Assembly: GCA_902780235.1 (NCBI GenBank)
Contig: CACZEL010000011.1
Location: 62,001-126,000, forward strand
Reading direction: 5' to 3'
DNA from: an uncultured Bacteroidales bacterium
GTDB taxonomy: Bacteria; Bacteroidota; Bacteroidia; Bacteroidales; Paludibacteraceae
DNA length: 64,000 nucleotides
The notes under the pieces: generated by a model
Told to the model about the DNA's origin: nothing
Database searches by the model: none
The model's input: the letters and a program-made list of their open reading frames with translations, nothing else
Shown: positions 1 through 64,000 of the stretch, piece after piece
Layout: each line of letters opens with the position of its first letter
How positions within the stretch are numbered: the first letter of the stretch is position 1
Made by a program: the position numbers and the translations under genes

Positions 1-1
1 T

Positions 2-487
2 GAAGTATATGAGGGCCTCTTGTTTGCTTCCGAAAGGTTTAGGTGCATAGAAAAGACAAGTCCCGTAATACGAAAGCACGATGGGATCTTCCGGTGCCAA
101 GCGCGTCGCCTCCTTGGCTAACGACATCGCTTTGATCGGATGAATAGACTCTTTGAGCCGTAGTTCATACACATATACGGCACTCAGATACATCTCGTAA
201 TATCCTTTCGGAAGCACCTCTCGCTGTTCCTCGATATGCTTTTTGAACTGATGTACGTATCGTTTGGCTTCCGGCAACAAGGACTCTTTCCCTTCTTTCT
301 TCGCCTCTGCTACGATGTACCCGCAATACCCGTATTCGTACTTCAAATCCTTTGTACCTTGTACATTGTCCCTTTGTACATCGTCTATGTATGCCTTCCA
401 TACAGACATGTCTTCGCGCATATAGGCATCAAATAAGTCTCTATCGGACTGAGCCGATAGAGACATACAGATGCATAGAGCAGCCAT
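2..487 (-). CDS. TPR-like protein with N-terminal signal sequence (3' end outside window)
   Basis: An open frame of 162 codons runs from an ATG at 487 off the left edge. It was found by hand translation. The N-terminus ([14 protein letters not shown]) looks like a short signal peptide ending at an Ala-Gln cleavage point. Later residues form helical TPR-like segments with the pattern HPIKAMSLAKEATRLAPEDP. The start ATG overlaps the TAA of the upstream pfp gene by one base (TAATG), so translational coupling and co-transcription with ispG-pfp are likely. The product is probably exported and may bind protein partners; no enzymatic motif is visible. A longer start inside pfp cannot be excluded. 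Confidence 0.6.
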   Translation of the reverse strand, partial: MAALCICMSLSAQSDRDLFDAYMREDMSVWKAYIDDVQRDNVQGTKDLKYEYGYCGYIVAEAKKEGKESLLPEAKRYVHQFKKHIEEQREVLPKGYYEMYLSAVYVYELRLKESIHPIKAMSLAKEATRLAPEDPIVLSYYGTCLFYAPKPFGSKQEALIYF

Positions 488-2139
488 TACTTGCCGCGCT
501 CGAGCAATAAGGTGCGAGTAGGTTGATCGCATACTTCGCTTGGACCGTAGTATTGAACCGGACCCGGATAGATATAACTGGTTACAGGATCTGCCCACTC
601 CTCACGATGAGCCTCCAGATACTTGAACGGAGCACCGTTCAGATCTACGAGTGCTTTCTGGATAACCGGCTTCATCTTACCGTTACGTTTCTCCATATTC
701 ATCATCATCGTGATAGGTACACCACCTGCTATCCATGCCTCTGCCGGCTTGGTGAGGTTACGAACGAGCGACATGTAACCGGTCTTACCTGCTGCAATCA
801 GGTGCGTTGCCGTTACGCCGATAGAGTAGCAGTAGTCCGCATCGAAGTTAGACGGGATAGCGCAACGGCCTTCGTAACCGAAGAAGTGGTTGAGGGCAGA
901 GAACTTACCCTTGTACTCACCGTTGGCTTTGAGAACCGCCAGACGTTTCTGAACCATCTCGATGAGCAGTTTCTCGGTCTCGATCTGACTAACCATGACG
1001 TTTCCGTGCGGGTCACGATCGAGTGTGAGCTGACGAGCGATACCCTTCGGCAGCGAACGGTAGAGTTCGCACGAAGTCGGAGTCAGTTTGGACTTCACAT
1101 ATTCGCGTTTGGCATCATCGCCGTCCAGACTGGTGAACTCCTCGTTGTTAGCGAGCATGTCGTTCAACTCTTGGATCAGAACACGCATAGCCGGGATGAA
1201 CTCGATCAGACCTTCCGGAATGAGGATCGTACCGAAGTTAAGACCTGCGTTAGCACGAGCAACGATCACTTTCACGATGTCTTCTACGATATCGTTGAGG
1301 GTCATCTTCTTTGCCTCTACTTCCTCGGAGATAAGACAGATATTCGGCTGTGCCTCCAATGCGCACTCGAGCGCGATATGGCTTGCACTACGACCCATCA
1401 AACGGATGAAGTGCCAGTATTTCTTAGCAGAGTTAGCATCGCGTTGGATGTTACCGATCAACTCGCTATATACCTTACAAGCGGTGTCGAAACCGAACGA
1501 AGTTTCGATCATCTCGTTCTTGAGGTCACCGTCGATGGTCTTCGGGCAGCCGATCACTTGGATGCCGCATTTCTTCTGCAGATAGTACTCAGCCAGCACG
1601 CAAGCGTTGGTGTTGGAGTCGTCACCACCGATGATGACAACTGCCTTGATGCCGAGTTTCTGGCAAACCTCGATACCGTTATCGAACTGCCAGGTCTCTT
1701 CCAGTTTGGTACGACCGGAACCGATGATGTCGAATCCACCGGTGTTACGGTACTCGTCGATGATGTCACCGGTGAGCTCTTGATACTTACCGTCAATCAA
1801 ACCGCTCGGACCTCCGAGGAAACCGTACAGTTTATTGTTCGGGTTCAGCGCTTTGAGACCGTCATACAGACCGGAGATGACATTGTGACCGCCGGGAGCT
1901 TGACCACCCGACAGGATAACGCCTACGTTGAACGGTTCGTCACAGTGGTTCTTACCTGTCGTCGGTTCCATGGTGATAACCGGCAGACCGTAGGTGTTCG
2001 GGAACAAAGCCTGAATGTCCTCTTGATCTGCTACCGAATGTGTTTTCTCGCCTTCCACGAGGCGTACAGCGCCCTGCAATGCTACCGGCATCTTCGGCTG
2101 ATAGCCCTGACGCGCAATTTGTAATGGACTTTTTTGCAT
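487..2139 (-). CDS. pfp: PPi-dependent 6-phosphofructokinase
   Basis: Phosphorylates fructose 6-phosphate with pyrophosphate in cytoplasmic glycolysis, reversibly. The 550-residue length matches the long PPi-PFK group found in Bacteroidota, plants and spirochaetes rather than the roughly 320-residue ATP-PFK. Visible motifs are the phosphate-binding GGQAPGGHN near residue 95, GGDDSNTNA near 172 (the Asp after GG is the usual mark of PPi use), the catalytic PKTIDGDL near 200 and the substrate-binding [11 protein letters not shown] near 250. It lies 8 bp downstream of ispG and its stop overlaps the start of the TPR gene, so it is the middle gene of an ispG-pfp-TPR operon. Confidence 0.95.
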
Positions 2140-2147
2140 AAGATTAA

Positions 2148-3494
2148 TTATTTAGTGTTGTTAATTAGTTCCAATAGTTTTTCTACCGCCTCTTCCTGCG
2201 GAATATTCTTCAGCACGCACTCTTTGCCTTTATAGAGACTGATCCGGTCGCGACCTGCGCCTACATAGCCGTAATCGGCATCTGCCATCTCGCCCGGACC
2301 GTTGACGATACATCCCATGACGGCGATCTTTAGACCCGTGAGGTGCGCCGTAGCTTTTTTGACCTCAGCCACGGTTTTCTGGAGATCGAACATCGTTCGT
2401 CCGCAGCCCGGGCAGGAGATATACTCCGTCTTATAGATACGCACGCGCGCGGCTTGCAGGATGTCCTTACTCAGGAAATTGAGTCGGGTTTCCGAGAAAT
2501 TGGGGTTGACGAGCGTAAGTTCCGTGGCTTTATAATCCCAAAGGAGTCGTCCGCACTCTGCTGCTGCTTGCAGACAGAATAGGTTCCAGTCCTCTTCTAA
2601 GGACGTGTAGCGGATCTCTGCGTTGCCGCCGATGTTATCCAGCACTTCGGCTACCACCGAGCCATCATAACGGATGGAGTCTTCGTCTGTGAAGTAGTCC
2701 ACGAGGTCTTGTGCAACCGGGATTTCGTTCTCCGGCGCTTCGGAGAGGCTGACGCGAATGGTGTCGCCGATTCCATCTGCGAGCAGGGCTCCGATGCCGA
2801 CAGCTGATTTGATGCGTCCGTCTTCACCTTCGCCGGCTTCAGTCACACCTAAGTGCAGCGGGAAAACCATGTGCTCGTGCTTCATCGTCTTGACGAGCAG
2901 ACGCACGGTATCCACCATCACGCGTGTGTTGGAAGCCTTGACAGAGATGACAATATCGTTGAAGTCGTGTTCAACGGCAACGCGCAGAAACTCCATCACA
3001 GACTCTACCATTCCTTCCGGTGTGTCTCCGTATTTATCCATCATCCGTTCGCTAAGCGAACCATGATTGACGCCGATACGGATAGCCGTCTCGTGCTCGC
3101 GACAGATCTCCAATAAGTGCACAAAACGCTCTTCTTGTTTGGAAAAGTCTTTACTGAAATTACCCGGGTTGATACGCACGGCTTCCACCACTTCAGCTGC
3201 TGCAAAAGCTACTTCCGAGTTGAAATGTACATCTGCGACCAAGGGTACAGCAGTCAGCACTTGTGCGTGGATCTCTTTGAGGCTTTCTACTTCGCGCAAG
3301 CCTTGCGTCGTGAAGCGTAACAGTTCTGTACCGGCCTCGATACAGCGTCTTGCCTGATCCACAGAAGCGTCAATGTCATTCGTATTCGTGTTTGCCATCG
3401 TCTGCACACGAATAGGGTAGTCGGAACCTAAAAAAATGTTCCCAACTTGCACATTTATGGTCTTTCTTCGCTTATTTTCTAATTTTATTTGCAT
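2148..3494 (-). CDS. ispG: 4-hydroxy-3-methylbut-2-enyl diphosphate synthase (IspG/GcpE)
   Basis: Penultimate enzyme of the MEP isoprenoid pathway; converts MEcPP to HMBPP with a [4Fe-4S] cluster. The N-terminal TIM barrel occupies roughly residues 1-265 ([31 protein letters not shown]). The cluster cysteines are in CPGCGRT (361, 364) and [10 protein letters not shown] (395). About 90 residues separate barrel and cluster domain. The two-domain enzyme of E. coli has almost no such spacer and the three-domain enzyme of plants and other Bacteroidota has a much longer one, so the A* insert appears reduced. I chose MQIKLENK at 3494, because the 13 extra upstream codons lack family similarity and a TAATTTTG-type box on the minus strand (3512-3519) would place the transcript start just upstream. 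That box has no TTG at the usual spacing. Confidence 0.95.
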
Positions 3495-3520
3495 AAAAAT
3501 GCATTTTTTTACAAAATTAT

Positions 3521-3551
3521 TTGCACATGTCAAAAAAATGTAGTACCTTTG
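3521..3551 (+). promoter_or_regulatory. Bacteroidota sigma promoter of tRNA-Lys
   Basis: TTG at 3521-3523 (extended TTGCACATGTC), 20 bp spacer, TACCTTTG at 3544-3551. The mature tRNA begins 34 bp further on. Confidence 0.85.
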
Positions 3552-3584
3552 CAGCCGCTTTTGAAAAAGGCATCAAAAAATGAT

Positions 3585-3657
3585 GAATCAGTAGCTCAGC
3601 AGGTAGAGCACATCCCTTTTAAGGATGGGGTCCTGGGTTCGAGCCCCAGCTGGTTCA
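3585..3657 (+). tRNA. tRNA-Lys(TTT)
   Basis: A 73-nt cloverleaf can be drawn completely. Acceptor GAATCAG pairs with CTGGTTC (one G-T), D arm GCTC/GAGC, anticodon stem CATCC/GGATG with loop CTTTTAA giving anticodon TTT, and T arm CTGGG-TTCGAGC-CCCAG. The discriminator is A3657 and CCA is not encoded. It has its own promoter and terminator. Confidence 0.97.
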
Positions 3658-3660
3658 CGA

Positions 3661-3684
3661 AGCAGCCAACCGGCTGCTTTTTTT
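3661..3684 (+). terminator. Rho-independent terminator of tRNA-Lys
   Basis: Stem AGCAGCC (3661-3667) / GGCTGCT (3672-3678), loop AACC, followed by a T run to 3684. Confidence 0.9.
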
Positions 3685-3767
3685 GTTTGAAGGTTTGATG
3701 TCGTTTGATGCTTCGCGTTGGTAGCTATAAACAATCTCAAACCCTCAAACTCTCAAACTGTCAAACG
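3685..3767. repeat. Inverted pair of octanucleotide arrays
   Basis: Three GTTTGANG units (3685-3710) are followed after about 25 bp by four units of the complementary family (CTCAAACC, CTCAAACT, CTCAAACT, GTCAAACG; 3736-3767). The last unit overlaps the leuS stop codon. The same unit family recurs at 33768-33791. Confidence 0.8.
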
Positions 3768-6514
3768 ACTATATTGACGATACGTCCGGGTACTACGATG
3801 ACGCGCTTAGGAGTGCCTCCGTTGAGGTACTTAGCGGTCTCTTCGGACGCCATCACTTGTTTCTCCACCTCTTCTTTCGGCGTGTCTTTCGGACACTCGA
3901 ACGTGAAGCGTACTTTACCGTTGAACTGCACAGGATACTTCTGCGTATCTTCTACGAGATAAGCCTCATTGCATTCTGGCCATGCAGCGTTCACCACGAA
4001 ACTCTCGTTACCGCAACGATGCCACATCTCTTCGGCGATATGCGGTGCGTAGGGTGCCATAAGGATAGCAAACTGCTCCAAGATGGCGCGTTTGTTGCAC
4101 TTAAGCGTCGTCAGTTCGTTCTGCGCGATCATGAAGGCCGGGATAGAAGTGTTGAATGAGAAGTTCTCAATATCCCACGTGATCTTCTTAATTAACTTAT
4201 GCAGGCTACGCAGTTCTTCCTTCGTCGGCTCTGTCTCTTCGATGTTCTCGTACAAGTTCCACAGACGTTTGAGGAAGCGGTGTACGCCGTCGATGCCGTT
4301 GGTATCCCATGGTTTGGACATCTCTAACGGGCCCAAGAACATCTCATACAGACGCAAGGTGTCGGCGCCGAATTTCGCAATGACATCGTCGGGGTTCACA
4401 ACATTGAACATCGACTTACTCATTTTCTCCACCGCCCAGCCGCAGATGTACTGCTTCGGACCGGCGAGATAACCTGTCAGTTCGGATGAAGAACCATCTG
4501 CAAACACGAACTCGGCGTTCTTGAATTCCGGCATCCACGCACGGAAGGCGTTGATATCCAATACATCGTTGTCCACAATGTTCACGTTGACGTGAATGGG
4601 CTGTACCTTGTCTTTGTACTCCGGGTTCTCGATGAGGTTATAACTGATATACAAGTTACCCGTTGCACCTTCGCCGATATAGCGATAAACGAAGTTCGAA
4701 CGACCTTGGATCATACCTTGGTTGATCAGTTTCTTGAACGGTTCGTCTTCGCATACATAGCCTAAGTCATAGAGGAATTTATTCCAGAAACGGCTGTAGA
4801 TAAGGTGTCCTGTCGCGTGCTCCGAACCGCCTAAGTACAGATCCACCTGACGCCAGTACTCGTTCGCTTGCTTGCTGACGAGCGCGTCCTCATTATGCGG
4901 ATCCATGTAACGGAGGTAGTAAGCCGAACTGCCGGCAAAGCCGGGCATCGTACAGAGCTCTAATGGGTTTCCTTCGTACTCCCAGTTCTTCGCATTGCCC
5001 AACGGCGGACGACCGTCTGAAGTCGGCTTGAAATCCGATACCTCCGGTAATTGCAGCGGCAACGCCTCTTCCGGTAAGGTGTATGGCATGCTGTCTTTGT
5101 AGTAAACCGGGAAGGGTTCACCCCAATAGCGTTGACGACTGAATATCGCGTCACGCAGACGATAGTTCACTTTCACACGACCGATGCCTGTGTTGGTGAT
5201 ATACTCCTTCATCGCCTGAATAGCCTCTTTGACCTCCATGCCGTTGAGGAAACCCGAGTTGATCATCTTGCCTTCCTTGGCATCGAACGACTCTTCGCTC
5301 ACATCTGCACCTTCGATCAACGGAATGATCGGCAAGTTGAAATGTTTGGCGAAAGCATAGTCACGGCTGTCGTGTGCCGGAACGGCCATGATAGCGCCTG
5401 TTCCGTAACCGGCCAGCACATAGTCGGAGATATAAATAGGTATCTCGCCCTGTGTGAGCGGGTTGATGGCATAACTACCGGTGAAGACACCCGTTACGCG
5501 ACGATCGGCGATACGCTCGCGCTCCGTACGATGCTTCACCCAGGCGAGGTATTCCTCTACCTCGGCTTTATGTTCTTCGGTCACTACACGCTGTACGTAT
5601 TCGCTCTCCGGCGCGAGTACCATAAAGGTAACGCCGAAGATTGTATCTGCGCGGGTGGTGAAGATCGTGAATGGTTCGTCTTGTCCTTTGATGCTGAACT
5701 GCATCTCAGCGCCTTCGGAACGGCCGATCCAATTGCGTTGGGTCTCTTTGAGCGAGTCCGTCCAATCGATGCGATCGAGGCCTTCCAGCAGACGACCGGC
5801 GTAAGCGCTCACACGCAGACACCACTGCCGCATCACGCGTTGCTCCACAGGGAAACCACCACGAACAGAGAGTCCTTCGCTCACCTCATCGTTGGCAAGC
5901 ACCGTTCCCAAAGCCGGACACCAGTTGACCTTCGTATCTGCTAGATACGCGATACGATAATTCATCAAGCGTTCCTGCTGCTCTTTCTCGCTCATCGTCG
6001 CCCATTTCGGGTCGTTGGCTTCCCATTCTGCGATCAGTTTGCTGATCGGCTGTGCCTTCTGCGTTTTGGGATCGAAATAGCTGTTGAACATCTGCACGAA
6101 CGCCCACTGAGTCCACTTATAGAACTTCGGATCGCATGTACGCACCTCGCGGTTCCAATCATAGCAGAAACCGATCTTCTTGAGTTGCTCAATATAACGC
6201 GCGATGTTCTTGTAGGTTGTCTCCTCGGGATGGGTACCGGTCTGAATGGCATATTGCTCTGCCGGCAGACCATAACTGTCAAAACCCATCGGGTGAAGCA
6301 CATTGAAGCCCTTCAGACGTTTGTAACGGCTGTAGATATCACTTGCGATGTAACCTAGCGGGTGACCGACATGTAAGCCGGCTCCCGAGGGGTAGGGGAA
6401 CATATCCAACACATAGTAGTGCGGCTTGTCGGACTCATTCGAAACGGTATAAACGCCCGCTTCTTCCCACGCCTTTTGCCACTTTTGCTCTATGTCACTA
6501 AAATTGTATTCCAT
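3761..6514 (-). CDS. leuS: Leucyl-tRNA synthetase
   Basis: Charges tRNA-Leu with leucine in the cytoplasm. The 917-residue class I enzyme shows the HIGH-type signature HVGH near residue 49, the CP1 editing domain in the middle third ([19 protein letters not shown] and [19 protein letters not shown] regions), and KMSKS near residue 683 in the phrase [10 protein letters not shown]. An anticodon-binding domain and a C-terminal GRIVNIVV tail follow. The gene starts 3 bp after the tkt stop, so the two are probably co-transcribed. The stop codon lies in the octanucleotide array described at 3685-3767. Confidence 0.97.
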
Positions 6515-6517
6515 TAA

Positions 6518-8527
6518 TTATAAGAGTTTTTTAACTTGCTCATAAACATTTTGTGCGGTGAAACCGAGTTTCTCGTCCAGCACTTTGTACGGAGCGCTGA
6601 AGCCGAAGGAGTCGAGTCCCCAGATAGTGCCGTTTTCGCCAACGAGAGACTCGAGGGTGCAAGGCAGACCAGCGGTCATACCAAAACGCTTGATACCCTT
6701 CGGCAGTACTTCATCCTGGTATGCTTTGTCTTGCAGACGGAAGAGACCTTCGCTCGGTACGCTGACTATCTGCAGGCGGATTCCTTCTGCGCGCAGCAGT
6801 TCTGCGCCTGCGAGTAGGGTAGATACCTCTGAACCTGAAGCCAACAGAACGACTTGCGGGTTCTCGTCTTTCGAAACGATATAGGCACCCTTGCGGAAGC
6901 CTTCGAGGTTGACGTTGGGCACCGGAGCTATGTCCTGACGACTTAGGATCAAAGCGGTCGGCGTCTCTGTGTTCTCGATAGCGGCACGCCAAGCAAGCGT
7001 CGTCTCTTCGGCATCAGCCGGACGAACGACCAGCATCGACGGTTTGCCGTGATGGTTATGGAGTTTCTCCATCAAGCGGATCTGAGCCTCTTGCTCTACC
7101 GGTTCATGGGTCGGACCATCTTCGCCTACGCGGAAGGCATCGTGACTCCAAATGAACTTAACCGGTAACTCCATAAGCGCTGCCATACGTACAGCGGGTT
7201 TCATATAATCGCTGAATACGAAGAACGTACCGCAAGCCGGGATGATACCGCCATGCAGGCTCATACCGATCATGACGCAAGCCATCGTCAACTCGCTTAC
7301 ACCGGCCTGCAGGAACTGACCGCTAAAGTCGCCTTTCTTAAGTGCGTGGGTCTTCTTGAGGAAACCGTCTGTCTTATCGGAGTTGCTCAAGTCAGCCGAC
7401 GAAACAATCATGTTACCTACGTTCTCTGCGAGGAAACTCAGCACTTTACCGCTTGCGTTACGGGTAGCGTCACCGGCTTTCTGTTCGATGAGGCTCCAGT
7501 CGATGCAAGGTACTTCGCCGGCCATAAAGGTCTCGTACTCATTGGCAGCCAGCGGATTCGCCTGTGCCCACTCGTGGTAAGCGACGTAGCGTTTGTTGCA
7601 TATCTCACGCAACTCGGCTGCACGGTCGTCGTACAGTTTCTTTACTTCCGGGAAGATGACAAACGGATTCGTCGGATCGCCACCAAGGTGCTCAATCGTC
7701 TTCTCGAACGAAGCGCCGGCTTTGCTGAGCGGTGCTCCGTGGGTCGAACACTTGCCTTCCCAGTTAGCACCTTCTGCTGTCACGCAGCCCTTACCCATCG
7801 TCGTATGACCGATGATGATGGACGGTTGACCTTTATGCGCTTTCGCTTTGATGATAGCCTCACGGATAGCGTCCGGATCATTACCCGGGATCTCCTGCAC
7901 GAACCATCCCCATGCGTTGTACTTCGCTGCTACATCTTCTGATGTGACCTCGCCGCAGCCCGTGGAGAGCTGTATGGTGTTGGAGTCGTAGAACATGACG
8001 AGGTTGTCCAAACCGAGGTGACCTGCCAAACGACCTGCACCTTGTGAGATCTCCTCCTGTACACCGCCGTCCGAGATGAAAGCATAGATCGTCGGGTTAT
8101 GGATTGCACCGTAACGTGTGTTGAACCACTTGGCTGCAATCGCTGCACCGACGGCAAAGGTATGACCTTGACCGAGTGGACCAGAAGTATTCTCAATCAT
8201 TCGCTCTATCTCGCGCTCCGGGTGTCCGGGCGTCACCGAACCCCATTGACGCAGGTTCTGCAGGTCTTCGAGTGTGAACTTACCTGCCAAACACAATTGA
8301 CCGTAGAGCATCGGAGCCATATGACCCGGATCCAAGAAGAAACGGTCGCGTGCTTCCCATGCGGCGTTGTCCGGATCGTACTCCAGGAACTCCGAGAAGA
8401 GTACATTAATAAAATCAGCTCCACCCATGGCTCCACCCGGGTGACCACTCTTTGCTTTCTCTACTGCTGCTGCGGCCAAGATACGAATGTTATCTGCCGC
8501 ACGATTCATTAATTGTGTTGTGTTCAT
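6518..8527 (-). CDS. tkt: Transketolase
   Basis: Thiamine-diphosphate enzyme of the non-oxidative pentose phosphate pathway that moves two-carbon ketol units. The 669-residue length is typical. Motifs seen are KSGHPGGAMGGAD near residue 26, GPLGQGH near 115, the ThDP/metal motif SDGGVQEE beginning near 151, and HDAFRVGEDGPTHEPVEQ near 470 with the catalytic Glu region before it. The C-terminal domain ends KLGFTAQNVYEQVKKLL. No typical promoter lies directly upstream; tandem repeats separate it from the DUF6048-like gene, so it is probably read from the promoter at 9849-9879. Confidence 0.97.
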   Translation of the reverse strand: MNTTQLMNRAADNIRILAAAAVEKAKSGHPGGAMGGADFINVLFSEFLEYDPDNAAWEARDRFFLDPGHMAPMLYGQLCLAGKFTLEDLQNLRQWGSVTPGHPEREIERMIENTSGPLGQGHTFAVGAAIAAKWFNTRYGAIHNPTIYAFISDGGVQEEISQGAGRLAGHLGLDNLVMFYDSNTIQLSTGCGEVTSEDVAAKYNAWGWFVQEIPGNDPDAIREAIIKAKAHKGQPSIIIGHTTMGKGCVTAEGANWEGKCSTHGAPLSKAGASFEKTIEHLGGDPTNPFVIFPEVKKLYDDRAAELREICNKRYVAYHEWAQANPLAANEYETFMAGEVPCIDWSLIEQKAGDATRNASGKVLSFLAENVGNMIVSSADLSNSDKTDGFLKKTHALKKGDFSGQFLQAGVSELTMACVMIGMSLHGGIIPACGTFFVFSDYMKPAVRMAALMELPVKFIWSHDAFRVGEDGPTHEPVEQEAQIRLMEKLHNHHGKPSMLVVRPADAEETTLAWRAAIENTETPTALILSRQDIAPVPNVNLEGFRKGAYIVSKDENPQVVLLASGSEVSTLLAGAELLRAEGIRLQIVSVPSEGLFRLQDKAYQDEVLPKGIKRFGMTAGLPCTLESLVGENGTIWGLDSFGFSAPYKVLDEKLGFTAQNVYEQVKKLL

Positions 8528-8570
8528 AGTAGTTATATTTTATTCTATTGATACTATAGTGTCCTTGGCT

Positions 8571-8603
8571 TTGACTGTCGGTTGACCGTCGGTTGACTGT
8601 CGG
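8571..8603. repeat. Three tandem 11-bp units upstream of tkt
   Basis: TTGACTGTCGG, TTGACCGTCGG and TTGACTGTCGG in tandem, followed by a partial unit. They lie in the tkt leader. Confidence 0.8.
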
Positions 8604-8623
8604 TCAAGTAAGTCGATTGGGTG

Positions 8624-8665
8624 CTAAAACCTCCATCCTAAAACCTCCATCTTAAAACCTCCATC
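8624..8665. repeat. Triplicated 14-bp 3' end of the DUF6048-like gene
   Basis: Three units of NTAAAACCTCCATC. The copy at 8652-8665 encodes the last residues and stop of the upstream gene (minus strand, ...GWRF stop); two further copies lie just past the stop codon. It looks like tandem duplication of the gene's last 14 bases. Confidence 0.8.
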
Positions 8666-9314
8666 CCAAATAGTAGTTCGCTCCCCATCCGACGTTGTCG
8701 CGCATTCCGAATCCGGGGATATATATCGGTCGCGAACTCAGTCCTTCCTTCTCTCGGGTGAAGAGTATCTTGAATCGCCCCATCCATCCCATATAAAAGG
8801 CGGTTTTGTTCACTTGCGCGATCTCCACTTGACACCCGGCTACAATCTCTCCCCAACAATCTGTCTCTCCTTTGGTTTGAACGGCAGATCCGAGCCGTAC
8901 GCCGACTAACATGGCGTGTGGCGACTCGGGGTGTTTCTTTAGCGGGTTGATGTCGCACCCAATGCGTACGAATCCTCCATGACCGTTGTACTGTACCGAG
9001 TCGTTATGTGTCTTGCCTCCGGCGTATCCCAACTCAATCGTGGGGTAGAACCTTTGGGCTAACTGCACGTTGGTCGCGATCTCGTAGTGCTGCATCTGCC
9101 AGTTGTTCAAGCCGGGAGTCAGTACAGGCGAAAGGATGTCCAGCTTGACCTGCGTGCTGTAGTAGATCTGCTTCTTCTCCTTCTTCGGCTGATCTACTGC
9201 AATCGAGTCGTCCGCAAAGCAAATTGAAAATTGAAAAATGAAAATTGAAAGGAGAAAAATACCTTTCACCTTTAACCTTTCACCTTTCACCTTACATAAG
9301 TTCTTTCGCTTCAT
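8652..9314 (-). CDS. DUF6048-like outer-membrane protein with repeat-encoded signal peptide
   Basis: A 220-residue exported protein with a signal peptide ending near FSICFA (about residue 35), followed by alternating hydrophobic strands (YYSTQVKLDILSP, NVQLAQRFYPTIELGYAGG, GGFVRIGCDINPL, AMLVGVRLGSA, WGANYYLGWRF) with an aromatic C-terminus. This is what a small outer-membrane beta-barrel looks like. It resembles the Bacteroidota DUF6048 family from memory. Two heptanucleotide arrays (9221-9248 and 9261-9293) encode most of the N-terminus: one gives the basic KVKGERLKVKG stretch and the other the hydrophobic SIFIFQFSI core. The start overlaps the end of the next gene upstream by 23 bp. Confidence 0.65.
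   Translation of the reverse strand: MKRKNLCKVKGERLKVKGIFLLSIFIFQFSICFADDSIAVDQPKKEKKQIYYSTQVKLDILSPVLTPGLNNWQMQHYEIATNVQLAQRFYPTIELGYAGGKTHNDSVQYNGHGGFVRIGCDINPLKKHPESPHAMLVGVRLGSAVQTKGETDCWGEIVAGCQVEIAQVNKTAFYMGWMGRFKILFTREKEGLSSRPIYIPGFGMRDNVGWGANYYLGWRF
9221..9248. repeat. Heptanucleotide array AAATTGA x4 (coding)
   Basis: Units AAATTGA, AAATTGA, AAAATGA, AAATTGA. On the minus strand they code for the hydrophobic core of the signal peptide of the 8652-9314 gene. Confidence 0.85.
9261..9293. repeat. Heptanucleotide array ACCTTTC, nearly five units (coding)
   Basis: Units ACCTTTC, ACCTTTA, ACCTTTC, ACCTTTC and a partial unit. The same unit family is found at 34485-34517 and 54875-54888. 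It codes for the basic n-region of the signal peptide of the 8652-9314 gene and runs into the overlap with the next gene. Confidence 0.85.
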
Positions 9315-9825
9315 TCTTCAATTCCTCTAATGCTTTATCGGTCGGTGTGATGCCGTTGCTGGTGTAGGCGGTCAAGAGCGCCGTGATATAGGCTTGCCCG
9401 TTGGCGTTCTGCGGCAGTTGAGCCGAGATGGCAATGATGAACGCTGCCATCTGATCGCGCGCGTTGATGATCAGGTCCCATACTTCGTCGCTCACATAGA
9501 CCTGCTGACTCTGGTTATGGTCAAACTCCGCCCGCAGGGTCTGCAACAGGTATTGCTGCATCTGTCCGATCGTCCAGGTCGTCATCGCCTCGGGATTATT
9601 CTTCTGCATCTCCATCACCATGTGTTCCGGCTTCGTGCGCTCGAGCAATAAGGTAAGGCGCTCATAAGCGCGCAGACGAATCGGCGAGATGCTCTTCTGG
9701 CTCTCGCGTTTCAATTCCCATTGACGTTTCTTCTCTTCGTTGCGGAACTGTGAGTGCTGAATCAACCAAAAACCGAAGATCAGTACTACTATCGTCAGAA
9801 TGATGGCTGTAATCGTTGATGTCAT
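9292..9825 (-). CDS. Membrane-anchored protein of unknown function
   Basis: 177 residues. One N-terminal transmembrane segment (residues about 3-23, TSTITAIILTIVVLIFGFWLI) is followed by a charged helical region (NEEKKRQWELKRESQ, then RLRAYERLTLLLERTKPEHM) and a mostly helical C-terminal domain. I do not recognise the family with certainty; proteins of this shape are conserved next to DUF6048 genes in Bacteroidota as far as I recall. It is the first gene after the promoter at 9849-9879 and overlaps the DUF6048-like gene, so the two probably work together at the envelope. Confidence 0.6.
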   Translation of the reverse strand: MTSTITAIILTIVVLIFGFWLIQHSQFRNEEKKRQWELKRESQKSISPIRLRAYERLTLLLERTKPEHMVMEMQKNNPEAMTTWTIGQMQQYLLQTLRAEFDHNQSQQVYVSDEVWDLIINARDQMAAFIIAISAQLPQNANGQAYITALLTAYTSNGITPTDKALEELKNEAKELM

Positions 9826-9848
9826 AACGCGTGTTTAAAATTCGGCTG

Positions 9849-9879
9849 CAAAATTACAAAAAAAAAATGACATACACAA
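9849..9879 (-). promoter_or_regulatory. Promoter of the 9825 gene (and probably tkt-leuS)
   Basis: Minus strand TTG at 9879-9877 (TTGTGTATGTC), 20 bp spacer, TAATTTTG at 9856-9849. The expected transcript start is about 18 bp before the ATG at 9825. Confidence 0.8.
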
Positions 9880-9915
9880 TAGTGTATGCCACTTTTCTGA
9901 AAATTTTCTGTCCTC

Positions 9916-11229
9916 TTAGCGAATCATGTCGTCTCCAAAGAACGGTTGCAGTGCTTTCGGAATACGAATACCCTCTTCGCATTGGTTGTTCTCCAGCAGC
10001 GCTGCCACGATACGCGGTAAGGCCAAAGCGGAACCGTTGAGCGTGTGACAAAGCGTCACTTTCTTGTCCTCTGCACGACGGTAACGACATTTCAGACGGT
10101 TTGCCTGATAGGTGTCGAAATTCGACGTACTCGATACCTCGAGCCAACGGTGCTGTGCTTCGCTATAGACCTCGAAGTCATAGCAGAGAGCAGCCGTGAA
10201 GCTCATATCGCCTCCACTCAGTCGCAGGATACGATAGGGCAGTTCCAGTTTCTGGAGCAGACCCTCTACGTGCTCGAGCATCTCTTTGTGACTTGCGTCC
10301 GAATGTTCCGGTGTATCGATACGTACAATCTCGATCTTCGAGAACTCGTGCAGACGATTCAGACCACGTACATCTTTGCCGTAACTACCGGCCTCGCGAC
10401 GGAAACACTCCGTGTAAGCGCAGTTCTTGATCGGCAGTTGCGCCTCCTCGATGATGACATCGCGGTAGAGGTTGGTCACAGGCACCTCAGCCGTCGGAAT
10501 CAGATAGAGGTCATCCACTTCGCAGTGGTACATCTGACCCTCTTTATCCGGCAACTGACCTGTTCCGTATCCCGAAGCAGCGTTGACAACCGTCGGCGGC
10601 ATGATCTCCGTGTAACCGGCTTTGTTGGCTTCCGCAAGGAAGAAATTGATCAGCGCACGTTGCAGGCGCGCACCTTGACCGATATACACAGGGAAACCTG
10701 CACCGCTGATCTTGACGCCGAGGTCAAAATCGATGAGGTTGTATTTCTTCGCCAACTCCCAGTGAGGCAACTTTGCTTCGTCGTTGTTGACCTCGCCGAC
10801 CCATGTGCCGACGGTGTCACCACCGTGGTGGGGTACGTTGGACTTAACGACAATGTTATCCTCTGCGCAACTTCCTTCCGGCACGATGTCGTACGGTACG
10901 TTCGGGATAGTAAGCAGCAGTTTGGTCTGTGCCTCTTCCGCTGCGGCCATTTTCTCGTCGTACTCGGCGATCTGTGCTTTGAGCGTACCGGTCTGCGCCT
11001 TAGCCTCTTCGGCTTCAGCTCGTTGACCTTTGGCCATGAGCATACCGATCGACTTGCTGATCTTATTCATCTCTGCCGCTGCGGCATCCTTCATCTGCTG
11101 GGCAGACTTACGCTCTCCATCCAGACGAAGCACCTCTTCGATCGCTTCTGCTGCGCCGGCGAAATGTTTTTTCTCCAGACCCGCAATGACACGAGCCTTA
11201 TCATCATAAATTTGTTTTAATGTTAACAT
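9916..11229 (-). CDS. serS: Seryl-tRNA synthetase
   Basis: Class II aminoacyl-tRNA synthetase that charges tRNA-Ser. The N-terminal coiled-coil arm (residues about 28-105, rich in Ala, Glu and Lys) precedes the catalytic core. Visible motifs are PTAEVPVTNLYRD, the motif 2 region CFRREAGSYGKDVRGL, FSKIEIV, and motif 3 in NGSALALPRIVAALLENNQ near residue 400. The 437-residue length is normal. It lies downstream of the rplU-rpmA fusion, behind a terminator-like hairpin and a small heptanucleotide array; no typical promoter is visible in between. Confidence 0.97.
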   Translation of the reverse strand: MLTLKQIYDDKARVIAGLEKKHFAGAAEAIEEVLRLDGERKSAQQMKDAAAAEMNKISKSIGMLMAKGQRAEAEEAKAQTGTLKAQIAEYDEKMAAAEEAQTKLLLTIPNVPYDIVPEGSCAEDNIVVKSNVPHHGGDTVGTWVGEVNNDEAKLPHWELAKKYNLIDFDLGVKISGAGFPVYIGQGARLQRALINFFLAEANKAGYTEIMPPTVVNAASGYGTGQLPDKEGQMYHCEVDDLYLIPTAEVPVTNLYRDVIIEEAQLPIKNCAYTECFRREAGSYGKDVRGLNRLHEFSKIEIVRIDTPEHSDASHKEMLEHVEGLLQKLELPYRILRLSGGDMSFTAALCYDFEVYSEAQHRWLEVSSTSNFDTYQANRLKCRYRRAEDKKVTLCHTLNGSALALPRIVAALLENNQCEEGIRIPKALQPFFGDDMIR

Positions 11230-11232
11230 AAA

Positions 11233-11261
11233 ACTATTTACTATTTAGTCATTTACCATTT
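11233..11261. repeat. Heptanucleotide array ACTATTT/ACCATTT
   Basis: Units ACTATTT, ACTATTT, AGTCATTT, ACCATTT directly upstream of the serS start codon, in the serS leader. One unit is 8 bp. Confidence 0.65.
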
Positions 11262-11270
11262 ACAAAACAA

Positions 11271-11306
11271 AATCTCCCACCCGAGCCGAAGCTTCGGTAG
11301 GAGATT
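11271..11306 (-). terminator. Terminator-like hairpin after the bL21-bL27 gene
   Basis: Outer stem AATCTCC / GGAGATT (11271-11277 with 11300-11306) encloses the palindrome CCGAAGCTTCGG. Reading the minus strand, the hairpin is followed by TTGTTTTG, a weak T-rich tail. It may end the ribosomal-protein transcript or only attenuate it before serS. Confidence 0.6.
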
Positions 11307-11325
11307 ATGGATGTCCCCGAACCGA

Positions 11326-11877
11326 TTAAGCTTCTGCTACCGGTTGGATGGAGACGTACGACTTGTTGTCACGTTTCTTGCGGAAGGTTACGATACCGTC
11401 GCAAAGAGCGAACAAAGTGTGGTCGCTACCCATACCCATGTTTTCACCCGGGTTATGAACGGTACCACGTTGACGTACGATGATGTTACCTGCCTTTGCG
11501 AATTGACCACCAAAGATCTTCACGCCAAGACGTTTGCTTTCTGATTCACGGCCGTTCTTAGAACTACCGACACCTTTCTTGAGGACGTTCGTCAAGTCCT
11601 GACGATGTCCGTTCAGTTTGCGATAACCTTTACGACGTTTCTTGTGGAAAACAAGAATCTTCTCGCCGCGGCACTCGTTATCGAGCACTTCGCAAACTAC
11701 TTTAGCGCCCTTTACATAAGGAGCACCCACTTTAACTTTACCCTCGTTGTCCAGGAGCAAAACGTTCTCAAACTCAACGGTTGCGCCTTTCTCGAGCTCG
11801 TTCATACGATTGATGAACAGTTTCTTGCCAGCCTCTACTCTAAATTGCTGGCCTTTCATTTCTACAATTGCGTACAT
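11326..11877 (-). CDS. rplU-rpmA: Fused ribosomal proteins bL21-bL27
   Basis: One uninterrupted 183-codon frame. Residues 1-93 are bL21 ([15 protein letters not shown], the [13 protein letters not shown] signature at 81-93). Residues 99-183 are bL27 ([46 protein letters not shown]). The usual last ten or so residues of bL21 (FTE..I type), the intergenic spacer and the MAH start of bL27 are all missing; the junction reads [14 protein letters not shown]. In other bacteria these are two adjacent genes. Both halves otherwise keep their conserved residues. The N-terminal tail of bL27 normally reaches the peptidyl-transferase centre, so a covalent bL21 in front of it would need proteolytic release or an unusual assembly. 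A good promoter lies upstream at 12030-12060. Confidence 0.9.
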
Positions 11878-11893
11878 TTGTACTTGTTTTTGG

Positions 11894-11965
11894 GCTTTTA
11901 GCTTTTGGCTATTGGCTTTTAGCTTTTTAAGCTAACGGCTAACAGCTAACGGCTAACAGCTAATT
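11894..11965. repeat. Heptanucleotide array of about ten units (GCTTTTA / GCTAACA)
   Basis: GCTTTTA, GCTTTTG, GCTATTG, GCTTTTA, a GCTTTTTAA spacer unit, then GCTAACG, GCTAACA, GCTAACG, GCTAACA, GCTAATT. It lies in the leader between the promoter at 12030-12060 and the bL21-bL27 start at 11877. The GCTAACA family recurs in coding DNA at 39285 and 51261. Confidence 0.9.
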
Positions 11966-12029
11966 AGGGCGGTGCGGCGGTCGTTATACGAAACGACACT
12001 TACTCAAGCCTATTCCGCAAAAAAGCGTG

Positions 12030-12060
12030 CAAAATTACTACAATTTTCTGACATGACCAA
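12030..12060 (-). promoter_or_regulatory. Promoter of the bL21-bL27 gene
   Basis: Minus strand TTG at 12060-12058 (TTGGTCATGTC), 20 bp spacer, TAATTTTG at 12037-12030. The leader to the start codon is about 145 nt and contains the long heptanucleotide array. Confidence 0.85.
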
Positions 12061-12113
12061 ATTTTTTTGTGTTTTTTTGCACTTTTCAGTCATTTTTTTA
12101 TGCCTTTGGGGCC

Positions 12114-13271
12114 TTATCGGTCTTGAATAGTACGATATTTGGCAAAAAACGGGTAGCGTTTCTTGGTCACACGGGAGGTGTTGGCCTGTACGTCATAAAG
12201 CCTTACAAACGTGCGTTCGGTAATCGGATATTGGTCTCGTTCCCTTACCGCACATTTCCCGTAATGCCATGTGCCCTCTTCATCGCATTGGAGGTAGCAT
12301 TCGCATTCCGCATACGTCTCCATCGGATAGGTGAGGAAAAGGTCGATACGCTTGCGCAAGGCTTCAATCTCTTTCGATTCAGTTGGCAGTTGACGTAACC
12401 AATGCAGGATCGTGATCAATTGGTAGAACGTAGCGCGGGACAGGTACGGCGCCTTACCCGTGAGGACATCCATGTCCACATTCAGACTGCCTTCTTCGTC
12501 CTCATCCTTGCTGTGACTGCCGTTATTGACGGTGTCAATCAACGAGTTATAGTTCGTCAGGATGTACGAAGGAACGATATCCGGTGACAACGCATGGAGG
12601 TCTTCCAACTGCCTTTGTGCCGCACGGATTGAATCGATATCGTCCGCGAAAAGCCCATGCTCGCGGGCATAAACCACTGCGTGTGCCAGCAGTTTGCGCA
12701 TCGCGTTGAAGACCGTGGTGTCGGTTCCGCTATTCGGGTCGTCCATTTTCTTGATGATATCGAACAGGCGAATAGCCGTTGCCTCGTCCTGCCAATCGTC
12801 CAGCACGCTGGCGAACCGTTCCCGCAAAGCGATGTTCCGCGAGTGTTTGGTCAGTTCGCGAATGTCGTTGATAAGCTGCTGCTGGTCCGTGTATTTGGAG
12901 TAATACTGCTTGCGGGTCCAATCGCGCATGGGAATGGCGTTCAGCAACGACTCGTCGTACCCCTCTGCAGAAGTAAAGACAAACCAAGGGATATGCCGGT
13001 CATCCTCTTCGCATCGACTCATCACGCGATAGGCATAATCGCGGAACGAATCGGTGGATTCACTCTCATCCGAACGGCGGATCTTGCAGTTGACATCCAA
13101 GATGACCGCATCACACCGGTTGATATTCGCCGGTACGTCCAACCATTGTACGCCGTCCACGTAATTATCCACGAAATAGACCTCCATACCTGCCGTATGA
13201 AGCCGCTCGACGAAATCTTCCCGCGGTGCTTCGTCGATCCAAAAAACGACTATATTGCGATTTTTTGACAT
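12114..13271 (-). CDS. Receiver-like signalling protein, last gene of the liv-kinase operon
   Basis: 385 residues. The first 130 or so read like a CheY-type receiver: strand NIVVFWIDE with the acidic pair D13-E14, strand DAVILDV with candidate phospho-acceptor D59, strand PWFVFTSA with T100/S101 and a Lys at 121 or 126. The remaining 250 residues are mainly helical, have no DNA-binding motif I can recognise, and end in a cluster of strands. The gene is 6 bp behind the pRiA4b-like gene. A receiver without an HTH output next to a histidine-kinase-like gene suggests protein-protein output. Recognition of the receiver is by motif spacing only. Confidence 0.55.
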   Translation of the reverse strand: MSKNRNIVVFWIDEAPREDFVERLHTAGMEVYFVDNYVDGVQWLDVPANINRCDAVILDVNCKIRRSDESESTDSFRDYAYRVMSRCEEDDRHIPWFVFTSAEGYDESLLNAIPMRDWTRKQYYSKYTDQQQLINDIRELTKHSRNIALRERFASVLDDWQDEATAIRLFDIIKKMDDPNSGTDTTVFNAMRKLLAHAVVYAREHGLFADDIDSIRAAQRQLEDLHALSPDIVPSYILTNYNSLIDTVNNGSHSKDEDEEGSLNVDMDVLTGKAPYLSRATFYQLITILHWLRQLPTESKEIEALRKRIDLFLTYPMETYAECECYLQCDEEGTWHYGKCAVRERDQYPITERTFVRLYDVQANTSRVTKKRYPFFAKYRTIQDR

Positions 13272-13277
13272 AGCTGT

Positions 13278-13685
13278 TTATTCGTCTTCTTCGTCGTTCG
13301 TTATCGCTATTAACTTGCAACCGATATGGTCATAATCCTGACCGTAAAGGATGTTTGCGCCCACTTGCGGGAAGAGTTCTTGAAGCGTATGCTGGTCCTC
13401 CGGGAAATAGGACTCTTTGTGGTAGATGGCACCCTTATGGTCGGGGTCGTCGGGGTCATCTCCCCCCATCCACAGCATGTTTAGATGATTTTCGATGACC
13501 TCATCATCCTGCATGAAGATGCGTTCCTGGTTGTCGATCATGAGATGGTCGCGCGAGCCGAGGGTGTATGGCAGACCCATCTCGCAACGTAACTCGCGGC
13601 AGAAATCCTCAATGGTCATCTCTTCCGGAATGATCATCTCGCCGGTCTCTCCGGTACGCGTATTTACTAATTCAAAATGATACAT
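13278..13685 (-). CDS. pRiA4b ORF-3-like acidic protein
   Basis: 135 residues, strongly acidic. The N-terminus (YHFELVNTRTGETGEMIIPEE then TIEDFCRELRCEMG) and the C-terminus (TLQELFPQVGANILYGQDYD then CKLIAI) resemble the plasmid pRiA4b ORF-3 fold, where a leucine-rich linker leads to a YEYDFGD-type strand. The molecular function of that family is not established. It sits 6 bp after the phosphoesterase gene and 6 bp before the receiver-like gene, so it is firmly part of the operon. It could be a small adaptor; the family call is tentative. Confidence 0.45.
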   Translation of the reverse strand: MYHFELVNTRTGETGEMIIPEEMTIEDFCRELRCEMGLPYTLGSRDHLMIDNQERIFMQDDEVIENHLNMLWMGGDDPDDPDHKGAIYHKESYFPEDQHTLQELFPQVGANILYGQDYDHIGCKLIAITNDEEDE

Positions 13686-13691
13686 AATATG

Positions 13692-14375
13692 TTATAATTG
13701 TAATGATTTCGTTGTTTTAAACAGACAGTCCACGCATATCAATCCGGGAGCGATCTTGGTGATGTCCTCTTGCGGCGTATGACCGAAGATCTGCGTGACG
13801 GCCGTGTCGGCAAACAGATTGTCTTGCGGCAGCACCCATGACCTAATCCAAAGGGGCGAATGCATCGGTGACTCCCCCCAATGGTCACCCTCCAGCGTCG
13901 CGTTGGGACTGAAGGTGAACGCCATCTTTTCCTTTTGCCAAAGCGCGTTGATACGTGCCGCTACTTCTTTCGCGCCCTCTCCGCGATATATATCTATATA
14001 ATGTTCGTACCACGTGCGCGTGACGCCTGCATGCGAAACGAGGATGTCATCGCCGATGGGGTAGGCAACGCCATAGAAGAGAGACGCCGTTTCTTCGAAC
14101 ATCCGCTGATAGACATGCACGTACTCTTTGCAACTGAACCGGCTGCGATAGTCCATGTCAAGGATGTAGTTCAAGTCATGATTGCCGTAGAGCAAGACCG
14201 TCTCCGGCCGTTGCTGCTTGAAAGCGATGATGTCCTCAAAATTAGCGATCACCTCATCTGCAGTCTGTCCGTCCTTCGAATCAAAATAGTCCCCGACGAA
14301 GACGTTAATGCCCTCCTCCTGCACGAGTTGTTTCCAACTCTCTTTCCCGTGTATGTCTCCGATGATGTTATGCAT
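13692..14375 (-). CDS. Calcineurin-like (PPP-type) metallophosphoesterase
   Basis: 227 residues with the full metallophosphoesterase motif set: GDIHG near residue 6, GDYFD near 29, GNHD near 64, SHAGV near 114 and GHT near 197. The arrangement is that of bacterial PPP serine/threonine phosphatases and ApaH-like enzymes, with two metal ions bound by the Asp, His and Asn residues. The substrate cannot be read from sequence; candidates are phosphoproteins or nucleotide products. It lies 3 bp after the gene for the SH3b/PARP-like membrane protein, so it may reverse a modification made within the same system. Confidence 0.85.
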   Translation of the reverse strand: MHNIIGDIHGKESWKQLVQEEGINVFVGDYFDSKDGQTADEVIANFEDIIAFKQQRPETVLLYGNHDLNYILDMDYRSRFSCKEYVHVYQRMFEETASLFYGVAYPIGDDILVSHAGVTRTWYEHYIDIYRGEGAKEVAARINALWQKEKMAFTFSPNATLEGDHWGESPMHSPLWIRSWVLPQDNLFADTAVTQIFGHTPQEDITKIAPGLICVDCLFKTTKSLQL

Positions 14376-14378
14376 GAT

Positions 14379-15899
14379 TTATTTGCTCAGCGTGTCCAAT
14401 AGGTCGTCGATTACCTGCTTACGGAAAAGCCAATGGGCCGGTCCGCCCGGAATGCGTTGCATGATGCCGTTGTGAATATAAATGGCATAAATAGGTCGGA
14501 TACGCCAACTCTCGTTATACTTGTTTTGGCGGTCATACAGACAGATCTCCCACCATTCCCCGTCTTCTCGCCACCATTCTCCGGTGACGTATCCGTTGTT
14601 CAAACCCCAGTTGGAAACGGGGATTCCACCCTTAGCTCCGGCGGATCTATATATATAGTCCGGCATAAGCACCGTATCAATCGTTTTTCCCGGTGTTACT
14701 CGGGCTGCAATAGCAGCTCCTTTTTGGTAGTTGATTAATGTCTTTCGGGAGATGCCAAAATAAATACCGCTTCCGGCATAATTACCGCCTCCGACATTCC
14801 ATATTCCGGATTTCCAACCGCTGGTACGTTCGCGATGCTTGTTACGATGCGGATCGCAGAGCATACTGTCGGCGTACTCAACAGCCGTTCCGTGAAACAG
14901 CGTCATGGCGGGGAAGATCGTGTCGATAACGGTCCATATGACACTCTCGATGGTCGTTAGCGATCCGTGCCAAAGCAGATATTTTATGACGCGTTTGGGC
15001 AGGTAGTAGAGCCAATCGACGAAATCAAGAGCTCCCTCCGTATTGTCGGAAGGAACAAACACTTCGACGATATAGTTCGACCATGCGTACAGGTTATACA
15101 GCCCTATGTTATAATAGACTGCATTGATGAACCGAAGAGGCGTCACCAAAATATAAAACGGGATCTGCAGGATGCCTAAAAAAGTCCGCATACCCGGTTT
15201 GGCGCTGTCCGGAATCGTGTTGTACTTCATCAGCGGTCGCCATGGTTTGGAGAGCCAGAACTGCAGCCAATTGAGCATAAAGAACGGAAACGAGACCACG
15301 AACCAAATCCAATAGAAGAGACCCGATGCATTGGCCCATCTGCTGGAATACGGATTGCTGGTGCTCTTGTAAATGATATACCCTCCGACGAGTATTTCCA
15401 ATCCCATCGTGACGACAGCGCCCGCTGTACCGTTATCAAAGAACATCCACCCGACCAAGGCTCCTATACCGCATATTATCAGCATCCATAGAGCCAATCC
15501 GGAGATGGCGTTGCTTACGAAAAGACCGATCGCGGCCACAATGGCTAAAATCTCCAAAATGACCTTGACGACACGATATAACTTATCCCAACCGGACACC
15601 TTTTTCGGCGCAGGACTCTTCTGCTTCTGAACCGGACCGACATAACTCAGATAACGGCTGTTGACATAATACCGTCCTCCGGCTCCGCTGATTGTCGCCC
15701 ATTGCCCGTTTTGACCGATCACCTCCACAACGTCCCCTTTGTGCAATTTATACACCACCGAGTAATACGTCCCCGGTCCCGATCGCACATTGAGCGTATT
15801 TGCCGTCACCACATACCGCTCTTGTCCGACAAGGGTACTCCCCCATGCCGCCACGAACAATAGAAGCAATATGACAAGTCGTCTGATCATACGATTCAA
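14379..15899 (-). CDS. SH3b-TM protein with PARP-like ADP-ribosyltransferase-type C-terminus
   Basis: 506 residues. A signal or anchor segment (residues 6-22) precedes a bacterial SH3 domain (30-87: TANTLNVRSGPG, GDVVEVIG, WATI). At least four hydrophobic segments follow (about 110-130, 136-153, 160-177, 194-212, possibly 242-262). The C-terminal region carries two signatures reminiscent of PARP/ART folds: TLFHGTA with H336 and the segment YAGSGIYFG (374-382) with Y380, followed by a helix start SRKT. The third catalytic position, usually Glu in PARPs, is not evident; the likely strand is RPIYAIYI (468-475). It abuts the multi-TM gene with no gap. If correct, it would be a membrane-tethered mono-ADP-ribosyltransferase or an inactive relative. 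Confidence 0.5.
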   Translation of the reverse strand: MNRMIRRLVILLLLFVAAWGSTLVGQERYVVTANTLNVRSGPGTYYSVVYKLHKGDVVEVIGQNGQWATISGAGGRYYVNSRYLSYVGPVQKQKSPAPKKVSGWDKLYRVVKVILEILAIVAAIGLFVSNAISGLALWMLIICGIGALVGWMFFDNGTAGAVVTMGLEILVGGYIIYKSTSNPYSSRWANASGLFYWIWFVVSFPFFMLNWLQFWLSKPWRPLMKYNTIPDSAKPGMRTFLGILQIPFYILVTPLRFINAVYYNIGLYNLYAWSNYIVEVFVPSDNTEGALDFVDWLYYLPKRVIKYLLWHGSLTTIESVIWTVIDTIFPAMTLFHGTAVEYADSMLCDPHRNKHRERTSGWKSGIWNVGGGNYAGSGIYFGISRKTLINYQKGAAIAARVTPGKTIDTVLMPDYIYRSAGAKGGIPVSNWGLNNGYVTGEWWREDGEWWEICLYDRQNKYNESWRIRPIYAIYIHNGIMQRIPGGPAHWLFRKQVIDDLLDTLSK

Positions 15900-17867
15900 C
15901 TACATATCGGTGATACTCTTCTCCTCGAAGATCATCTGGATGAATACACCAATGAACATCGCGAGGAAAGAGAATTGGATGAGATATTCAGGTATGACTG
16001 TTATCGTGCATGCTTCACTACCGCATAGGAACGGCCATAAAAAACTATCTTTGGTATGTTGTATTAGATCTAGACTCACAATATCAATAGCAAAGATACC
16101 GATAATCAGCGACATGGAGAAACTGATAAGCATGAGTTCCAATGCGCGACCAATTCGATTCCATGTGGAGATATTAGGCAACGCTTTATTACTTTCGTAA
16201 AGAAGGAAAGCCAATACCACAACGGATAAAATGACACCAATAGGTATAGATATGCGTTCCTTAAATAACTCATTACCAATCACCAACATAATCCAGGCCG
16301 TAGTAATAGATGCTACAAGTCTTGGCATGAATAGGTGGATGTTCTTTAATATATGAGTCTTAGGATGAATAGTTCTTAGTAGTAGAAATGATACGACAAT
16401 AAAGATTAATACCTTTAGTACAATGCCCCAAAAACATGCAAATGTATTGTAGAAAAATAGCAGACACCCCAAAAGCGCAAATATAGTGGTCAGCCGTACG
16501 CTTATAGAATATTCTCTTTTCCGTCTAGTATTCACCAAAATATCATCTATTCTTTCAATGGGATTATTCTTATAGAACTTTAAATAGATAGCTGCGGATA
16601 AGAATGCACCAGATGAAATTATGAAGAACAATGCTATCCATTTGGGTTTTTCCCAAAAATATGGACAAAATGAACAAGCAACAAATAACAAAAGAAGTCC
16701 GATAATAACATTGTTCATTCCTCGGAATACATGCATGCGGATAGTATCTACAAAATCATAACGTTGATAGAACCACTGGGAGATTTTAGTCTTGCGATTC
16801 TCTATGGCGGTATTGTCATTTGTTCCGATATAGTTACTTAGTTCTGCAGAATTCAAATAATGAATCTTTGTCTTGTTATCTGTTAGTTCTTCTTCCAAAG
16901 GAAAGACAACGCGAGACATCTCCTCTTCCGGATTGACGAACCAAGAGTCTTCGGATATATGAAATACATTTTTCTTTTTTCTATTCGGTTTGCTACTTGG
17001 TTGATTTTCGAACCAATCCGGGTTGAAGCAGAAATGTTTATCTGCAGCCGGAGTCATTATCGTTTCTACCCATTCTGTCTCTGCTCCATCAAATTGTTTT
17101 GCATAGAGGTTTTTTATAGACAACCTGTCGCCGGGATGATAGCATCTATTGCGTATTAATCTGCGATAATAATAATATTCCGACTTTTTGATAATGGAAG
17201 AGAAGAAGAAGTCAGCCATCAATCCCTCCTTCATTTGTTGATAATACTTGATTGCTTGAAAGACATCAGTATGCATGAGATCAAACATGAAATCAAGTAG
17301 TAACTTGCGGAGGAATTTGGTAACTTTTTCTTCGTTTTTTTCTGTGATAGTGATTAAATCATATTTCTTGTTTTTATCAAGAAGTCCCCAAATTGAAAGA
17401 GAAGAATACGAATCTTCATTGACCTTGCTATCCCTCAATGCTTGATAAAGATTATTAAATTTTTCCTTTTCTGAGTTCTCTGTGTCTTGCTTCAGGCTAT
17501 CTGTTTTATTTGTATATCTTCTTATAACTAAATCACATAAGTATCCATTTATAGGGAAAGGAGTGTTGTATATATGCTTGATTTTGGATGAGAGTGCATC
17601 TTGTTCGCCGGTCGTAAATGGCAAGTCTAAAATAACTTCTTCGAGGTGTTCTGGCCATGGTTTATTTTCCCTATCTTTTTCTTCAATCCGATCATAATAA
17701 TGCACGAAGAATATGACTCTATCATTAGAAATAGATAAGCGAACAGGATAAGACAAGCCTTCTCTTCCCGAAGAATAATCAGGAAGATCAATATAATCAT
17801 AAAAAGTTACACCGTCGACGACCTTTGATCGTTCTAAATCTAAACGAAAAAAACTACCGTTATTCAT
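15900..17867 (-). CDS. Multi-pass membrane protein with large soluble N-terminal domain, unknown
   Basis: 655 residues. Roughly the first 375 are soluble and rich in charged and aromatic residues, with no motif I recognise. From about residue 385 to the end there are around eight hydrophobic helices, the last one ending FLAMFIGVFIQMIFEEKS, a little like the end of small channel proteins. The stop overlaps nothing and the next gene starts at the adjacent base; its ATG overlaps the stop of the upstream receiver gene by one base (17867). The gene is visibly A+T-rich compared with 0-12 kb, consistent with transfer. Function unknown; it may be the membrane effector or sensor of the operon. Confidence 0.6.
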   Translation of the reverse strand: MNNGSFFRLDLERSKVVDGVTFYDYIDLPDYSSGREGLSYPVRLSISNDRVIFFVHYYDRIEEKDRENKPWPEHLEEVILDLPFTTGEQDALSSKIKHIYNTPFPINGYLCDLVIRRYTNKTDSLKQDTENSEKEKFNNLYQALRDSKVNEDSYSSLSIWGLLDKNKKYDLITITEKNEEKVTKFLRKLLLDFMFDLMHTDVFQAIKYYQQMKEGLMADFFFSSIIKKSEYYYYRRLIRNRCYHPGDRLSIKNLYAKQFDGAETEWVETIMTPAADKHFCFNPDWFENQPSSKPNRKKKNVFHISEDSWFVNPEEEMSRVVFPLEEELTDNKTKIHYLNSAELSNYIGTNDNTAIENRKTKISQWFYQRYDFVDTIRMHVFRGMNNVIIGLLLLFVACSFCPYFWEKPKWIALFFIISSGAFLSAAIYLKFYKNNPIERIDDILVNTRRKREYSISVRLTTIFALLGCLLFFYNTFACFWGIVLKVLIFIVVSFLLLRTIHPKTHILKNIHLFMPRLVASITTAWIMLVIGNELFKERISIPIGVILSVVVLAFLLYESNKALPNISTWNRIGRALELMLISFSMSLIIGIFAIDIVSLDLIQHTKDSFLWPFLCGSEACTITVIPEYLIQFSFLAMFIGVFIQMIFEEKSITDM

Positions 17868-19633
17868 TATGCCGACTTTAATGTAATTATATACTGTTCA
17901 ATATTACGCGAGAGTTCTGTTACTTCAGAAGCCAATTCGTTTTTGTGCGAAAAAGTTCTGGTGAAGAATTTGTACTCTTCCCATATCTCCGGCCATTGGC
18001 GTATCGTTCCAAAGGCTGTCAAGTGAATTAACTGCAAGAGGTGCTCCAACATGGCTCCCATATGCACCTTGTTCTCCAAAAAGCTATCCACCAAACGGGA
18101 CTGCCCTTTATCTTTCTTCAATAATGCATATTTATGATGCAAATCTAAGAACTCGTGATAGGTGTCGAAAGCACGTTCTCTAACAGCTTTGATTCTACCA
18201 TTAGAAACATCCTCCGGTTTCTCTTTGAAAATACAGTTTGTTATTTCTAGGATATGACTTTCCGATAAACTATTAATACCTGAATCTTCTAATCGATGCA
18301 ACATAACGCGTGAAAGATAGTATTGAAATAGATATGGCGTATTAGTAGGACAAGCACCTTCCGCTATATACCACTTATCTGTTGTCCTTCGCAAGCCCTC
18401 TGACCGTAGCCGCTCGCCTACAGCCGTTGTAAATGCGGAAATAAACATAAAAAATTGTTTACCGGAAGGACCGACTTGTATTAATGAAGGATCATCGTTA
18501 ATTCTCCTTAACAATTGATAGGCATATTCTCTTGGAGATTCATACTTATAATTTAAGACATCTTTATTTGTTTTTTTGTCTTTATTATTATGCTTGTCTT
18601 CTTCATTCATGCTATGTTTTCCTAATAGGTAATCAAGAAGAATAATATCATATTTATTCTCATTCAAAGCAGCGATAGCTTCCTTAATCGTTTGTACACC
18701 CCATATCTCAACATTACACTCTTTATCAAGATTAGTTTCATGTGCCTTATGAGAATTGAAAATCCTGAGACCTACAGATAATCCCATTTCTTGGATGGTA
18801 TTTTCTATAATTTTCAACTTGGAATTATCCTGAATGGGTAAACTTTCTTCTTTCTTTTTTGCAATGGTATTGCTCATGGATGTCCATGCATGATCATCTA
18901 CAAGTAAAAAGCGCCATTTGTATTTCTTGTCAATAATCTCTCTGTCAGCCTTCATCTCCCATTCAGAATGGAATAGAAACGTTGAAACATCGTGTGAATG
19001 ACCTCCGTCTCCGGCAATATACGATTGCTGAACTAATCTGGCATTTGCATCTGCATACTCTTTGGCTACTGCCAAATCATATATACCACGGTCTGTATAT
19101 TGCGTAATAGAATCAATAATCCACCTTAATTGTTCCTTTTCCTTTTCTTCTAAACCTGCAATTTGATAACTTAATTCGGAATCCTTTATTGGCATATTAA
19201 TTATTTGAAGTAAGAAGAAAAAGTTCCAAATGGAACTATCCATTATGCGTGCATAACGTGGAAAAAAGACATTGTATTTATCTGATTTTTCATCGGCTTG
19301 CAACGGCCACGCTGAAAAATGAATGATGGGGAGCATCTTCTTTCCGTCTTCGTGTGGATAGAATAGGGATTCTTGAGCAAAACAGTATGCGGGATTTATG
19401 GGCAGGCCATCCTTCTGGGATATATGTCGATTATTAAAAAATGGCATGCCTTCTTGAATATGGAGTATTGCTTTGTACTCTTTTTGCTGCTTTTCATCAG
19501 CATGAAATTCCATATCTTTTACTGATGAAAAGATAGGCTCTAAATTAGGCATGCATATCGGTTTTCCATCTTTAAAGAACGAAAACTTTTCAATATGCTT
19601 ATTGTTAATAATCCACTGAATAGTGAGTTTCAT
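17867..19633 (-). CDS. Large protein with central receiver-like domain
   Basis: 588 residues. The N-terminal 235 residues are not recognised. A receiver-like domain spans about 240-425: strand WRFLLVDDHAW gives the acidic pair D246-D247, strand YDIILLDYLLG gives candidate phospho-acceptor D334, and strand FFMFISAF gives S399. Between the first two strands there is an insertion of about 45 residues, and after D334 a charged loop of about 30 residues (HSMNEEDKHNNKDKKTNK). The last 150 residues are helical. It follows the 19653-20516 gene after 19 bp and overlaps the membrane-protein gene by one base. Together with the kinase-like neighbour it forms an atypical two-component pair. A+T-rich. Confidence 0.55.
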   Translation of the reverse strand: MKLTIQWIINNKHIEKFSFFKDGKPICMPNLEPIFSSVKDMEFHADEKQQKEYKAILHIQEGMPFFNNRHISQKDGLPINPAYCFAQESLFYPHEDGKKMLPIIHFSAWPLQADEKSDKYNVFFPRYARIMDSSIWNFFFLLQIINMPIKDSELSYQIAGLEEKEKEQLRWIIDSITQYTDRGIYDLAVAKEYADANARLVQQSYIAGDGGHSHDVSTFLFHSEWEMKADREIIDKKYKWRFLLVDDHAWTSMSNTIAKKKEESLPIQDNSKLKIIENTIQEMGLSVGLRIFNSHKAHETNLDKECNVEIWGVQTIKEAIAALNENKYDIILLDYLLGKHSMNEEDKHNNKDKKTNKDVLNYKYESPREYAYQLLRRINDDPSLIQVGPSGKQFFMFISAFTTAVGERLRSEGLRRTTDKWYIAEGACPTNTPYLFQYYLSRVMLHRLEDSGINSLSESHILEITNCIFKEKPEDVSNGRIKAVRERAFDTYHEFLDLHHKYALLKKDKGQSRLVDSFLENKVHMGAMLEHLLQLIHLTAFGTIRQWPEIWEEYKFFTRTFSHKNELASEVTELSRNIEQYIITLKSA

Positions 19634-19652
19634 ATGCTAAAAGTATAAAAAG

Positions 19653-20516
19653 TTATTTGTCGCTTTCATGTATAGCTCTCTCACGCAGAATCATGCGGTC
19701 TATCTCAGATACATAAGTTTGCATCTGTTGAAAACGAGTACTAATAAAATCGTTGAGCTCAGTATTGATATCAGCATTCTTTTGTGGTTTATTACCTACA
19801 ATTTTTGCAATTTTATTCTGAGTGTGATGGAAAAATACAATGCGGATCTCTAGTTCTTTATTTTCAATCCTACTGCATATAGTATTCCATGCTTCGTTGT
19901 CGGAACTACTAGCATCGTAAATATCTTTATATATGTAATGACTATTATCTTCCTTAGAAAGAATTGTTATGTCATCTTTACGAATAGATTTCCAATCTTC
20001 TACATCCTTATCGTGCAATACAAGTTGTATGGTAGTCGCTTCTTCGCATAATATCACGGCGATTCTGATTAATGTGGGTATCCATAAAGCACTGATATCT
20101 TCAAGGCTTAGACACTTAACCCCATACACATTCGGAATACCATCCAATTCGTAAATGTTATGTACTCCTTTTGAAATCTGTTCAAGCAAAGATTTATTAC
20201 AAGTAATATATGTATCCAAAAACTCCTTTCGCTTCTTTGCTGTATTGATGTTTTTTAAATTATTGATACTCCGGCTGATCTCCTTTTCGGTGAAGTTCCC
20301 GTTCTCGGCCCCAGTAGCGATGTCTGTCAAAAAATCTTTTGTGTGTTGTTCGCTATCAAGGACTTTTTCCTTTAGATATTCATCAAAGTTTTTCTCAATA
20401 AAGTAATTTGCAAGTAATTTATGGACAACTTCATTTGTTGCTATTGAAGCTTGTCCAAATAGTTCATCCTGTCCAAATCCCTTGCAAGAAAATATCGTGA
20501 CAATTTTTTTATTCAT
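19653..20516 (-). CDS. Unknown protein between kinase-like and receiver-like genes
   Basis: 287 residues from the chosen start MNKKIVTIFSCKG at 20516, whose ATG overlaps the last codons of the kinase-like gene by 8 bp. A start at 20570 exists but lies deep in that gene. The N-terminal strand IVTIFSCKGFGQ recalls the beginning of a nucleotide-binding or Rossmann-type fold but lacks a Walker motif. The rest is mixed helix and strand with a helical, charged C-terminus (FQQMQTYVSEIDRM). I do not recognise a family. Its fixed place between kinase-like and receiver-like genes suggests an adaptor or phosphotransfer role, which is inference only. Confidence 0.55.
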   Translation of the reverse strand: MNKKIVTIFSCKGFGQDELFGQASIATNEVVHKLLANYFIEKNFDEYLKEKVLDSEQHTKDFLTDIATGAENGNFTEKEISRSINNLKNINTAKKRKEFLDTYITCNKSLLEQISKGVHNIYELDGIPNVYGVKCLSLEDISALWIPTLIRIAVILCEEATTIQLVLHDKDVEDWKSIRKDDITILSKEDNSHYIYKDIYDASSSDNEAWNTICSRIENKELEIRIVFFHHTQNKIAKIVGNKPQKNADINTELNDFISTRFQQMQTYVSEIDRMILRERAIHESDK

Positions 20517-23500
20517 ATTTTGCATAATCCAATACTTGTATGAGTGAATATTTACAATCTTTTGTCGCATGTTCTATAGCCGAGAATTGAACAAAAGGCT
20601 GTTGTTGCGGCATATCTTCCTCTGAAGGTTTGGAGCGTCCGGAATGAATAATAAAGTTGGGTAAATACTCATAAGTCTTGGGAGTATTATCTTTATTTTT
20701 CTTATCTACAATCTCCTTGAGGAGAATTTTATTCTCCTTAACCATCAGTTCTTTAAAGATAGTTTTTGTGACTTCACATTTTGCTTTATCATTTTCTTCA
20801 TTATGAGTCTTTATACCGAAGCGTGAATATATCTTATCCAACAATCCCTGATGTATAGAGATATAGTTATATTGTTGTTTAAATGATGAATCTTTGAACT
20901 CCATTACAATTTGCTGGCTTGAGGGGTCAAAATTAATCGTTGCAACACAATCAAAGGTGTATGAGAATAGACTATCATTTGTGCTTTGTTTGCTTGAAGT
21001 GCAACCTACTAATATGAAACCATCTTGACCATCATCTACAATGGTGAAAATATCCACTAATCGTCCAGCGTTAAATGCAGTTAAATGATTGTTTGTAGTT
21101 GCTGTTTGTGCTGAGAATGTATGTGATGCTTCGGCTATGTAAGAAATTAACTCTTTACTATTAAGATTTTTAATGTCATCATAATCAATTTTGTTTTCAA
21201 TCAACATATCAATGGCATCATCAAGTGAGAGAGTGTTATGCTCTAATCCTTCTCTAATTGCATCTAACTGACTATTTGTAGTGGTAAATAAATTTTCGTC
21301 AACCTGATGTGTATTTCTGAAAATACGTTCATCAATTATTGCAACTTTTTGTTGGAGAGCAAACAAATGTCCATAATACCATTGTTCATCTAAAGGCTCC
21401 CTTCTGACAAGTCTGTCTGAAGAGTTGTCGCCGGTAATTGCATCTATGGATATAATACTACTATATCCTACTCCGGAATTCTTCTTATTCCAGTATGTTT
21501 GGTACTCGCTAAATGTGGCATGATGAGTTCGATAGGCGTATAGGGCAAAATTGTCATTATTGTCGCTTGCCCCAAATATTTTTATTTTAGGCCATGTCCC
21601 GCCCCTGCGAGTCGCCTCTTCATGCGCTTTTTGATCCCATATGTAAATATCAGGACCGTTCGTTGCATTTAGTTTTGTTTTTAATTGATATATGCGTGAT
21701 AGTATACGGTTTTCCATATCGCTGGAAGATAGTCCATCCAACGATTGGTCTTCTGACCATCCCAATAAACGGTTAGAAACATAGGGACGAATAGTATCAT
21801 ATAGCTCTGGAGGCACTAAAATATATCGATAACTATTCCGCTCTTTTATAATTTCTTCGATAGATTCAAACTTATGCCATTTTATCGGATCTTCTGATGC
21901 TAAAGCATCAAATTGAGTCGTATTCCCAATTCCTTGCAAATACCCTACGGTATGATCTTTTCTAATTGCAAAAATGTATCGAAGGTGATAATCTTGGGTT
22001 AACTCGACAGTTACTATAGGAGCAAGATGCCGTTTAGAATTGTCTTTTTTTATGCATCGGAATAGTTCTTCATTGGACTCTCCACGCATCCAAGCTGAAG
22101 AAATACGCAATTCCTTAATTCCTTTATTGGAATCTTTCATTCTTCCATCCGCTTCTATATAATCTTCTCCGATACCATAGGAGAGACGATTAGGAAGATC
22201 AAGATTTGATGAGTAATCTAAATTATCCGTAATGGTCATTAAATACAAATCATCAATATCTTCTGAATGATCATACAAATCGAATAGTTCCTTCCCGATA
22301 CGAATTGGTAACATCTGCTGCTCATAGGTAAGATTGGATAGATCTCCTCCTTTTATATATGCAGAAGAGGCTCCTTCCAAAATGGCACCATCTATCATGT
22401 CAAATTCAAAGCATAAATTTCTATCAGCGGATAATGAACGGCGATTACCATGCTTAGCTGCATTTCGTATGAGATTCTCAATAATGGAGAAAATCGCTTG
22501 TCGTCCTACAAGTCCTCCGGGAAGGCTGAAATTGATTTTTCGCATTTCCTTTAGAGCAGGATTGTCACTGTCACATTCATCAGGCTTCCTTCCGAAATGC
22601 GTTGTTTTTCCATCTTTATATGAGACATAACTGAATAGAATGTCATCGTGGGTCGTAAAATCAATATGATTATAGTTCTCTCTTGATAACCCCTCTGATT
22701 TAGCTATATAACTCAATAAGATATTCAATGGACGATTTTTTGTGTCATCTTTATGGCGTATGTATCGCAAATCTGGGTTTAATTCATCGTAAATCGCATC
22801 TTTCATGTTTACAGGTGCACTATACGGAATATAGTCCGTAGCAATTGTTGCTATATAGTCCTGTCGTTCTTGAAGGTATCCGATAAACTTTCCAAGGCCA
22901 ACTAAGAATGGGAACTCTACGTCTGTTACGCTTGTCGGCTTGTCTGCAGGATAGAAATTTTTGAGCACATCGTTCTGGGTGCTTGTTATTGCTGCTACGC
23001 TACCTAATTTCTGTTTTAAATATGCCATAACATGGCTACCGAGATTATGACTCATATTACGAGACATAATGGCAGCTTTTGCAGATTTTTCTGCAGCTAT
23101 TTTGCGGCGAAGATCCATTTCGGCGAGATAGCGGGACTTTAAAAGGAACAAGAAATAAACAATATCAAGACGTTTGGATATTGTCTTATCTAATACGTCT
23201 TCGTCGTTAAAGATAGCTAATGTGTTGGATAAGAAGCTTGTTCCGTTGGTTTCGGGATCATAATCCTCACCGGTTATCCAAACATAGATTTCTACTCCTT
23301 TAGAGTATCTTAGCGCTTTAATATTTTCTCGTAAAAATGTGTTAGGCTGATTTAACCAATTTTTAATAATCTCTTCATCAACGGTTTTATCATTCCCTTT
23401 GAGGTCTTTGCATGTTTTAACTTTTAGAGATTCAATTCTACCATCTTCATCCTGTACTTTGCATTCAAATTTAATCTCACTTATTTCTTTTTCTTTAATG

Positions 23501-23754
23501 AAAAAAGGAATATATAGTTTAACTTCTTCTGCGACCTTTTCGGTGTCGAAAGAATCTATTCCGAATTTTGATATAAAAGGAAGAATGTCAACGTCTCCTT
23601 TTAAACGAACATTGACGCCATAAATGCCTTTGACATTTTGGGGTTTTACCTCTACATAGTTATCTATGTCAATTTCATCCTTTAGTTTTTGGATGTCATT
23701 TGTCCGGTTGCAGATTCTTTCAACAACTTGTTCTTTGGATAGATATTGAGCCAT
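20509..23754 (-). CDS. Atypical histidine-kinase-like protein, 1081 residues
   Basis: Residues 1-205 form an unrecognised N-terminal domain. A dimerisation-like helix pair at about 205-265 carries SRNMSHNLGSHVM, with H236 as a possible phospho-accepting His. A GHKL ATPase pattern follows: N box IENLIRNAAKHGNR (425-438), G1-type TITDNLD (507-513) and a G2-like SNKGIKELR (542-550), with an unusually long N-to-G1 spacing. Residues 560-1081 contain no domain I recognise (a strand QQKVAIIDERIF lies in the middle). There are no transmembrane segments, so the protein should be cytoplasmic. It starts 10 bp after the periplasmic-binding-protein gene and is A+T-rich. It could alternatively be a GHKL ATPase without kinase activity. 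Confidence 0.6.
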   Translation of the reverse strand: MAQYLSKEQVVERICNRTNDIQKLKDEIDIDNYVEVKPQNVKGIYGVNVRLKGDVDILPFISKFGIDSFDTEKVAEEVKLYIPFFIKEKEISEIKFECKVQDEDGRIESLKVKTCKDLKGNDKTVDEEIIKNWLNQPNTFLRENIKALRYSKGVEIYVWITGEDYDPETNGTSFLSNTLAIFNDEDVLDKTISKRLDIVYFLFLLKSRYLAEMDLRRKIAAEKSAKAAIMSRNMSHNLGSHVMAYLKQKLGSVAAITSTQNDVLKNFYPADKPTSVTDVEFPFLVGLGKFIGYLQERQDYIATIATDYIPYSAPVNMKDAIYDELNPDLRYIRHKDDTKNRPLNILLSYIAKSEGLSRENYNHIDFTTHDDILFSYVSYKDGKTTHFGRKPDECDSDNPALKEMRKINFSLPGGLVGRQAIFSIIENLIRNAAKHGNRRSLSADRNLCFEFDMIDGAILEGASSAYIKGGDLSNLTYEQQMLPIRIGKELFDLYDHSEDIDDLYLMTITDNLDYSSNLDLPNRLSYGIGEDYIEADGRMKDSNKGIKELRISSAWMRGESNEELFRCIKKDNSKRHLAPIVTVELTQDYHLRYIFAIRKDHTVGYLQGIGNTTQFDALASEDPIKWHKFESIEEIIKERNSYRYILVPPELYDTIRPYVSNRLLGWSEDQSLDGLSSSDMENRILSRIYQLKTKLNATNGPDIYIWDQKAHEEATRRGGTWPKIKIFGASDNNDNFALYAYRTHHATFSEYQTYWNKKNSGVGYSSIISIDAITGDNSSDRLVRREPLDEQWYYGHLFALQQKVAIIDERIFRNTHQVDENLFTTTNSQLDAIREGLEHNTLSLDDAIDMLIENKIDYDDIKNLNSKELISYIAEASHTFSAQTATTNNHLTAFNAGRLVDIFTIVDDGQDGFILVGCTSSKQSTNDSLFSYTFDCVATINFDPSSQQIVMEFKDSSFKQQYNYISIHQGLLDKIYSRFGIKTHNEENDKAKCEVTKTIFKELMVKENKILLKEIVDKKNKDNTPKTYEYLPNFIIHSGRSKPSEEDMPQQQPFVQFSAIEHATKDCKYSLIQVLDYAKYE

Positions 23755-23764
23755 AAAAGTATGA

Positions 23765-24835
23765 TTATTGAAGTTTATGAACAGACATTTTCATTTCTCC
23801 GTTGCCGCGCGCATCAAAAGTGATGTCGCATGCAGCTGTTGCTATTGTGTTGTTACGAAGCCATTCGCGCTGAGCAGCGAGATCGTTTGCATCTTGAACA
23901 CCATTTCGTGCGGCATCTACCAGATAGGGAAGCATGTACGAGCAGGAGACATACGAGTTCGGAGCATTATGATACTTGTCTTGATATGCGACTGCGAACT
24001 CGTCTTTGATATCTACATCGGCATAATAGATAGTGATCTTGTCATTCTTGTTGTTGGCAGAGAAACTGACTGTTGATAAATTAACATCTCCAAACATGGT
24101 AATGTTGTCAAACTTTTTAACATAACTCATCTGGTTGGAGAAAGATGCCGGAGAAATACCAAATCCGTTAATAAAGACTCCATCACATACTTTTTCAGCC
24201 ATCTTGTTGACTGTATTCTTGAAATCAAAAGTACCTATGTCGTAGTTGTCTTGGAATGTGATTGAAGCACCCTCAGTTTTGGCTATGTTGTCGCAAAAAA
24301 CTTGCGTTGCCTGTAAGCAGGGAACAGTATTGAGCGTGATCGTCGCGAAGTTTTTCAAGCCGCACGAATCCACCATATACGATGCCGCAATATCTCCGAG
24401 CGCTTTGGCGCTAGGAAACACACGGAAGGCGCAATCCGTTACATCCAAAACGGTTTCATTATAATCCATGACGGTAAAATAGAGTATGTTTTTCTCTTTT
24501 GTCATAGGAGCAATTGCGGTTGCAAATTGTCCTCCGAAACCGATGATATATTTCACTCCTTGCATCTCTAATCTTTTGTAGCATGTGATGGCGGTAGCCG
24601 GATCGGATTGGCAATCCTCAAACAGGATCTCATACCGCGTGCCTTCTGTGCGGGCATTAAGTTCTTCAACGGCCATATTAAAACCGCTGATCCAATAGTC
24701 TGCCACCGCAGCACCGGCTCCGGTCATCGGACTTACCAGACCGATTTTAACTACGTCGTTCTTGCTCTGACCGCAACTTACTGCCATCATCACTATTGCT
24801 GCCAAAGCAAGCAATTTTAAAACTGATTTCTTCAT
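23765..24835 (-). CDS. Lipoprotein substrate-binding protein of a branched-chain amino acid-type ABC importer
   Basis: 356 residues. A lipoprotein signal (LLALAAIVMMAVSC, lipobox Cys near 21) is followed by the type I periplasmic binding fold of the LivJ group: VKIGLVSPMTGAGAAVADYWISG near residue 30 and FEDCQSDPATAITCYKRL near 70, then VKYIIGFGGQFATAIAPM. Ligands of this group range from branched-chain amino acids to urea, amides and aromatic acids, so the substrate cannot be named. Its gene comes after the permease and ATPase genes, between a methyltransferase and the kinase-like gene. That order fits a system in which uptake or ligand binding feeds the signalling proteins downstream. Confidence 0.85.
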   Translation of the reverse strand: MKKSVLKLLALAAIVMMAVSCGQSKNDVVKIGLVSPMTGAGAAVADYWISGFNMAVEELNARTEGTRYEILFEDCQSDPATAITCYKRLEMQGVKYIIGFGGQFATAIAPMTKEKNILYFTVMDYNETVLDVTDCAFRVFPSAKALGDIAASYMVDSCGLKNFATITLNTVPCLQATQVFCDNIAKTEGASITFQDNYDIGTFDFKNTVNKMAEKVCDGVFINGFGISPASFSNQMSYVKKFDNITMFGDVNLSTVSFSANNKNDKITIYYADVDIKDEFAVAYQDKYHNAPNSYVSCSYMLPYLVDAARNGVQDANDLAAQREWLRNNTIATAACDITFDARGNGEMKMSVHKLQ

Positions 24836-24840
24836 AATCT

Positions 24841-25476
24841 CTATTGTTTTTTTAGTATATAATATCGAATTTTTCGAGGGATGGAAAATGCATCAATCTG
24901 CAAGTTCTCCAGTGTGTTTACTTTAATCTCATATTCGTCCATCTGTTCTATCAATGCACGCATGTCGTTGAGAGGCCATGTCTTCTGCCCCGTAAAACGA
25001 GCGGTGTTTTTATCTTCTGCAATCACCTCATCTGTTTGGTCCCAACCTCCAATGATTAATAGACCTCCTTGTTTCAGCAATGCCGCAAAATCCTGCAGAA
25101 ACGTTTTCCATAGATCCGGCTCAATGTGATGAAAGAATGATGTCGCTACTATGATATCGTATTGCTTTTGATTCCGTTGTAACTCTTTCGGAGTCTCCAC
25201 GCAATAGATACCAATATCTTCTTTGGCGTATTTTTTCTTCAACCATGCAATCAGTTCATCAGAGATATCCGCCAAGTCCACTCGTGCCCCTTTTTTGAAA
25301 AAATGAAACGCCAATTCTCCGCTACCGCATCCATAATCCAATAGATCCAAGCCGTTCACATCAGATATGTACTTTTCAATGTTGGTCATATGCGCCCTGA
25401 CACAACTGTCGCTCATCCATGGAGCATCATAGATGTGTCGCCTATAAACCATATCCCAAAACTCTCTGGTATACAT
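24841..25476 (-). CDS. Class I SAM-dependent methyltransferase
   Basis: 211 residues. Motif I is DYGCGSGELAFHF near residue 46, preceded by LDLLDYG; the acidic end of strand 2 is RVDLADIS; the post-motif strand is YDIIVATSFFHHIEPD near 108, and LLIIGGWD near 143. This is the small-molecule Methyltransf_11/25 type. The substrate is unknown. It is located 9 bp after livF and 5 bp before the binding-protein gene, so it is co-expressed with the importer; modification of the imported compound or of a derived signal is possible. Confidence 0.85.
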   Translation of the reverse strand: MYTREFWDMVYRRHIYDAPWMSDSCVRAHMTNIEKYISDVNGLDLLDYGCGSGELAFHFFKKGARVDLADISDELIAWLKKKYAKEDIGIYCVETPKELQRNQKQYDIIVATSFFHHIEPDLWKTFLQDFAALLKQGGLLIIGGWDQTDEVIAEDKNTARFTGQKTWPLNDMRALIEQMDEYEIKVNTLENLQIDAFSIPRKIRYYILKKQ

Positions 25477-25485
25477 CTCGCTTTC

Positions 25486-26205
25486 CTATTGGCCAATGAC
25501 GTTAAACATAGTGGCTTCAATCTCTTTTAGTTCTCCGCGTTCAAACGTTTTCCCTATCGTCCCTTGTTGAATCAAAACGCAACTGTCGCAGAAATCCACA
25601 GCTCTTGATATATTTTGTTCTATCAGGATAATGGTCAGTGACATTTCTTCTCTTACTTTTTGAAGAAGATCATACATGCCGGCTACTGATTTTGGAGACA
25701 GACCTGCGCTAGGCTCATCGAGCACAACGATTTTGGGTAATGTGGCCAATGTCATCGCCAAAGCCAATTGATGACGTTGACCTCCGCTGAGGCGATCTGC
25801 CATGGTCCCCATCAGCCGTTCTTTGGTATCGTCTAAAATAGGGATGAGAGGGCGTAAACGCTCCATCTGCTCTTCAAAAGTATTCGCTGTGACCAAACGC
25901 ATATTATCCCATATCGAAAGGCTTTGGAATACTTGTCCTCCTTGAAACATCATCCGAATGCCGGCACGGGAGATGGCTTCCGCTGACAGATGGGTGATGT
26001 CGTTTCCTTCGTAAATCAATGTTCCGCTTCTATACGGTAGCATATTGACCAAAGCTTTCCCTAACGAAGACTTTCCGGATCCGTTAAGGCCCAAAATACC
26101 GACGGAAGCACCTTGCTTCACTTCCATCGATATCCCATGTAAGATATCTACATTGGGTACATAGCCTCCGGTAATGGTATCTATTTTCAGAATCGCATCA
26201 TTCAT
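25486..26205 (-). CDS. livF: ABC importer ATP-binding protein, LivF type
   Basis: 239 residues. Walker A GLNGSGKSSLGK near 40, signature LSGGQRHQLALAM near 139, Walker B IVVLDEPSAGLSP near 159 and the switch His after ILIEQN. The start overlaps the end of livG by 4 bp (ATGA), the usual coupling of these paired ATPases. It powers the LivH/LivM permease at the inner face of the cytoplasmic membrane. Livness of the annotation rests on pairing and order; the real substrate is unknown. Confidence 0.85.
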   Translation of the reverse strand: MNDAILKIDTITGGYVPNVDILHGISMEVKQGASVGILGLNGSGKSSLGKALVNMLPYRSGTLIYEGNDITHLSAEAISRAGIRMMFQGGQVFQSLSIWDNMRLVTANTFEEQMERLRPLIPILDDTKERLMGTMADRLSGGQRHQLALAMTLATLPKIVVLDEPSAGLSPKSVAGMYDLLQKVREEMSLTIILIEQNISRAVDFCDSCVLIQQGTIGKTFERGELKEIEATMFNVIGQ

Positions 26206-26987
26206 AATCCAAGATAACTGCTCCTTACAGCGGGATTGTCAATCACGGCATTCGTTTCTCCATATACGGCTATCTTTCCTTCGTCTAAAAATGCACACTT
26301 GGAGGCTACCTCTCTAACAAAATGCATATTATGCTCTATCATCAAAATGGTGAGGTTCTTATCTCTCGCCATCTCCGAAATGATGCGGGCAATAGTTTGG
26401 TTATATACGGGATTTACTCCGGCTGTCGGCTCATCCAGTAACAGCAACTCATTCTCGCCCATCAACAAACGGGCAATAGCAATCATTCGTTGCTCGCCGT
26501 AAGACAACTCACTTGCCGGATGATGAAGCATATCAACATATTTGCAGCCTTTGCCAAAGAGTGTCTCAAGTATATGTACGGCTAACTCCGTCTTCTCTGA
26601 TTCTTTCGCTTTAAGGAAACGGGGATACACAAGGTATGAGAATGGGAATTCTCCTGTCCGATCCGAAGATGCCATCAGCATATTCTCCAAAATGGTCAGA
26701 CTTCCCATTAACTGTTTCCCCTGAAAGAGCCTCCCGATACCGCATCTCGATATTTGGAAGGGGGCTAACTTTGAGAGATCTGTGTTTTTGAAGAGTACCT
26801 GTCCTGTATAATCTTTTTGAAAACCGGATATGATATTGAAGAGGGTAGTCTTGCCGGCACCATTACCGCCTATGAGCGCAGTGATCTCTCCTTCCTGCAC
26901 CCCAAGATTTACTCCGGAGAGAAGGTGAAAACGCTCTTTCCGAGCATTGGTAAAACTGAGTTGTATGTCCTTTAATTCTAAAATCAT
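26202..26987 (-). CDS. livG: ABC importer ATP-binding protein, LivG type
   Basis: 261 residues. Walker A GGNGAGKTTLFNIISG near 39, the LivG-typical FQGKQLMGSLTILENMLMA region near 90, signature LSYGEQRMIAIARLL near 157, Walker B LLLLDEPTAGVNP near 178, and the C-terminal EHNMHFV segment. The LivG-type insert between Walker A and signature is present. The start lies directly behind the livM stop and the end overlaps livF. Confidence 0.85.
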   Translation of the reverse strand: MILELKDIQLSFTNARKERFHLLSGVNLGVQEGEITALIGGNGAGKTTLFNIISGFQKDYTGQVLFKNTDLSKLAPFQISRCGIGRLFQGKQLMGSLTILENMLMASSDRTGEFPFSYLVYPRFLKAKESEKTELAVHILETLFGKGCKYVDMLHHPASELSYGEQRMIAIARLLMGENELLLLDEPTAGVNPVYNQTIARIISEMARDKNLTILMIEHNMHFVREVASKCAFLDEGKIAVYGETNAVIDNPAVRSSYLGL

Positions 26988-26988
26988 C

Positions 26989-27858
26989 TCACTTTATGAT
27001 TTCTTTGCCTCCCAAACCTTGTGGGCGGAAGTACATCACCAATACTAATGCCAAACCATAAATAATCTGCCGTAAGGGTGCCGCTATCGATTCGGGCATT
27101 CCGATAAATCGTAATACCTCAGGCAATATGACCACAAACAATGCACCTAAAATAGGACCTGCTATATTACCTGTTCCGCCAATGAATAATGCGCTGACGA
27201 TGAATAGACTTTCCAATAGCGTAAAACTGGTAGGGTCTATGTAGCTGGCGTAGGATGCATATAGCATACCGGCTAATCCCGCAAAAGCTGCAGAAATGAA
27301 GAATGCGGATCCTTTCAGGAAACTGACATCTCTTCCCAAGGCTTGCAGCGATTGTTCATCTGATCTCAATGAACGGAGAGCTCGTCCGTATGGGGATAAT
27401 TTCAGGCCGGCAAAGAGTGCCACCATGAGTAAAACGGCGATAAGAGATACTGCAAAATAGGCGTACACACCTTGCAGTTCCCAGATGCCCAACAGTTTCA
27501 ATGCCGGAATACCCGAAATGCCAAAGGGCCCGTTGGTGACGTCTATCCAGTTGTACAAGATCGTGTAAACGACCATTTGGAAACCCAGTGTTGCTAAAAT
27601 AAAATAATCTCCTTTGAGCTTGACAGAAGCCAATGTGATGATAATACTGCATAAACCGGACAAACCCATTACGCATAATGCAATAATGATAATCGGTAAT
27701 TCAAACTGCATCAAGAATAAAGTACCGATATAGGCTCCTATGCCATAAAAGGCCGCTTGACAAAGCGTCAACAAATTAGCCATGACAGTAACATTGGTAC
27801 TCAATACCAACATGATGTAGATATTGAGCATGAATGCAATATGTAGTATATACTCCAT
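26989..27858 (-). CDS. livM: ABC importer permease, LivM type
   Basis: 289 residues with about eight to nine hydrophobic helices and the LivM signature region GRALRSLRSDEQSLQALGRDVSFLK around residues 155-180 (EAA-like loop contacting the ATPases). The C-terminus ends LVMYFRPQGLGG, the usual end of this family. The first base of its ATG overlaps the stop of livH. Ligand specificity cannot be read. Confidence 0.85.
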   Translation of the reverse strand: MEYILHIAFMLNIYIMLVLSTNVTVMANLLTLCQAAFYGIGAYIGTLFLMQFELPIIIIALCVMGLSGLCSIIITLASVKLKGDYFILATLGFQMVVYTILYNWIDVTNGPFGISGIPALKLLGIWELQGVYAYFAVSLIAVLLMVALFAGLKLSPYGRALRSLRSDEQSLQALGRDVSFLKGSAFFISAAFAGLAGMLYASYASYIDPTSFTLLESLFIVSALFIGGTGNIAGPILGALFVVILPEVLRFIGMPESIAAPLRQIIYGLALVLVMYFRPQGLGGKEIIK

Positions 27859-28721
27859 TATACTGTCCGTTGTTTATAGCCCGCAAGTCCTTGAGGACGA
27901 ATGAATAAAAATGCTAGAAGGAGAATAAAGGTGATGGCATTCTGCCAACTGGTGGAGAAATGAATCAATACAAGACTCTGTATCAAGCCAAGTGTCAATC
28001 CTCCTAATACACATGCTTCTATTTTGCCTGTACCGCCGATAATCATTGCTACAATGGCAGTGATCAATACATTCATGCCCATATTAACATCCATACCCAC
28101 CTCTACAACATTCAAGCAAGAAGCTGCGGCAATAAAAAAGCCTCCGAGCAAAAATGCAAACGCGCGGATTCTTCGACTGTTATAGCCCAAACCGGCAAAC
28201 AATAATTCATCCTCACTGATCGCTTTGATCTTAAGTCCCGTCTGGGAACGCAAAAAGAATACGATGAATCCTATGATCAATACTAAACTGCATCCTACTT
28301 GGATAAGCTGAGGCTGGGACAAGGAGAATAAACCCACGTCATAAACGGCGTTAAATGTAGATGATACCGATTTGGGTTCATTGCCAAAGAACAAGGCTAA
28401 GAGATTGACAATGATAGTCATCACACCAATAGATGATACCAATGCAATGTTGTTGGAAGCCTTTTTGCGTTTGAGAGGTTGATAAACGAGCAAATCGATG
28501 GAGTAATTCAGACCCATGGATAATAGTAGCGATATCCCTCCCGCGAGGCACAGGGGCATATAGCCGGAGAGCCACCAGAACATGTAGGCGGCAAAGACAT
28601 AGATGCCGGCGGCAGCGATATGAAACACCTTGGTCGTGTTATATACCAATGCAAAACCTATCGCTAAAAGCGAGTAGAGCAGACCGGTAATAAGACCATT
28701 TATGATGAATTGCAACAGCAT
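27858..28721 (-). CDS. livH: ABC importer permease, LivH type
   Basis: 287 residues, polytopic, beginning LQFIINGLITGLLYSLLAIGFALVYNTTKVFHIA, which is the recognisable LivH N-terminus in which the family's N-F-A motif is replaced by a V-F-H variant. The conserved loop (TGLKIKAISEDELLFAGLGYNSRRIRAFAF) and the end FIRPQGL are present. It is the first gene of a fourteen-gene minus-strand run ending at 12114, all with gaps below 20 bp or overlaps, behind the promoter at 28760-28790. Confidence 0.85.
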   Translation of the reverse strand: MLLQFIINGLITGLLYSLLAIGFALVYNTTKVFHIAAAGIYVFAAYMFWWLSGYMPLCLAGGISLLLSMGLNYSIDLLVYQPLKRKKASNNIALVSSIGVMTIIVNLLALFFGNEPKSVSSTFNAVYDVGLFSLSQPQLIQVGCSLVLIIGFIVFFLRSQTGLKIKAISEDELLFAGLGYNSRRIRAFAFLLGGFFIAAASCLNVVEVGMDVNMGMNVLITAIVAMIIGGTGKIEACVLGGLTLGLIQSLVLIHFSTSWQNAITFILLLAFLFIRPQGLAGYKQRTV

Positions 28722-28759
28722 TTTTAGACTCTCAAATTCCTCGGTTTTTCATTCAGCGT

Positions 28760-28790
28760 GCAAAATTACAACTTTTTTTCCAAATACGCA
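28760..28790 (-). promoter_or_regulatory. Promoter of the liv-kinase operon
   Basis: Minus strand TTG at 28790-28788 (TTGCGTATTTG), 20 bp spacer, TAATTTTG at 28767-28760. This is the only promoter of the shared type I can see before the run of genes 28721-12114. Confidence 0.8.
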
Positions 28791-28809
28791 AGCGCACGCG
28801 CATTTTTCT

Positions 28810-29259
28810 TCATTTTTCCTCCTTCTGATCCGGGTGGTCGTCCTTGTGTTCCTTCAGATGCTTGAAGCATATGTTGACGATCATGATAACGATCGTGCCA
28901 AGGATAGCCTCGGCGAACATGCCTGCGCCGCAGAGACAGCCCACAGCGGCCGCGCACCAGACGGTAGCCGCCGTTGTCAGACCCTTCACCGTGTCGCCGT
29001 TCTTGAAGATGATACCGGCGCCTAAGAAACCGATACCGGACACCACTTGCGCGATGATTCGGCTGTTGTCTCCGCCCACGATAGACGGCGACATCAGTAC
29101 GTACAACGCACTACCGATCGCGATGAGCGAGATCGTGCGAGTGCCGACCACCTTACCGTGCAACTCACGCTCTGCACCCAAGACATATCCTAATCCCGTG
29201 GCCAATAAGATCTTCGTGATGACCACCAACCATTCTGTCTGTAAAAACGATTCCCACAT
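28810..29259 (-). CDS. MgtC/SapB family membrane protein
   Basis: 149 residues with about four to five hydrophobic helices. The family signature is clear: GYVLGAERELHGKVVGTRTISLIAIGSALYV followed by QVVSGIGFLGAGIIF and GLTTAATVWCAAAVGC. MgtC proteins are inner-membrane proteins linked to Mg2+ limitation and F-ATPase control in other bacteria. The start was set at MWESFLQ (29259), because a longer frame to 29322 would begin upstream of the promoter at 29280-29310, which leaves a leader of about 14 nt. The lysine/aspartate-rich C-terminus is cytoplasmic. Confidence 0.85.
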   Translation of the reverse strand: MWESFLQTEWLVVITKILLATGLGYVLGAERELHGKVVGTRTISLIAIGSALYVLMSPSIVGGDNSRIIAQVVSGIGFLGAGIIFKNGDTVKGLTTAATVWCAAAVGCLCGAGMFAEAILGTIVIMIVNICFKHLKEHKDDHPDQKEEK

Positions 29260-29279
29260 GTGTTTCTCAATTTTGCGTG

Positions 29280-29310
29280 CAAAATTACACAAAAAATTTG
29301 ACATACGCAA
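29280..29310 (-). promoter_or_regulatory. Promoter of the MgtC-like gene
   Basis: Minus strand TTG at 29310-29308 (TTGCGTATGTC), 20 bp spacer, TAATTTTG at 29287-29280. It rules out the upstream start codon at 29322. Confidence 0.85.
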
Positions 29311-29348
29311 GCGCGTGCGCATTTTTCCGTAATTTTTTTCCTTTTCTC

Positions 29349-29379
29349 TTGCATATATCGCAAAATTGTCGTACCTTTG
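29349..29379 (+). promoter_or_regulatory. Promoter of the WG-repeat gene
   Basis: TTG at 29349-29351 (TTGCATATATC), 20 bp spacer, TACCTTTG at 29372-29379. The ATG follows 27 bp later at 29406. Confidence 0.85.
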
Positions 29380-29405
29380 CAGCGCAAATTTTAAATGTAT
29401 TGCCT

Positions 29406-30083
29406 ATGATCATTAAGTCAACGAATGATGACGAGATATATCTTTCCGATGAAGATGCTTTGGCCGGTTATAAGGATAAAAACGGGAAGCTCATTGTGCC
29501 TGCCAATACCTACGATACGATACAAGTCCGGAAGCATTGCATTATCGTTACCAAAGGAAAACACATGGATGAGTTATATGGCTTGCTGGATCCGGAAGGC
29601 AATGAGATCCTGCCGTGCATGTCGGAGTGTAACTACTATTTATGTGAGGGAGAGACGACGTGTATTTTGATGCAGCATGGTCAGGTGGGTGTTATCAATC
29701 TCGCCGGAGAAATCATTGTGCCTCTGATGTATGATTTTATTCATTGGAGGGAAGGTGATTTTGCGGAGGTCGAGAAAGATGGTTTCCGCGGATTGATGAC
29801 CAAGACCGGAGAGATTCGCATCCCTATCATTTTTGACAATGTGAATTGGGACGAGGGGGAGTATGTGAGTGTGGAGATGGACGGACGTTGCGGTATGATG
29901 AATACGAAGGGCGACGTGATCATTCCGCTTGTGTACGAAGAAATCTTTCATTTTGGCGAAGGATGGGGTAGGCCTATCCCCCATGACCATGCACTCGCAA
30001 AACGAAATGGCAAATGGGGTGAGATTAACCTTAAAAACGAAGTGATTGTCCCATTTGAGCACGATGACTGGCATTGGGACTGA
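29406..30083 (+). CDS. WG-repeat protein
   Basis: 225 residues with no signal peptide. Five or six short beta repeats of the WG type are visible, each with a Gly-containing turn and an I-V/I-P step: GYKDKNGKLIVPANTYD, YGLLDPEGNEILP, VGVINLAGEIIVPLMYD, RGLMTKTGEIRIPIIFD, CGMMNTKGDVIIPLVYE, WGEINLKNEVIVPFEHD. Such repeats form beta structures in proteins of unknown function that are common in Bacteroidota. The start was placed after the promoter; a longer frame begins upstream of it. Confidence 0.85.
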   Translation: MIIKSTNDDEIYLSDEDALAGYKDKNGKLIVPANTYDTIQVRKHCIIVTKGKHMDELYGLLDPEGNEILPCMSECNYYLCEGETTCILMQHGQVGVINLAGEIIVPLMYDFIHWREGDFAEVEKDGFRGLMTKTGEIRIPIIFDNVNWDEGEYVSVEMDGRCGMMNTKGDVIIPLVYEEIFHFGEGWGRPIPHDHALAKRNGKWGEINLKNEVIVPFEHDDWHWD

Positions 30084-30111
30084 TTTTTTTTGCATAAAAA
30101 ATCCATATTTC

Positions 30112-30142
30112 TTGCATAATTCAGAAAATTGTTGTAATTTTG
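30112..30142 (+). promoter_or_regulatory. Promoter of the structured leader / lipoprotein gene
   Basis: TTG at 30112-30114 (TTGCATAATTC), 20 bp spacer, TAATTTTG at 30135-30142. The next ATG of a convincing gene is 267 bp away. Confidence 0.85.
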
Positions 30143-30148
30143 CAGCGC

Positions 30149-30354
30149 AAAAAGAGCATTGCTGGTGCCGACAGCGTAAAAAAGCGGTGACATATTGAAT
30201 TTTCGCGTTTGCGATTTATTGGCACTCAAGAATGTAGGAAGTTTTAGAGATATACCAATAATAAGTCTGCAAGCGTCCATTTTGTGGACGCGACTTATCG
30301 GTATATGGGCAATTCCTACAGCCTTTGAGTGGATAAGGAGTGTCCATTTTTTTT
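30149..30354 (+). ncRNA. Candidate structured RNA (rod-like), unknown class
   Basis: Downstream of a good promoter, the region 30223-30331 folds into one long rod: CACTCAA/TTGAGTG, GTAGGAA/TTCCTAC (30234-30240 with 30313-30319), ATATACC/GGTATAT (30250-30256 with 30300-30306), ATAAGTC/GACTTAT (30261-30267 with 30292-30298) and GCGTCC/GGACGC (30273-30278 with 30286-30291) closed by loop ATTTTGT. An alternative base pairing GGCACTC with GAGTGTCC would be followed by a run of eight T (30347-30354), as in a terminator. It is either a free-standing RNA or the 5' leader of the lipoprotein gene at 30409. I cannot assign an RNA family. Confidence 0.5.
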
Positions 30355-30408
30355 GTGTATATACCAATCCCGGAAGGTGTAAGATGGGAATAAAAAACAA
30401 AAACACAG

Positions 30409-30786
30409 ATGAAAACAATTAAAATGCTGATGATGCTGGCAGTGCTTGCCGGCGCAATGGTAATGGTAGGTTGCTCGAAGAAAAATTCGGCTACTATTGA
30501 TGTGAAGGTGCTGAAAGCAGGTGTACCGCAGGCTAACGAGCGCGTGTACATGTTTAGAGGTAATCTGCAAGAGGCATTCTTGGAGCACCCGGTTCATGCA
30601 AGCAAGAACATCGCAACGGATGAGACCGGTGTAGCCAGTTTCGACATTAAATCGAACGATTTTGGCGCAGGCAATGACCAAGTTACCTTCGTTTTCGAGA
30701 CCTTTGACGAAGACGAGAACGTAACGGGTAAAGTAGCGGCATCGGTTCGTAAGGGTGATGCCAAGACGGTGACGATCAATCAATAA
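30409..30786 (+). CDS. Small lipoprotein with Ig-like domain
   Basis: 125 residues. Lipoprotein signal MLMMLAVLAGAMVMVGC with lipobox VGC (Cys near 22), then one beta-rich domain of about 100 residues: ATIDVKVLKAGVPQANERVYMF, TDETGVASFDI, DQVTFVFETF, GDAKTVTINQ. The pattern (VKV..G.P..N..V / T...G.A.FDI) resembles Ig-like or carboxypeptidase-regulatory-like folds in surface lipoproteins. It is a single gene with a long structured leader and its own terminator. Function unknown. Confidence 0.7.
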   Translation: MKTIKMLMMLAVLAGAMVMVGCSKKNSATIDVKVLKAGVPQANERVYMFRGNLQEAFLEHPVHASKNIATDETGVASFDIKSNDFGAGNDQVTFVFETFDEDENVTGKVAASVRKGDAKTVTINQ

Positions 30787-30805
30787 AAAACCGTTCTATC
30801 CGCTC

Positions 30806-30833
30806 AAACCGCCTGAAAAATGGCGGTTTTTTT
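30806..30833 (+). terminator. Rho-independent terminator of the lipoprotein gene
   Basis: Stem AAACCGCC (30806-30813) / GGCGGTTT (30822-30829), loop TGAAAAAT, followed by T residues. Confidence 0.9.
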
Positions 30834-30843
30834 ATGCTCAGTC

Positions 30844-30874
30844 TTGCGTATGTCGCAAAAAAGCAGTACTTTTG
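30844..30874 (+). promoter_or_regulatory. Promoter giving a nearly leaderless transcript
   Basis: TTG at 30844-30846 (TTGCGTATGTC), 20 bp spacer, TACTTTTG at 30867-30874. The start codon of the next gene is at 30883, so only a few bases of leader are expected. Confidence 0.85.
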
Positions 30875-30882
30875 CAGCCGCT

Positions 30883-31743
30883 ATGAATGAAGGAGTGAGA
30901 TATTACAAGGAGTTATGGTCGGATGAGAAGGTAACTCCGACGATGTTGATGTCGCTGGCTCAGCGTATTTATGAGAACCGAAAAAACGAACATGCGAATG
31001 CGTTGCAGTTGTTGGTAGAGAGTACGACACAGCCGGTGAAATGCACGATGGGAAACCATTTCATTATGTGCTTCTTTCTGCACAATGCGGAGCAGTATCG
31101 TCAGATCCTGCTGCAGGAGGTGCGTGAGGATTGTCAGGCGAGCGATTTTGAACATTTTCCGATGGCGTTACGTAACGGCTGTTTTGATATTTACCTGCAA
31201 TCCCGCGTACGTGATTGGCAAGAGAAGTCTGCGAAGCACCCCAAAGCGATACGTCCCTTTACAGAACTGGAGTGTTTCCGGTATCTTTTTACGTTTGAAG
31301 ATGAATGCCACAAGAAACTCCTTTCGGAAGCGCCCAATGACTTTATACGGCAGTTGATGGAATACTACATGCTGTATTTCTCTGTAGTCATAAAGGACAA
31401 GTATCCGAATGAGGAGAACTTAATTCTTTTGCGTAAGATACAGCAACAGACCGCGACCGCCCAAAGCATTCCGGCGCCGGAACAAGCGAAGGAATACTGC
31501 GAGTATATCAACCGCGAGAAACTGGCGGAGCAGCATATGTACACCCTGGACAAGTTTGAGGCGATGTTTGCGAAAGCGACGAAGGGCGAAGCGCCAGAAC
31601 TCGCAGCTTTTCTGAAGAAATACGAGAAGTTGGGAGTCCTTGAATTCAAGGGTCATAGCAAGCGGAGAATATACGATACGCTCCGTGCTCATTTTAAGGA
31701 AATGCGGGACTATACGTACCAAAATTTCACGATGGCTTATTAA
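30883..31743 (+). CDS. Unknown helical protein
   Basis: 286 residues, start MNEGVRYYKELW placed after the promoter; an upstream in-frame ATG at 30820 would precede it. No signal peptide or transmembrane segment. The composition is helical, with many aromatic and charged residues (FIMCFFLHNAEQYRQILLQEV, FRYLFTFEDECHKKLL) and an alternation of helix pairs reminiscent of TPR-like folds. A basic C-terminus includes GHSKRRIYDTLRAHF. I do not recognise the family. A single-gene transcription unit. Confidence 0.6.
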   Translation: MNEGVRYYKELWSDEKVTPTMLMSLAQRIYENRKNEHANALQLLVESTTQPVKCTMGNHFIMCFFLHNAEQYRQILLQEVREDCQASDFEHFPMALRNGCFDIYLQSRVRDWQEKSAKHPKAIRPFTELECFRYLFTFEDECHKKLLSEAPNDFIRQLMEYYMLYFSVVIKDKYPNEENLILLRKIQQQTATAQSIPAPEQAKEYCEYINREKLAEQHMYTLDKFEAMFAKATKGEAPELAAFLKKYEKLGVLEFKGHSKRRIYDTLRAHFKEMRDYTYQNFTMAY

Positions 31744-31790
31744 GTGATTTAATTCTGATTTGATTCTCATTTGATTGATGGCATGTTCTC

Positions 31791-31821
31791 TTGGACATGT
31801 CATTTTTTTGCTGTACTTTTG
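31791..31821 (+). promoter_or_regulatory. Promoter of the small-gene island, first
   Basis: TTG at 31791-31793 (TTGGACATGTC), 20 bp spacer, TACTTTTG at 31814-31821. The transcribed part begins GCAGCGTCTTTCGG, nearly identical to the segment after the promoter at 32927-32957. Confidence 0.85.
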
Positions 31822-31898
31822 CAGCGTCTTTCGGTTCGTATCTGCCTATGCACGGCGGATTAAAAAACAAAAGAAAGAACCAAAGAAAAATAAAAATG

Positions 31899-31943
31899 CC
31901 TGCCGCCATTTATATATAATAGTGCGCACTAAGGCGGCTGGCA
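31899..31943 (+). promoter_or_regulatory. Leader hairpin before the 31965 gene
   Basis: GCCTGCCGCC (31899-31908) pairs with GGCGGCTGGC (31934-31943) with a single T-T mismatch, around a 25-nt A+T-rich loop that contains AGTGCGCACT. It ends 21 bp before the start codon, so it may control translation. Confidence 0.6.
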
Positions 31944-31964
31944 GTTATTAAATTTATTTTAATT

Positions 31965-32312
31965 ATGGATAACGTACCTTTTGAACAACTATGGCAGCTT
32001 CTCGCACCCGAAGGAGAATTCTGCCGCAGACGCAAAGTCTGTCTCCAACGCTGGGAGTCTTTCTCTCCGCAAAGACAAAGGATGATCTACAGCATCCTCG
32101 TGACGAAATTGACCAACGGCGACTATGTCAGTCCAAACCCATATTTCGCCATCGATGACAACGACAAACCCGTCTTCCTTTCTGGCAATGAACAAGACCG
32201 GCTCCGGCAAACAGGCATTCCTCTCGTCATGGTCAAGTACCGCGAACGATTCCTTGTCTGCACACTCGAAACGATGAAGGCGTACCAACTCGTTTTCGTC
32301 AGATATGTTTAA
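31965..32312 (+). CDS. Small protein of unknown function
   Basis: 115 residues. Helical N-terminal half rich in Arg (CRRRKVCLQRWESFSPQRQRM), then a more beta-like half (YFAIDDNDKPVFLSGNEQD, GIPLVMVKYRERFLVCT). The latter resembles short globular proteins near integrated elements in Bacteroidota, but I cannot name a family. First gene of a run of small genes on the plus strand behind a hairpin leader. Confidence 0.55.
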   Translation: MDNVPFEQLWQLLAPEGEFCRRRKVCLQRWESFSPQRQRMIYSILVTKLTNGDYVSPNPYFAIDDNDKPVFLSGNEQDRLRQTGIPLVMVKYRERFLVCTLETMKAYQLVFVRYV

Positions 32313-32332
32313 CCCTCTAATTATTTATCATC

Positions 32333-32668
32333 ATGGCTAAATGCACGATCGACCCGCTGACCGGGCAAATCCTTACGATCTCTGGACAATTGGGAAACAC
32401 GCTCTTCAAAACCTATCGCAACGGTCAAGTGAGAGCCTATTTAACACCCAAAGGCGGATATCCACGTACCAAACCTGTTACCAAAGCGGAATTGCTTCAG
32501 CGTAAAATATTCTCCGTCATCGCTTCCGAAGTGGCGAGACGAATCAAAGCCGGCGATACAAGACCCAGAAAAGTCATTTGGGCGGAAGTAAAAACGGATA
32601 CTGAACGTATGCGGAACCTATGCGATGGCTATGCAATACCTATGCAACACGTGACTGTTTATGAATGA
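32333..32668 (+). CDS. Small basic protein of unknown function
   Basis: 111 residues, basic. The N-terminus DPLTGQILTISGQLGNTLFKTYRNGQVRAY follows a pattern (GxLGN...F...NGQ..R) that I associate with short Bacteroidota proteins of unknown function in mobile or phage-derived regions. The middle VTKAELLQRKIFSVIASEVARRI is helical. The stop codon overlaps the start of the next gene by 8 bp. Confidence 0.5.
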   Translation: MAKCTIDPLTGQILTISGQLGNTLFKTYRNGQVRAYLTPKGGYPRTKPVTKAELLQRKIFSVIASEVARRIKAGDTRPRKVIWAEVKTDTERMRNLCDGYAIPMQHVTVYE

Positions 32669-32906
32669 AGAAACGAAAATCCCGCTTACCGTCATTGCTC
32701 AAAGACTCAATGACGCGATGAATGCCGATGTGGGTTTGCACGGACTTGACACCCTCCTCTATGGCTGGATCAAAAGGGGAAACCTGAGCAATGCTACCCT
32801 CCGGGTCCGTAACCAACGTGACGGGTACAGATGGCTCTCTGTCCGTGAACTGAAATCGTTTTCTCACTATGCAGGCTACGATTTAACGCAAAACCGTAAC
32901 ATGTAA
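32661..32906 (+). CDS. Small protein, possible DNA-binding helix-turn-helix
   Basis: 81 residues. Two helices followed by WIKRGNLSNATLRVRNQRDGYRWLSVRELKSFSHYAGYDL; the arrangement recalls winged or MerR-like small DNA-binding folds, but no definite motif is seen. It overlaps the previous gene by 8 bp and is followed by the second island promoter. Confidence 0.45.
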   Translation: MNEETKIPLTVIAQRLNDAMNADVGLHGLDTLLYGWIKRGNLSNATLRVRNQRDGYRWLSVRELKSFSHYAGYDLTQNRNM

Positions 32907-32926
32907 CGCTTGCTAAAAACGATTTC

Positions 32927-32957
32927 TTGCATACCTCATCAAAAAGCAGTACTTTTG
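32927..32957 (+). promoter_or_regulatory. Promoter of the small-gene island, second
   Basis: TTG at 32927-32929 (TTGCATACCTC), 20 bp spacer, TACTTTTG at 32950-32957. The last two bases of the box are also the first of the inverted repeat at 32956. Confidence 0.85.
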
Positions 32958-33056
32958 CACCGTCTTTCGGAAAGATAAGATAATGAACCGCAGGGGCGTT
33001 TATCACTCATCCTCAGTCTCTACCGTTCAAAAAGGGATGTTCCGAAAGACGGTGCA
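32956..33056. repeat. 17-bp perfect inverted repeat, 67 bp apart, in the leader
   Basis: TGCACCGTCTTTCGGAA at 32956-32972 and its exact reverse complement at 33040-33056. In RNA it would form a very stable stem right at the 5' end. A second small hairpin CCGCCAA/TTGGCGG follows at 33071-33086, before the start codon at 33106. The left arm reaches into the promoter box. Confidence 0.9.
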
Positions 33057-33105
33057 CCTTATTTATGTATCCGCCAATTTTGGCGGATCCCAAAATCGAA
33101 CAATT

Positions 33106-33309
33106 ATGTCCAAACAACAAATCATTAAAATCATCATCTCGGTGCTCATTGCTGCGTTAACGGCACTCGGTGCGGCTTTCGGACTCTCGTCTTGTAACGT
33201 CACCCGAACCGTCACCACCAAGTCCGAGTACTGGCAACGCGGAGACACCTCTGCCATCATCCAGTCCAAAACCATCGAGTCCTATGACGCATCCAAGAAA
33301 GGTCTATAG
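33106..33309 (+). CDS. Smalltalk-like short membrane or lipoprotein
   Basis: 67 residues, MSKQQIIKIIISVLIAALTA then LGAAFGLSSC. One hydrophobic helix ends in a lipobox-like LSSC, and a short polar tail follows (NVTRTVTTKSEYW). It resembles the short smalltalk proteins of Bacteroidales, which are often 30-40 residues, but has a longer tail. The start was chosen after the inverted-repeat leader; a longer frame from 32983 would run through the hairpin. Confidence 0.55.
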   Translation: MSKQQIIKIIISVLIAALTALGAAFGLSSCNVTRTVTTKSEYWQRGDTSAIIQSKTIESYDASKKGL

Positions 33310-33330
33310 TTGACCAGAAGACCAGTCTAC

Positions 33331-33362
33331 TAACAATTTATCAGTTTAACAATTTAACATCT
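33331..33362. repeat. Octanucleotide array TAACAATT x4
   Basis: Units TAACAATT, TATCAGTT, TAACAATT, TAACATCT between two small genes. Confidence 0.7.
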
Positions 33363-33369
33363 AATTTCT

Positions 33370-33762
33370 ATGGCTAAAGCAAAAGTGGGCGCTGCCGGTA
33401 TAGAGTATATCCAAGGCGCCATGAAACGACCGAAAAAGGTCAATGGACACAACCACGGTAATTATCTGGTGATGACTCACCGCACGGCTCCGACCCAGAA
33501 CCCGAACTGTCAGGGTATTTATTCCTTTGATTCCGATCGTTATGATCGAACAGGCGAGCCGACCACCAAGGAGCTCCAGGTTCGTGCTCGTTTTGCTGCC
33601 GTTCGTGCGATGGTTGCCGAGCGTGCAGACGACCTGTCGCACATCTCGTCCGACCAGGCAGCCTTCATCGCGCAGAAGGACACTGCAGGCGGCAAGAAAA
33701 CCATGCGTGCCTACCTCTGGATGGTCTGCGGCGCAGAGTACGACGCCGAGCATCAAGGGTGA
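33370..33762 (+). CDS. Small protein of unknown function
   Basis: 130 residues. N-terminal basic segment (AGIEYIQGAMKRPKKVNGHNHGNY), central FDSDRYDRTGEPTTKELQVRARFAAV and an Ala/Asp-rich helical C-terminus. The central part parallels the 32333-32668 protein (basic strand, then a Thr-x-x-Glu-Leu helix with Arg and Phe), so they may be distant relatives. Last gene of the small-gene island; a hairpin terminator follows. No family assigned. Confidence 0.5.
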   Translation: MAKAKVGAAGIEYIQGAMKRPKKVNGHNHGNYLVMTHRTAPTQNPNCQGIYSFDSDRYDRTGEPTTKELQVRARFAAVRAMVAERADDLSHISSDQAAFIAQKDTAGGKKTMRAYLWMVCGAEYDAEHQG

Positions 33763-33767
33763 TGCTC

Positions 33768-33791
33768 GTTTGAGGGTTTGAAAGTTTGAAA
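33768..33791. repeat. Octanucleotide array GTTTGAGG/GTTTGAAA x3
   Basis: Units GTTTGAGG, GTTTGAAA, GTTTGAAA; the same family as at 3685-3767. Confidence 0.75.
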
Positions 33792-33820
33792 AATGCGACT
33801 CATTACGAGCCGCATTTTTA
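33790..33820. terminator. Hairpin terminator between convergent genes
   Basis: AAATGCGACTC / GAGCCGCATTT with loop ATTAC and a T-rich tail (TTATTTTT) on the plus strand; A residues on the other side make it usable in both directions. Confidence 0.8.
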
Positions 33821-34690
33821 TTTTTCGAAGGAGTGTATCTTCGTCATCCCTACATACGCCAATAGGATGAGATTCATCATTAGAGCATAGATGATAGCGG
33901 GAATGGCGATGATCTCGTTGTTGAAGATCAACGGGCTGCAAGCGATCGTGATGGCTTGCGCGGCATTCTGCATACCGATCTCAATGACGAGCGTGCGCCG
34001 TTCTTTGGTGGTCAGTCGGAGAAGCCAGGCAAGCAAGGCTCCGCAGCCGGTTGTGGCCAAGATGAGAAGGGTCATGGTCAGACCCAGCGAGGTGAACTCA
34101 TTGACTATCGTCTGCTTGTGTTGGAAGAAAAAGACCGTCACCAACAGGATGAGCGCCGGCATGGCGATGCGTTTGAGCACGTTGTGGATCTTCGCAGCCG
34201 TTTGTTCACGGAAGATATTGACAATGAAGCCGATAGAGATCGGCACGACCATCAGCACGATATTCTGTATCAACAGATTGCCAATAGGTAACTGAATGTC
34301 AGTTGCCTCTCCTACGCTCGCCGTCACCCACGCCATGATGAGCGGAAGGGTGAAGAGGGTGATGATACTGCTGCACGCGGTGAGCGTCACCGACAGCGCC
34401 ACATCGCCTTTGGCGAGCATCGAGAAGACGTTGCTCGAACTTCCGCCCGGACTACATGCGACCAACATGATTCCTATAATGAATAAAGGTGAAAGGTGAA
34501 AGTTGAAAGGTGAAAGGACTTGGATGATCGCCCAAGCAATCAGCGGCAATAAAATGATCTGGCCCACCAATCCCACGATCACCGGTTTCGGACGTTGTGC
34601 AATCAGTTTGAAGTCCTGTGGCTTGAGCGTGAGCCCCAAGTCAAACATCAGCAACGTCAGTATCGGCAGAACAATAAATATCGCGTTCAT
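33818..34690 (-). CDS. Bile acid:sodium symporter (BASS) family transporter
   Basis: 290 residues with nine to ten hydrophobic segments. Family motifs: MFDLGLTLKPQDF near residue 15, the unwound-helix motif ACSPGGSSSNVFSMLAKGD near 78, and EIGMQNAAQAITIA near 236. It imports organic anions with sodium across the cytoplasmic membrane; the substrate is not predictable. Near residue 60 the loop LSPFNFHLSPLF is encoded by a heptanucleotide array (34485-34517), inserted in a loop between helices. Frame is kept. Confidence 0.9.
   Translation of the reverse strand: MNAIFIVLPILTLLMFDLGLTLKPQDFKLIAQRPKPVIVGLVGQIILLPLIAWAIIQVLSPFNFHLSPLFIIGIMLVACSPGGSSSNVFSMLAKGDVALSVTLTACSSIITLFTLPLIMAWVTASVGEATDIQLPIGNLLIQNIVLMVVPISIGFIVNIFREQTAAKIHNVLKRIAMPALILLVTVFFFQHKQTIVNEFTSLGLTMTLLILATTGCGALLAWLLRLTTKERRTLVIEIGMQNAAQAITIACSPLIFNNEIIAIPAIIYALMMNLILLAYVGMTKIHSFEK
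34485..34517. repeat. Heptanucleotide array AAAGGTG, nearly five units (coding)
   Basis: Units AAAGGTG, AAAGGTG, AAAGTTG, AAAGGTG and a partial unit, inside the BASS transporter gene. Same unit family as at 9261-9293. Confidence 0.85.
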
Positions 34691-34697
34691 ACGAATC

Positions 34698-34853
34698 TTA
34701 CTCGTTCTTATTCAGAATGATCAGGGCACCAATGACGCCGGGGACCCAACCCAGAAGGGTGAGGATGAAGATGATCAGGAAAGAACCGCAACCGCGATCC
34801 ACTACCGCCAAGGGCGGGAAAATAACAGCTAATATAACACGTAATAAGGACAT
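34698..34853 (-). CDS. YqaE/Pmp3 family membrane peptide
   Basis: A 51-residue gene found by hand translation. The sequence MSLLRVILAVIFPPLAVV-DRGCGSFLIIFILTLLG with WVPGVIGAL shows the Pmp3/YqaE pattern: two hydrophobic helices separated by the conserved PPLAV...GCGS step. Small proteins of this family influence membrane potential and stress tolerance. It lies 8 bp upstream of the BASS gene and 12 bp downstream of the DUF1963-like gene, on the same strand. Confidence 0.85.
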   Translation of the reverse strand: MSLLRVILAVIFPPLAVVDRGCGSFLIIFILTLLGWVPGVIGALIILNKNE

Positions 34854-34865
34854 GATTTTTATTAT

Positions 34866-35405
34866 TTAGAAGGAATATAATGCACATTTGACCCGATCAA
34901 AGCGACGGGCTTCGAGATCTTCGGGCTTGATCATGAAAAACAACATCCCGCAGTCGTAAAAACGCAGTCCGAGCGGTTCGCACTCATCCAGTTCGAGCAG
35001 CACCTGATAGCCCGGAAAATCGCCTTCGATCTCATCGTAATAGCAATGCGGATGGCATAGCACGCAGGACTCCTCGCCTCTTTTAGCCGGTTCGTCCATC
35101 CCCTGTGCAGCCGGTACGGCGGGTTGACCGTTCTCATCCAGCACCTCATGCTCATGCAGGTTCTCACGAGTAGGAGAGTAGAGCACCTTGTAATACGCTT
35201 CGTCCCATTCGCCCAGATGCCCGCCGAAAGCCTCCAAGTCACCGAAGAAATAGTCGAGGTCGGCGAAGACATAGACCATCCCTTTGCCCAAATGGAATTG
35301 GCAAACGAGGTGCATGGGGTTGTCATCCACCGTATAAGGGTACTCGAAGCCTTCCGGCAGCGCCGCGTAACCCCACCAATGCGCGTCAGAGAGTTTATTC
35401 GACAT
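34866..35405 (-). CDS. DUF1963 (YwqG)-like protein
   Basis: 179 residues, acidic. HWWGYAALPEGFEYPY and NPMHLVCQFHLGKGMVYVFAD correspond to the GG.P.LP...WP ...P..FLAQ...G.L.FF pattern of DUF1963 proteins, and the end ends LFFMIKPEDLEARRFDRV as in that family. Two Cys-rich positions (CVLCHPHC) could bind metal. The ATG at 35405 overlaps the stop of the out-of-frame tail of the pectate lyase gene, the usual sign of an operon. Function unknown. Confidence 0.7.
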   Translation of the reverse strand: MSNKLSDAHWWGYAALPEGFEYPYTVDDNPMHLVCQFHLGKGMVYVFADLDYFFGDLEAFGGHLGEWDEAYYKVLYSPTRENLHEHEVLDENGQPAVPAAQGMDEPAKRGEESCVLCHPHCYYDEIEGDFPGYQVLLELDECEPLGLRFYDCGMLFFMIKPEDLEARRFDRVKCALYSF

Positions 35406-35451
35406 GATGCCCTAAGAGGTTAAAGAGTTGGTTCTCCCGCCGGATCAGCAC
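35395..35451 (-). pseudogene. Out-of-frame C-terminal tail of the pectate lyase
   Basis: One base out of frame from the end of the lyase frame, the minus strand reads VLIRRENQLFNLLGHHVE and a TAA that overlaps the next gene's ATG. A Lys directly before it (AAG GTG) would give KVLIRRENQLFNLLGHHVE, close to the C-terminal tail of the EEP nuclease at 53785 (KVLINGVIYF...RYDLFG). A single missing G in AAG(G)TG restores the frame. The premature TGA is at 35445. Confidence 0.75.
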
Positions 35452-36521
35452 TTGTCCGTCACCGGTTCGGGACCGGGATCGTCCCCGCCGTTGCATGCCG
35501 ACGAGACCTCGGCGGTGTTGGTGACGGTCAGTGTGGCTCCGGCTCCGCAGGAAGCGTTCGTGACGTAACTCTTGGCTGTGGCAGGAGTAAGCTGATCGTA
35601 GGTGTAGTCAGGCGCATCCACGGGTGTCGAAGAGTTAGCCGGCAGGTTGCCTGAGCAGTTGACGAAAGTGCAGTAGTTGGTGCTGGTATTGAACGGACTC
35701 CAGATCTTAGAAGGACTATTGGCTTTTCCTTCAAAAGTGCATCCTTCGAAATAGCAGGAGGCATTCTCCGGACCGACATAATAGTCTGCTACCGAACTAT
35801 TCCAATAGCAGTTCAGATAATGGATCAGACAGTTACGGCAACGCGCCATACGCTGTTTGCAGCCCTCGTCCCACCAGCAGAAACCGTAGGTGATGTTATA
35901 GGTCTGATCAGCCGGTTTGTCGGAACTACCGGATCCGACGAGGTTCGAGAAACGATGGTCATTGGCGCCGCCCGAACCACCTGCTTTGGGCTCTTTGAGA
36001 TAGCGGAAACGGCACCACGTAACGGTGATATTGTCCGATTTACCTTTGATATCAAAATTACCGTCGCAACCGTCCTGAAAATCACAGTGATCGACCCACA
36101 CGTTTGTGGCCTTGTCCAGACAGAGCAGGTCCCAGCCGTCGCAGTCATACGCACCCGGACCGACAAGAGTCAGGTTGCGCAGCAGAAGGTTATTGCCCTT
36201 GAGGTACAGAATACCCGATTCGGTGGCATTCTGTTTGTTGGAAATCAGTTTCTTACCCGGCAAAGCCAGGATGGTCAAATTGTCCTTGTCCGTACTGATA
36301 TGATTGGTGACAATGATGTCCTGCGTGATGATGATGACGCTGTTCTTGGTGTTCAGCGCCGTAGCCAACTGACTCTCATTCGTTACCAAAGTCGGTGCGG
36401 CACTGCCGCCGGTGACATTGCCCGCGTAGCCCCACGAAGAGGGTGCGCAGTAATCGACTGCGAGCATCGGAAGACAGAGTACAGAATACAGAATACAGAT
36501 AAACCAGAACCGTTTCATCAT
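35445..36521 (-). CDS. PL1 family pectate lyase, tail frameshifted
   Basis: 358 residues as read. Signal peptide MMKRFWFICILYSVLCLPMLA is encoded partly by a heptanucleotide array (36474-36501). The catalytic domain has the PL1 signs: WVDHCDFQDGCDGNFDIKGKSD region (Ca-binding Asp residues) near 145, VTWCRF, and QRMARCRNCLIHYLNCYW near 232 containing the catalytic Arg region. The C-terminal GGDDPGPEPVTDKC is a linker that should lead to a short sorting tail, but TGA ends the frame (see 35395-35451). It degrades pectin outside the cell; loss of the tail may change secretion. Whether this is real or an assembly error cannot be told here. Confidence 0.85.
   Translation of the reverse strand: MMKRFWFICILYSVLCLPMLAVDYCAPSSWGYAGNVTGGSAAPTLVTNESQLATALNTKNSVIIITQDIIVTNHISTDKDNLTILALPGKKLISNKQNATESGILYLKGNNLLLRNLTLVGPGAYDCDGWDLLCLDKATNVWVDHCDFQDGCDGNFDIKGKSDNITVTWCRFRYLKEPKAGGSGGANDHRFSNLVGSGSSDKPADQTYNITYGFCWWDEGCKQRMARCRNCLIHYLNCYWNSSVADYYVGPENASCYFEGCTFEGKANSPSKIWSPFNTSTNYCTFVNCSGNLPANSSTPVDAPDYTYDQLTPATAKSYVTNASCGAGATLTVTNTAEVSSACNGGDDPGPEPVTDKC
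36474..36501. repeat. Heptanucleotide array ACAGAAT x4 (coding signal peptide)
   Basis: Units ACAGAGT, ACAGAAT, ACAGAAT, ACAGATA. Minus strand codes for the ICILYSVLCL core of the pectate lyase signal peptide. Confidence 0.85.
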
Positions 36522-36553
36522 TCTTAATTTTTAATTCATAATTTTTAATTTAA
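36521..36553. repeat. A+T-rich octanucleotide-like array
   Basis: TTAATTTT / TAATTCAT / AATTTTTAATT pattern between the lyase start and the ybeY stop. Similar AATTTTTAATTC-like words are frequent in the window. Confidence 0.55.
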
Positions 36554-36968
36554 GTAGAGCCCGCTCTTCTTTTTCGGTCATCTCGGCTTTGGTCTCGGGC
36601 GTCTTGTCCCCTTGACCGGTGAGGTGCAGTACGCCGTGGATGAGAATTCGATGTAACTCGTGCTCAAAAGACGTACCGACCATCTCGGCATTCGACCGTA
36701 CTGTGTCCAGCGAGATGAAGATATCGCCGTTCAGCGTCGAAGCCGTCGTATAATCGAAGGTGATGACATCCGTGTAATAGTCATGCCCGAGGAACTCACG
36801 GTTCACCTCCAACTCCCGCTCGTCGGAGCAGAAGATGTATTGTATGTTTCCCACCGCAAAACCGTACTCAGCCGCTACGGCGCGTATCCATTTGCCTATC
36901 TTGCGCTCATCCAGCGCAGGCATCTCGGTATCATCTGCAACAAATCTAATCATAACGTTTTTATGCAA
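36531..36968 (-). CDS. ybeY: rRNA maturation RNase YbeY
   Basis: 145 residues. Metal-binding signature HGVLHLTGQGD near 113 (His, His, Asp of the zinc site), preceded by EFLGHDYYTDVITFDY. Needed for 16S rRNA 3' maturation in other bacteria. The start at 36968 (MHKNVMIRF) is a possibility; MIRFVADD at 36953 is equally likely. It is 10 bp upstream of the pectate lyase start on the same strand. Confidence 0.93.
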   Translation of the reverse strand: MHKNVMIRFVADDTEMPALDERKIGKWIRAVAAEYGFAVGNIQYIFCSDERELEVNREFLGHDYYTDVITFDYTTASTLNGDIFISLDTVRSNAEMVGTSFEHELHRILIHGVLHLTGQGDKTPETKAEMTEKEERALLKLKIMN

Positions 36969-37017
36969 TAAAAACCATTTTAACCTATTAACGTGACGAA
37001 GTCACCATTTTAACGTG

Positions 37018-38250
37018 CTAACTGAAAAAGATCGGTGCTAAAGCGAATGCGGCAACAGCGCCCGCCAAGTCGGCTAAGAGGCAACATACGACCGCGTGAC
37101 CCGTATCTTTGATATTTACACTTCCGAAATAGACCGCCAGCACGTAGAACGTGGTGTCCGTCGTGCCTTGCAGGATACAGCAGAGTCGTCCGACGAGGCT
37201 GTCTGCCCCATGCGTGGTCATCGCTTCGAGCATCAGTCCGCGTGCTCCACCGCCGCTAAGCGGTTTCATGAGCGCCGTAGGTACAGCTCCCGCCAGATCC
37301 GGATTAATGCCGCAGGCGGCAAAGCACCAAGCTATACCTTGCTCCAGCAGACCCATCGCTCCCGAAGCGCGGAACATACCTACCGCCACAAGGATCGCGA
37401 TGAGGTAGGGGATGATACCGATCGCCGTTTGGAAACCGCCTTTGGCACCATCGATGAACGCGTCATAGACATTGATATGCTTGCTCATCGCCTGGATCAC
37501 AAACCAGCAGATCACGCCTAACAGCAAGATCGCTGCCACCGCAGCCGACATCACAGACAAAGCGTGCGGACTCAGTAAGGTTGCGCCCCAAACGAGCAAA
37601 CCTACCAAAGCCGTCAAGCCCACCAACGTACCGATGACCACCGGATCCTTGAGGGTAATCTTCTGCGCCACACAGACGCAGAGCAGACCTACTAAAGTGG
37701 CTACATAAGTAGCAATCAAGATCGGCAGGAAGACATCCGCAGGATTCGCCGCACCCAACTGCGCGCGGTACGCCATGATGGTCGTAGGGATCAGCGTCAG
37801 TCCGCTCGCACCCAAAACCACGAACATGATCATCGCATTGGACGCTTTGGTCTTGTCTTGGTTCAACTCCTGCAGTTCACCCATCGCTTTGAGACCCATC
37901 GGCGTTGCCGCATTGTCCAGCCCTAACATGTTCGCCGCGAAATTCATCAGCATCGATCCATAGACAGGGTGACCCTTCGGAATCTCCGGAAAAATTCTGC
38001 TGAAGAACGGATTGATAGCCTTGCCCAGCGTATTAACCGCACCGGCTTTCTCTCCGATCTTCATGATACCCATCCATAATGAGAGGACACCCGTCAGACC
38101 CAACGAGAGTTCGAAACCCGTCTTGGCATTGTCAAACGTGGAATTGAGAATCGCGGAGAAGATATCCACGTTTCCATAACAAATCGCCTGCACCAAACCC
38201 ATCAAAACGGCAAGCAAAATGAGCGAAATCCAAATATAATTTAAAATCAT
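37018..38250 (-). CDS. SpmA-SpmB fusion (nucleoside-recognition/Gate domains)
   Basis: 410 residues, polytopic. Two Gate domains can be seen, the SpmA-like half around residues 45-150 (GLTGVLSLWMGIMKIGEKAG, NMLGLDNAATPMGLKAM) and the SpmB-like half around 265-395 (DGAKGGFQTAIGIIPYLIAILVAVGMFR, LMKPLSGGGARGL, DTTFYVLAVYFGSV). In spore formers these are separate proteins; Bacteroidota usually have a fusion of unknown transport role. It has a promoter at 38255-38285 and starts close to its transcript start. Confidence 0.88.
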   Translation of the reverse strand: MILNYIWISLILLAVLMGLVQAICYGNVDIFSAILNSTFDNAKTGFELSLGLTGVLSLWMGIMKIGEKAGAVNTLGKAINPFFSRIFPEIPKGHPVYGSMLMNFAANMLGLDNAATPMGLKAMGELQELNQDKTKASNAMIMFVVLGASGLTLIPTTIMAYRAQLGAANPADVFLPILIATYVATLVGLLCVCVAQKITLKDPVVIGTLVGLTALVGLLVWGATLLSPHALSVMSAAVAAILLLGVICWFVIQAMSKHINVYDAFIDGAKGGFQTAIGIIPYLIAILVAVGMFRASGAMGLLEQGIAWCFAACGINPDLAGAVPTALMKPLSGGGARGLMLEAMTTHGADSLVGRLCCILQGTTDTTFYVLAVYFGSVNIKDTGHAVVCCLLADLAGAVAAFALAPIFFS

Positions 38251-38254
38251 GGCG

Positions 38255-38285
38255 CAAAATTACACTTTTTTTTGCACATATGCAA
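38255..38285 (-). promoter_or_regulatory. Promoter of the SpmA-SpmB fusion gene
   Basis: Minus strand TTG at 38285-38283 (TTGCATATGTG), 20 bp spacer, TAATTTTG at 38262-38255. The ATG at 38250 lies right behind it (nearly leaderless). Confidence 0.85.
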
Positions 38286-38302
38286 GAATTTTTGTAATTT
38301 TG
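38272..38302 (+). promoter_or_regulatory. Divergent promoter of the methyltransferase gene
   Basis: TTG at 38272-38274 (TTGCACATATG), 20 bp spacer, TAATTTTG at 38295-38302. Its -33 box and that of the minus promoter share the near-palindrome TTGCACATATGCAA (38272-38285). The ATG at 38311 follows after 8 bp. Confidence 0.85.
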
Positions 38303-38310
38303 CAGCCCAA

Positions 38311-39144
38311 ATGAGCAAAATTCATCAAATAGGCACCTATATCCGTCATTGTCTGACGGCCTGGAATACCACCGGTGAGGGCATTCATTCGCCCTATCTC
38401 TTTGCGATCGTGCGCCTCATCATGCGTGATGAGAACAGTTATTACTGTTTCGCGGATATCGAGCGCCGCAGAGAGATGCTTCTGGCTTGTGAGGACACGC
38501 TGGATGTCGTCGATTTCGGTTCCCAAGGTTCGCCCGAAGGGACTCATGTCTCTCGTCGGGTATGCGATATCGCCAAGAACCATCTGGAGCGGCCGAAGGT
38601 GGCACAACTGCTCTTTCGATTGGTGCTTTTTATGCAGCAGAACGAGAAAAGACCATTACAAATCATGGAGTTAGGTACGTCGTTAGGTATCACGACTTCT
38701 TATCTCGCCGCGGCTGACAGCAGGAATAATGTGGTGACTTTCGAAGGCAGTGAAGCGGTTCTGCATGTCGCCCAAGGCATATGGAAAACGCTCAAACTGG
38801 AGAATATCGAGTGGCAGCAAGGCAATATAGATGACACCTTATTATATTATATATATAGTAAACAAACGACAAACGACAAACGACAAACGACAATCGATAT
38901 TGCCTATATCGATGCCAACCATACCTATGAAGCTACCAAACGCTACACGGATTACCTGTTGCCGTTGATCAGCACCAACGGTATGCTCGTTCTCGATGAT
39001 ATTCATTACTCGGAAGAGATGGAGCGCGCATGGAACGAACTGAAAGCCGATGAACGGGTGACAACGACCATGGACCTGTACCATATAGGCATCGCGTTTA
39101 TTAACCCTTGCTTCCTCAAAAGACATTATAGAATACGCATATGA
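38311..39144 (+). CDS. Class I SAM-dependent methyltransferase (O-methyltransferase-like)
   Basis: 277 residues from MSKIHQIGTYIRH. SAM motif I is IMELGTSLGITTSYLA near 126, strand 2 ends NNVVTFEGSE, strand 4 IDIAYIDANHTYEAT near 201 and strand 5 GMLVLDDIHY near 227, an arrangement seen in MT24/O-methyltransferase-like enzymes. The segment SKQTTNDKRQTT just before strand 4 is encoded by a heptanucleotide array (38864-38897), presumably a surface loop. The gene overlaps the next by 4 bp. Substrate unknown. Confidence 0.8.
   Translation: MSKIHQIGTYIRHCLTAWNTTGEGIHSPYLFAIVRLIMRDENSYYCFADIERRREMLLACEDTLDVVDFGSQGSPEGTHVSRRVCDIAKNHLERPKVAQLLFRLVLFMQQNEKRPLQIMELGTSLGITTSYLAAADSRNNVVTFEGSEAVLHVAQGIWKTLKLENIEWQQGNIDDTLLYYIYSKQTTNDKRQTTIDIAYIDANHTYEATKRYTDYLLPLISTNGMLVLDDIHYSEEMERAWNELKADERVTTTMDLYHIGIAFINPCFLKRHYRIRI
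38864..38897. repeat. Heptanucleotide array AAACGAC x4 plus variant (coding)
   Basis: Four exact AAACGAC units then AATCGAT, inside the methyltransferase gene; codes for a loop rich in Thr, Asn, Asp and Lys. Confidence 0.9.
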
Positions 39145-39674
39145 TTTACACAAAAACTGGTGACAAAGGGACGACCTCGCTGGCTAACGGTGAGCGTGTG
39201 CCTAAGACCGACGTACGTATTGAAGCGTATGGCACGGTGGATGAACTGAATAGTTGGTTCGGACTCTTACGATCCGGTATATCAGCTAACGGCCAACAGC
39301 CAACAGCTAACAGCCAATTGGAATGGATTCAGCATCGTCTGTTCAATCTGGGAGCGGCACTGAGTGAAGCACCGGGTGAGTGGATCACCGATCAGGATGT
39401 TCTGCAACTCGAGCATTGGATAGATGCCATGCAAGCAGTCCTGCCGAGGCAAAAAGGATTTCTCCTTCCGGCCGGTAGTGAAACTGTCTGCCGATGCCAT
39501 GTTTGCCGCACCGTTTGCCGTCGAGCAGAGCGACAAATGATCCTCGCCAAGGCTGACGAAGTGTACCTCCGCTTCATGAACCGACTCAGTGACTATTGTT
39601 TCGTCTTGTCACGTTGGATTGCTGTCGTGCAAAACGAGCAAGAAAGTGAGTGGAAGAAGGACTTTTTTGTGTAA
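39141..39674 (+). CDS. PduO-type cob(I)alamin adenosyltransferase
   Basis: 177 residues. N-terminal TGDKGTTSLANGERVPKTD and YGTVDELNSWFGLLR are the ATP-binding signature of PduO-type corrinoid adenosyltransferases; CRRAERQM near 127 and RLSDYCFVLSRW near 147 supply the helix that holds the conserved Arg. It makes adenosylcobalamin. The loop after residue 46 (SANGQQPTANSQ) is encoded by a five-unit heptanucleotide array (39285-39319). The start overlaps the methyltransferase stop by 4 bp. Confidence 0.93.
   Translation: MIYTKTGDKGTTSLANGERVPKTDVRIEAYGTVDELNSWFGLLRSGISANGQQPTANSQLEWIQHRLFNLGAALSEAPGEWITDQDVLQLEHWIDAMQAVLPRQKGFLLPAGSETVCRCHVCRTVCRRAERQMILAKADEVYLRFMNRLSDYCFVLSRWIAVVQNEQESEWKKDFFV
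39285..39319. repeat. Heptanucleotide array GCTAACG/GCCAACA x5 (coding)
   Basis: Units GCTAACG, GCCAACA, GCCAACA, GCTAACA, GCCAATT inside the adenosyltransferase gene. Same family as 11931-11965 and 51261-51290. Confidence 0.9.
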
Positions 39675-39740
39675 AAATTGACGAAATAGTAACAAAATGT
39701 GTAAAAAATGCCGAAAATTGTAAATAAAACGAAAAATTAT

Positions 39741-39771
39741 TTGCATGTGTCGGATATTTTTAGTACTTTTG
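39741..39771 (+). promoter_or_regulatory. Promoter of the DUF2795-porPKLMN operon
   Basis: TTG at 39741-39743 (TTGCATGTGTC), 20 bp spacer, TACTTTTG at 39764-39771. About 72 nt leader to the ATG at 39850. No other shared-type promoter is visible before 52.6 kb on the plus strand. Confidence 0.85.
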
Positions 39772-39849
39772 CACGTTTTTTTACAAAAACATGCCCGTAA
39801 GGGTATGCGTTGAAAGTTAAAATAAGAACGAAAAAGAAACAAAATCGGT

Positions 39850-40077
39850 ATGTATTGGACACTGGAATTGGCATCAAAATTGGATGACGCACCTTGGCCT
39901 GCGACGAAAGACGAATTGTTGGACTATGCCAACCGCATTGGAGTTCCTGCAGAGGTTATTGAGAACCTTGAGGAGCTGGAAGACGATGACGAAGAACAAT
40001 ATGAAAGCATTTTGGATATTTGGCCGGAATATCCCACACAAGATGAGGATTTCTTCTTTGATGAAGAAGAGTATTAG
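39850..40077 (+). CDS. DUF2795-type small acidic protein
   Basis: 75 residues. The sequence MYWTLELASKLDDAPWPATKDELLDYA, then GVPAEVIENLEEL and a Glu/Asp-rich tail ending FFFDEEEY is the conserved DUF2795-like protein of Bacteroidota. Its 3' end overlaps the start of porP by 17 bp, so both are translated from one message. Function unknown; the fixed position suggests a link to T9SS expression or simply operon history. Confidence 0.85.
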   Translation: MYWTLELASKLDDAPWPATKDELLDYANRIGVPAEVIENLEELEDDDEEQYESILDIWPEYPTQDEDFFFDEEEY

Positions 40078-41026
40078 CCTTCTGCTCGGTCTGATGGCCG
40101 TAATGACTGCGAGTGCGCAGTTTGATCCGCAGATGGGACAATATATGTACATGGCATCAGCCTATAATCCTGCGGCTGTAGGAGAAGGGGATTTGATGAA
40201 AGTGGCGGGAATGCACCGCATGCAGTACGTGGACATCACGAATGCACCGATGAGTACCTGGTTCAGTTTCGCTTCTCCCTTTCGAATCGCTAAGACAAGC
40301 CACGGCGCAGGAGTGAGGTTCTTGAATGACCGATACGGACTGTTTACCACGCAATCGCTGTATGCACAATACGCTTATCGCCACAAGATCGGGAAAGGAT
40401 ATCTGAGTGTTGGAGTGGATCTGGGGTTTGTGAATGTGGGGTTTAAAGGCGATTCGGTGAACTTGAGTCAGATGGGAGATGATTACCACGACGCGAATGA
40501 CGATGCGATTCCGAGGGGTAGCAAGTCGGGTATGAAATTTGACATGGGAGTCGGACTCTATTACTGGTCAGCCAACTGGTGGGTAGGCGCAAGTTACAGC
40601 CATTTGACCCGACCGCAGATAGACTGGAGTGACGGCACGAGCGGAGTGGAGCAGGTGGTGACCTTGGTGGGAACGATGTATGTGACAGGCGGTTACCGGT
40701 TCCGATTGAAGAATTACCGCGAGTGGGTCTTGACTCCGAGTGCAATGGTAATGAGCGATTTTGTCAGTTGGGACGTAAACATGACGCTCATGTGCGACTA
40801 CAAAGACCGATACCGGTGGGGACTCGGTTACCGCATAGCGGGAAGCGTAAATATATTATTAGGAATAGACATCATCTCCGGCCTGCAATTGGGGTACAGT
40901 TGCGAACTGCCGACCAATAAACTGCTGCTGGAGAGTTATGGAAGTCACGAGATATATCTGGCTTATGGATTTGATATCCTGAAGCCTAAAAGAACGAATA
41001 AATATAAATCAATTCGATACTTGTAA
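40061..41026 (+). CDS. porP: T9SS protein PorP/SprF-type outer-membrane beta-barrel
   Basis: 321 residues from MKKSISLLLGLMAVMTASA, a signal peptide. FDPQMGQYMYMASAYNPAAVG is the PorP/SprF N-terminal motif, and repeated beta strands with alternating aromatic residues (GVDLGFVNVGFKGDSVNL, GLYYWSANWWVGASYSHL, GYRFRLKNYREWVLTPSAMV) end in LAYGFDI. PorP family proteins are outer-membrane components associated with the T9SS PorK-PorN ring. The start overlaps the DUF2795 gene; the longer frame from 39884 runs through that gene and was rejected. Confidence 0.9.
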   Translation: MKKSISLLLGLMAVMTASAQFDPQMGQYMYMASAYNPAAVGEGDLMKVAGMHRMQYVDITNAPMSTWFSFASPFRIAKTSHGAGVRFLNDRYGLFTTQSLYAQYAYRHKIGKGYLSVGVDLGFVNVGFKGDSVNLSQMGDDYHDANDDAIPRGSKSGMKFDMGVGLYYWSANWWVGASYSHLTRPQIDWSDGTSGVEQVVTLVGTMYVTGGYRFRLKNYREWVLTPSAMVMSDFVSWDVNMTLMCDYKDRYRWGLGYRIAGSVNILLGIDIISGLQLGYSCELPTNKLLLESYGSHEIYLAYGFDILKPKRTNKYKSIRYL

Positions 41027-41028
41027 GT

Positions 41029-42378
41029 ATGAAAGTAAGAAATTTTTTGCCGTTAGTCGCTTTGGTAGCGATGGTAATGGTTGGGTGTAACAAACCGGCC
41101 GGTGAACTTGTGGGATCTCGTCCTGCAACGAACTTTAAGGAAGCTAATCCTTATGGCATGTTGTTCATCAAGAAAGGTTCGTTTATGATGGGTGCAAACA
41201 CGCAATCCGCTGTCTTCGAGCAGCCGGATAACGTGCTGATGGTAACGGTAGATGCGTTCTGGATGGACGAGACCGAGATTACCAACAATGAGTACCACCA
41301 GTTCGTAGATTGGGTACGCGATTCGATTGCTTATACCAACCTGATTGCAGCTGGTTTGACCGACTATGCGATTCAGCCGAAGGATGAAGACTTCGACGAG
41401 GAGCATTTCCGTATCAACTGGACCAAGAAAGTGCCTTGGAAGAGCAAGGAAGAGGACGTAGTGGATGCTTTGGCGAAGATGTACTACTCGGATGGTCGTT
41501 TGAACAACAACAACCTGCACTATCGTTATACGTGGGTGAATATGGATGAGGCACTGCCGCAACGTAACAAGTTCGACGTGTCCACCAGTACCTATCCTCC
41601 CGGATCAACGGCACGTGTAGATACCTTCTGGGTAAACGAGAAAGGCGAGATCAAAGATTCTACGCTCTATCGTCCGTTGCGTGAGCCGAAAGACCTGATC
41701 ACGGAGAAGATTATCTGTATCTATCCGGATACCCTCGTTTGGGCGCGTGACTTCCAGTTCGCGTACAACGATCCGTTGCTGCATATGTATTTCAAGCACC
41801 CGGGTTATGCGGAGTATCCTGTTGTCGGCGTAACATGGGAGCAGGCACATGCTTTCTGTAACTGGCGTACCAAATACTACAATGCGTATGCATCCATGGA
41901 GGCCAACGAGTATCGTCTGCCGACGGAGGCTCAATGGGAGTATGCGGCTCGTGGCGGTCGTAAGATGGCGATGTATCCGTGGGGTAGTAACTATGCCCGC
42001 GATGCCAAGGGTTGCTTCTTTGCGAACTTCAAACCGTACCGCGGCGCTTACAGCGATGATACGGGTACGACGACTATGAAGGTGGCTCAGTTCCGTCCGA
42101 ATGACTTCGGTCTGTTCGATATGGCTGGTAACGTAGCGGAGTGGACGAACTCGGCATACCAGAGTGCAATGAACTCCTATATCCACGACTTGAACCCGGA
42201 TTACAGTTACATGGCTCGTAAGGCCGATCCGGACATCCTCAAACGCAAAGTGGTGAAGGGTGGTAGCTGGAAGGATATCAGTTACTTCATGCAGTGTGGC
42301 GTACGTACGTATGAGTACCAGTATGAGAGCCGTCCGTACATCGGCTTCCGTTGCGTACGCTCGTACATAGGCGATTAA
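41029..42378 (+). CDS. porK: T9SS lipoprotein PorK/GldK
   Basis: 449 residues. Lipoprotein signal LPLVALVAMVMVGC (Cys near 20), followed by a formylglycine-generating-enzyme-like domain: GMLFIKKGSFMMGAN, VTVDAFWMDETEITNNEYHQF near 75, VVGVTWEQAHAFCNWR near 265, EYRLPTEAQWEYAARGG near 285, and VVKGGSWKDISYFMQCGVR near 405. In PorK/GldK this fold is structural; with PorN it makes the periplasmic ring of the type IX secretion system attached to the outer membrane. Two bases separate it from porP. Confidence 0.95.
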   Translation: MKVRNFLPLVALVAMVMVGCNKPAGELVGSRPATNFKEANPYGMLFIKKGSFMMGANTQSAVFEQPDNVLMVTVDAFWMDETEITNNEYHQFVDWVRDSIAYTNLIAAGLTDYAIQPKDEDFDEEHFRINWTKKVPWKSKEEDVVDALAKMYYSDGRLNNNNLHYRYTWVNMDEALPQRNKFDVSTSTYPPGSTARVDTFWVNEKGEIKDSTLYRPLREPKDLITEKIICIYPDTLVWARDFQFAYNDPLLHMYFKHPGYAEYPVVGVTWEQAHAFCNWRTKYYNAYASMEANEYRLPTEAQWEYAARGGRKMAMYPWGSNYARDAKGCFFANFKPYRGAYSDDTGTTTMKVAQFRPNDFGLFDMAGNVAEWTNSAYQSAMNSYIHDLNPDYSYMARKADPDILKRKVVKGGSWKDISYFMQCGVRTYEYQYESRPYIGFRCVRSYIGD

Positions 42379-42429
42379 TTTAAGGAATATTAACAAAAAA
42401 AAAGATAACATTAAAATTTAAATACAATT

Positions 42430-43344
42430 ATGGCTACTGAAAAGCAAGGTTTATGGGATCGATTCATGCATTGGTATGAGTCGTACGATGGTAAGAACAA
42501 GGTGAACATCATCTATTCGGCAGGTGCGTCTGTCGTTATTATCGGTGCGTTGTTTAAGATTCTGCACTGGCCGGGCGCAAGTCAGGTGTTGATGATCGGT
42601 ATGTTCACCGAGGCATTCTTGTTCCTCATTGGTACATTGGAGCATCCGCATCCGGAGTTCCACTGGGAGAACGTGTTCCCGCAATTGCTCGAGTACGGTA
42701 CCAAACCGGAGTTGTTGGAAGAGAAATCGAAACAACCTCGTCCGACTCTGTTGGGTGCAGGTGTTGCCGGTGGTCCTCAAGTGACTGGCGCTCCGAGTCC
42801 TGTTCCTGGCGAGCAGCCCACGTCGGCTAAGGCTCCGGGTCTCAAGGATGAAGATTTCAAATCGCTCAAGGAGGGTATTGCTGATTTGGCGAAGACTGCT
42901 TCTCAGTTGTCCGAACTGGGTAAGGTAGCGCAGACCGGTGTTAAGTTGGGTGAGAAACTCGAGGCTGCCGGTGCTGCTTCGGAGGCTTATGCAGCTAAGA
43001 TCAACGCTGCCGGTGCTGCTACCGATAACTACACAGCCGCTACTGCTACCTTGGCACAGAGTTATGCACAGGTAAGCAACGACATGAAGGCTGTTGTAGA
43101 CGGTACGAAGGAGTACAAGGCAGGTATTGATCAGGTTGGTAAGAGTATTGCTGCTCTCAACTCGGTTTATGAGTTGCAGTTGCAGTCCGTTAACGCACAG
43201 ACCGAGGCTCAGAAATCTGCTGCTGCCGCCGCTAAAGAGGCTGCAGAGGCTCAGGTTGCTTTCGCTGCTGGTGCTAAGAAACTCCAGACCCAGGTAGCCG
43301 GACTGAACGATATCTACGGCAATATGTTGAATGCACTCGCATAA
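42430..43344 (+). CDS. porL: T9SS motor protein PorL/GldL
   Basis: 304 residues. Two transmembrane helices (about residues 27-45 and 50-70) contain FKILHWPGAS and FTEAFLFLIGTLEHP; Glu61 in the second helix corresponds to the membrane Glu that is important for proton-driven rotation in this family. The rest (from about 95) is a long cytoplasmic Ala-rich coiled-coil. With PorM it forms the rotary motor that energises T9SS. A 51-bp gap separates it from porK, and 46 bp from porM. Confidence 0.95.
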   Translation: MATEKQGLWDRFMHWYESYDGKNKVNIIYSAGASVVIIGALFKILHWPGASQVLMIGMFTEAFLFLIGTLEHPHPEFHWENVFPQLLEYGTKPELLEEKSKQPRPTLLGAGVAGGPQVTGAPSPVPGEQPTSAKAPGLKDEDFKSLKEGIADLAKTASQLSELGKVAQTGVKLGEKLEAAGAASEAYAAKINAAGAATDNYTAATATLAQSYAQVSNDMKAVVDGTKEYKAGIDQVGKSIAALNSVYELQLQSVNAQTEAQKSAAAAAKEAAEAQVAFAAGAKKLQTQVAGLNDIYGNMLNALA

Positions 43345-43390
43345 CGCAATTAGTTAATTGATTCAAAACCAATAATAAAACACTTCAGAA

Positions 43391-44962
43391 ATGGGTGGAG
43401 CAAAAAACTGTCCGGAAACCCCGAGACAAAAAATGATCGGTATGATGTACCTGGTGCTCACCGCCATGCTGGCGTTGAACGTAAGTACGGATATCCTCAA
43501 TGGTTTTACATTGGTGGACAAGAGTCTGCATTCTTCGATCGCTGCTTCGGATACGCGTAACGCGAAACTCTATAATGACTTCAAGGCTGCTAACGCAGAT
43601 AACCCCGAGAAGACGCAAGAGTGGTTCGACAAAGCGGTTGAAGTACAGAAACGTGCGGACTCCCTGTTCAACTATATACAGGACTTCAAAGAGCATATCG
43701 CCATCATTGCCGATGGTAAGAAGAAAGTAGATGAGTGGAAAGCGCAAGGTATTGACCCGACGATGCATATCGAAGGAAACTCCAACTTGGATGCTCCTGC
43801 ACAGTATGCGATCGCACAAGGTCATGGTCTGGAACTCAAAGAGATGGTGGCTTACTACCGTGACTATGCTGCCGGTTTGGCAGAGAACGATGCGGAGCTC
43901 AAATCCTCTATCCTCCAGAACCTCGCTACCGAGCGTGACTATAACGCACACGAGAAAGACTCCTGCGACTGGGAGGTAGCTGTGTTCGAAGGTATGCCGG
44001 TTGGTGCTACAATCACGATTCTGACGAAGATGCAGAATGACGTACGTGCTACCGAGAGTCAGTTGATCCAATATCTTATGGATCGTACGGACGCGGGTGA
44101 CCTGCGCGTAAACAAACTGAGCGCATACGTGATCCCGAACTCGAACTACGTCATTCGTGGCGGTAAGTATTCGGCGCAGATCATCTTGGCTGCAGTAGAC
44201 TCGACGCAACGTCCGGAGTACTATATCGAAGGTCAACGTATCAACGATCAGGGTATATACGAAGTAGCTGCTACCGGTGTGGGTTTGAAGAAATACTCCG
44301 GTTGGATATCGTTCCTCAACCCGGCATCGGGTCAGATGGAGAACCTGCCGTTCAACAGCGAGTATAGCGTAGGCGAACCGGCTGTGACGATCTCCAATAA
44401 CGATCTCAACATCATGTACCGCGGATATGACAACAAGTTCTCGATCTCCGTTCCGGGTGTATCGAACGACAAGGTGAAAGTGTCCGTTAGCGGTGCATCC
44501 GTTCACCAGCAAGGTGGTCTGTGGATCATCAAGCCGGGTGACGGACCGAAGTCGGTAACGATCTCTGTATCAGCTGAGTTGGACGGTAAGATGCAACCGA
44601 TGGGTAGCAAGGAGTATCGTGTGAAGGCATTGCCGAAACCGGGTGCATACTTCAAATCCGGTGAGAACGAGTATAACGGCGACAAGTCCATTCCTCGTGG
44701 TGCGTTGTTGAATACGGCTGCTACGGTGATCGCATCCTATGGTCCGGATGGTCTGTTGGATCTGCCGTTCCAAATCACAGGTTTCCGTGCGAACATCAAC
44801 GGTGTTTATCTGGAGTCTAAGGGCAACAAGTTCACCAAAGAGCAGTTGGATCGTATCTCTAAATTGAAACCGGGTAACTCGGTCATCATTACCGATATCC
44901 GCGCTAAAGGTCCGGACGGCAAAGAGACGCGTCTGTCCCCGATTCCTCTAACTCTGAATTAA
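43391..44962 (+). CDS. porM: T9SS motor/periplasmic shaft protein PorM/GldM
   Basis: 523 residues. Begins MGGAKNCPETPRQKMIGMMYLVLTAML region: a short cytoplasmic arm with Arg12 then one transmembrane helix (about 15-35), matching GldM. The periplasmic part contains a helical domain (about 40-230) and beta domains (GKYSAQIILAAVDST near 257, FNSEYSVGEPAVTISN near 320, VKALPKPGAYF near 415) that end in SPIPLTL. It transmits motion from the PorL ring to the outer-membrane ring. Confidence 0.95.
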   Translation: MGGAKNCPETPRQKMIGMMYLVLTAMLALNVSTDILNGFTLVDKSLHSSIAASDTRNAKLYNDFKAANADNPEKTQEWFDKAVEVQKRADSLFNYIQDFKEHIAIIADGKKKVDEWKAQGIDPTMHIEGNSNLDAPAQYAIAQGHGLELKEMVAYYRDYAAGLAENDAELKSSILQNLATERDYNAHEKDSCDWEVAVFEGMPVGATITILTKMQNDVRATESQLIQYLMDRTDAGDLRVNKLSAYVIPNSNYVIRGGKYSAQIILAAVDSTQRPEYYIEGQRINDQGIYEVAATGVGLKKYSGWISFLNPASGQMENLPFNSEYSVGEPAVTISNNDLNIMYRGYDNKFSISVPGVSNDKVKVSVSGASVHQQGGLWIIKPGDGPKSVTISVSAELDGKMQPMGSKEYRVKALPKPGAYFKSGENEYNGDKSIPRGALLNTAATVIASYGPDGLLDLPFQITGFRANINGVYLESKGNKFTKEQLDRISKLKPGNSVIITDIRAKGPDGKETRLSPIPLTLN

Positions 44963-44974
44963 TAGATAAAGAAT

Positions 44975-45925
44975 ATGATAAAGAAACTTAGTATTATTGC
45001 TTGCTTGATGCTGGGCGTTATCACAGCGCAGGCGCAGCATAAAGTGATTTCGTTCTTTGACGAGATGGGTACGGCTCGTATCCAGACGGAGGAGTTCTCC
45101 AAAGCACATGATACCATTGTGATGGTGGATCACCGTTTGGATGATGTCATTTGGGCGCGGTATATATATCGTATCATCGATATGCGTTACAAGCAGAACT
45201 ATCAACTCTATTTCCCGACGAAATCGGATGATGCGGACTATCGTAACTTGTTCAAAGTAATTACGGATGCCGTGGTAGATGGTCTGCCTATCTACGAGAA
45301 GAACATGGAGACGATCAAGCCTGATTTTAAGCAGGAGCCGATTCCCCGTGCATCGATTCCGATGATGTTCATGGCTGATGATCCTCTGGAGGACTATTCG
45401 GATGATCCGACTCACTACAATATTACCGAATCGGATGCTATGTTGGTTCACTATGACAGCATCGCTGATGAGTTGTCGTTCCACTTCTATCCGTTCGAGA
45501 AGATCGTGAAGAATCAGTTGAAGTATCTGGTTCAGGAAGTAACATTCTTCGACAAGCACACCTCGCGTCTGCATACGAAGATCATGGCGATAGCACCGCT
45601 GCAATCGGATAAGATCATGACGCGTGACAGCGCGAACGTGATGGGTTCGTTGCGTGAGTCGATCATGTTCTGGGTTCCGTTCGATCAGTTACGTCCGTAT
45701 CTGGCAATGCAGTATGCGATCCCTAACCGCAACGAGGTGAAGCGTGTGACGTTCGACGATTTCTTCCAGAAACGTCTGTTCACCTCCTACATCGTGGGCG
45801 AAGGAAACATGTACAACCGCTGGATTCCGGATTATGCCCATTCCGACGTAGAGGCTACCCGCAAAGAGCAGGAGCGTATCGCAACGGAGTTACTTAATTT
45901 TGAGCAAGATCTCTGGGAATACTAA
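44975..45925 (+). CDS. porN: T9SS ring protein PorN/GldN
   Basis: 316 residues. Signal peptide MIKKLSIIACLMLGVITAQA is followed by a periplasmic domain with VWARYIYRIIDMRYKQNYQLYFP-type segments near 55 and ending in the family motif FDDFFQKRLFTSYIVGEGNMYNR. PorN binds PorK to form the T9SS ring. The stop overlaps the ftsX start by one base. With porPKLM the cluster is complete and ordered as in Porphyromonas. Confidence 0.93.
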   Translation: MIKKLSIIACLMLGVITAQAQHKVISFFDEMGTARIQTEEFSKAHDTIVMVDHRLDDVIWARYIYRIIDMRYKQNYQLYFPTKSDDADYRNLFKVITDAVVDGLPIYEKNMETIKPDFKQEPIPRASIPMMFMADDPLEDYSDDPTHYNITESDAMLVHYDSIADELSFHFYPFEKIVKNQLKYLVQEVTFFDKHTSRLHTKIMAIAPLQSDKIMTRDSANVMGSLRESIMFWVPFDQLRPYLAMQYAIPNRNEVKRVTFDDFFQKRLFTSYIVGEGNMYNRWIPDYAHSDVEATRKEQERIATELLNFEQDLWEY

Positions 45926-46785
45926 TGCGTAAGCATCATTTTCGTAATTCCTACATGACATCTGCCATCAGTGTGTCACTGGTGCTGTGTCTTATCGGGT
46001 TGGAGAGCATTTTATTGCTCTCCGCCGATTCTCTTATTACGCGCATGCGTGAGAACATCACGCTGACCGCTGTATTAACGAGTGATGCGGATAGTACGCA
46101 ATGTGCGCGACTGGAGAATGTCCTGAATGCCGGTAATCGCTGCAGTAGTTATACCTATATCTCTGCTGAGCAAGCCTTAGAGGAGCATGTGCGTCTGTTG
46201 GGCGAAGATCCGGCGAAGTTCTTGGGCTTTAATCCGCTGTCGGCCAGTTATGAGATCCATCCTACTGATGCCTACAGTGCGCCGGACAGTCTGGCGCTTC
46301 TCGCGTCCGATTTGGAGTCCTTGCCGTACGTGAGCGAAGTGATCTATCCGCGTGATCTGGCGGACTTGATGAGCAGTAATGTGCATGAGTTCTCTTATAT
46401 CCTGTTAGCGGTTGCATTGGCCTTGCTGTTGATCTCGATGGTGCTGATCGTCAATACGATCCGTCTGCAGATCTATGCCAAGCGTTTCCTGATCAACACG
46501 ATGACGCTCGTGGGTGCCACCTCTTGGGTAACCCGTCGACCGTTTGTCTTGCGGAATATGGGCATGGGGCTGATGGCAGGTATTGTAGCTTTGGTCATCT
46601 TGGGAGCCGTGGTCTATTATGTGGAGTTCCGCATGGGACTGCTCCTTTTCCCGCTGACATGGCAGAATTTCGCTTTTGTGTCGGCTATCGTCCTTTGTTC
46701 GGGCTTGCTCATCACGCTCTTCGCTTCGCTCATCGCTACTGGTCGTTATATCCGCATGGATAATAATTCACTATACGAAATATGA
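45925..46785 (+). CDS. ftsX: FtsX-type cell division membrane protein
   Basis: 286 residues. Four transmembrane helices: one N-terminal (about 13-33) and three C-terminal (about 152-172, 207-228, 250-272), with a periplasmic domain between the first and second, as in FtsX. Conserved parts are RRPFVLRNMGMGLMAG and LVNTIRL-type loop (LIVNTIRLQIYAKRFLI). FtsX works with FtsE to activate peptidoglycan hydrolases at the septum; ftsE is not in this window. The stop overlaps the DUF3098 start by 4 bp. Confidence 0.88.
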   Translation: MRKHHFRNSYMTSAISVSLVLCLIGLESILLLSADSLITRMRENITLTAVLTSDADSTQCARLENVLNAGNRCSSYTYISAEQALEEHVRLLGEDPAKFLGFNPLSASYEIHPTDAYSAPDSLALLASDLESLPYVSEVIYPRDLADLMSSNVHEFSYILLAVALALLLISMVLIVNTIRLQIYAKRFLINTMTLVGATSWVTRRPFVLRNMGMGLMAGIVALVILGAVVYYVEFRMGLLLFPLTWQNFAFVSAIVLCSGLLITLFASLIATGRYIRMDNNSLYEI

Positions 46786-46997
46786 AACAGACATTACCGA
46801 AACTGAATCTGATCCTCATCGCGGTGTCGTTTGTCATCATTGTGATTGGTTTCGCATTGATGGTAGGAGCACCGTCCGGGGAAACTTATAATCCTGATAT
46901 CTTCTCTTTCCGCCGTATAACCGTTGGACCGATGATCTCATTGGCGGGCTTTGTATTGATGCTTTTTGCCATTTTATTCCGCGCTAAGAAGAAATGA
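46782..46997 (+). CDS. DUF3098 small membrane protein
   Basis: 71 residues with two hydrophobic helices ([22 protein letters not shown] and [16 protein letters not shown]) separated by [12 protein letters not shown], the DUF3098 signature. Found between ftsX and uppP in many Bacteroidota. Overlaps both neighbours by 4 bp. Function unknown. Confidence 0.9.
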
Positions 46998-47800
46998 GTT
47001 GGTTGGAAGCATTGATCTTAGGTATCGTGCAGGGCTTGACGGAGTTTCTGCCTGTCTCTTCGTCGGGACATCTGGAGATCGGTCAGGCACTGTTAGATAC
47101 TTCGGGGGAGGAGAATCTGCTGTTTGCCGTCATCGTGCATGCAGCTACCGTCTTGTCGACGCTCGTGATCTTATGGAGCGAAGTAGCCAAACTGTTCAAA
47201 GGCACTTTTACCACGCTTCCATGGAATGCCGAGAAAGACTACGTGGCGAAGATTCTGGTGTCTATGATACCGGTTTTCATCGTCGGTATGTTTTTCAAAG
47301 ATCAAGTAGAAGCGTTCTTCGGTAATGGATTACTGCTCGTCGGCATCTGTCTGCTCGTCACCGCCTGTCTGTTGGCTTTGAGCGAGTGGTTGCAGAAGAA
47401 ACGTCAGAGCGCAGGACATGAAGTGACTTACAAGGACGCCATCATCATCGGTTTGGCGCAAGCATGCGCCGTACTGCCGGGCTTGAGCCGTTCAGGTACG
47501 ACCATCGCTACCGGACTGCTCTGCGGCGTGAAGAAAGAGAGTGTAGCGCAGTTCTCGTTCCTGATGGTGCTGATTCCTATCTTAGGCGAAGCGTTCCTCG
47601 ACTTGCTCAAACTGCTGAGCGGAGAGATGACGATTGAATTGGGAATCGTACCGGCTATTGTCGGTTTTGTAGCTGCTTTCCTGACCGGCTGTTTTGCCTG
47701 CCGCTTCATGATAGAGATCGTACGTCGCCAACGACTGATATGGTTCGCGCTTTACTGCGCTATCGTGGGGTCGGCGACCATCATCGCCACCATTTGCTGA
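46994..47800 (+). CDS. uppP: Undecaprenyl-diphosphatase (UppP/BacA)
   Basis: 268 residues, polytopic. Catalytic motifs [14 protein letters not shown] near 17 and [14 protein letters not shown] near 158 are those of UppP. It recycles the lipid carrier used for cell-wall and surface-glycan export, and may give bacitracin resistance. It sits between DUF3098 and truB with an overlap and a 1-bp gap. Confidence 0.95.
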
Positions 47801-47801
47801 T

Positions 47802-48500
47802 ATGTGGGATTTTGAGGCAGGAGAAATACTGGCGTTCGACAAACCGTTGCATTGGACCTCGTTCGATGTAGTAGCGAAAGTGCGATATAACCTGTGCCGC
47901 GTACTGAAGACCAAAAAACTGAAAGTAGGTCATACCGGTACTCTGGATCCCTTGGCGACCGGCGTGGTCATCGTTTGTACGGGTAAGAAAACCAAGATGA
48001 TCGAGCAACTGCAGTATGACGTCAAAGAGTATATCGCGACTTTGCAGTTAGGCGCTACGACGCCGAGTTATGACTTGGAGAAAGAGATAGACGCTACGTA
48101 TCCGACGGCGCATATCAACCGCCAACTGATAGATGAGACCATCCCGCAGTTCCTTGGCGAACAATGGCAAGTACCGCCAATGTTCTCAGCCGTGCAGATC
48201 AACGGCAAGAGGGCATATGAGTTAGCACGCAAAGGAGAGACGGTGGAACTCAAACCGAAACTTCTGGTCATCGATGAGATAGAGATACTCTCTTTTGACG
48301 AACAGACAATGCAACTGACCCTGCGCATCGTATGCTCCAAAGGGACGTATATCCGAGCGTTAGCGCGCGATATCGGCGAAAGGCTCCGGAGTGGAGCGCA
48401 TTTGATCGCCCTGCGCCGTACACGAGTAGGTGACACACGGGTCGAAGATTGTATGACCATAGAACATTTTTTGAAACAACTCAACGAGATATATGTATAA
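47802..48500 (+). CDS. truB: tRNA pseudouridine(55) synthase TruB
   Basis: 232 residues, within the usual range for the short form. Catalytic motif VGHTGTLDPLATGVV near 44, with the Asp as nucleophile, GATTPSYDLE near 85 and the SKGTYIRALARDIGERL motif near 178. Makes pseudouridine at position 55 in the tRNA T loop. Overlaps the longest frame of queA. Confidence 0.95.
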   Translation: MWDFEAGEILAFDKPLHWTSFDVVAKVRYNLCRVLKTKKLKVGHTGTLDPLATGVVIVCTGKKTKMIEQLQYDVKEYIATLQLGATTPSYDLEKEIDATYPTAHINRQLIDETIPQFLGEQWQVPPMFSAVQINGKRAYELARKGETVELKPKLLVIDEIEILSFDEQTMQLTLRIVCSKGTYIRALARDIGERLRSGAHLIALRRTRVGDTRVEDCMTIEHFLKQLNEIYV

Positions 48501-48510
48501 ATCGAATGAT

Positions 48511-49614
48511 ATGAGACTCTGTCAGTTCAGATTTGAACTGCCCGAGGAGTTAATTGCCCAATTCCCGGCTCCCTATCGCGACGATGCACGATTAATGGTA
48601 CTGCATCGGAAGACCGGTGAGATCGAGCATAAAACGTTGCCGGAACTGGTGAATTATTTTGACGAGGGTGATTTGTTCGTCTTCAATGATACCAAAGTGT
48701 TCCCGGCGCGTTTGTGGGCGCACAAAGAGAAAACGAACGCGTTGATAGAGGTGTTCCTGTTGCGCGAGTTGAGTCATAAACTGCGTTACTGGGATGTACT
48801 CGTTGAACCGGCTCGTAAGATCCGTATCGGTAATAAACTGACCTTCGAGGATGATCCGGCTATTGTAGCCGAGGTGATTGATAACACGACGAGCCGTGGC
48901 CGTACGTTCCGTTTCCTGACGGATTACGACAACGAGGAGTTCGTACCTCGTCTGTATGCCTTGGGTAGCGCACCGCTGCCAAAGTATATCAAACGCCCGA
49001 TGAGTCCGGAGGTGCAAGCTCAATACGAGGAGGTCTTCCATGACATGCCCGTTCGCGACATGGATACAGAGCGTTATCAGACTATTTTTGCAGAGAAGAT
49101 AGGCGCTGTAGCTGCTCCTGCATCCGGCATGCATTTCTCCAAGCAGTTACTCAAACGAATGGAGATCCGCGGTATCGAGACAACATGCCTGACCAGTCAT
49201 GTGTCGCTTGGTGTATTCAAGGATATCGATGTAGAGGACTTGACCAAGAACAAGATGGAGTCCGAGCAGATCATATTATCGGCCAAGATGGCGGAGACGG
49301 TCAATAAAGCTCGTGATGCACAGCATCGCGTCTGCGCCGTCGGTACCGAGGTTATGCGTGCCATCGAGCACGTAGCCGGTTCGGCTGGTCAACTCAAAGC
49401 GTACGATGGTTGGACGAACAAGTTCATCTTCCCTCCTTATCATTTTGCTACGGCGAACGCATTCTTTGTCAATTTCTATATGCCGTGCTCGAGCCAGTTA
49501 CTGATGGTAGCGGCTTTCGCAGGCTACGAAGAAACCATGAACGCTTACCGCGAAGCTGTCAAAGAAGGATACCACTTCGGCGATTACGGCGATGCTATGT
49601 TAATTGTGGATTAG
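48511..49614 (+). CDS. queA: tRNA preQ1(34) S-adenosylmethionine ribosyltransferase-isomerase (QueA)
   Basis: 367 residues starting MRLCQFRFELPEE, which matches the family N-terminus; an ATG 18 bp upstream (48493) overlaps truB. Conserved parts: FNDTKVFPARLWA near 60, APASGMHFSKQLL near 208 and CTEVMRAIEHVAG-like VCAVGTEVMR near 278. Converts preQ1 in the anticodon wobble position to epoxyqueuosine. Followed after 3 bp by ung. Confidence 0.95.
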   Translation: MRLCQFRFELPEELIAQFPAPYRDDARLMVLHRKTGEIEHKTLPELVNYFDEGDLFVFNDTKVFPARLWAHKEKTNALIEVFLLRELSHKLRYWDVLVEPARKIRIGNKLTFEDDPAIVAEVIDNTTSRGRTFRFLTDYDNEEFVPRLYALGSAPLPKYIKRPMSPEVQAQYEEVFHDMPVRDMDTERYQTIFAEKIGAVAAPASGMHFSKQLLKRMEIRGIETTCLTSHVSLGVFKDIDVEDLTKNKMESEQIILSAKMAETVNKARDAQHRVCAVGTEVMRAIEHVAGSAGQLKAYDGWTNKFIFPPYHFATANAFFVNFYMPCSSQLLMVAAFAGYEETMNAYREAVKEGYHFGDYGDAMLIVD

Positions 49615-49617
49615 TTT

Positions 49618-50280
49618 ATGAACGTACGTATCGAGGAGTCTTGGCGCAAGGTGTTGCAACCGGAGTTTGACAAGCCTTATTTCGAACTCCTCACTCAGTA
49701 TGTGCGTACCCAATATCAGACCCGCAGGTGTTTTCCGCCTGCCGGTCTGATTTTTAATGCCTTTGACTCCTGCCCGTTCGATAAGGTACGCGTGGTCATC
49801 ATCGGTCAGGATCCTTATCACGAGGACGGACAAGCTATGGGACTGAGTTTCTCCGTACCGGAAGGCGTGCAGATACCGCCGTCCTTGGTGAATATTTACA
49901 AGGAGATCCATCGTGACTTGGGCAAACCTATTCCGCAGACCGGTGACTTACGTCGTTGGGCGGAACAAGGGGTGCTGCTGCTTAATGCCACACTTACGGT
50001 TGAGGCACATCGAGCAGGTAGCCATCAGGGCAAAGGTTGGGAAGAACTGACGGATGCTGCGATTGACGCGCTCAATAAAGGACGCGAACATATTGTGTTC
50101 ATGCTTTGGGGCTCTTACGCCCAACGCAAAGGGCAGTTCATCGACCGTCGTAAACATCTTGTCTTGCAGACCTCGCACCCTTCGCCGCTCTCTGTCTATC
50201 GCGGTTTTGATGGCTGTGGACATTTCAGTGCCGCCAATAAGTACCTCGAAAGTCATGGTCTGATGCCTATCGATTGGTAA
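49618..50280 (+). CDS. ung: Uracil-DNA glycosylase, family 1
   Basis: 220 residues. The catalytic motif GQDPYHEDGQAMGLSFSV contains Asp65, and HPSPLSVYRGF near 188 supplies the second catalytic His region. Removes uracil from DNA at the start of base-excision repair. An octanucleotide array covers its stop codon and the polA start codon. Confidence 0.96.
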   Translation: MNVRIEESWRKVLQPEFDKPYFELLTQYVRTQYQTRRCFPPAGLIFNAFDSCPFDKVRVVIIGQDPYHEDGQAMGLSFSVPEGVQIPPSLVNIYKEIHRDLGKPIPQTGDLRRWAEQGVLLLNATLTVEAHRAGSHQGKGWEELTDAAIDALNKGREHIVFMLWGSYAQRKGQFIDRRKHLVLQTSHPSPLSVYRGFDGCGHFSAANKYLESHGLMPIDW

Positions 50281-50309
50281 ATGAGAAAATGAGTAAATGA
50301 GAAAATGAA
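50278..50309. repeat. Octanucleotide array TAAATGAG/AAAATGAG x4 across the ung-polA junction
   Basis: Units TAAATGAG, AAAATGAG, TAAATGAG, AAAATGAA. The first includes the ung stop TAA and the last the polA start codon, with several ATG/TGA combinations. Confidence 0.8.
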
Positions 50310-52623
50310 AAAACTGCTTCTTATAGATGCGTATGCGATGATCTTTCGCGCCTATTACGCCTTCATCCGTGCGCCGCGTATGAATAGTAAGGGAGAGAAT
50401 ACTTCCGCTATCTTCGGTTTTTGTGTCACGCTCGAAGACTTGCTCAAGAAAATCAACCCGACCCATGTAGGTGTCGCTTTTGACCCTGCAGGCGGTACCT
50501 TCCGCCATGAGGCTTACGAGCAATACAAAGCCCAGCGACCCGAGACACCCGAAGATATCCGAAAAGCCGTTCCGGTCATCAAACAACTGCTGAAGGCGAT
50601 GAATATACCGGTTCTCGAGTGCGCCGGCTTTGAAGCAGACGACGTCATCGGTACGCTCTCCAAGCAAGGGGAGCAAGCCGGTTTTGAGGTCTATATGGCT
50701 ACTCCGGACAAGGATTACGCGCAGTTAGTGACCGATCATGTGTTCATGTATCGTCCCCGTCATACAGGTGGTTTTGAGTTGATGGGTCCCAAAGAGGTTT
50801 GCGATAAATACGGACTACAGAACCAGAAGCAAGTCATCGATCTCTTAGGTCTTATGGGCGATGCTTCCGATAATATCCCGGGGTGCAAAGGAGTAGGGGA
50901 GAAGACTGCCGTAGCCTTGTTGCAGCAGTTCGGTTCGATAGACAACATGCTCGCTCATACGGACGAGATCAAAGGTGCCCTGCGTACCAAAGTGGAAACG
51001 CAGGTGGAGGAGATTCAATTCTCCCGCTTCCTTGCTACGATCCGAACCGATGTACCTATCGCATTGGACGATGTGCTATTAGCCAAGAAAGAACCCAATA
51101 TTGAGGCTTTAACCGCCCTCTATCGCGAACTGGAATTCAATACCTTGCTCAAGAAACTGCTTCCGAGTACTCCGAATACTCCGATTGTTCCGAATACTCC
51201 GAAAAAGGCCAAACCTGCCGATCCCGCCCAACTCGATCTCTTTGGCTTCGGAGAAGAAGAGCCAATAGCGAATAGCCAAGAGCCAACAGCTGTTTTCGAT
51301 ACCATCGAAAACCGTCTGTGTCAATACCTCCTCAATCCGGAAGTAGCCTTCAACCCCTACAAAGAGCCGGATTGGAATGCACTCAAAGCGGATGCTGACC
51401 TGTGGAACTTGTATAACGAGGTTGAACTGCCGCTTGTGGAGGTTTTGCGCGATATGGAAGCCGCAGGAGTACGGATTGATGTGACCAAACTTAAAGAGGC
51501 AGAGACCGCGCTTACGGCTGAACTCAATGCCCTCGAACAGCGTATTTATGCCTTGTCCGGAGAGCCGTTTAACATCAATAGTCCCAAACAGGTAGGCGAA
51601 CTGCTCTTCGACAAACTTAAACTGGACAGCAAAGCTAAAAAATCCAAAACAGGTCAGTACTCGACCTCGGAAGAAGTACTGATGGGATTGAAAGAGAAAC
51701 ATGAGATCGTCGGACTGATCTTGGAATATCGCGAACTTAAGAAACTCATCACAACATATATCGCTGCTTTACCGGAATATATCGGTGCCGACGGTAAGAT
51801 CCATACGACCTATAACCAGACCGTGACGGCTACGGGACGTTTGTCCAGTTCGAATCCTAACTTGCAGAACCTGCCCATCCGTTCGGAGCGGGGCCGTTTC
51901 ATCCGCGAAGCCGTCATACCGGATGAGGACTGTCTGTTCCTTAGTGCCGACTATAGTCAGATCGAACTGCGTCTGATGGCGCATTTTTCGCAGGACGAAC
52001 ATATGCTTGCTGCTTTTCGTTCCGGACAGGATATCCATGCCGCAACAGCTGCACGGATATACAGGCTGCCGATCGATCAGATCACCAAGGACCAGCGCCG
52101 CAAAGCCAAAACGGCTAACTTCGGCATCATCTATGGTATCTCGGCGTTTGGTCTTGCCCAGCAACTCGATTGCAGCCGAACCGAAGCCAAACAGCTCATA
52201 GACGACTATTTCGCTGCTTTCCCGCGCGTGATCAGTTATATAGAGAGTCAAAAAGAACTGGCTCGTCAACGTGGCTATGCCGAGACACTCTTCGGACGCA
52301 AGCGTTATTTGCCGGATATCCACTCGCAGAATGCTACCGTGCGCTCTTTTGCCGAACGTAATGCCGTTAATTCACCGATCCAAGGTACGGCTGCGGACAT
52401 CATCAAGATGGCGATGGTGAGCATTCATCGTCGTCTCAAAGAAGAGCATCTTCAAGCGCAGATGATCATGCAGGTACATGACGAACTGAATTTCAATGTT
52501 CCTGCTAATGAAGTGGAGCGTGTACGTGACATCGTGGTGACCGAGATGCAAAATGCCGTTCATTTATCTGTTCCCTTAACGGCAGAGTGTGGCGTAGGCG
52601 AGAATTGGCTCGTCGCACACTAA
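50305..52623 (+). CDS. polA: DNA polymerase I lacking the 3'-5' exonuclease domain
   Basis: 772 residues, about 150-180 shorter than other Bacteroidota PolA proteins. Residues 1-290 are the 5'-3' exonuclease (TPDKDYAQLV, GCKGVGEKTA near 196). Residues about 380-772 are the polymerase (motif A SADYSQIELRLM near 550, motif B RRKAKTANFGIIYGI near 593, motif C VHDELNF near 730). Between them only a 60-80-residue linker is left where the 3'-5' exonuclease domain should be. The linker contains a nine-base repeat (PNTP) and a heptanucleotide array. Without the domain, proofreading should be absent, as in some other bacterial Pol I enzymes. Confidence 0.92.
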   Translation: MKKLLLIDAYAMIFRAYYAFIRAPRMNSKGENTSAIFGFCVTLEDLLKKINPTHVGVAFDPAGGTFRHEAYEQYKAQRPETPEDIRKAVPVIKQLLKAMNIPVLECAGFEADDVIGTLSKQGEQAGFEVYMATPDKDYAQLVTDHVFMYRPRHTGGFELMGPKEVCDKYGLQNQKQVIDLLGLMGDASDNIPGCKGVGEKTAVALLQQFGSIDNMLAHTDEIKGALRTKVETQVEEIQFSRFLATIRTDVPIALDDVLLAKKEPNIEALTALYRELEFNTLLKKLLPSTPNTPIVPNTPKKAKPADPAQLDLFGFGEEEPIANSQEPTAVFDTIENRLCQYLLNPEVAFNPYKEPDWNALKADADLWNLYNEVELPLVEVLRDMEAAGVRIDVTKLKEAETALTAELNALEQRIYALSGEPFNINSPKQVGELLFDKLKLDSKAKKSKTGQYSTSEEVLMGLKEKHEIVGLILEYRELKKLITTYIAALPEYIGADGKIHTTYNQTVTATGRLSSSNPNLQNLPIRSERGRFIREAVIPDEDCLFLSADYSQIELRLMAHFSQDEHMLAAFRSGQDIHAATAARIYRLPIDQITKDQRRKAKTANFGIIYGISAFGLAQQLDCSRTEAKQLIDDYFAAFPRVISYIESQKELARQRGYAETLFGRKRYLPDIHSQNATVRSFAERNAVNSPIQGTAADIIKMAMVSIHRRLKEEHLQAQMIMQVHDELNFNVPANEVERVRDIVVTEMQNAVHLSVPLTAECGVGENWLVAH
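51162..51206. repeat. Nine-base array TCCGAATAC x5 (coding linker of PolA)
   Basis: Units TCCGAGTAC, TCCGAATAC, TCCGATTGT, TCCGAATAC, TCCGAAAAA coding for STPNTPIVPNTPK-type residues in the PolA linker. Confidence 0.8.
51261..51290. repeat. Heptanucleotide array GCCAATA/GCCAACA x4 (coding linker of PolA)
   Basis: Units GCCAATA, GCGAATA, GCCAAGA, GCCAACA, GC, coding for the linker IANSQEPTA. Same family as 11931 and 39285. Confidence 0.9.
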
Positions 52624-52636
52624 ATCATCAATGAAA

Positions 52637-52665
52637 AGAGTCGCAAGTAATTGCGACTCTTTTTC
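52637..52665 (+). terminator. Rho-independent terminator of the por-polA gene cluster
   Basis: AGAGTCGCAA / TTGCGACTCT (52637-52646 and 52651-52660) with loop GTAA and a T tail. Confidence 0.93.
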
Positions 52666-52697
52666 GTTCTTAGAACTCGGATTTCTCCGTAATCCTG

Positions 52698-52771
52698 TGA
52701 TCCATGCAGGATTCAAACCTGCAACCCCCACATCCGTAGTGTGGTACTCTATTCAGTTGAGCTAATGGACC
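52698..52771 (-). tRNA. tRNA-Arg(ACG)
   Basis: A 74-nt cloverleaf on the minus strand. Acceptor GGTCCAT/ATGGATC with one G-T pair, D arm GCTC/GAGT, anticodon stem CCACA/TGTGG with loop CTACGGA giving ACG, T arm GCAGG-TTTGAAT-CCTGC, discriminator A, no encoded CCA. Confidence 0.95.
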
Positions 52772-52773
52772 CT

Positions 52774-52900
52774 TGTAGCATAAAAACGACCAGCTTGTGC
52801 TGGTCTAGCGGTGCGGACGAGACTCGAACTCGCGACCTACGGCGTGACAGGCCGGTATTCTAACCAACTGAACTACCGCACCAAGGTGCTTTATGCTACA
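52774..52900. repeat. 11-bp inverted repeat enclosing tRNA-Asp
   Basis: TGTAGCATAAA at 52774-52784 and its exact complement TTTATGCTACA at 52890-52900 flank the tRNA-Asp gene. A small hairpin GACCAGC/GCTGGTC (52788-52805) lies between tRNA-Asp and tRNA-Arg. Confidence 0.8.
52809..52882 (-). tRNA. tRNA-Asp(GTC)
   Basis: A 74-nt cloverleaf on the minus strand. Acceptor GGTGCGG/CCGCACC, anticodon loop CTGTCAC giving GTC, T arm GCGAG-TTCGAGT-CTCGT pattern, discriminator G. Together with tRNA-Arg it is transcribed from 52934-52964. Confidence 0.95.
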
Positions 52901-52933
52901 TGTATAAGAACACTGCTTTTTCAAAAGCGGGTG

Positions 52934-52964
52934 CAAAGGTACTGCTTTTTTTTGACATGACCAA
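52934..52964 (-). promoter_or_regulatory. Promoter of the tRNA-Asp/tRNA-Arg pair
   Basis: Minus strand TTG at 52964-52962 (TTGGTCATGTC), 20 bp spacer, TACCTTTG at 52941-52934. Confidence 0.85.
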
Positions 52965-53003
52965 ATTTTTTTGCATTTTTTTTCAAAAAAAGTGCATTTA
53001 AGG

Positions 53004-53819
53004 TCATTTTTGCACCTTTTTTACCGCCTGATGGGCACATTTTTGTGCAATTCGCTGCTGACGGCGGGTCATTTCCGGATTACGTTCGGGGTTGTAACGA
53101 ACATCTTTTTTGGTGATGATCTCGTACCATACACATGCAGCCGTGTAGCGTCCGTAGGTGTAATTCAGATGATATCCGTCTCGGCAGAACGTATCTCCGA
53201 GCGATGAAGAGCGACCCAGTTGGATGGCTTGACCGCAAGGGATAAGAATCCACTTGCCATGAGAAGGGTGGCGGTTCACGATCTCTTTCACGTAACGCGT
53301 ACACGACTGAATACTATCCCACATCTCCTGCTGGTCGTTGTGATACCTCGGATAGGCCGGATGTTTGGCATTGCGGCTATAGGCCCATGTCTGCATCCAA
53401 CATAATTGCGCTTTGGGTTGATAGGCTCGAACCGTGTCGATGAGCAGTGAGAGCCAGGGTTCATACGACTCACGAAGGCCGCTGTCATGGCTCGCCTGTT
53501 GGAACGAGATATAATCATACTTGCCGTCTTTCAGCGCATCTCTGAGAGAGATAGCATCTCGAATCTCCCGTGACTGCCGGTGTTGGATAGAGTATTTGTG
53601 ATTCGTACAAACTCGATGCGAATAGGCGGCTGTATCTTTGAACATAAACTCGGCATGCTGCTGCAACGAGCAGCCGCCGTAGTACAAGTTATGAATCTCT
53701 ACTTCAATCCCTTTGGCATCGCATAGGGGCACCAATTCCTGTTCGACAGCGTCCCATGAGAAACTGTTGCCGACACAAAGGATTCTAATAGTCAGTAATA
53801 TGGCGGCCAAACAAGTCAT
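53004..53819 (-). CDS. DUF4886 SGNH-like hydrolase
   Basis: 271 residues. ILCVGNSFSWDAVEQELVPL near residue 13 is the DUF4886 variant of the SGNH block I (nucleophile Ser in GNSFS), and the C-terminal DGYHLNYTYGRYTAACVWYE near 215 carries the Asp-x-x-His pair. It may hydrolyse esters on polysaccharides. A short hydrophobic N-terminus (TCLAAILLTIRI) could be a weak signal peptide. The start overlaps the end of the EEP nuclease gene by 35 bp, so the two are coupled. Confidence 0.85.
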   Translation of the reverse strand: MTCLAAILLTIRILCVGNSFSWDAVEQELVPLCDAKGIEVEIHNLYYGGCSLQQHAEFMFKDTAAYSHRVCTNHKYSIQHRQSREIRDAISLRDALKDGKYDYISFQQASHDSGLRESYEPWLSLLIDTVRAYQPKAQLCWMQTWAYSRNAKHPAYPRYHNDQQEMWDSIQSCTRYVKEIVNRHPSHGKWILIPCGQAIQLGRSSSLGDTFCRDGYHLNYTYGRYTAACVWYEIITKKDVRYNPERNPEMTRRQQRIAQKCAHQAVKKVQK

Positions 53820-54822
53820 AGCGTGTACCGTTTAGTTCGAAATAAATAACGCCGTTGATGAGTACCTTGCGTGCTTCTGGCAGGGGGGACTTTTGCTCAA
53901 ATCCTTCGCCCTGTTGCGTACCAAGGTTGATACCAACGACAACGGCATCGTGGTCGGAGTATTTGTAGTAATACCCGCCTGCAGTATTGATATGGTACGC
54001 GTACGCGCCTGTAATCTGCGTTGCCATCGTGCTATTCGCCATGACGTGGTCCAGAATACCTAAACTGCCGTAATAATTATAGGTGTATGCATTCTCATCA
54101 TAAACGATCAGTTGCTCTTCATACCCTGCGTTCTCCAATATTTCAATCGGTTCTTCGCCCATATAGGCATTGAGGTCGCCCATGATGAGTATATCCGGAT
54201 CGTAGGATATGTTATCAAGGGCAGAAACGAGATTATTGGCATTCTGGATACGGGTACTTTCTCCTTGACCTGCACCGGACTTGGCTTTGAAATGGTTCAT
54301 GGAAAGGGTAAAGATCTCATCGGTGCTGATCTCCTTAAACGCCTGAATACGCAAGCGGTGGTTGTATTCTCCTGACCGGTAGGGAGAAGAATTGTTACCG
54401 TACGGTGTCACTTTATCGCGTCGGTAGATGAAGCCGGACTTGAGAGGTTGGTATTCATCCGGTGAGACGAACTCGTATAGTCCGTCCGTGATGAAGGTAT
54501 ATACATCTTGACCGAGGATCGTGTTCATGGCGTCGCAGATATATCCTAATACCTGATCATTTTCTTCTACCTCGCATATAGACACGATATCGGCTTGAAG
54601 TGCCAGAAAGGCATTCGCCATCTTGTTTGTCTTGGTGGTGAAATCCGCTTGTGTAGAACAAGATGAGTTACTTGCATCCAAGTTGGTCAGATAGTTCTCC
54701 GCATTTTGTCCGACGATATGCAGTCTGGCGTTTCCTACGTCGGGGATGGTGACCGGACTGTTCCAAGCCCAAACGCTGAGGCTGAGCACCGTCATCACGG
54801 TCAATAAATAGATCTTTCTCAT
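53785..54822 (-). CDS. Endonuclease/exonuclease/phosphatase family protein with C-terminal sorting-like tail
   Basis: 345 residues from MRKIYLLTVMTVLSLSVWA, a signal peptide; the 16 codons upstream come from a heptanucleotide array and were not taken. The EEP fold is shown by ADIVSICEVEEND near residue 90, the GDLNAYMGEEP motif near 235, LDHVMAN, and YSDHDAVVVGI near 295. It is probably a secreted nuclease. The end, ARKVLINGVIYF...RYDLFGRHI, is a short beta-type tail like that left out of frame in the pectate lyase; it may serve T9SS sorting. Overlaps the DUF4886 gene. Confidence 0.8.
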   Translation of the reverse strand: MRKIYLLTVMTVLSLSVWAWNSPVTIPDVGNARLHIVGQNAENYLTNLDASNSSCSTQADFTTKTNKMANAFLALQADIVSICEVEENDQVLGYICDAMNTILGQDVYTFITDGLYEFVSPDEYQPLKSGFIYRRDKVTPYGNNSSPYRSGEYNHRLRIQAFKEISTDEIFTLSMNHFKAKSGAGQGESTRIQNANNLVSALDNISYDPDILIMGDLNAYMGEEPIEILENAGYEEQLIVYDENAYTYNYYGSLGILDHVMANSTMATQITGAYAYHINTAGGYYYKYSDHDAVVVGINLGTQQGEGFEQKSPLPEARKVLINGVIYFELNGTRYDLFGRHITDY

Positions 54823-54860
54823 ATTTCTTTCCTTTCTTATCTCGTTACTCTCGAACGATT

Positions 54861-54888
54861 CAACTTTCAATTTTCACCTTTCACCTTC
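54861..54888. repeat. Heptanucleotide array CAACTTT/CACCTTT x4
   Basis: Units CAACTTT, CAATTTT, CACCTTT, CACCTTC between the Sel1 gene stop and the EEP start. Same family as 9261 and 34485. Confidence 0.85.
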
Positions 54889-56139
54889 CTACGCCCACGC
54901 ATCCCATCGTCCGTCGTCATCCTCATCGTCGTCATGAAGATAGAATTCGCCATCGGTACTGAATTCGGGGTCATCGAAGATCGGTTCGTAATAGGTTGTT
55001 ATCTCTTTTTTATACTCCTGCAAGCGTCCTTCTTGGAAAGCCACGACGGTCTCGGCAAGAAGCATCGCCGAACCGAGACGAGCGCCAATGAGCGCGATCC
55101 GATCGACTTCGTGCAAGGGACGGTCGATAAGATGGTCATGGGCTATCATGCGCCAAAGTTTTTCTGCGGCACCGGCAGAACCGTTGTCTATCGCTCTGTA
55201 ATAACTCTCGGCGGCACGTTTGTAGTCCTGTTTCCATTGGTATGACCCTTCGAGAAACATGTCTCCTTCCAGTTCAGTAGCGCCGGCATGACCCATTTTT
55301 GCCGCTTGCGTGAGCATGCTGAATAAAGCATCCTCGTCACGCATGATCTCGCTCGTTTTCATCATCTCGCCTAAAGCAGCGAGGAAATAGGCGCTGCATG
55401 CACGGTGGTCGATTCCTTTTTCCATCCAGAGGTTGTAGTCCGGTGTTTGATGAAGGGTGGCAGAGTCACCGTAGCCGTATGCAATCAGGATCTCTCCGTA
55501 CGCACGACGGACGCCTAACTCAGCGGCACGCAGGTAATTGGCTACCAACCGAGTCTTACTTTCGTAATGTTCGTTGGCTACACCGCGGTAATAATACCAG
55601 ATGCCGTTGGGTTCGATGCCGGCTTGCTCATCGCGGGCAATGAGATCATCCGCCATCTCACTTGCCAAGTCGGGACGAGGAGCATGAAAATGTTGACCGT
55701 AGCAGTAGTTACGCAGTATATACATTGCCGCCATTTCGCTTCCTTCGTCAAAAGCCTCGTGCATCAAGGTCTCCTCTTTGTTATAATCGACGATGTCAAT
55801 GTCGCCGTATCCGTACATGTCGGCCAGCACCGCTTTGGCATCTGCCAAACCTTGCTGTGCTGCCGCAGATAGCAAGTCGAATACTTCATGAATCGCTTGT
55901 TCAGTCGGTCGAAGACCAAACAGATAACGGGCATACGCATACTGCATGTGACGGTTCCCTTTCCTGGCTTCCGTTTCGATGAAAGCGACCGTCTCCGGTT
56001 TGAACAGATAGACGGTATCCAGCTCCATAAACATTCTCAAAAACGCCCGTTCGGCATCTTTGTTCGTGTCCAGCACCGAGTACGCCTCGTGCACCAGTTC
56101 GTCGTATTTACCTTGATATAATAGCGAATAGTAATTCAT
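54889..56139 (-). CDS. Sel1/TPR-repeat protein
   Basis: 416 residues, no signal peptide. Sel1-like repeats show as A-x-x-G-x-x-x-A patterns: LLSAAAQQGLADAKAVLADMYGYG, HEAFDEGSEMAAMYILRNYCYG, LRAAELGVRRAYGEILIAYGYG, LTQAAKMGHAGATELEGDMFLEG, YRAIDNGSAGAAEKLWRMI. A very acidic C-terminus ends DDDEDDDGRWDAWA. It probably acts as a protein-binding scaffold in the cytoplasm. First gene after the promoter at 56226-56256, with a leader of about 80 nt, and likely co-transcribed with the EEP and DUF4886 genes. Confidence 0.8.
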   Translation of the reverse strand: MNYYSLLYQGKYDELVHEAYSVLDTNKDAERAFLRMFMELDTVYLFKPETVAFIETEARKGNRHMQYAYARYLFGLRPTEQAIHEVFDLLSAAAQQGLADAKAVLADMYGYGDIDIVDYNKEETLMHEAFDEGSEMAAMYILRNYCYGQHFHAPRPDLASEMADDLIARDEQAGIEPNGIWYYYRGVANEHYESKTRLVANYLRAAELGVRRAYGEILIAYGYGDSATLHQTPDYNLWMEKGIDHRACSAYFLAALGEMMKTSEIMRDEDALFSMLTQAAKMGHAGATELEGDMFLEGSYQWKQDYKRAAESYYRAIDNGSAGAAEKLWRMIAHDHLIDRPLHEVDRIALIGARLGSAMLLAETVVAFQEGRLQEYKKEITTYYEPIFDDPEFSTDGEFYLHDDDEDDDGRWDAWA

Positions 56140-56225
56140 GGTTTTGCCTAATAAGCATCTTTTCGGCTAATGCCCAAAATGTTTTTCTCGTGCGTTATGC
56201 ACTCGATTAAAAACCTTTTCGGCTG

Positions 56226-56256
56226 CAAAGGTACTGCTTTTTTTTTATTTATGCAA
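56226..56256 (-). promoter_or_regulatory. Promoter of the Sel1-EEP-DUF4886 operon
   Basis: Minus strand TTG at 56256-56254 (TTGCATAAATA), 20 bp spacer, TACCTTTG at 56233-56226. Divergent to the promoter at 56264. Confidence 0.8.
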
Positions 56257-56263
56257 ATAAAAT

Positions 56264-56294
56264 TTGTATATTTCAAAAAATTGTTGTATCTTTG
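56264..56294 (+). promoter_or_regulatory. Promoter of the 56319 gene
   Basis: TTG at 56264-56266 (TTGTATATTTC), 20 bp spacer, TATCTTTG at 56287-56294. ATG at 56319. Confidence 0.8.
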
Positions 56295-56318
56295 CACCGT
56301 CATCTTAATTTTATCATT

Positions 56319-56930
56319 ATGGAACAGTTGGAAGCAACGCAAGAGGCACTGTCAATGTATGTTGACGAGTGCGCTATGTTGTGCGACAAAGCGGAGGCGA
56401 TCCTTCGCGAGCAGGAAGACCCGAGTGCGATCACTCCCATGGCGCGCGAGGTGTTGCGTTATGTGCAGCATCTGGTGCAGTTCGAGCATCTGCTCCCTGA
56501 GGCGTATGCGAAAGCGGATCGTATGGCCGACTGCGTGTATGACCGTCCGAGGCTTAAGTTGGACTTGCTGCGTGTCAAGTTAGAGGCAGTGACGTACGCG
56601 GAGTCAATAGAGGGACATGCTTTTGAGATCACAGAAGAGATAAGGGAAGAGGTGAACAGGCTGGCTGCCAATATCCAAGCGGCAGATGAAGGACGATGGG
56701 CGGATATTCGCACAGAGAGCATGCTCAAGCGTGACACGATCGAGTGGAGTAAGCAGTACGAAGCATGCATTGATGAAGCGGAACATGAGGCATATGGCCA
56801 TTTGACGGATATACCGCGCGGGATAGGATTCTGCTTTGCCATTTGGGCAGAGAAACGGAAGGCGCTTGCCAAACGCGGTATCGAATGGCGCAGCCCGAAC
56901 CAAATGAACCCGGGAGTAATGTTTGACTAA
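56319..56930 (+). CDS. Helical protein of unknown function
   Basis: 203 residues from MEQLEATQEALSM. Almost entirely helical and charged, with a Cys-containing N-terminal helix (YVDECAMLCDKAEAILREQ), many Glu, Arg and Ala residues and a C-terminal basic stretch (AEKRKALAKRGIEWRS). No signal peptide. A possible coiled-coil or four-helix protein; no family recognised. Next gene starts 14 bp on and may be co-transcribed. Confidence 0.6.
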   Translation: MEQLEATQEALSMYVDECAMLCDKAEAILREQEDPSAITPMAREVLRYVQHLVQFEHLLPEAYAKADRMADCVYDRPRLKLDLLRVKLEAVTYAESIEGHAFEITEEIREEVNRLAANIQAADEGRWADIRTESMLKRDTIEWSKQYEACIDEAEHEAYGHLTDIPRGIGFCFAIWAEKRKALAKRGIEWRSPNQMNPGVMFD

Positions 56931-56944
56931 AAAAATGAAACGAT

Positions 56945-59134
56945 ATGAATGCTAAACGAATTGGTATTTTGGCGGTCATAGCAGCCGTACTGATGCTCGG
57001 TTTTTGCCGTCGGTGTGTTTCGCATGGTGGCTCAAGTAGCGGGCAAAGGATGCGGGAAGGAGAACCGTCGGCATACCTGATGATGCACAATGCCACGAAG
57101 AAGAATAACTGCTTCGGGGTGGAGAGTTACGAGCGACATGGCATCGCAGACATCGATTATTACCCGGCTCGGATGTTGCGTTTTGAACCCGGTTATTACG
57201 AGGGCGCGACCTATGCAGAGTTCGAGTTGCAAGATTCATATGAGCGACTCTTTTTTGCCGCGGGTACCGACAAGGCTGGCAATGACGAACGGAGCGTGTT
57301 GGCAGTATTCGGGGACGGTAAGAAACTGATGGAGCATCTCTTTGTCGAGTACTCGGTGCCGGAACAGTTCGATCTGGACATAAAAGGTGTTAAGAATATC
57401 CGCTTTGAGATCATGACGGGTAAGGCCGGCACGATCGTAGCGGATGCGGCACTCTGGAAATCTGCGCGTAAGGCGCATCCGTTGAAACCTTTGACGAAAG
57501 CGGAAGCGAAGCCGACGGAGTTGGTGAACGAGTTACCGCCTTACCATGCCGGTGGATCGCATACGTTGGTTGGTCCGACACGGCTGACGGACGATGAGTG
57601 GAGACCGAAGATGAACATCAACGGCATCCAGTACGAGTCGGGTCTGGTGATGAGTGCGCCGATGCGGTTGATCGGTACAGGCCGGTCGTGTTCGTATTTT
57701 AACTTAGGCGGTCAATACACCCAACTGCAGTTCATTGTGGGACCGAACATCGCCGACGGCGGAACGGTAGGACGCGGCTGGATGACGGTGCGTGCAGACG
57801 ATAAGATCATCTATGAATACGAATGTCTGGAGAACGATATTGCCCGCGTGGTGACTCTCCCGATTGAGGGCTGCCGACGCTTGAGTATCGAGAGCGAGAA
57901 CGCAGATGAGAACCTATGGATCGCGGTAGCCGATATCATGGTGTATCCGAAAGGTAAAGAACCGATCGCACGACTCAAAGAGCCCAAAGAAGAACCCCTC
58001 AAGACGGACCGCTATCATGACCTGCCGGACGTATGTCCGTTGGTACGAAACATCCCGCCTTTCCTGCTGACGGGAAACGTGTCGTTTGAAGGCAATATTT
58101 TCGACGGTCGTTCGGACTACCGCACGTTCTCGATGGGCGGTGTCAAGTTCAACGAAGGTATCATCCTCAGTTCAAAGACGCACTGGATGGACGATAACAC
58201 GCGCTCGAGCGCCGTCTTCTACACCGCAGGTGAGTTCGACAACATCAGTTTTATGTTAGGTTGGGTGAGCAAATGCGGTGTACTCAAGAACGACACGCTC
58301 CGTATCTATGCGGACGATGAGATTGTGTTTAACATGCCGATCATCGCCACGCGTCCGAACCAGTATTACGAGGTACCGATTCATAAATGCCAGCGTCTGA
58401 TCTTCGAGAAACGCGGTATCATATCAATGACCCATCCCGTGTTCGGCGTGGCGGATATAGTCGCTTATCGGGGTAAGGTGAAGAAAAACGACCTGTTCGT
58501 TCATCCGGAACCCGAGTTGCCGAAAGAGGTGGACCTGATCGACCTTGGTGCACCGTATATCCATTACGTGCCCGGATACCACGATTTCATGGAAGAGACC
58601 TATCATGACGGACATACGAAGAAAGAGTATTTCGAGTTGGCGAACGGCGAGCGGATCTACAAAGGCTTCCTGCTCAAGACGAGCGTTCATTTCTCTTTGG
58701 AGGCAGGTCCTTTGGGTGGCGAAGGTAGCGGGACGGCGTTCGCGGCAGCCGGTATGGGTGCTTCCTTGATGGTGGGTACGGTGGGATCGTCGTATATATC
58801 GGCCGTTTGTCCGTTTGGCGCCTTGCTGATGTTAGCGGCAGGCGGTACGATGCACGAGTCGTCCTGTGCCGCCTTCAGCGCGTACGAAGCGTATGACGAG
58901 ATGACCTTCAAGGTCACTACCTTGCAGAAAGGTTTCTACGATCGAATCGACACGTTGTTCATCGGCGGAAGCGGCGAAGTGATCGAGACGATCGAACTGA
59001 CGCAAGAGATGCCGCCGACGGAATATAAAGTCAAGTTGAACCGTTGCGGACAGTTGATGTTCTGGCTCCAATGCGGGCACGACAACAGCGCGCCGTACAT
59101 CATTTACGACATCGTTTTGAGGCGCAAACGCTAA
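56945..59134 (+). CDS. Membrane-anchored protein with four NPCBM-like repeats
   Basis: 729 residues. One N-terminal hydrophobic segment (GILAVIAAVLMLGFC) anchors or exports it. The rest comprises four beta-sandwich repeats of about 130-150 residues (about 45-170, 195-345, 365-530 and 550-729), each with the pattern ...GIxYExGLxx/xxxxF.L.G.Y..L.F.VG...V and a C-terminal strand of the type F...I.D: LFFAAGTDKAGNDERSVLAVFGDG; FNLGGQYTQLQFIVGPNI; FYTAGEFDNISFMLGW; YDRIDTLFIGGSGEVIETIEL. This is the layout of NPCBM domains, often carbohydrate-binding. Function unknown. Confidence 0.65.
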   Translation: MNAKRIGILAVIAAVLMLGFCRRCVSHGGSSSGQRMREGEPSAYLMMHNATKKNNCFGVESYERHGIADIDYYPARMLRFEPGYYEGATYAEFELQDSYERLFFAAGTDKAGNDERSVLAVFGDGKKLMEHLFVEYSVPEQFDLDIKGVKNIRFEIMTGKAGTIVADAALWKSARKAHPLKPLTKAEAKPTELVNELPPYHAGGSHTLVGPTRLTDDEWRPKMNINGIQYESGLVMSAPMRLIGTGRSCSYFNLGGQYTQLQFIVGPNIADGGTVGRGWMTVRADDKIIYEYECLENDIARVVTLPIEGCRRLSIESENADENLWIAVADIMVYPKGKEPIARLKEPKEEPLKTDRYHDLPDVCPLVRNIPPFLLTGNVSFEGNIFDGRSDYRTFSMGGVKFNEGIILSSKTHWMDDNTRSSAVFYTAGEFDNISFMLGWVSKCGVLKNDTLRIYADDEIVFNMPIIATRPNQYYEVPIHKCQRLIFEKRGIISMTHPVFGVADIVAYRGKVKKNDLFVHPEPELPKEVDLIDLGAPYIHYVPGYHDFMEETYHDGHTKKEYFELANGERIYKGFLLKTSVHFSLEAGPLGGEGSGTAFAAAGMGASLMVGTVGSSYISAVCPFGALLMLAAGGTMHESSCAAFSAYEAYDEMTFKVTTLQKGFYDRIDTLFIGGSGEVIETIELTQEMPPTEYKVKLNRCGQLMFWLQCGHDNSAPYIIYDIVLRRKR

Positions 59135-59170
59135 AAAAGCAGAATTTTTCGAAAAAAAACGCGCGTACGC

Positions 59171-59201
59171 TTGCGTATATCAAAAAAAAGTAGTAATTTT
59201 G
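59171..59201 (+). promoter_or_regulatory. Promoter of the rimP-nusA-infB operon
   Basis: TTG at 59171-59173 (TTGCGTATATC), 20 bp spacer, TAATTTTG at 59194-59201. Confidence 0.85.
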
Positions 59202-59215
59202 CAGCGTGAATTGAA

Positions 59216-59261
59216 TGAGGGGACCCCAGAAAGGTCTCCTCATCGTATAGAAGAGACCTTT
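59216..59261 (+). promoter_or_regulatory. Leader with two mutually exclusive hairpins before rimP
   Basis: Hairpin A: TGAGGGGACC (59216-59225) with GGTCTCCTCA (59233-59242), 10 bp. Hairpin B: AAAGGTCTC (59230-59238) with GAGACCTTT (59253-59261), 9 bp. They share GGTCTC at 59233-59238, so only one can form. Neither has a U-run after it, so control would be of translation or of a partner's binding rather than simple termination. rimP starts at 59280. Confidence 0.65.
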
Positions 59262-59279
59262 ATTGGAACATTAAGACGT

Positions 59280-59741
59280 ATGATTTTAAAGGACGAATTA
59301 AAGAATTGGATCGAGGAGTATCTGAAGGATACCGAGTATGAGTTGATCACGCTGAACGTGTCAGCCGGTAATGACATTCTTGTGGAGATAGATCGCCTCG
59401 CAGGTGTCGATGTGGATTTCTGTGCGGACTTGAACCGCTATCTCGTAGAGAAACTCGATGCTGTAGAGCCGGACTATTCTCTCGAAGTAGGATCTGTGAG
59501 TCTGACCGATCCGTTCAAGACGAAGATGCAGTATGAGAAGAACCTCGGGCATGATGTCGAGGTGCTTATTGAGGGAAAAAAACTGCGCGGTCAACTGGTC
59601 TCGGTAGATGAGGACACGTTCTCTGTGGATATCGTGGAGAAAGTAGCGGTTGAGGGTAAGAAGCGCAAAGAGACGCAGATCGTAACCCATACATGGCGCT
59701 ACAACGAACCGAAATACGTCAAGTACGACCTGAAATTCTAG
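59280..59741 (+). CDS. rimP: Ribosome maturation factor RimP
   Basis: 153 residues from MILKDELKNWIEEYL. The N-terminal alpha-beta domain has NDILVEIDRLAGVDVDFCADLNRYL (residues about 39-63) and EVGSVSLTDPFKTKMQYEKNLGHDVEVLIEGKK, the RimP SLTDPF...KK variant. The C-terminal Sm-like domain covers about 95-153. Promotes 30S assembly. The upstream ATG at 59199 lies in the promoter/hairpin leader and was not used. Confidence 0.93.
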   Translation: MILKDELKNWIEEYLKDTEYELITLNVSAGNDILVEIDRLAGVDVDFCADLNRYLVEKLDAVEPDYSLEVGSVSLTDPFKTKMQYEKNLGHDVEVLIEGKKLRGQLVSVDEDTFSVDIVEKVAVEGKKRKETQIVTHTWRYNEPKYVKYDLKF

Positions 59742-59744
59742 ATG

Positions 59745-59800
59745 GCTAAATGACTAAATGAGTCAAAAAATCGTAAATGGTAAATGAATAAATCGTAAAT
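59745..59800. repeat. Short tandem array TAAATGAC/TAAATCG between rimP and nusA
   Basis: Irregular 7-8-bp units with TAAATG or TAAATCG core, immediately before nusA. Units at about 59746-59800; family of 50278-50309. Confidence 0.6.
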
Positions 59801-59807
59801 ATAAATT

Positions 59808-61067
59808 ATGGCAACAACAAAACAAGAAACGGTCAACTTAGTTGACATTTTCAAAGATTTTAAGGACAACAAGAGTATCGACAAGCGTACGCTGATCACG
59901 GTGCTGGAGGAGTCGTTCAAGAGTGTTATTCTGAAGATGTACGGTCCGTCTGCGGACTATACGATCATTGTCAACCCGGACAAGGGTGATCTTGAGATTT
60001 ACCGAAACCGTCTCGTTATGGAAGATGGTGACGTAGCGAACCCGGACACGCAGATCGCGCTCAGTGATGCCTTGCTGTTAGACGACGAGGCAGAGGTCGG
60101 TGAGGAAGTAACGGATAAGGTGGAATTGGCTTCCTTCGGTCGTCGTATGATCCTCAACCTCCGTCAGACGCTGGCATCGAAGATCCTTGAGCTGCAGAAA
60201 GAGGCGCTGTATGAGAAATACAAAGACATGCGCGGTCAGGTGGTAACAGGCGAGTTGTATCAGGTATGGAAGAAAGAGATCCTGCTGCTCGACGAAGAGG
60301 GCAATGAGCTCTACCTGCCGAAAGCCAACCAGATCCCGACTGACTATTACCGCAAAGGCGATATGGTTCGCGCCGTAGTGATCCAGGTGGAGAACAAGAA
60401 CCAACAGCCGAAGATCATCTTGAGCCGTACCGCTCCGCTCTTCCTGCAACGTCTGTTCGAGCAGGAGATCCCGGAGGTGAAGGAAGGACTGATAGCTATC
60501 AAGAACATCGCCCGTATCCCGGGAGAACGTGCCAAAGTAGCAGTAGAGACTTTCGACGACCGTATTGATCCGGTAGGTGCGTGTGTCGGTGTCAAGGGTG
60601 CTCGTATCCACGGTATCGTACGTGAGTTGCGTAACGAGAATATCGATGTCATCAACTATACTACGAACGTCAACCTCTATATCCAACGCGCATTGGCTCC
60701 CGCGAAGATCTCGAGCATGGAGATCGATGAGGAGAACAAGAAAGCCAAGGTTTATCTGCAGCCGGAGGAGGTTAGTCTCGCTATCGGTAAGGGCGGATAC
60801 AACGTCAAGTTGGCAGGTATGCTGACCGGTTACGAGATCGATGTTTATCGTGAAATCGACGAGGAGGATATGGACGATATCTATCTCGAGGAGTTCAACG
60901 ACGAGATCGATGACTGGGTTATCGATGCCTTCAAAGCTGCCGGCTTTGATACCGCGAAAGAAGTACTGCGTACCAATAAGGAAGACTTGCTTACGCGTAC
61001 CGATCTCGAGGAAGAGACCATCGATGATGTACTTCGCGTCCTGGAAGCGGAGTTCGCAAACGACTAA
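59808..61067 (+). CDS. nusA: Transcription termination/antitermination factor NusA
   Basis: 419 residues. N-terminal RNA polymerase-binding domain (about 1-125), S1 domain about 130-205 (QVVTGELYQVWKKEILLL), two KH domains about 220-345 (RIPGERAKVAVETFD, GVKGARIHGIVRELRNENID), and a C-terminal helix-hairpin segment. Lacks the Gammaproteobacterial acidic repeats, as usual here. Binds RNAP and rRNA leader RNA. Followed after 52 bp by infB. Confidence 0.96.
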   Translation: MATTKQETVNLVDIFKDFKDNKSIDKRTLITVLEESFKSVILKMYGPSADYTIIVNPDKGDLEIYRNRLVMEDGDVANPDTQIALSDALLLDDEAEVGEEVTDKVELASFGRRMILNLRQTLASKILELQKEALYEKYKDMRGQVVTGELYQVWKKEILLLDEEGNELYLPKANQIPTDYYRKGDMVRAVVIQVENKNQQPKIILSRTAPLFLQRLFEQEIPEVKEGLIAIKNIARIPGERAKVAVETFDDRIDPVGACVGVKGARIHGIVRELRNENIDVINYTTNVNLYIQRALAPAKISSMEIDEENKKAKVYLQPEEVSLAIGKGGYNVKLAGMLTGYEIDVYREIDEEDMDDIYLEEFNDEIDDWVIDAFKAAGFDTAKEVLRTNKEDLLTRTDLEEETIDDVLRVLEAEFAND

Positions 61068-61119
61068 TAGTTAACCTAAAACCCTCGCGCGGCTCGAGTA
61101 TAAACAACGCCGTTAGCGT

Positions 61120-63774
61120 ATGGCAATAAAGTTAATTAAAGCATGTAAAGAATTAAATATCGGTATGGCGACGCTCACCGCTTGGTGTGAGAAGAACGGT
61201 CATGCTGTGGAGTCGGACCCGAACGTGCGTATCGACGATGACCTCTATCTGCTCCTTGCCAAAGAGTTCAACAAGGACATGGCGGAGAAGATAGAAGCGG
61301 ATCGTCAGGCGGCTGCTCGTCTGGCTCGCGAAGAAGCCGAACGAGCAGAGAAAGCGGCGGCAGAAGCGGCGAAGAAAGCTGCCGAAGAAGCGCGTCGTAG
61401 AGCAGAAGAGGAAGCCAAAGCGGCTGCCGCAGAGAAAGAAGCGGCAGAGAGAGCTGCTGCCAAAGCGGCGGAAGAAGCACGTCGTAAAGCCGAAGAGGAA
61501 GCAAAAGCGGCTGCTCAAGAGGCAGAAAAAGCGCAGCAGGCTCAAGAGGCTGCGAAAGAAGCATCCAAAGCCAAACCGGAGATCTTCACCTTAGGTAAAC
61601 CCGAGGTGACGGACGGACCGAAAGTGGTGGGTAAGATCGACTTGGCTTCTATCGATACATCTACGCGTCCTGCCAAGAAGACCAAAGAGCAGAAACGCAA
61701 AGAGCGTGAGGAACGTCAGGCTGCGCAACAAGCGGCTCAGCAGGCAGCGCAACAGGCGGCGGCTGAACGTCGCAAACGCGAGCGTATCAAGGGTTCGAAA
61801 GTAGATCCGAACGACAAACGTAACCAAGCCGGTAAGAACAAGAGCAAGAAGAACCAGCCGCGTGAGGCTACGCAAGAGGAGGTAGATCGCGCATTGAAAG
61901 AGACGCTCAGCCGTCTGTCTCAGAAGCAGAACAAATCGAACACTTCCAAGTATAAACGCGAGCGTCGTGAGCAAGAGCGTGAGAAGCATGAACTCGAGAT
62001 GATGGAGGCACAGGAGCAGTCCAAAGTGCTGAAACTGACGGAGTTCGTGACGGCGAATGACCTTGCTGTGATGATGAACGTGCCGGTGAACAAGATCATC
62101 GGTACCTGCATGAGTCTCGGCTTGTTCGTGTCGATCAACCAGCGTCTGGATGCCGAGACGATCAACCTCGTGGCCGAAGAGTTCGGTTTCACGACCGAGT
62201 ACGTATCGGCGAAAGTGGTTGAAGAGATCAATGCCGATGAGGTGGTCAACGATGAGGACATCGAGTCCCGTTGCCCGATCATCACCGTCATGGGTCACGT
62301 CGATCACGGTAAGACCTCGCTCCTCGACCATATCCGTAACGCGAACGTGATCGCCGGAGAGGCCGGTGGTATCACCCAGCACATCGGTGCGTATAACGTC
62401 AAGCTCAAGAACGGTCAGCATATCACCTTCCTGGATACGCCGGGTCACGCAGCCTTTACGGCCATGCGCGCACGTGGAGCGAAAGTGACGGATATCGCCA
62501 TCATCATCATCGCGGCCGATGACGCTGTCATGCCGCAGACCATCGAGGCGATCAACCATGCCCAAGCGGCAGGTGTACCGATGGTGTTTGCCATCAACAA
62601 GGTCGATAAACCCGGTGCGAACCCGGATAAGATCCGTGAGCAACTGAGTAATATGAACATCCTCGTCGAAGACTGGGGTGGTAAGTACCAATGCCAGGAG
62701 ATCTCGGCGAAGAAAGGTACGGGCGTGTATGAGCTGTTGGAGAAAGTGCTGCTTGAAGCCGAACTGCTTGATCTCAAGGCAAACCCCAAACGTCGTGCCA
62801 AAGGTTCGGTCATTGAGTCTTCGCTTGACAAAGGACGCGGATACGTGGCTACGCTGCTCGTGCAGGACGGAACGCTCCACATGGGCGATATCGTGCTCGC
62901 CGGTACGTTCCACGGACGTATCAAAGCGATGTTCAACGAGCGCGGACAGAAGATCACGGAGGTGAAGCCCGGTGAGCCTTGTTCGATCCTCGGTTTGAAC
63001 GGTGCACCGCAGGCCGGTGATGAGTTCAACGTACTGCCGACCGAACAAGAGGCACGCGAGATCGCTAACAAACGCGAACAACTCCAACGCGAGCAGTCGA
63101 TCCGTACGAAGAAACACGTGGGTCTCGAAGAGATCGGTCGTCGTCTGGCTATCGGTGACTTCAAGGAACTCAATATCATCGTCAAAGCCGATGTGGACGG
63201 TTCCGTAGAGGCTATCAAGGACTCCTTGCTAAAGCTCTCGACCGAGAACATTCAAGTCAATGTCATCCACGGTGCAGTCGGCGCTATCTCAGATAGCGAT
63301 GTCATGCTTGCTGCGGCTTCGGATGCGATCATCGTCGGCTTCAACGTACGTCCTACGGGTTCGGCACGCAAGATGGCAGAGACCGAGGAAGTCGATATCC
63401 GTATCTACTCCATCATCTACGACGCCATCAACGAGGTTAAGGCGGCCATGGAAGGTATGTTGGCTCCCGAAGTCAAAGAGGAGGTTACGGCTACCCTTGA
63501 GGTACTCCAGACCTTCCATATCTCCAAGGTCGGTACGATCGCCGGATGTATCGTGCGCGAAGGTAAGATCAAACGCGGTAACAAGGTACGCGTCATCCGT
63601 GACGGTATCGTGATAAAGACCGCGGATCTGGCATCCCTCAAGCATGTCAAGGATGATATCAAGGAGGCCGGTGTGAACACTGAGTGCGGTTTGAGTCTCA
63701 AGGCGTACGATGACCTCCAAGCCGGTGATATCCTCGAGGCATTCGAAGAGATCGAGGTGGCAAAAACGCTTTGA
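61120..63774 (+). CDS. infB: Translation initiation factor IF-2
   Basis: 884 residues. A long N-terminal Ala/Glu/Lys-rich coiled region (about 50-250) with basic linkers precedes the G domain: [16 protein letters not shown] near 390, [15 protein letters not shown] near 438, NKVDKPGAN near 492 and SAKKGTG near 530. Domains II, III and IV follow ([32 protein letters not shown] near 715; [14 protein letters not shown]). GTPase that places fMet-tRNA on the 30S subunit. Confidence 0.97.
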
Positions 63775-63777
63775 TAG

Positions 63778-63805
63778 TGAATAATGAATAATTAATAATG
63801 AATAT
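63778..63805. repeat. Heptanucleotide array TGAATAA x4 after infB
   Basis: Units TGAATAA, TGAATAA, TTAATAA, TGAATAT. It spans the possible alternative start codon (63798) of the next gene. Confidence 0.8.
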
Positions 63806-63809
63806 CCTG

Positions 63810-64000
63810 ATGAAAAAATTATCATTATTAGTCCTTGCGGCTATCAGTTTGACAAGCTGCTGGACGTCGATCTTCACGGTAGCACCGACCGTAGAGCCGG
63901 TAGCGCCGCCGAAGACCGTTTATACGACTACGGTCACGACGCCGACGCCGAAGACTACGACGGTCACTACCGTCACAGTAACGAACTACAACTCCGATCC
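63810..64000 (+). CDS. Thr/Pro-rich lipoprotein (3' end outside window)
   Basis: Hand-translated, 63 codons visible. MKKLSLLVLAAISLTSC is a lipoprotein signal peptide with lipobox LTSC, followed by a low-complexity stretch of Thr, Val and Pro (VAPTVEPVAPPKTVYTTTVT and so on). The start MKKL was preferred to the in-frame ATG at 63798, which lies in the heptanucleotide array. Downstream of infB with a short gap; the remainder of the gene is not in the window. Confidence 0.65.
   Translation, partial: MKKLSLLVLAAISLTSCWTSIFTVAPTVEPVAPPKTVYTTTVTTPTPKTTTVTTVTVTNYNSD

Follow-up and report, generated by a model that had tools for sequence, protein, structure and literature searches.

Ten consecutive minus-strand genes of an uncultured Bacteroidales bacterium, from livH to P0010, may form one phosphosignalling cassette, in which an ABC importer and an enzyme supply the input to a kinase, receivers and an effector; we put the probability of this reading at about 0.5. 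The genes lie in a stretch of DNA of 64,000 nucleotides, referred to here as the window. The linkage of the genes, their recurrence elsewhere, the kinase and receiver motifs, and the interchangeability of inputs and outputs are all observed. Since cassettes of this kind recur in other bacteria, where the importers, enzymes and outputs differ, the arrangement looks, from its sequence, like an undescribed modular system of signalling or defence.

The cassette is part of a run of 14 ORFs (P0001-P0014) that spans 12114 to 28721, and all of these, like the promoter-like motif ahead of them, were confirmed on the minus strand. The tight packing described in the earlier note is borne out, with spacing that ranges from overlaps (as for P0007 and P0008) to a gap of 19 bp between P0008 and P0009. 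Promoters of the Bacteroidales type follow the pattern TTG[CG]-N17..21-TAnnTTTG, and a pattern scan places one such promoter-like motif at 28761..28791, ahead of livH, the sole one on the minus strand down to 12060. The next match, at 12030-12060, lies behind the last gene, P0014. The single promoter that had been claimed at 28760-28790 thus holds under the strict pattern, while a looser TTTG pattern gives two matches inside the run, at 16654 and 16439. The GC profile likewise agrees with the claim that 15.9-24 kb is richer in A+T, with values of 0.33-0.40 across approximately 16-24 kb versus 0.41-0.52 on both sides.

The input half begins with a LivH-type permease (P0001, 27858..28721) and a LivM-type permease (P0002, 26989..27858), 95% and 98% identical, respectively, in a second species, G173. 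These are followed by a LivG-type ATPase (P0003, 26202..26987; Walker A GGNGAGKT) and a LivF-type ATPase (P0004, 25486..26205; Walker A GLNGSGKS). The two permeases and two ATPases were assigned from sequence and Walker motifs, and homologues of both permeases, within homologous four-gene Liv sets, are found at four other loci (G318, G507, G836 and G879). Next come a SAM-dependent methyltransferase (P0005, 24841..25476; Pfam Methyltransf_25, 3e-15), the small-molecule enzyme of this cassette, and a Liv-type solute-binding lipoprotein (P0006, 23765..24835). The latter matches Peripla_BP_6 at 1e-31, as is characteristic of the binding protein of a Liv/HAAT importer. In this, and in its LivHMGF-like gene set, the input half resembles importers of that type. 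It differs from them in sharing an operon-like run with the genes of a cytosolic kinase/receiver module and in being rare in the genus, where a LivF-type gene was detected in only 2 of 101 genomes (E<=1e-60), both of which have the kinase too.

The kinase, P0007 (20509..23754), is predicted from its motifs to be a soluble, atypical histidine kinase. An H-box (NMSHNLGSH) starts at residue 233, behind an N-terminal region, and an N-box (ENLIRNAAKH) starts at residue 426, with IHQG and HSGR motifs C-terminal to it; with an H-box histidine and an N-box, P0007 is, by sequence criteria, a histidine kinase in the wide sense. At the 13 loci examined, every kinase has the N-box, and all 12 that are uncut have the H-box, recognised by pattern in 11 and by eye in G879. 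P0007 matches no model in Pfam, NCBIfam or PADLOC, and neither it nor its relatives P0024 and P0028 match Pfam HisKA or HATPase_c. Hydropathy gives no membrane-spanning window in P0007, whereas 4 of its 13 relatives have one such window or a pair. A classical membrane-bound histidine kinase was therefore rejected, there being no HisKA/HATPase_c match and no membrane-spanning sensor. P0007 matched nothing in the PDB by phmmer at E<=1, none of P0007, P0024 and P0028 had a tblastn match among 72,556 plasmid records, and a scan of genome contigs with two N-terminal kinase peptide patterns recovered only a relative from red deer.

Directly after the kinase lies P0008 (19653..20570), a small, fast-evolving protein. 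An ORF of 161-388 aa occupies this position at 13 of 13 loci, that of L051 being taken from a translated frame; the proteins are not alignable between groups by hhalign, and searches of the family libraries gave no match for P0008. P0009 (17867..19633) is a candidate receiver protein, with the motifs LLVDD and IILLDYLL, and homologues in G968 and G1227 (hhalign 99.6%, 1.6e-24). The acidic pair and phospho-acceptor aspartate that typify receivers can be identified in both P0009 and P0014, and receiver motifs are present at 13 of 13 kinase loci, in part by eye for G752 and as the acceptor-Asp strand only for G879. Pfam Response_reg exceeds its cut-off only in the relatives P0026, P0030 and L055:3-1136. 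The earlier note's domain labels fare unevenly. Pfam supports the Liv-type binding protein, methyltransferase, SH3b and calcineurin-type phosphoesterase, whereas only motifs mark out the kinase and the two receivers, the cREC_REC match of P0009 falling below the curated cut-off. P0010 (15900..17867), the presumed effector, has a globular domain and a C-terminal multi-TM region. Its similarity to counterparts in G968 and G1227 is limited to 65 columns (hhalign 59%, 9e-5), and none is detectable by hhalign to P0031, the membrane protein of G507. For P0008 and P0010, structures modelled on two-row alignments were of no use (pLDDT 37.9 and 38.5).

A search for conserved neighbourhoods of the kinase, as the earlier note had proposed, reveals that the link to an importer recurs. 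Of 13 kinase-family loci examined, the upstream side is testable in 12, and 10 of these have, ahead of the kinase, both importer genes and one or more small-molecule enzymes. The importers are of three families (Liv at seven loci, Dpp-like at two, NMT1/Tau-like at one), and the loci also vary in their enzymes, which belong to several families, and in their output proteins, which are of several kinds. The combination of importer with kinase and receivers extends to other families of the phylum, a second class and one IMG/VR contig. Two of the searches drew on overlapping samples of one class and are not independent. Left out of the counts were a weak match within a 249-aa frame (G1156) and another weak match, G758, whose locus (L058) has, by eye, glycosyltransferase-like genes and no cassette.

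The input and signalling halves appear to have had different histories. Between G000 and G173 the input half is 89-98% identical (91-98% for importer, methyltransferase and binding protein), as compared with 23-72% for the kinase core. Within the kinase, identity is 89-91% over residues 1-225, with 0.71-0.93 of four-fold sites identical, and 23-72% over residues 301-975; P0008 is 30% identical, and SerRS, for comparison, 76%. This pattern is consistent with a recombination mosaic, in which the input half was exchanged apart from the core. However, four-fold site identity in the importer genes is only 0.62-0.74, and selection at the protein level may thus account for part of the likeness.

The best inference as to how the cassette works is a route from ligand to kinase to receiver, in which ligand flow, phosphotransfer and effector action are inferred. 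The importer, together with P0006, would bring in a particular small molecule, which the enzyme, here P0005, would convert or for which it would make a partner molecule. The large and variable N-terminal region of the soluble P0007 may then read the resulting internal pool. The kinase would autophosphorylate at the H-box histidine and pass the phosphate to the P0009 receiver, possibly assisted by P0008 as a relay or adaptor, and P0009 would control P0010, which may alter or damage the cell membrane.

As to the output, a conflict response (anti-invader or dormancy) is only slightly more likely than ordinary nutrient control. The lean towards conflict comes from defence neighbours at three loci, which match known models (type I REase, AbiEii, HerA and SIR2), and from patchy occurrence, in 2 of 200 genomes of the family. 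Twenty hand-chosen flanking ORFs, taken with no control flanks, gave four strong defence matches, three weaker ones of a generic kind (AAA, sigma54, regulator) and 13 with none.

The alternative that survives best, a real possibility though well short of an even chance, is ordinary metabolite-sensing two-component regulation, where importer and enzyme feed a metabolic pathway whose flux the kinase gauges, so that metabolism or transcription is tuned through the receivers, with no role in conflict. The input genes are all metabolic, and some outputs point the same way. For instance, in G879 the gene for a receiver-like/asparaginase protein has behind it an Amidase-family (GatA-like) gene and, by eye, a GatB-like gene, and G1278 encodes a Response_reg and sigma54-activator protein with a homologue in G1227. 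G968 and G1227, where the importer is absent from the flank read, have sigma54-type response regulator-like genes that would suit such regulation. Against this, one kinase family is combined with many enzymes and with importers of three unrelated families, unlike a single pathway; the patchy distribution and the defence neighbours are also difficult to accommodate. Two-component sensing normally relies on a membrane sensor, and most often on a DNA-binding output; the window shows no DNA-binding or transcription-factor output, and P0010 is a multi-TM protein. Sensing of a self-made signal or of kin, in which the enzyme makes a diffusible molecule that the importer returns and the kinase reads as density or kinship, is improbable: enzyme and importer genes do occur together, and both vary, at 10 of 10 importer-bearing loci, but no exporter is recognised at these loci and the enzymes have no one common chemistry.

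Equally improbable is that all fourteen genes constitute one functional unit, as drawn in the earlier note from the single promoter-like motif and tight spacing. The last four genes encode P0011 (14379..15899), with Pfam SH3b, a TM segment and a conserved C-terminal domain whose HGT and GxGIYF motifs are kept in 3 of 3 homologues; P0012 (13692..14375), a PPP/calcineurin-type phosphoesterase (Pfam Metallophos, 6e-11); the small protein P0013 (13278..13685); and P0014 (12114..13271), receiver-like by its motifs. The labels 'PARP-like' for P0011 and 'pRiA4b-like' for P0013 fail to gain Pfam support. P0011 was rejected as a PARP/ART because, SH3b aside, it has no Pfam or PDB sequence match and no recognisable catalytic domain, the resemblance being one of motifs, and P0013 was rejected as a pRiA4b member because its sequence gives no support. 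In favour of the larger unit, G000 and G173 both have P0012-, P0013- and P0014-like genes adjoining the cassette, albeit in a different order, with a P0014-P0012 pair upstream of livH in G173. However, P0011 is decayed in G173, and, in the stretches read from four other genomes, these genes occur without the cassette importer and kinase: P0011 in G150 (without P0012-P0014) and in G269 (with P0013 only), and P0014 in G211 and G215, where its partners are different and it adjoins kinase and phosphatase genes. In addition, P0011-P0014 are all missing at 11 distant kinase loci (tblastn, E<=1e-3). The earlier note had held that separate occurrence of gene blocks in relatives would refute its unit, and for P0011-P0014 such occurrence was found. 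That importer and signalling genes belong together stands, as they recur together; by sequence comparison, the conserved unit is the ten genes livH to P0010, and P0011-P0014 are a separable accessory block.

Comparison with known systems places the ten-gene cassette apart. In PADLOC, run on P0005-P0014, the core genes match no known anti-phage system model; P0010 matches weakly (Mem_01, 0.0036; JetB1, 0.068), as does P0012 (PDC-S10, 0.024), and P0005 matches mad2 (2e-15) over the methyltransferase region only. P0007-P0009 have no match in this 2023 library, which may or may not include Detocs models. Interchangeable effectors are a feature of Detocs. As described in PMC11249213, Detocs is a three-gene defensive two-component system that degrades ATP. 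The cassette shares its two-component phosphosignalling, used there as defence, but adds an importer and a solute enzyme, and its gene set differs by inspection from DtcABC. In CuaD of Ruminiclostridium (PMC10384115, by its title) a solute-binding protein is similarly tied to signalling, whereas the cassette has a soluble kinase whose family is unrecognised, with importer and enzyme built in. NTP-dependent conflict systems (PMC7159879) also have swappable effectors, with sporadic receiver and radical SAM domains; according to that paper, histidine kinase domains are absent among its vWA-associated effectors, and the term 'ABC transporter' does not appear in its main text, unlike the pairing of histidine kinase with ABC importer in the cassette. 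A predicted system in PMC13092281 has HATPase and REC among the names in a figure legend. Among the literature matches listed, titles and the beginnings of abstracts describe no cassette of importer and histidine kinase.

That one kinase family is found with three kinds of ABC importer and several kinds of enzyme and output suggests a general device linking solutes to a phosphorelay. A bolder and somewhat unlikely extension is a new class of immunity or dormancy system. Here, the importer and enzyme of the operon would keep a guarded pool, infection that disturbs the pool or the membrane would be read by the soluble kinase, and phosphorylated receivers would fire a swappable effector, with importer, enzyme and effector swapped between lineages like cartridges. 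With the kinase family and P0008 unmatched in the family libraries searched, the cassette poses a directly testable question. If its output is defence, some bacteria would monitor infection through nutrient transport and metabolism.

The fourteen open reading frames that the earlier note placed in one closely packed minus-strand run are confirmed, extending from 28721 down to 12114 with gaps of at most 19 bp, and the A+T-richer segment it described corresponds to a drop in GC to 0.33-0.40 over approximately 16-24 kb. The note also proposed a single promoter; a matching motif at 28761-28791, which we take to be a Bacteroidales-type promoter pattern, is a putative promoter for the run, the next such pattern on the minus strand occurring only at 12030-12060. 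This second promoter-like motif lies behind the last operon gene, for the next genes, and four short GTTAGC repeats spaced 7 bp are found downstream of the operon at 11931-11957. The source genome (G000) comprises 2.28 Mb in 58 contigs, with a completeness of 78.6%.

The first four products (P0001-P0004) are predicted from their sequences to be LivH, LivM, LivG and LivF, respectively, and Pfam identifies P0005 as a methyltransferase and P0006 as a Peripla_BP_6 lipoprotein. The kinase, P0007 (20509..23754, minus strand), has no meaningful match in Pfam, NCBIfam or PADLOC and no membrane span by hydropathy, and carries an H-box (NMSHNLGSH), an N-box (ENLIRNAAKH), together with motifs near the C-terminus common to its relatives. 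Receiver motifs are present in P0009 and P0014. In P0010 a globular domain precedes a stretch with eight hydrophobic windows (the G173 counterpart has seven).

Among 200 family genomes P0007 is present in two, G000 and its congener G173 (Paludibacteraceae bacterium Red_deer_4_mag_9, record CAJOIZ010000001.1), the same two of 101 genus genomes that have LivF at E<=1e-60. Wider profile searches matched 3/395 genomes in a phylum sample, 6/375 in the window's own class, 4/197 in another class and one IMG/VR contig; for that other class, a second sample overlapping the first gave identical matches, and a larger one gave 7/391, the earlier four included. From 15 distinct matched places 13 loci were counted, leaving out G1156 and G758, the latter not being a cassette.

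Examining the neighbourhood of this 1081-residue protein, as the earlier note advised, revealed a recurrent gene order. Upstream sequence is visible at 12 of the 13 loci (the G1278 contig is cut within the kinase), and at 10 of these the kinase comes after importer genes together with one or more genes for small-molecule enzymes. The importer is of Liv type at seven loci, with methyltransferase (G000, G173), PALP and methyltransferase (G318), B12-radical SAM (G507), PTPS and GTP cyclohydrolase I (G752, binding protein only, at a contig edge), radical SAM with SPASM plus a 285-aa gene without a Pfam match (G836), or PALP (G879); tblastn with P0001-P0004 confirmed the four-gene set at G318, G507, G836 and G879. 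G725 pairs a Dpp-like importer (Pfam SBP_bac_5, BPD_transp_1) with radical SAM, and G1014 an NMT1/Tau-like importer with a methyltransferase. The IMG/VR contig, L051 (IMGVR_UViG_3300036820_000579), labelled viral, has by eye a Dpp-like importer and a radical SAM-like gene beside its P0007-family kinase; the contig could belong to a mobile element, or be bacterial and wrongly labelled. No importer was present in the flanks read at G968 and G1227.

At all 13 loci the kinase is followed by an ORF of 161-388 aa, not alignable across groups, and by receivers downstream, identified by Pfam or motif (at G879, the acceptor strand only). Clear P0009 homologues occur in G968 and G1227 (hhalign 99.6%, 1.6e-24), and the gene behind them resembles P0010 over 65 columns (hhalign 59%, 9e-5). 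In place of the multi-TM part of P0010, the G968 protein has an HSGHGG...NGC pattern that by eye appears CHAT-like; Pfam gave no match to this region. The G318 receiver protein has weak DUF4145 (0.0016) and HEPN (0.013) matches, G1278 joins a receiver to a sigma54-activator domain, and G879 carries an asparaginase domain on a receiver-like protein. Directly behind the G879 cassette (L053:12604-19870), this receiver-like/asparaginase gene is followed by an Amidase-family (GatA-like) gene and, by eye, a GatB-like gene.

The claim of one 14-gene unit is not supported. A tblastn search (E<=1e-3) detected none of P0011-P0014 at 11 distant kinase loci, and P0011, P0013 and P0014 are found apart from the cassette: P0011 without the kinase in the G150 and G269 stretches read (with P0013 alongside in G269), and P0014 in the stretches read from G211 and G215. 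In all, P0014 is present in 3/41 genus genomes, including G000. In G173, P0014- and P0012-like genes lie upstream of livH, a P0013-like gene lies downstream, and P0011 is a decayed stub. Because these genes are rearranged, separate or undetected in relatives, P0011-P0014 are an accessory block and the cassette proper spans 15900-28721. In G211 (L064:6594-9562) and G215 (L065:8268-14757), the P0014-type receiver adjoins genes for a low-molecular-weight phosphatase and a protein kinase/AAA protein, and G215 has a large AAA gene besides; the group resembles a second phosphosignalling island, also without a name, and the accessory block perhaps derives from another such island. G173 has members of the same phosphatase and large-AAA families ahead of livH. 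Proteins of the P0011 family (14379-15899 in the window) have SH3b, membrane spans and a C-terminal domain that is strongly conserved and bears HGT and GxGIYF motifs; searches with three homologues returned no Pfam or PDB sequence match to this C-terminal domain.

Identity alternates along the G000 and G173 cassettes. It is 91-98% for the importer, methyltransferase and binding protein, as against 76% for the comparison protein SerRS (serS lies approximately 1 kb past the operon in the window, and off the cassette's contig in G173). Kinase residues 1-225 are 89-91% identical (four-fold sites 0.71-0.93) and residues 301-975 only 23-72%; P0008 is 30% identical, P0009 24-62% over residues 1-450 and 91-100% over 451-588, and P0010 80-95% over 526-655. 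This alternation suggests that blocks have been swapped between lineages, one being an input block that ends within the kinase. Four-fold identity in the importer genes is only 0.62-0.74, and thus protein-level constraint may account for part of their likeness.

Among 20 hand-chosen flanking ORFs, four gave strong defence-model matches (a type I REase at G318, AbiEii at G836, HerA and SIR2 at G1014), three gave weaker generic matches and 13 none at 1e-5. Counted in kinase-locus flanks alone, these neighbours slightly favour a role in conflict, as a lean rather than a test. A metabolic role, the less probable reading at about a one-third probability, retains force because the input genes are all metabolic in kind and the kinase is paired with sigma54-type regulator-like genes in G1278, G1227 and G968. 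The combination of importer and kinase is described in no title or abstract opening among the matches listed, mainly from the open-access literature; the nearest known idea is Detocs, described as a three-gene defensive two-component system (PMC11249213). We call the cassette a new variant of two-component signalling and, if the role in conflict is true, it would merit a class of its own.
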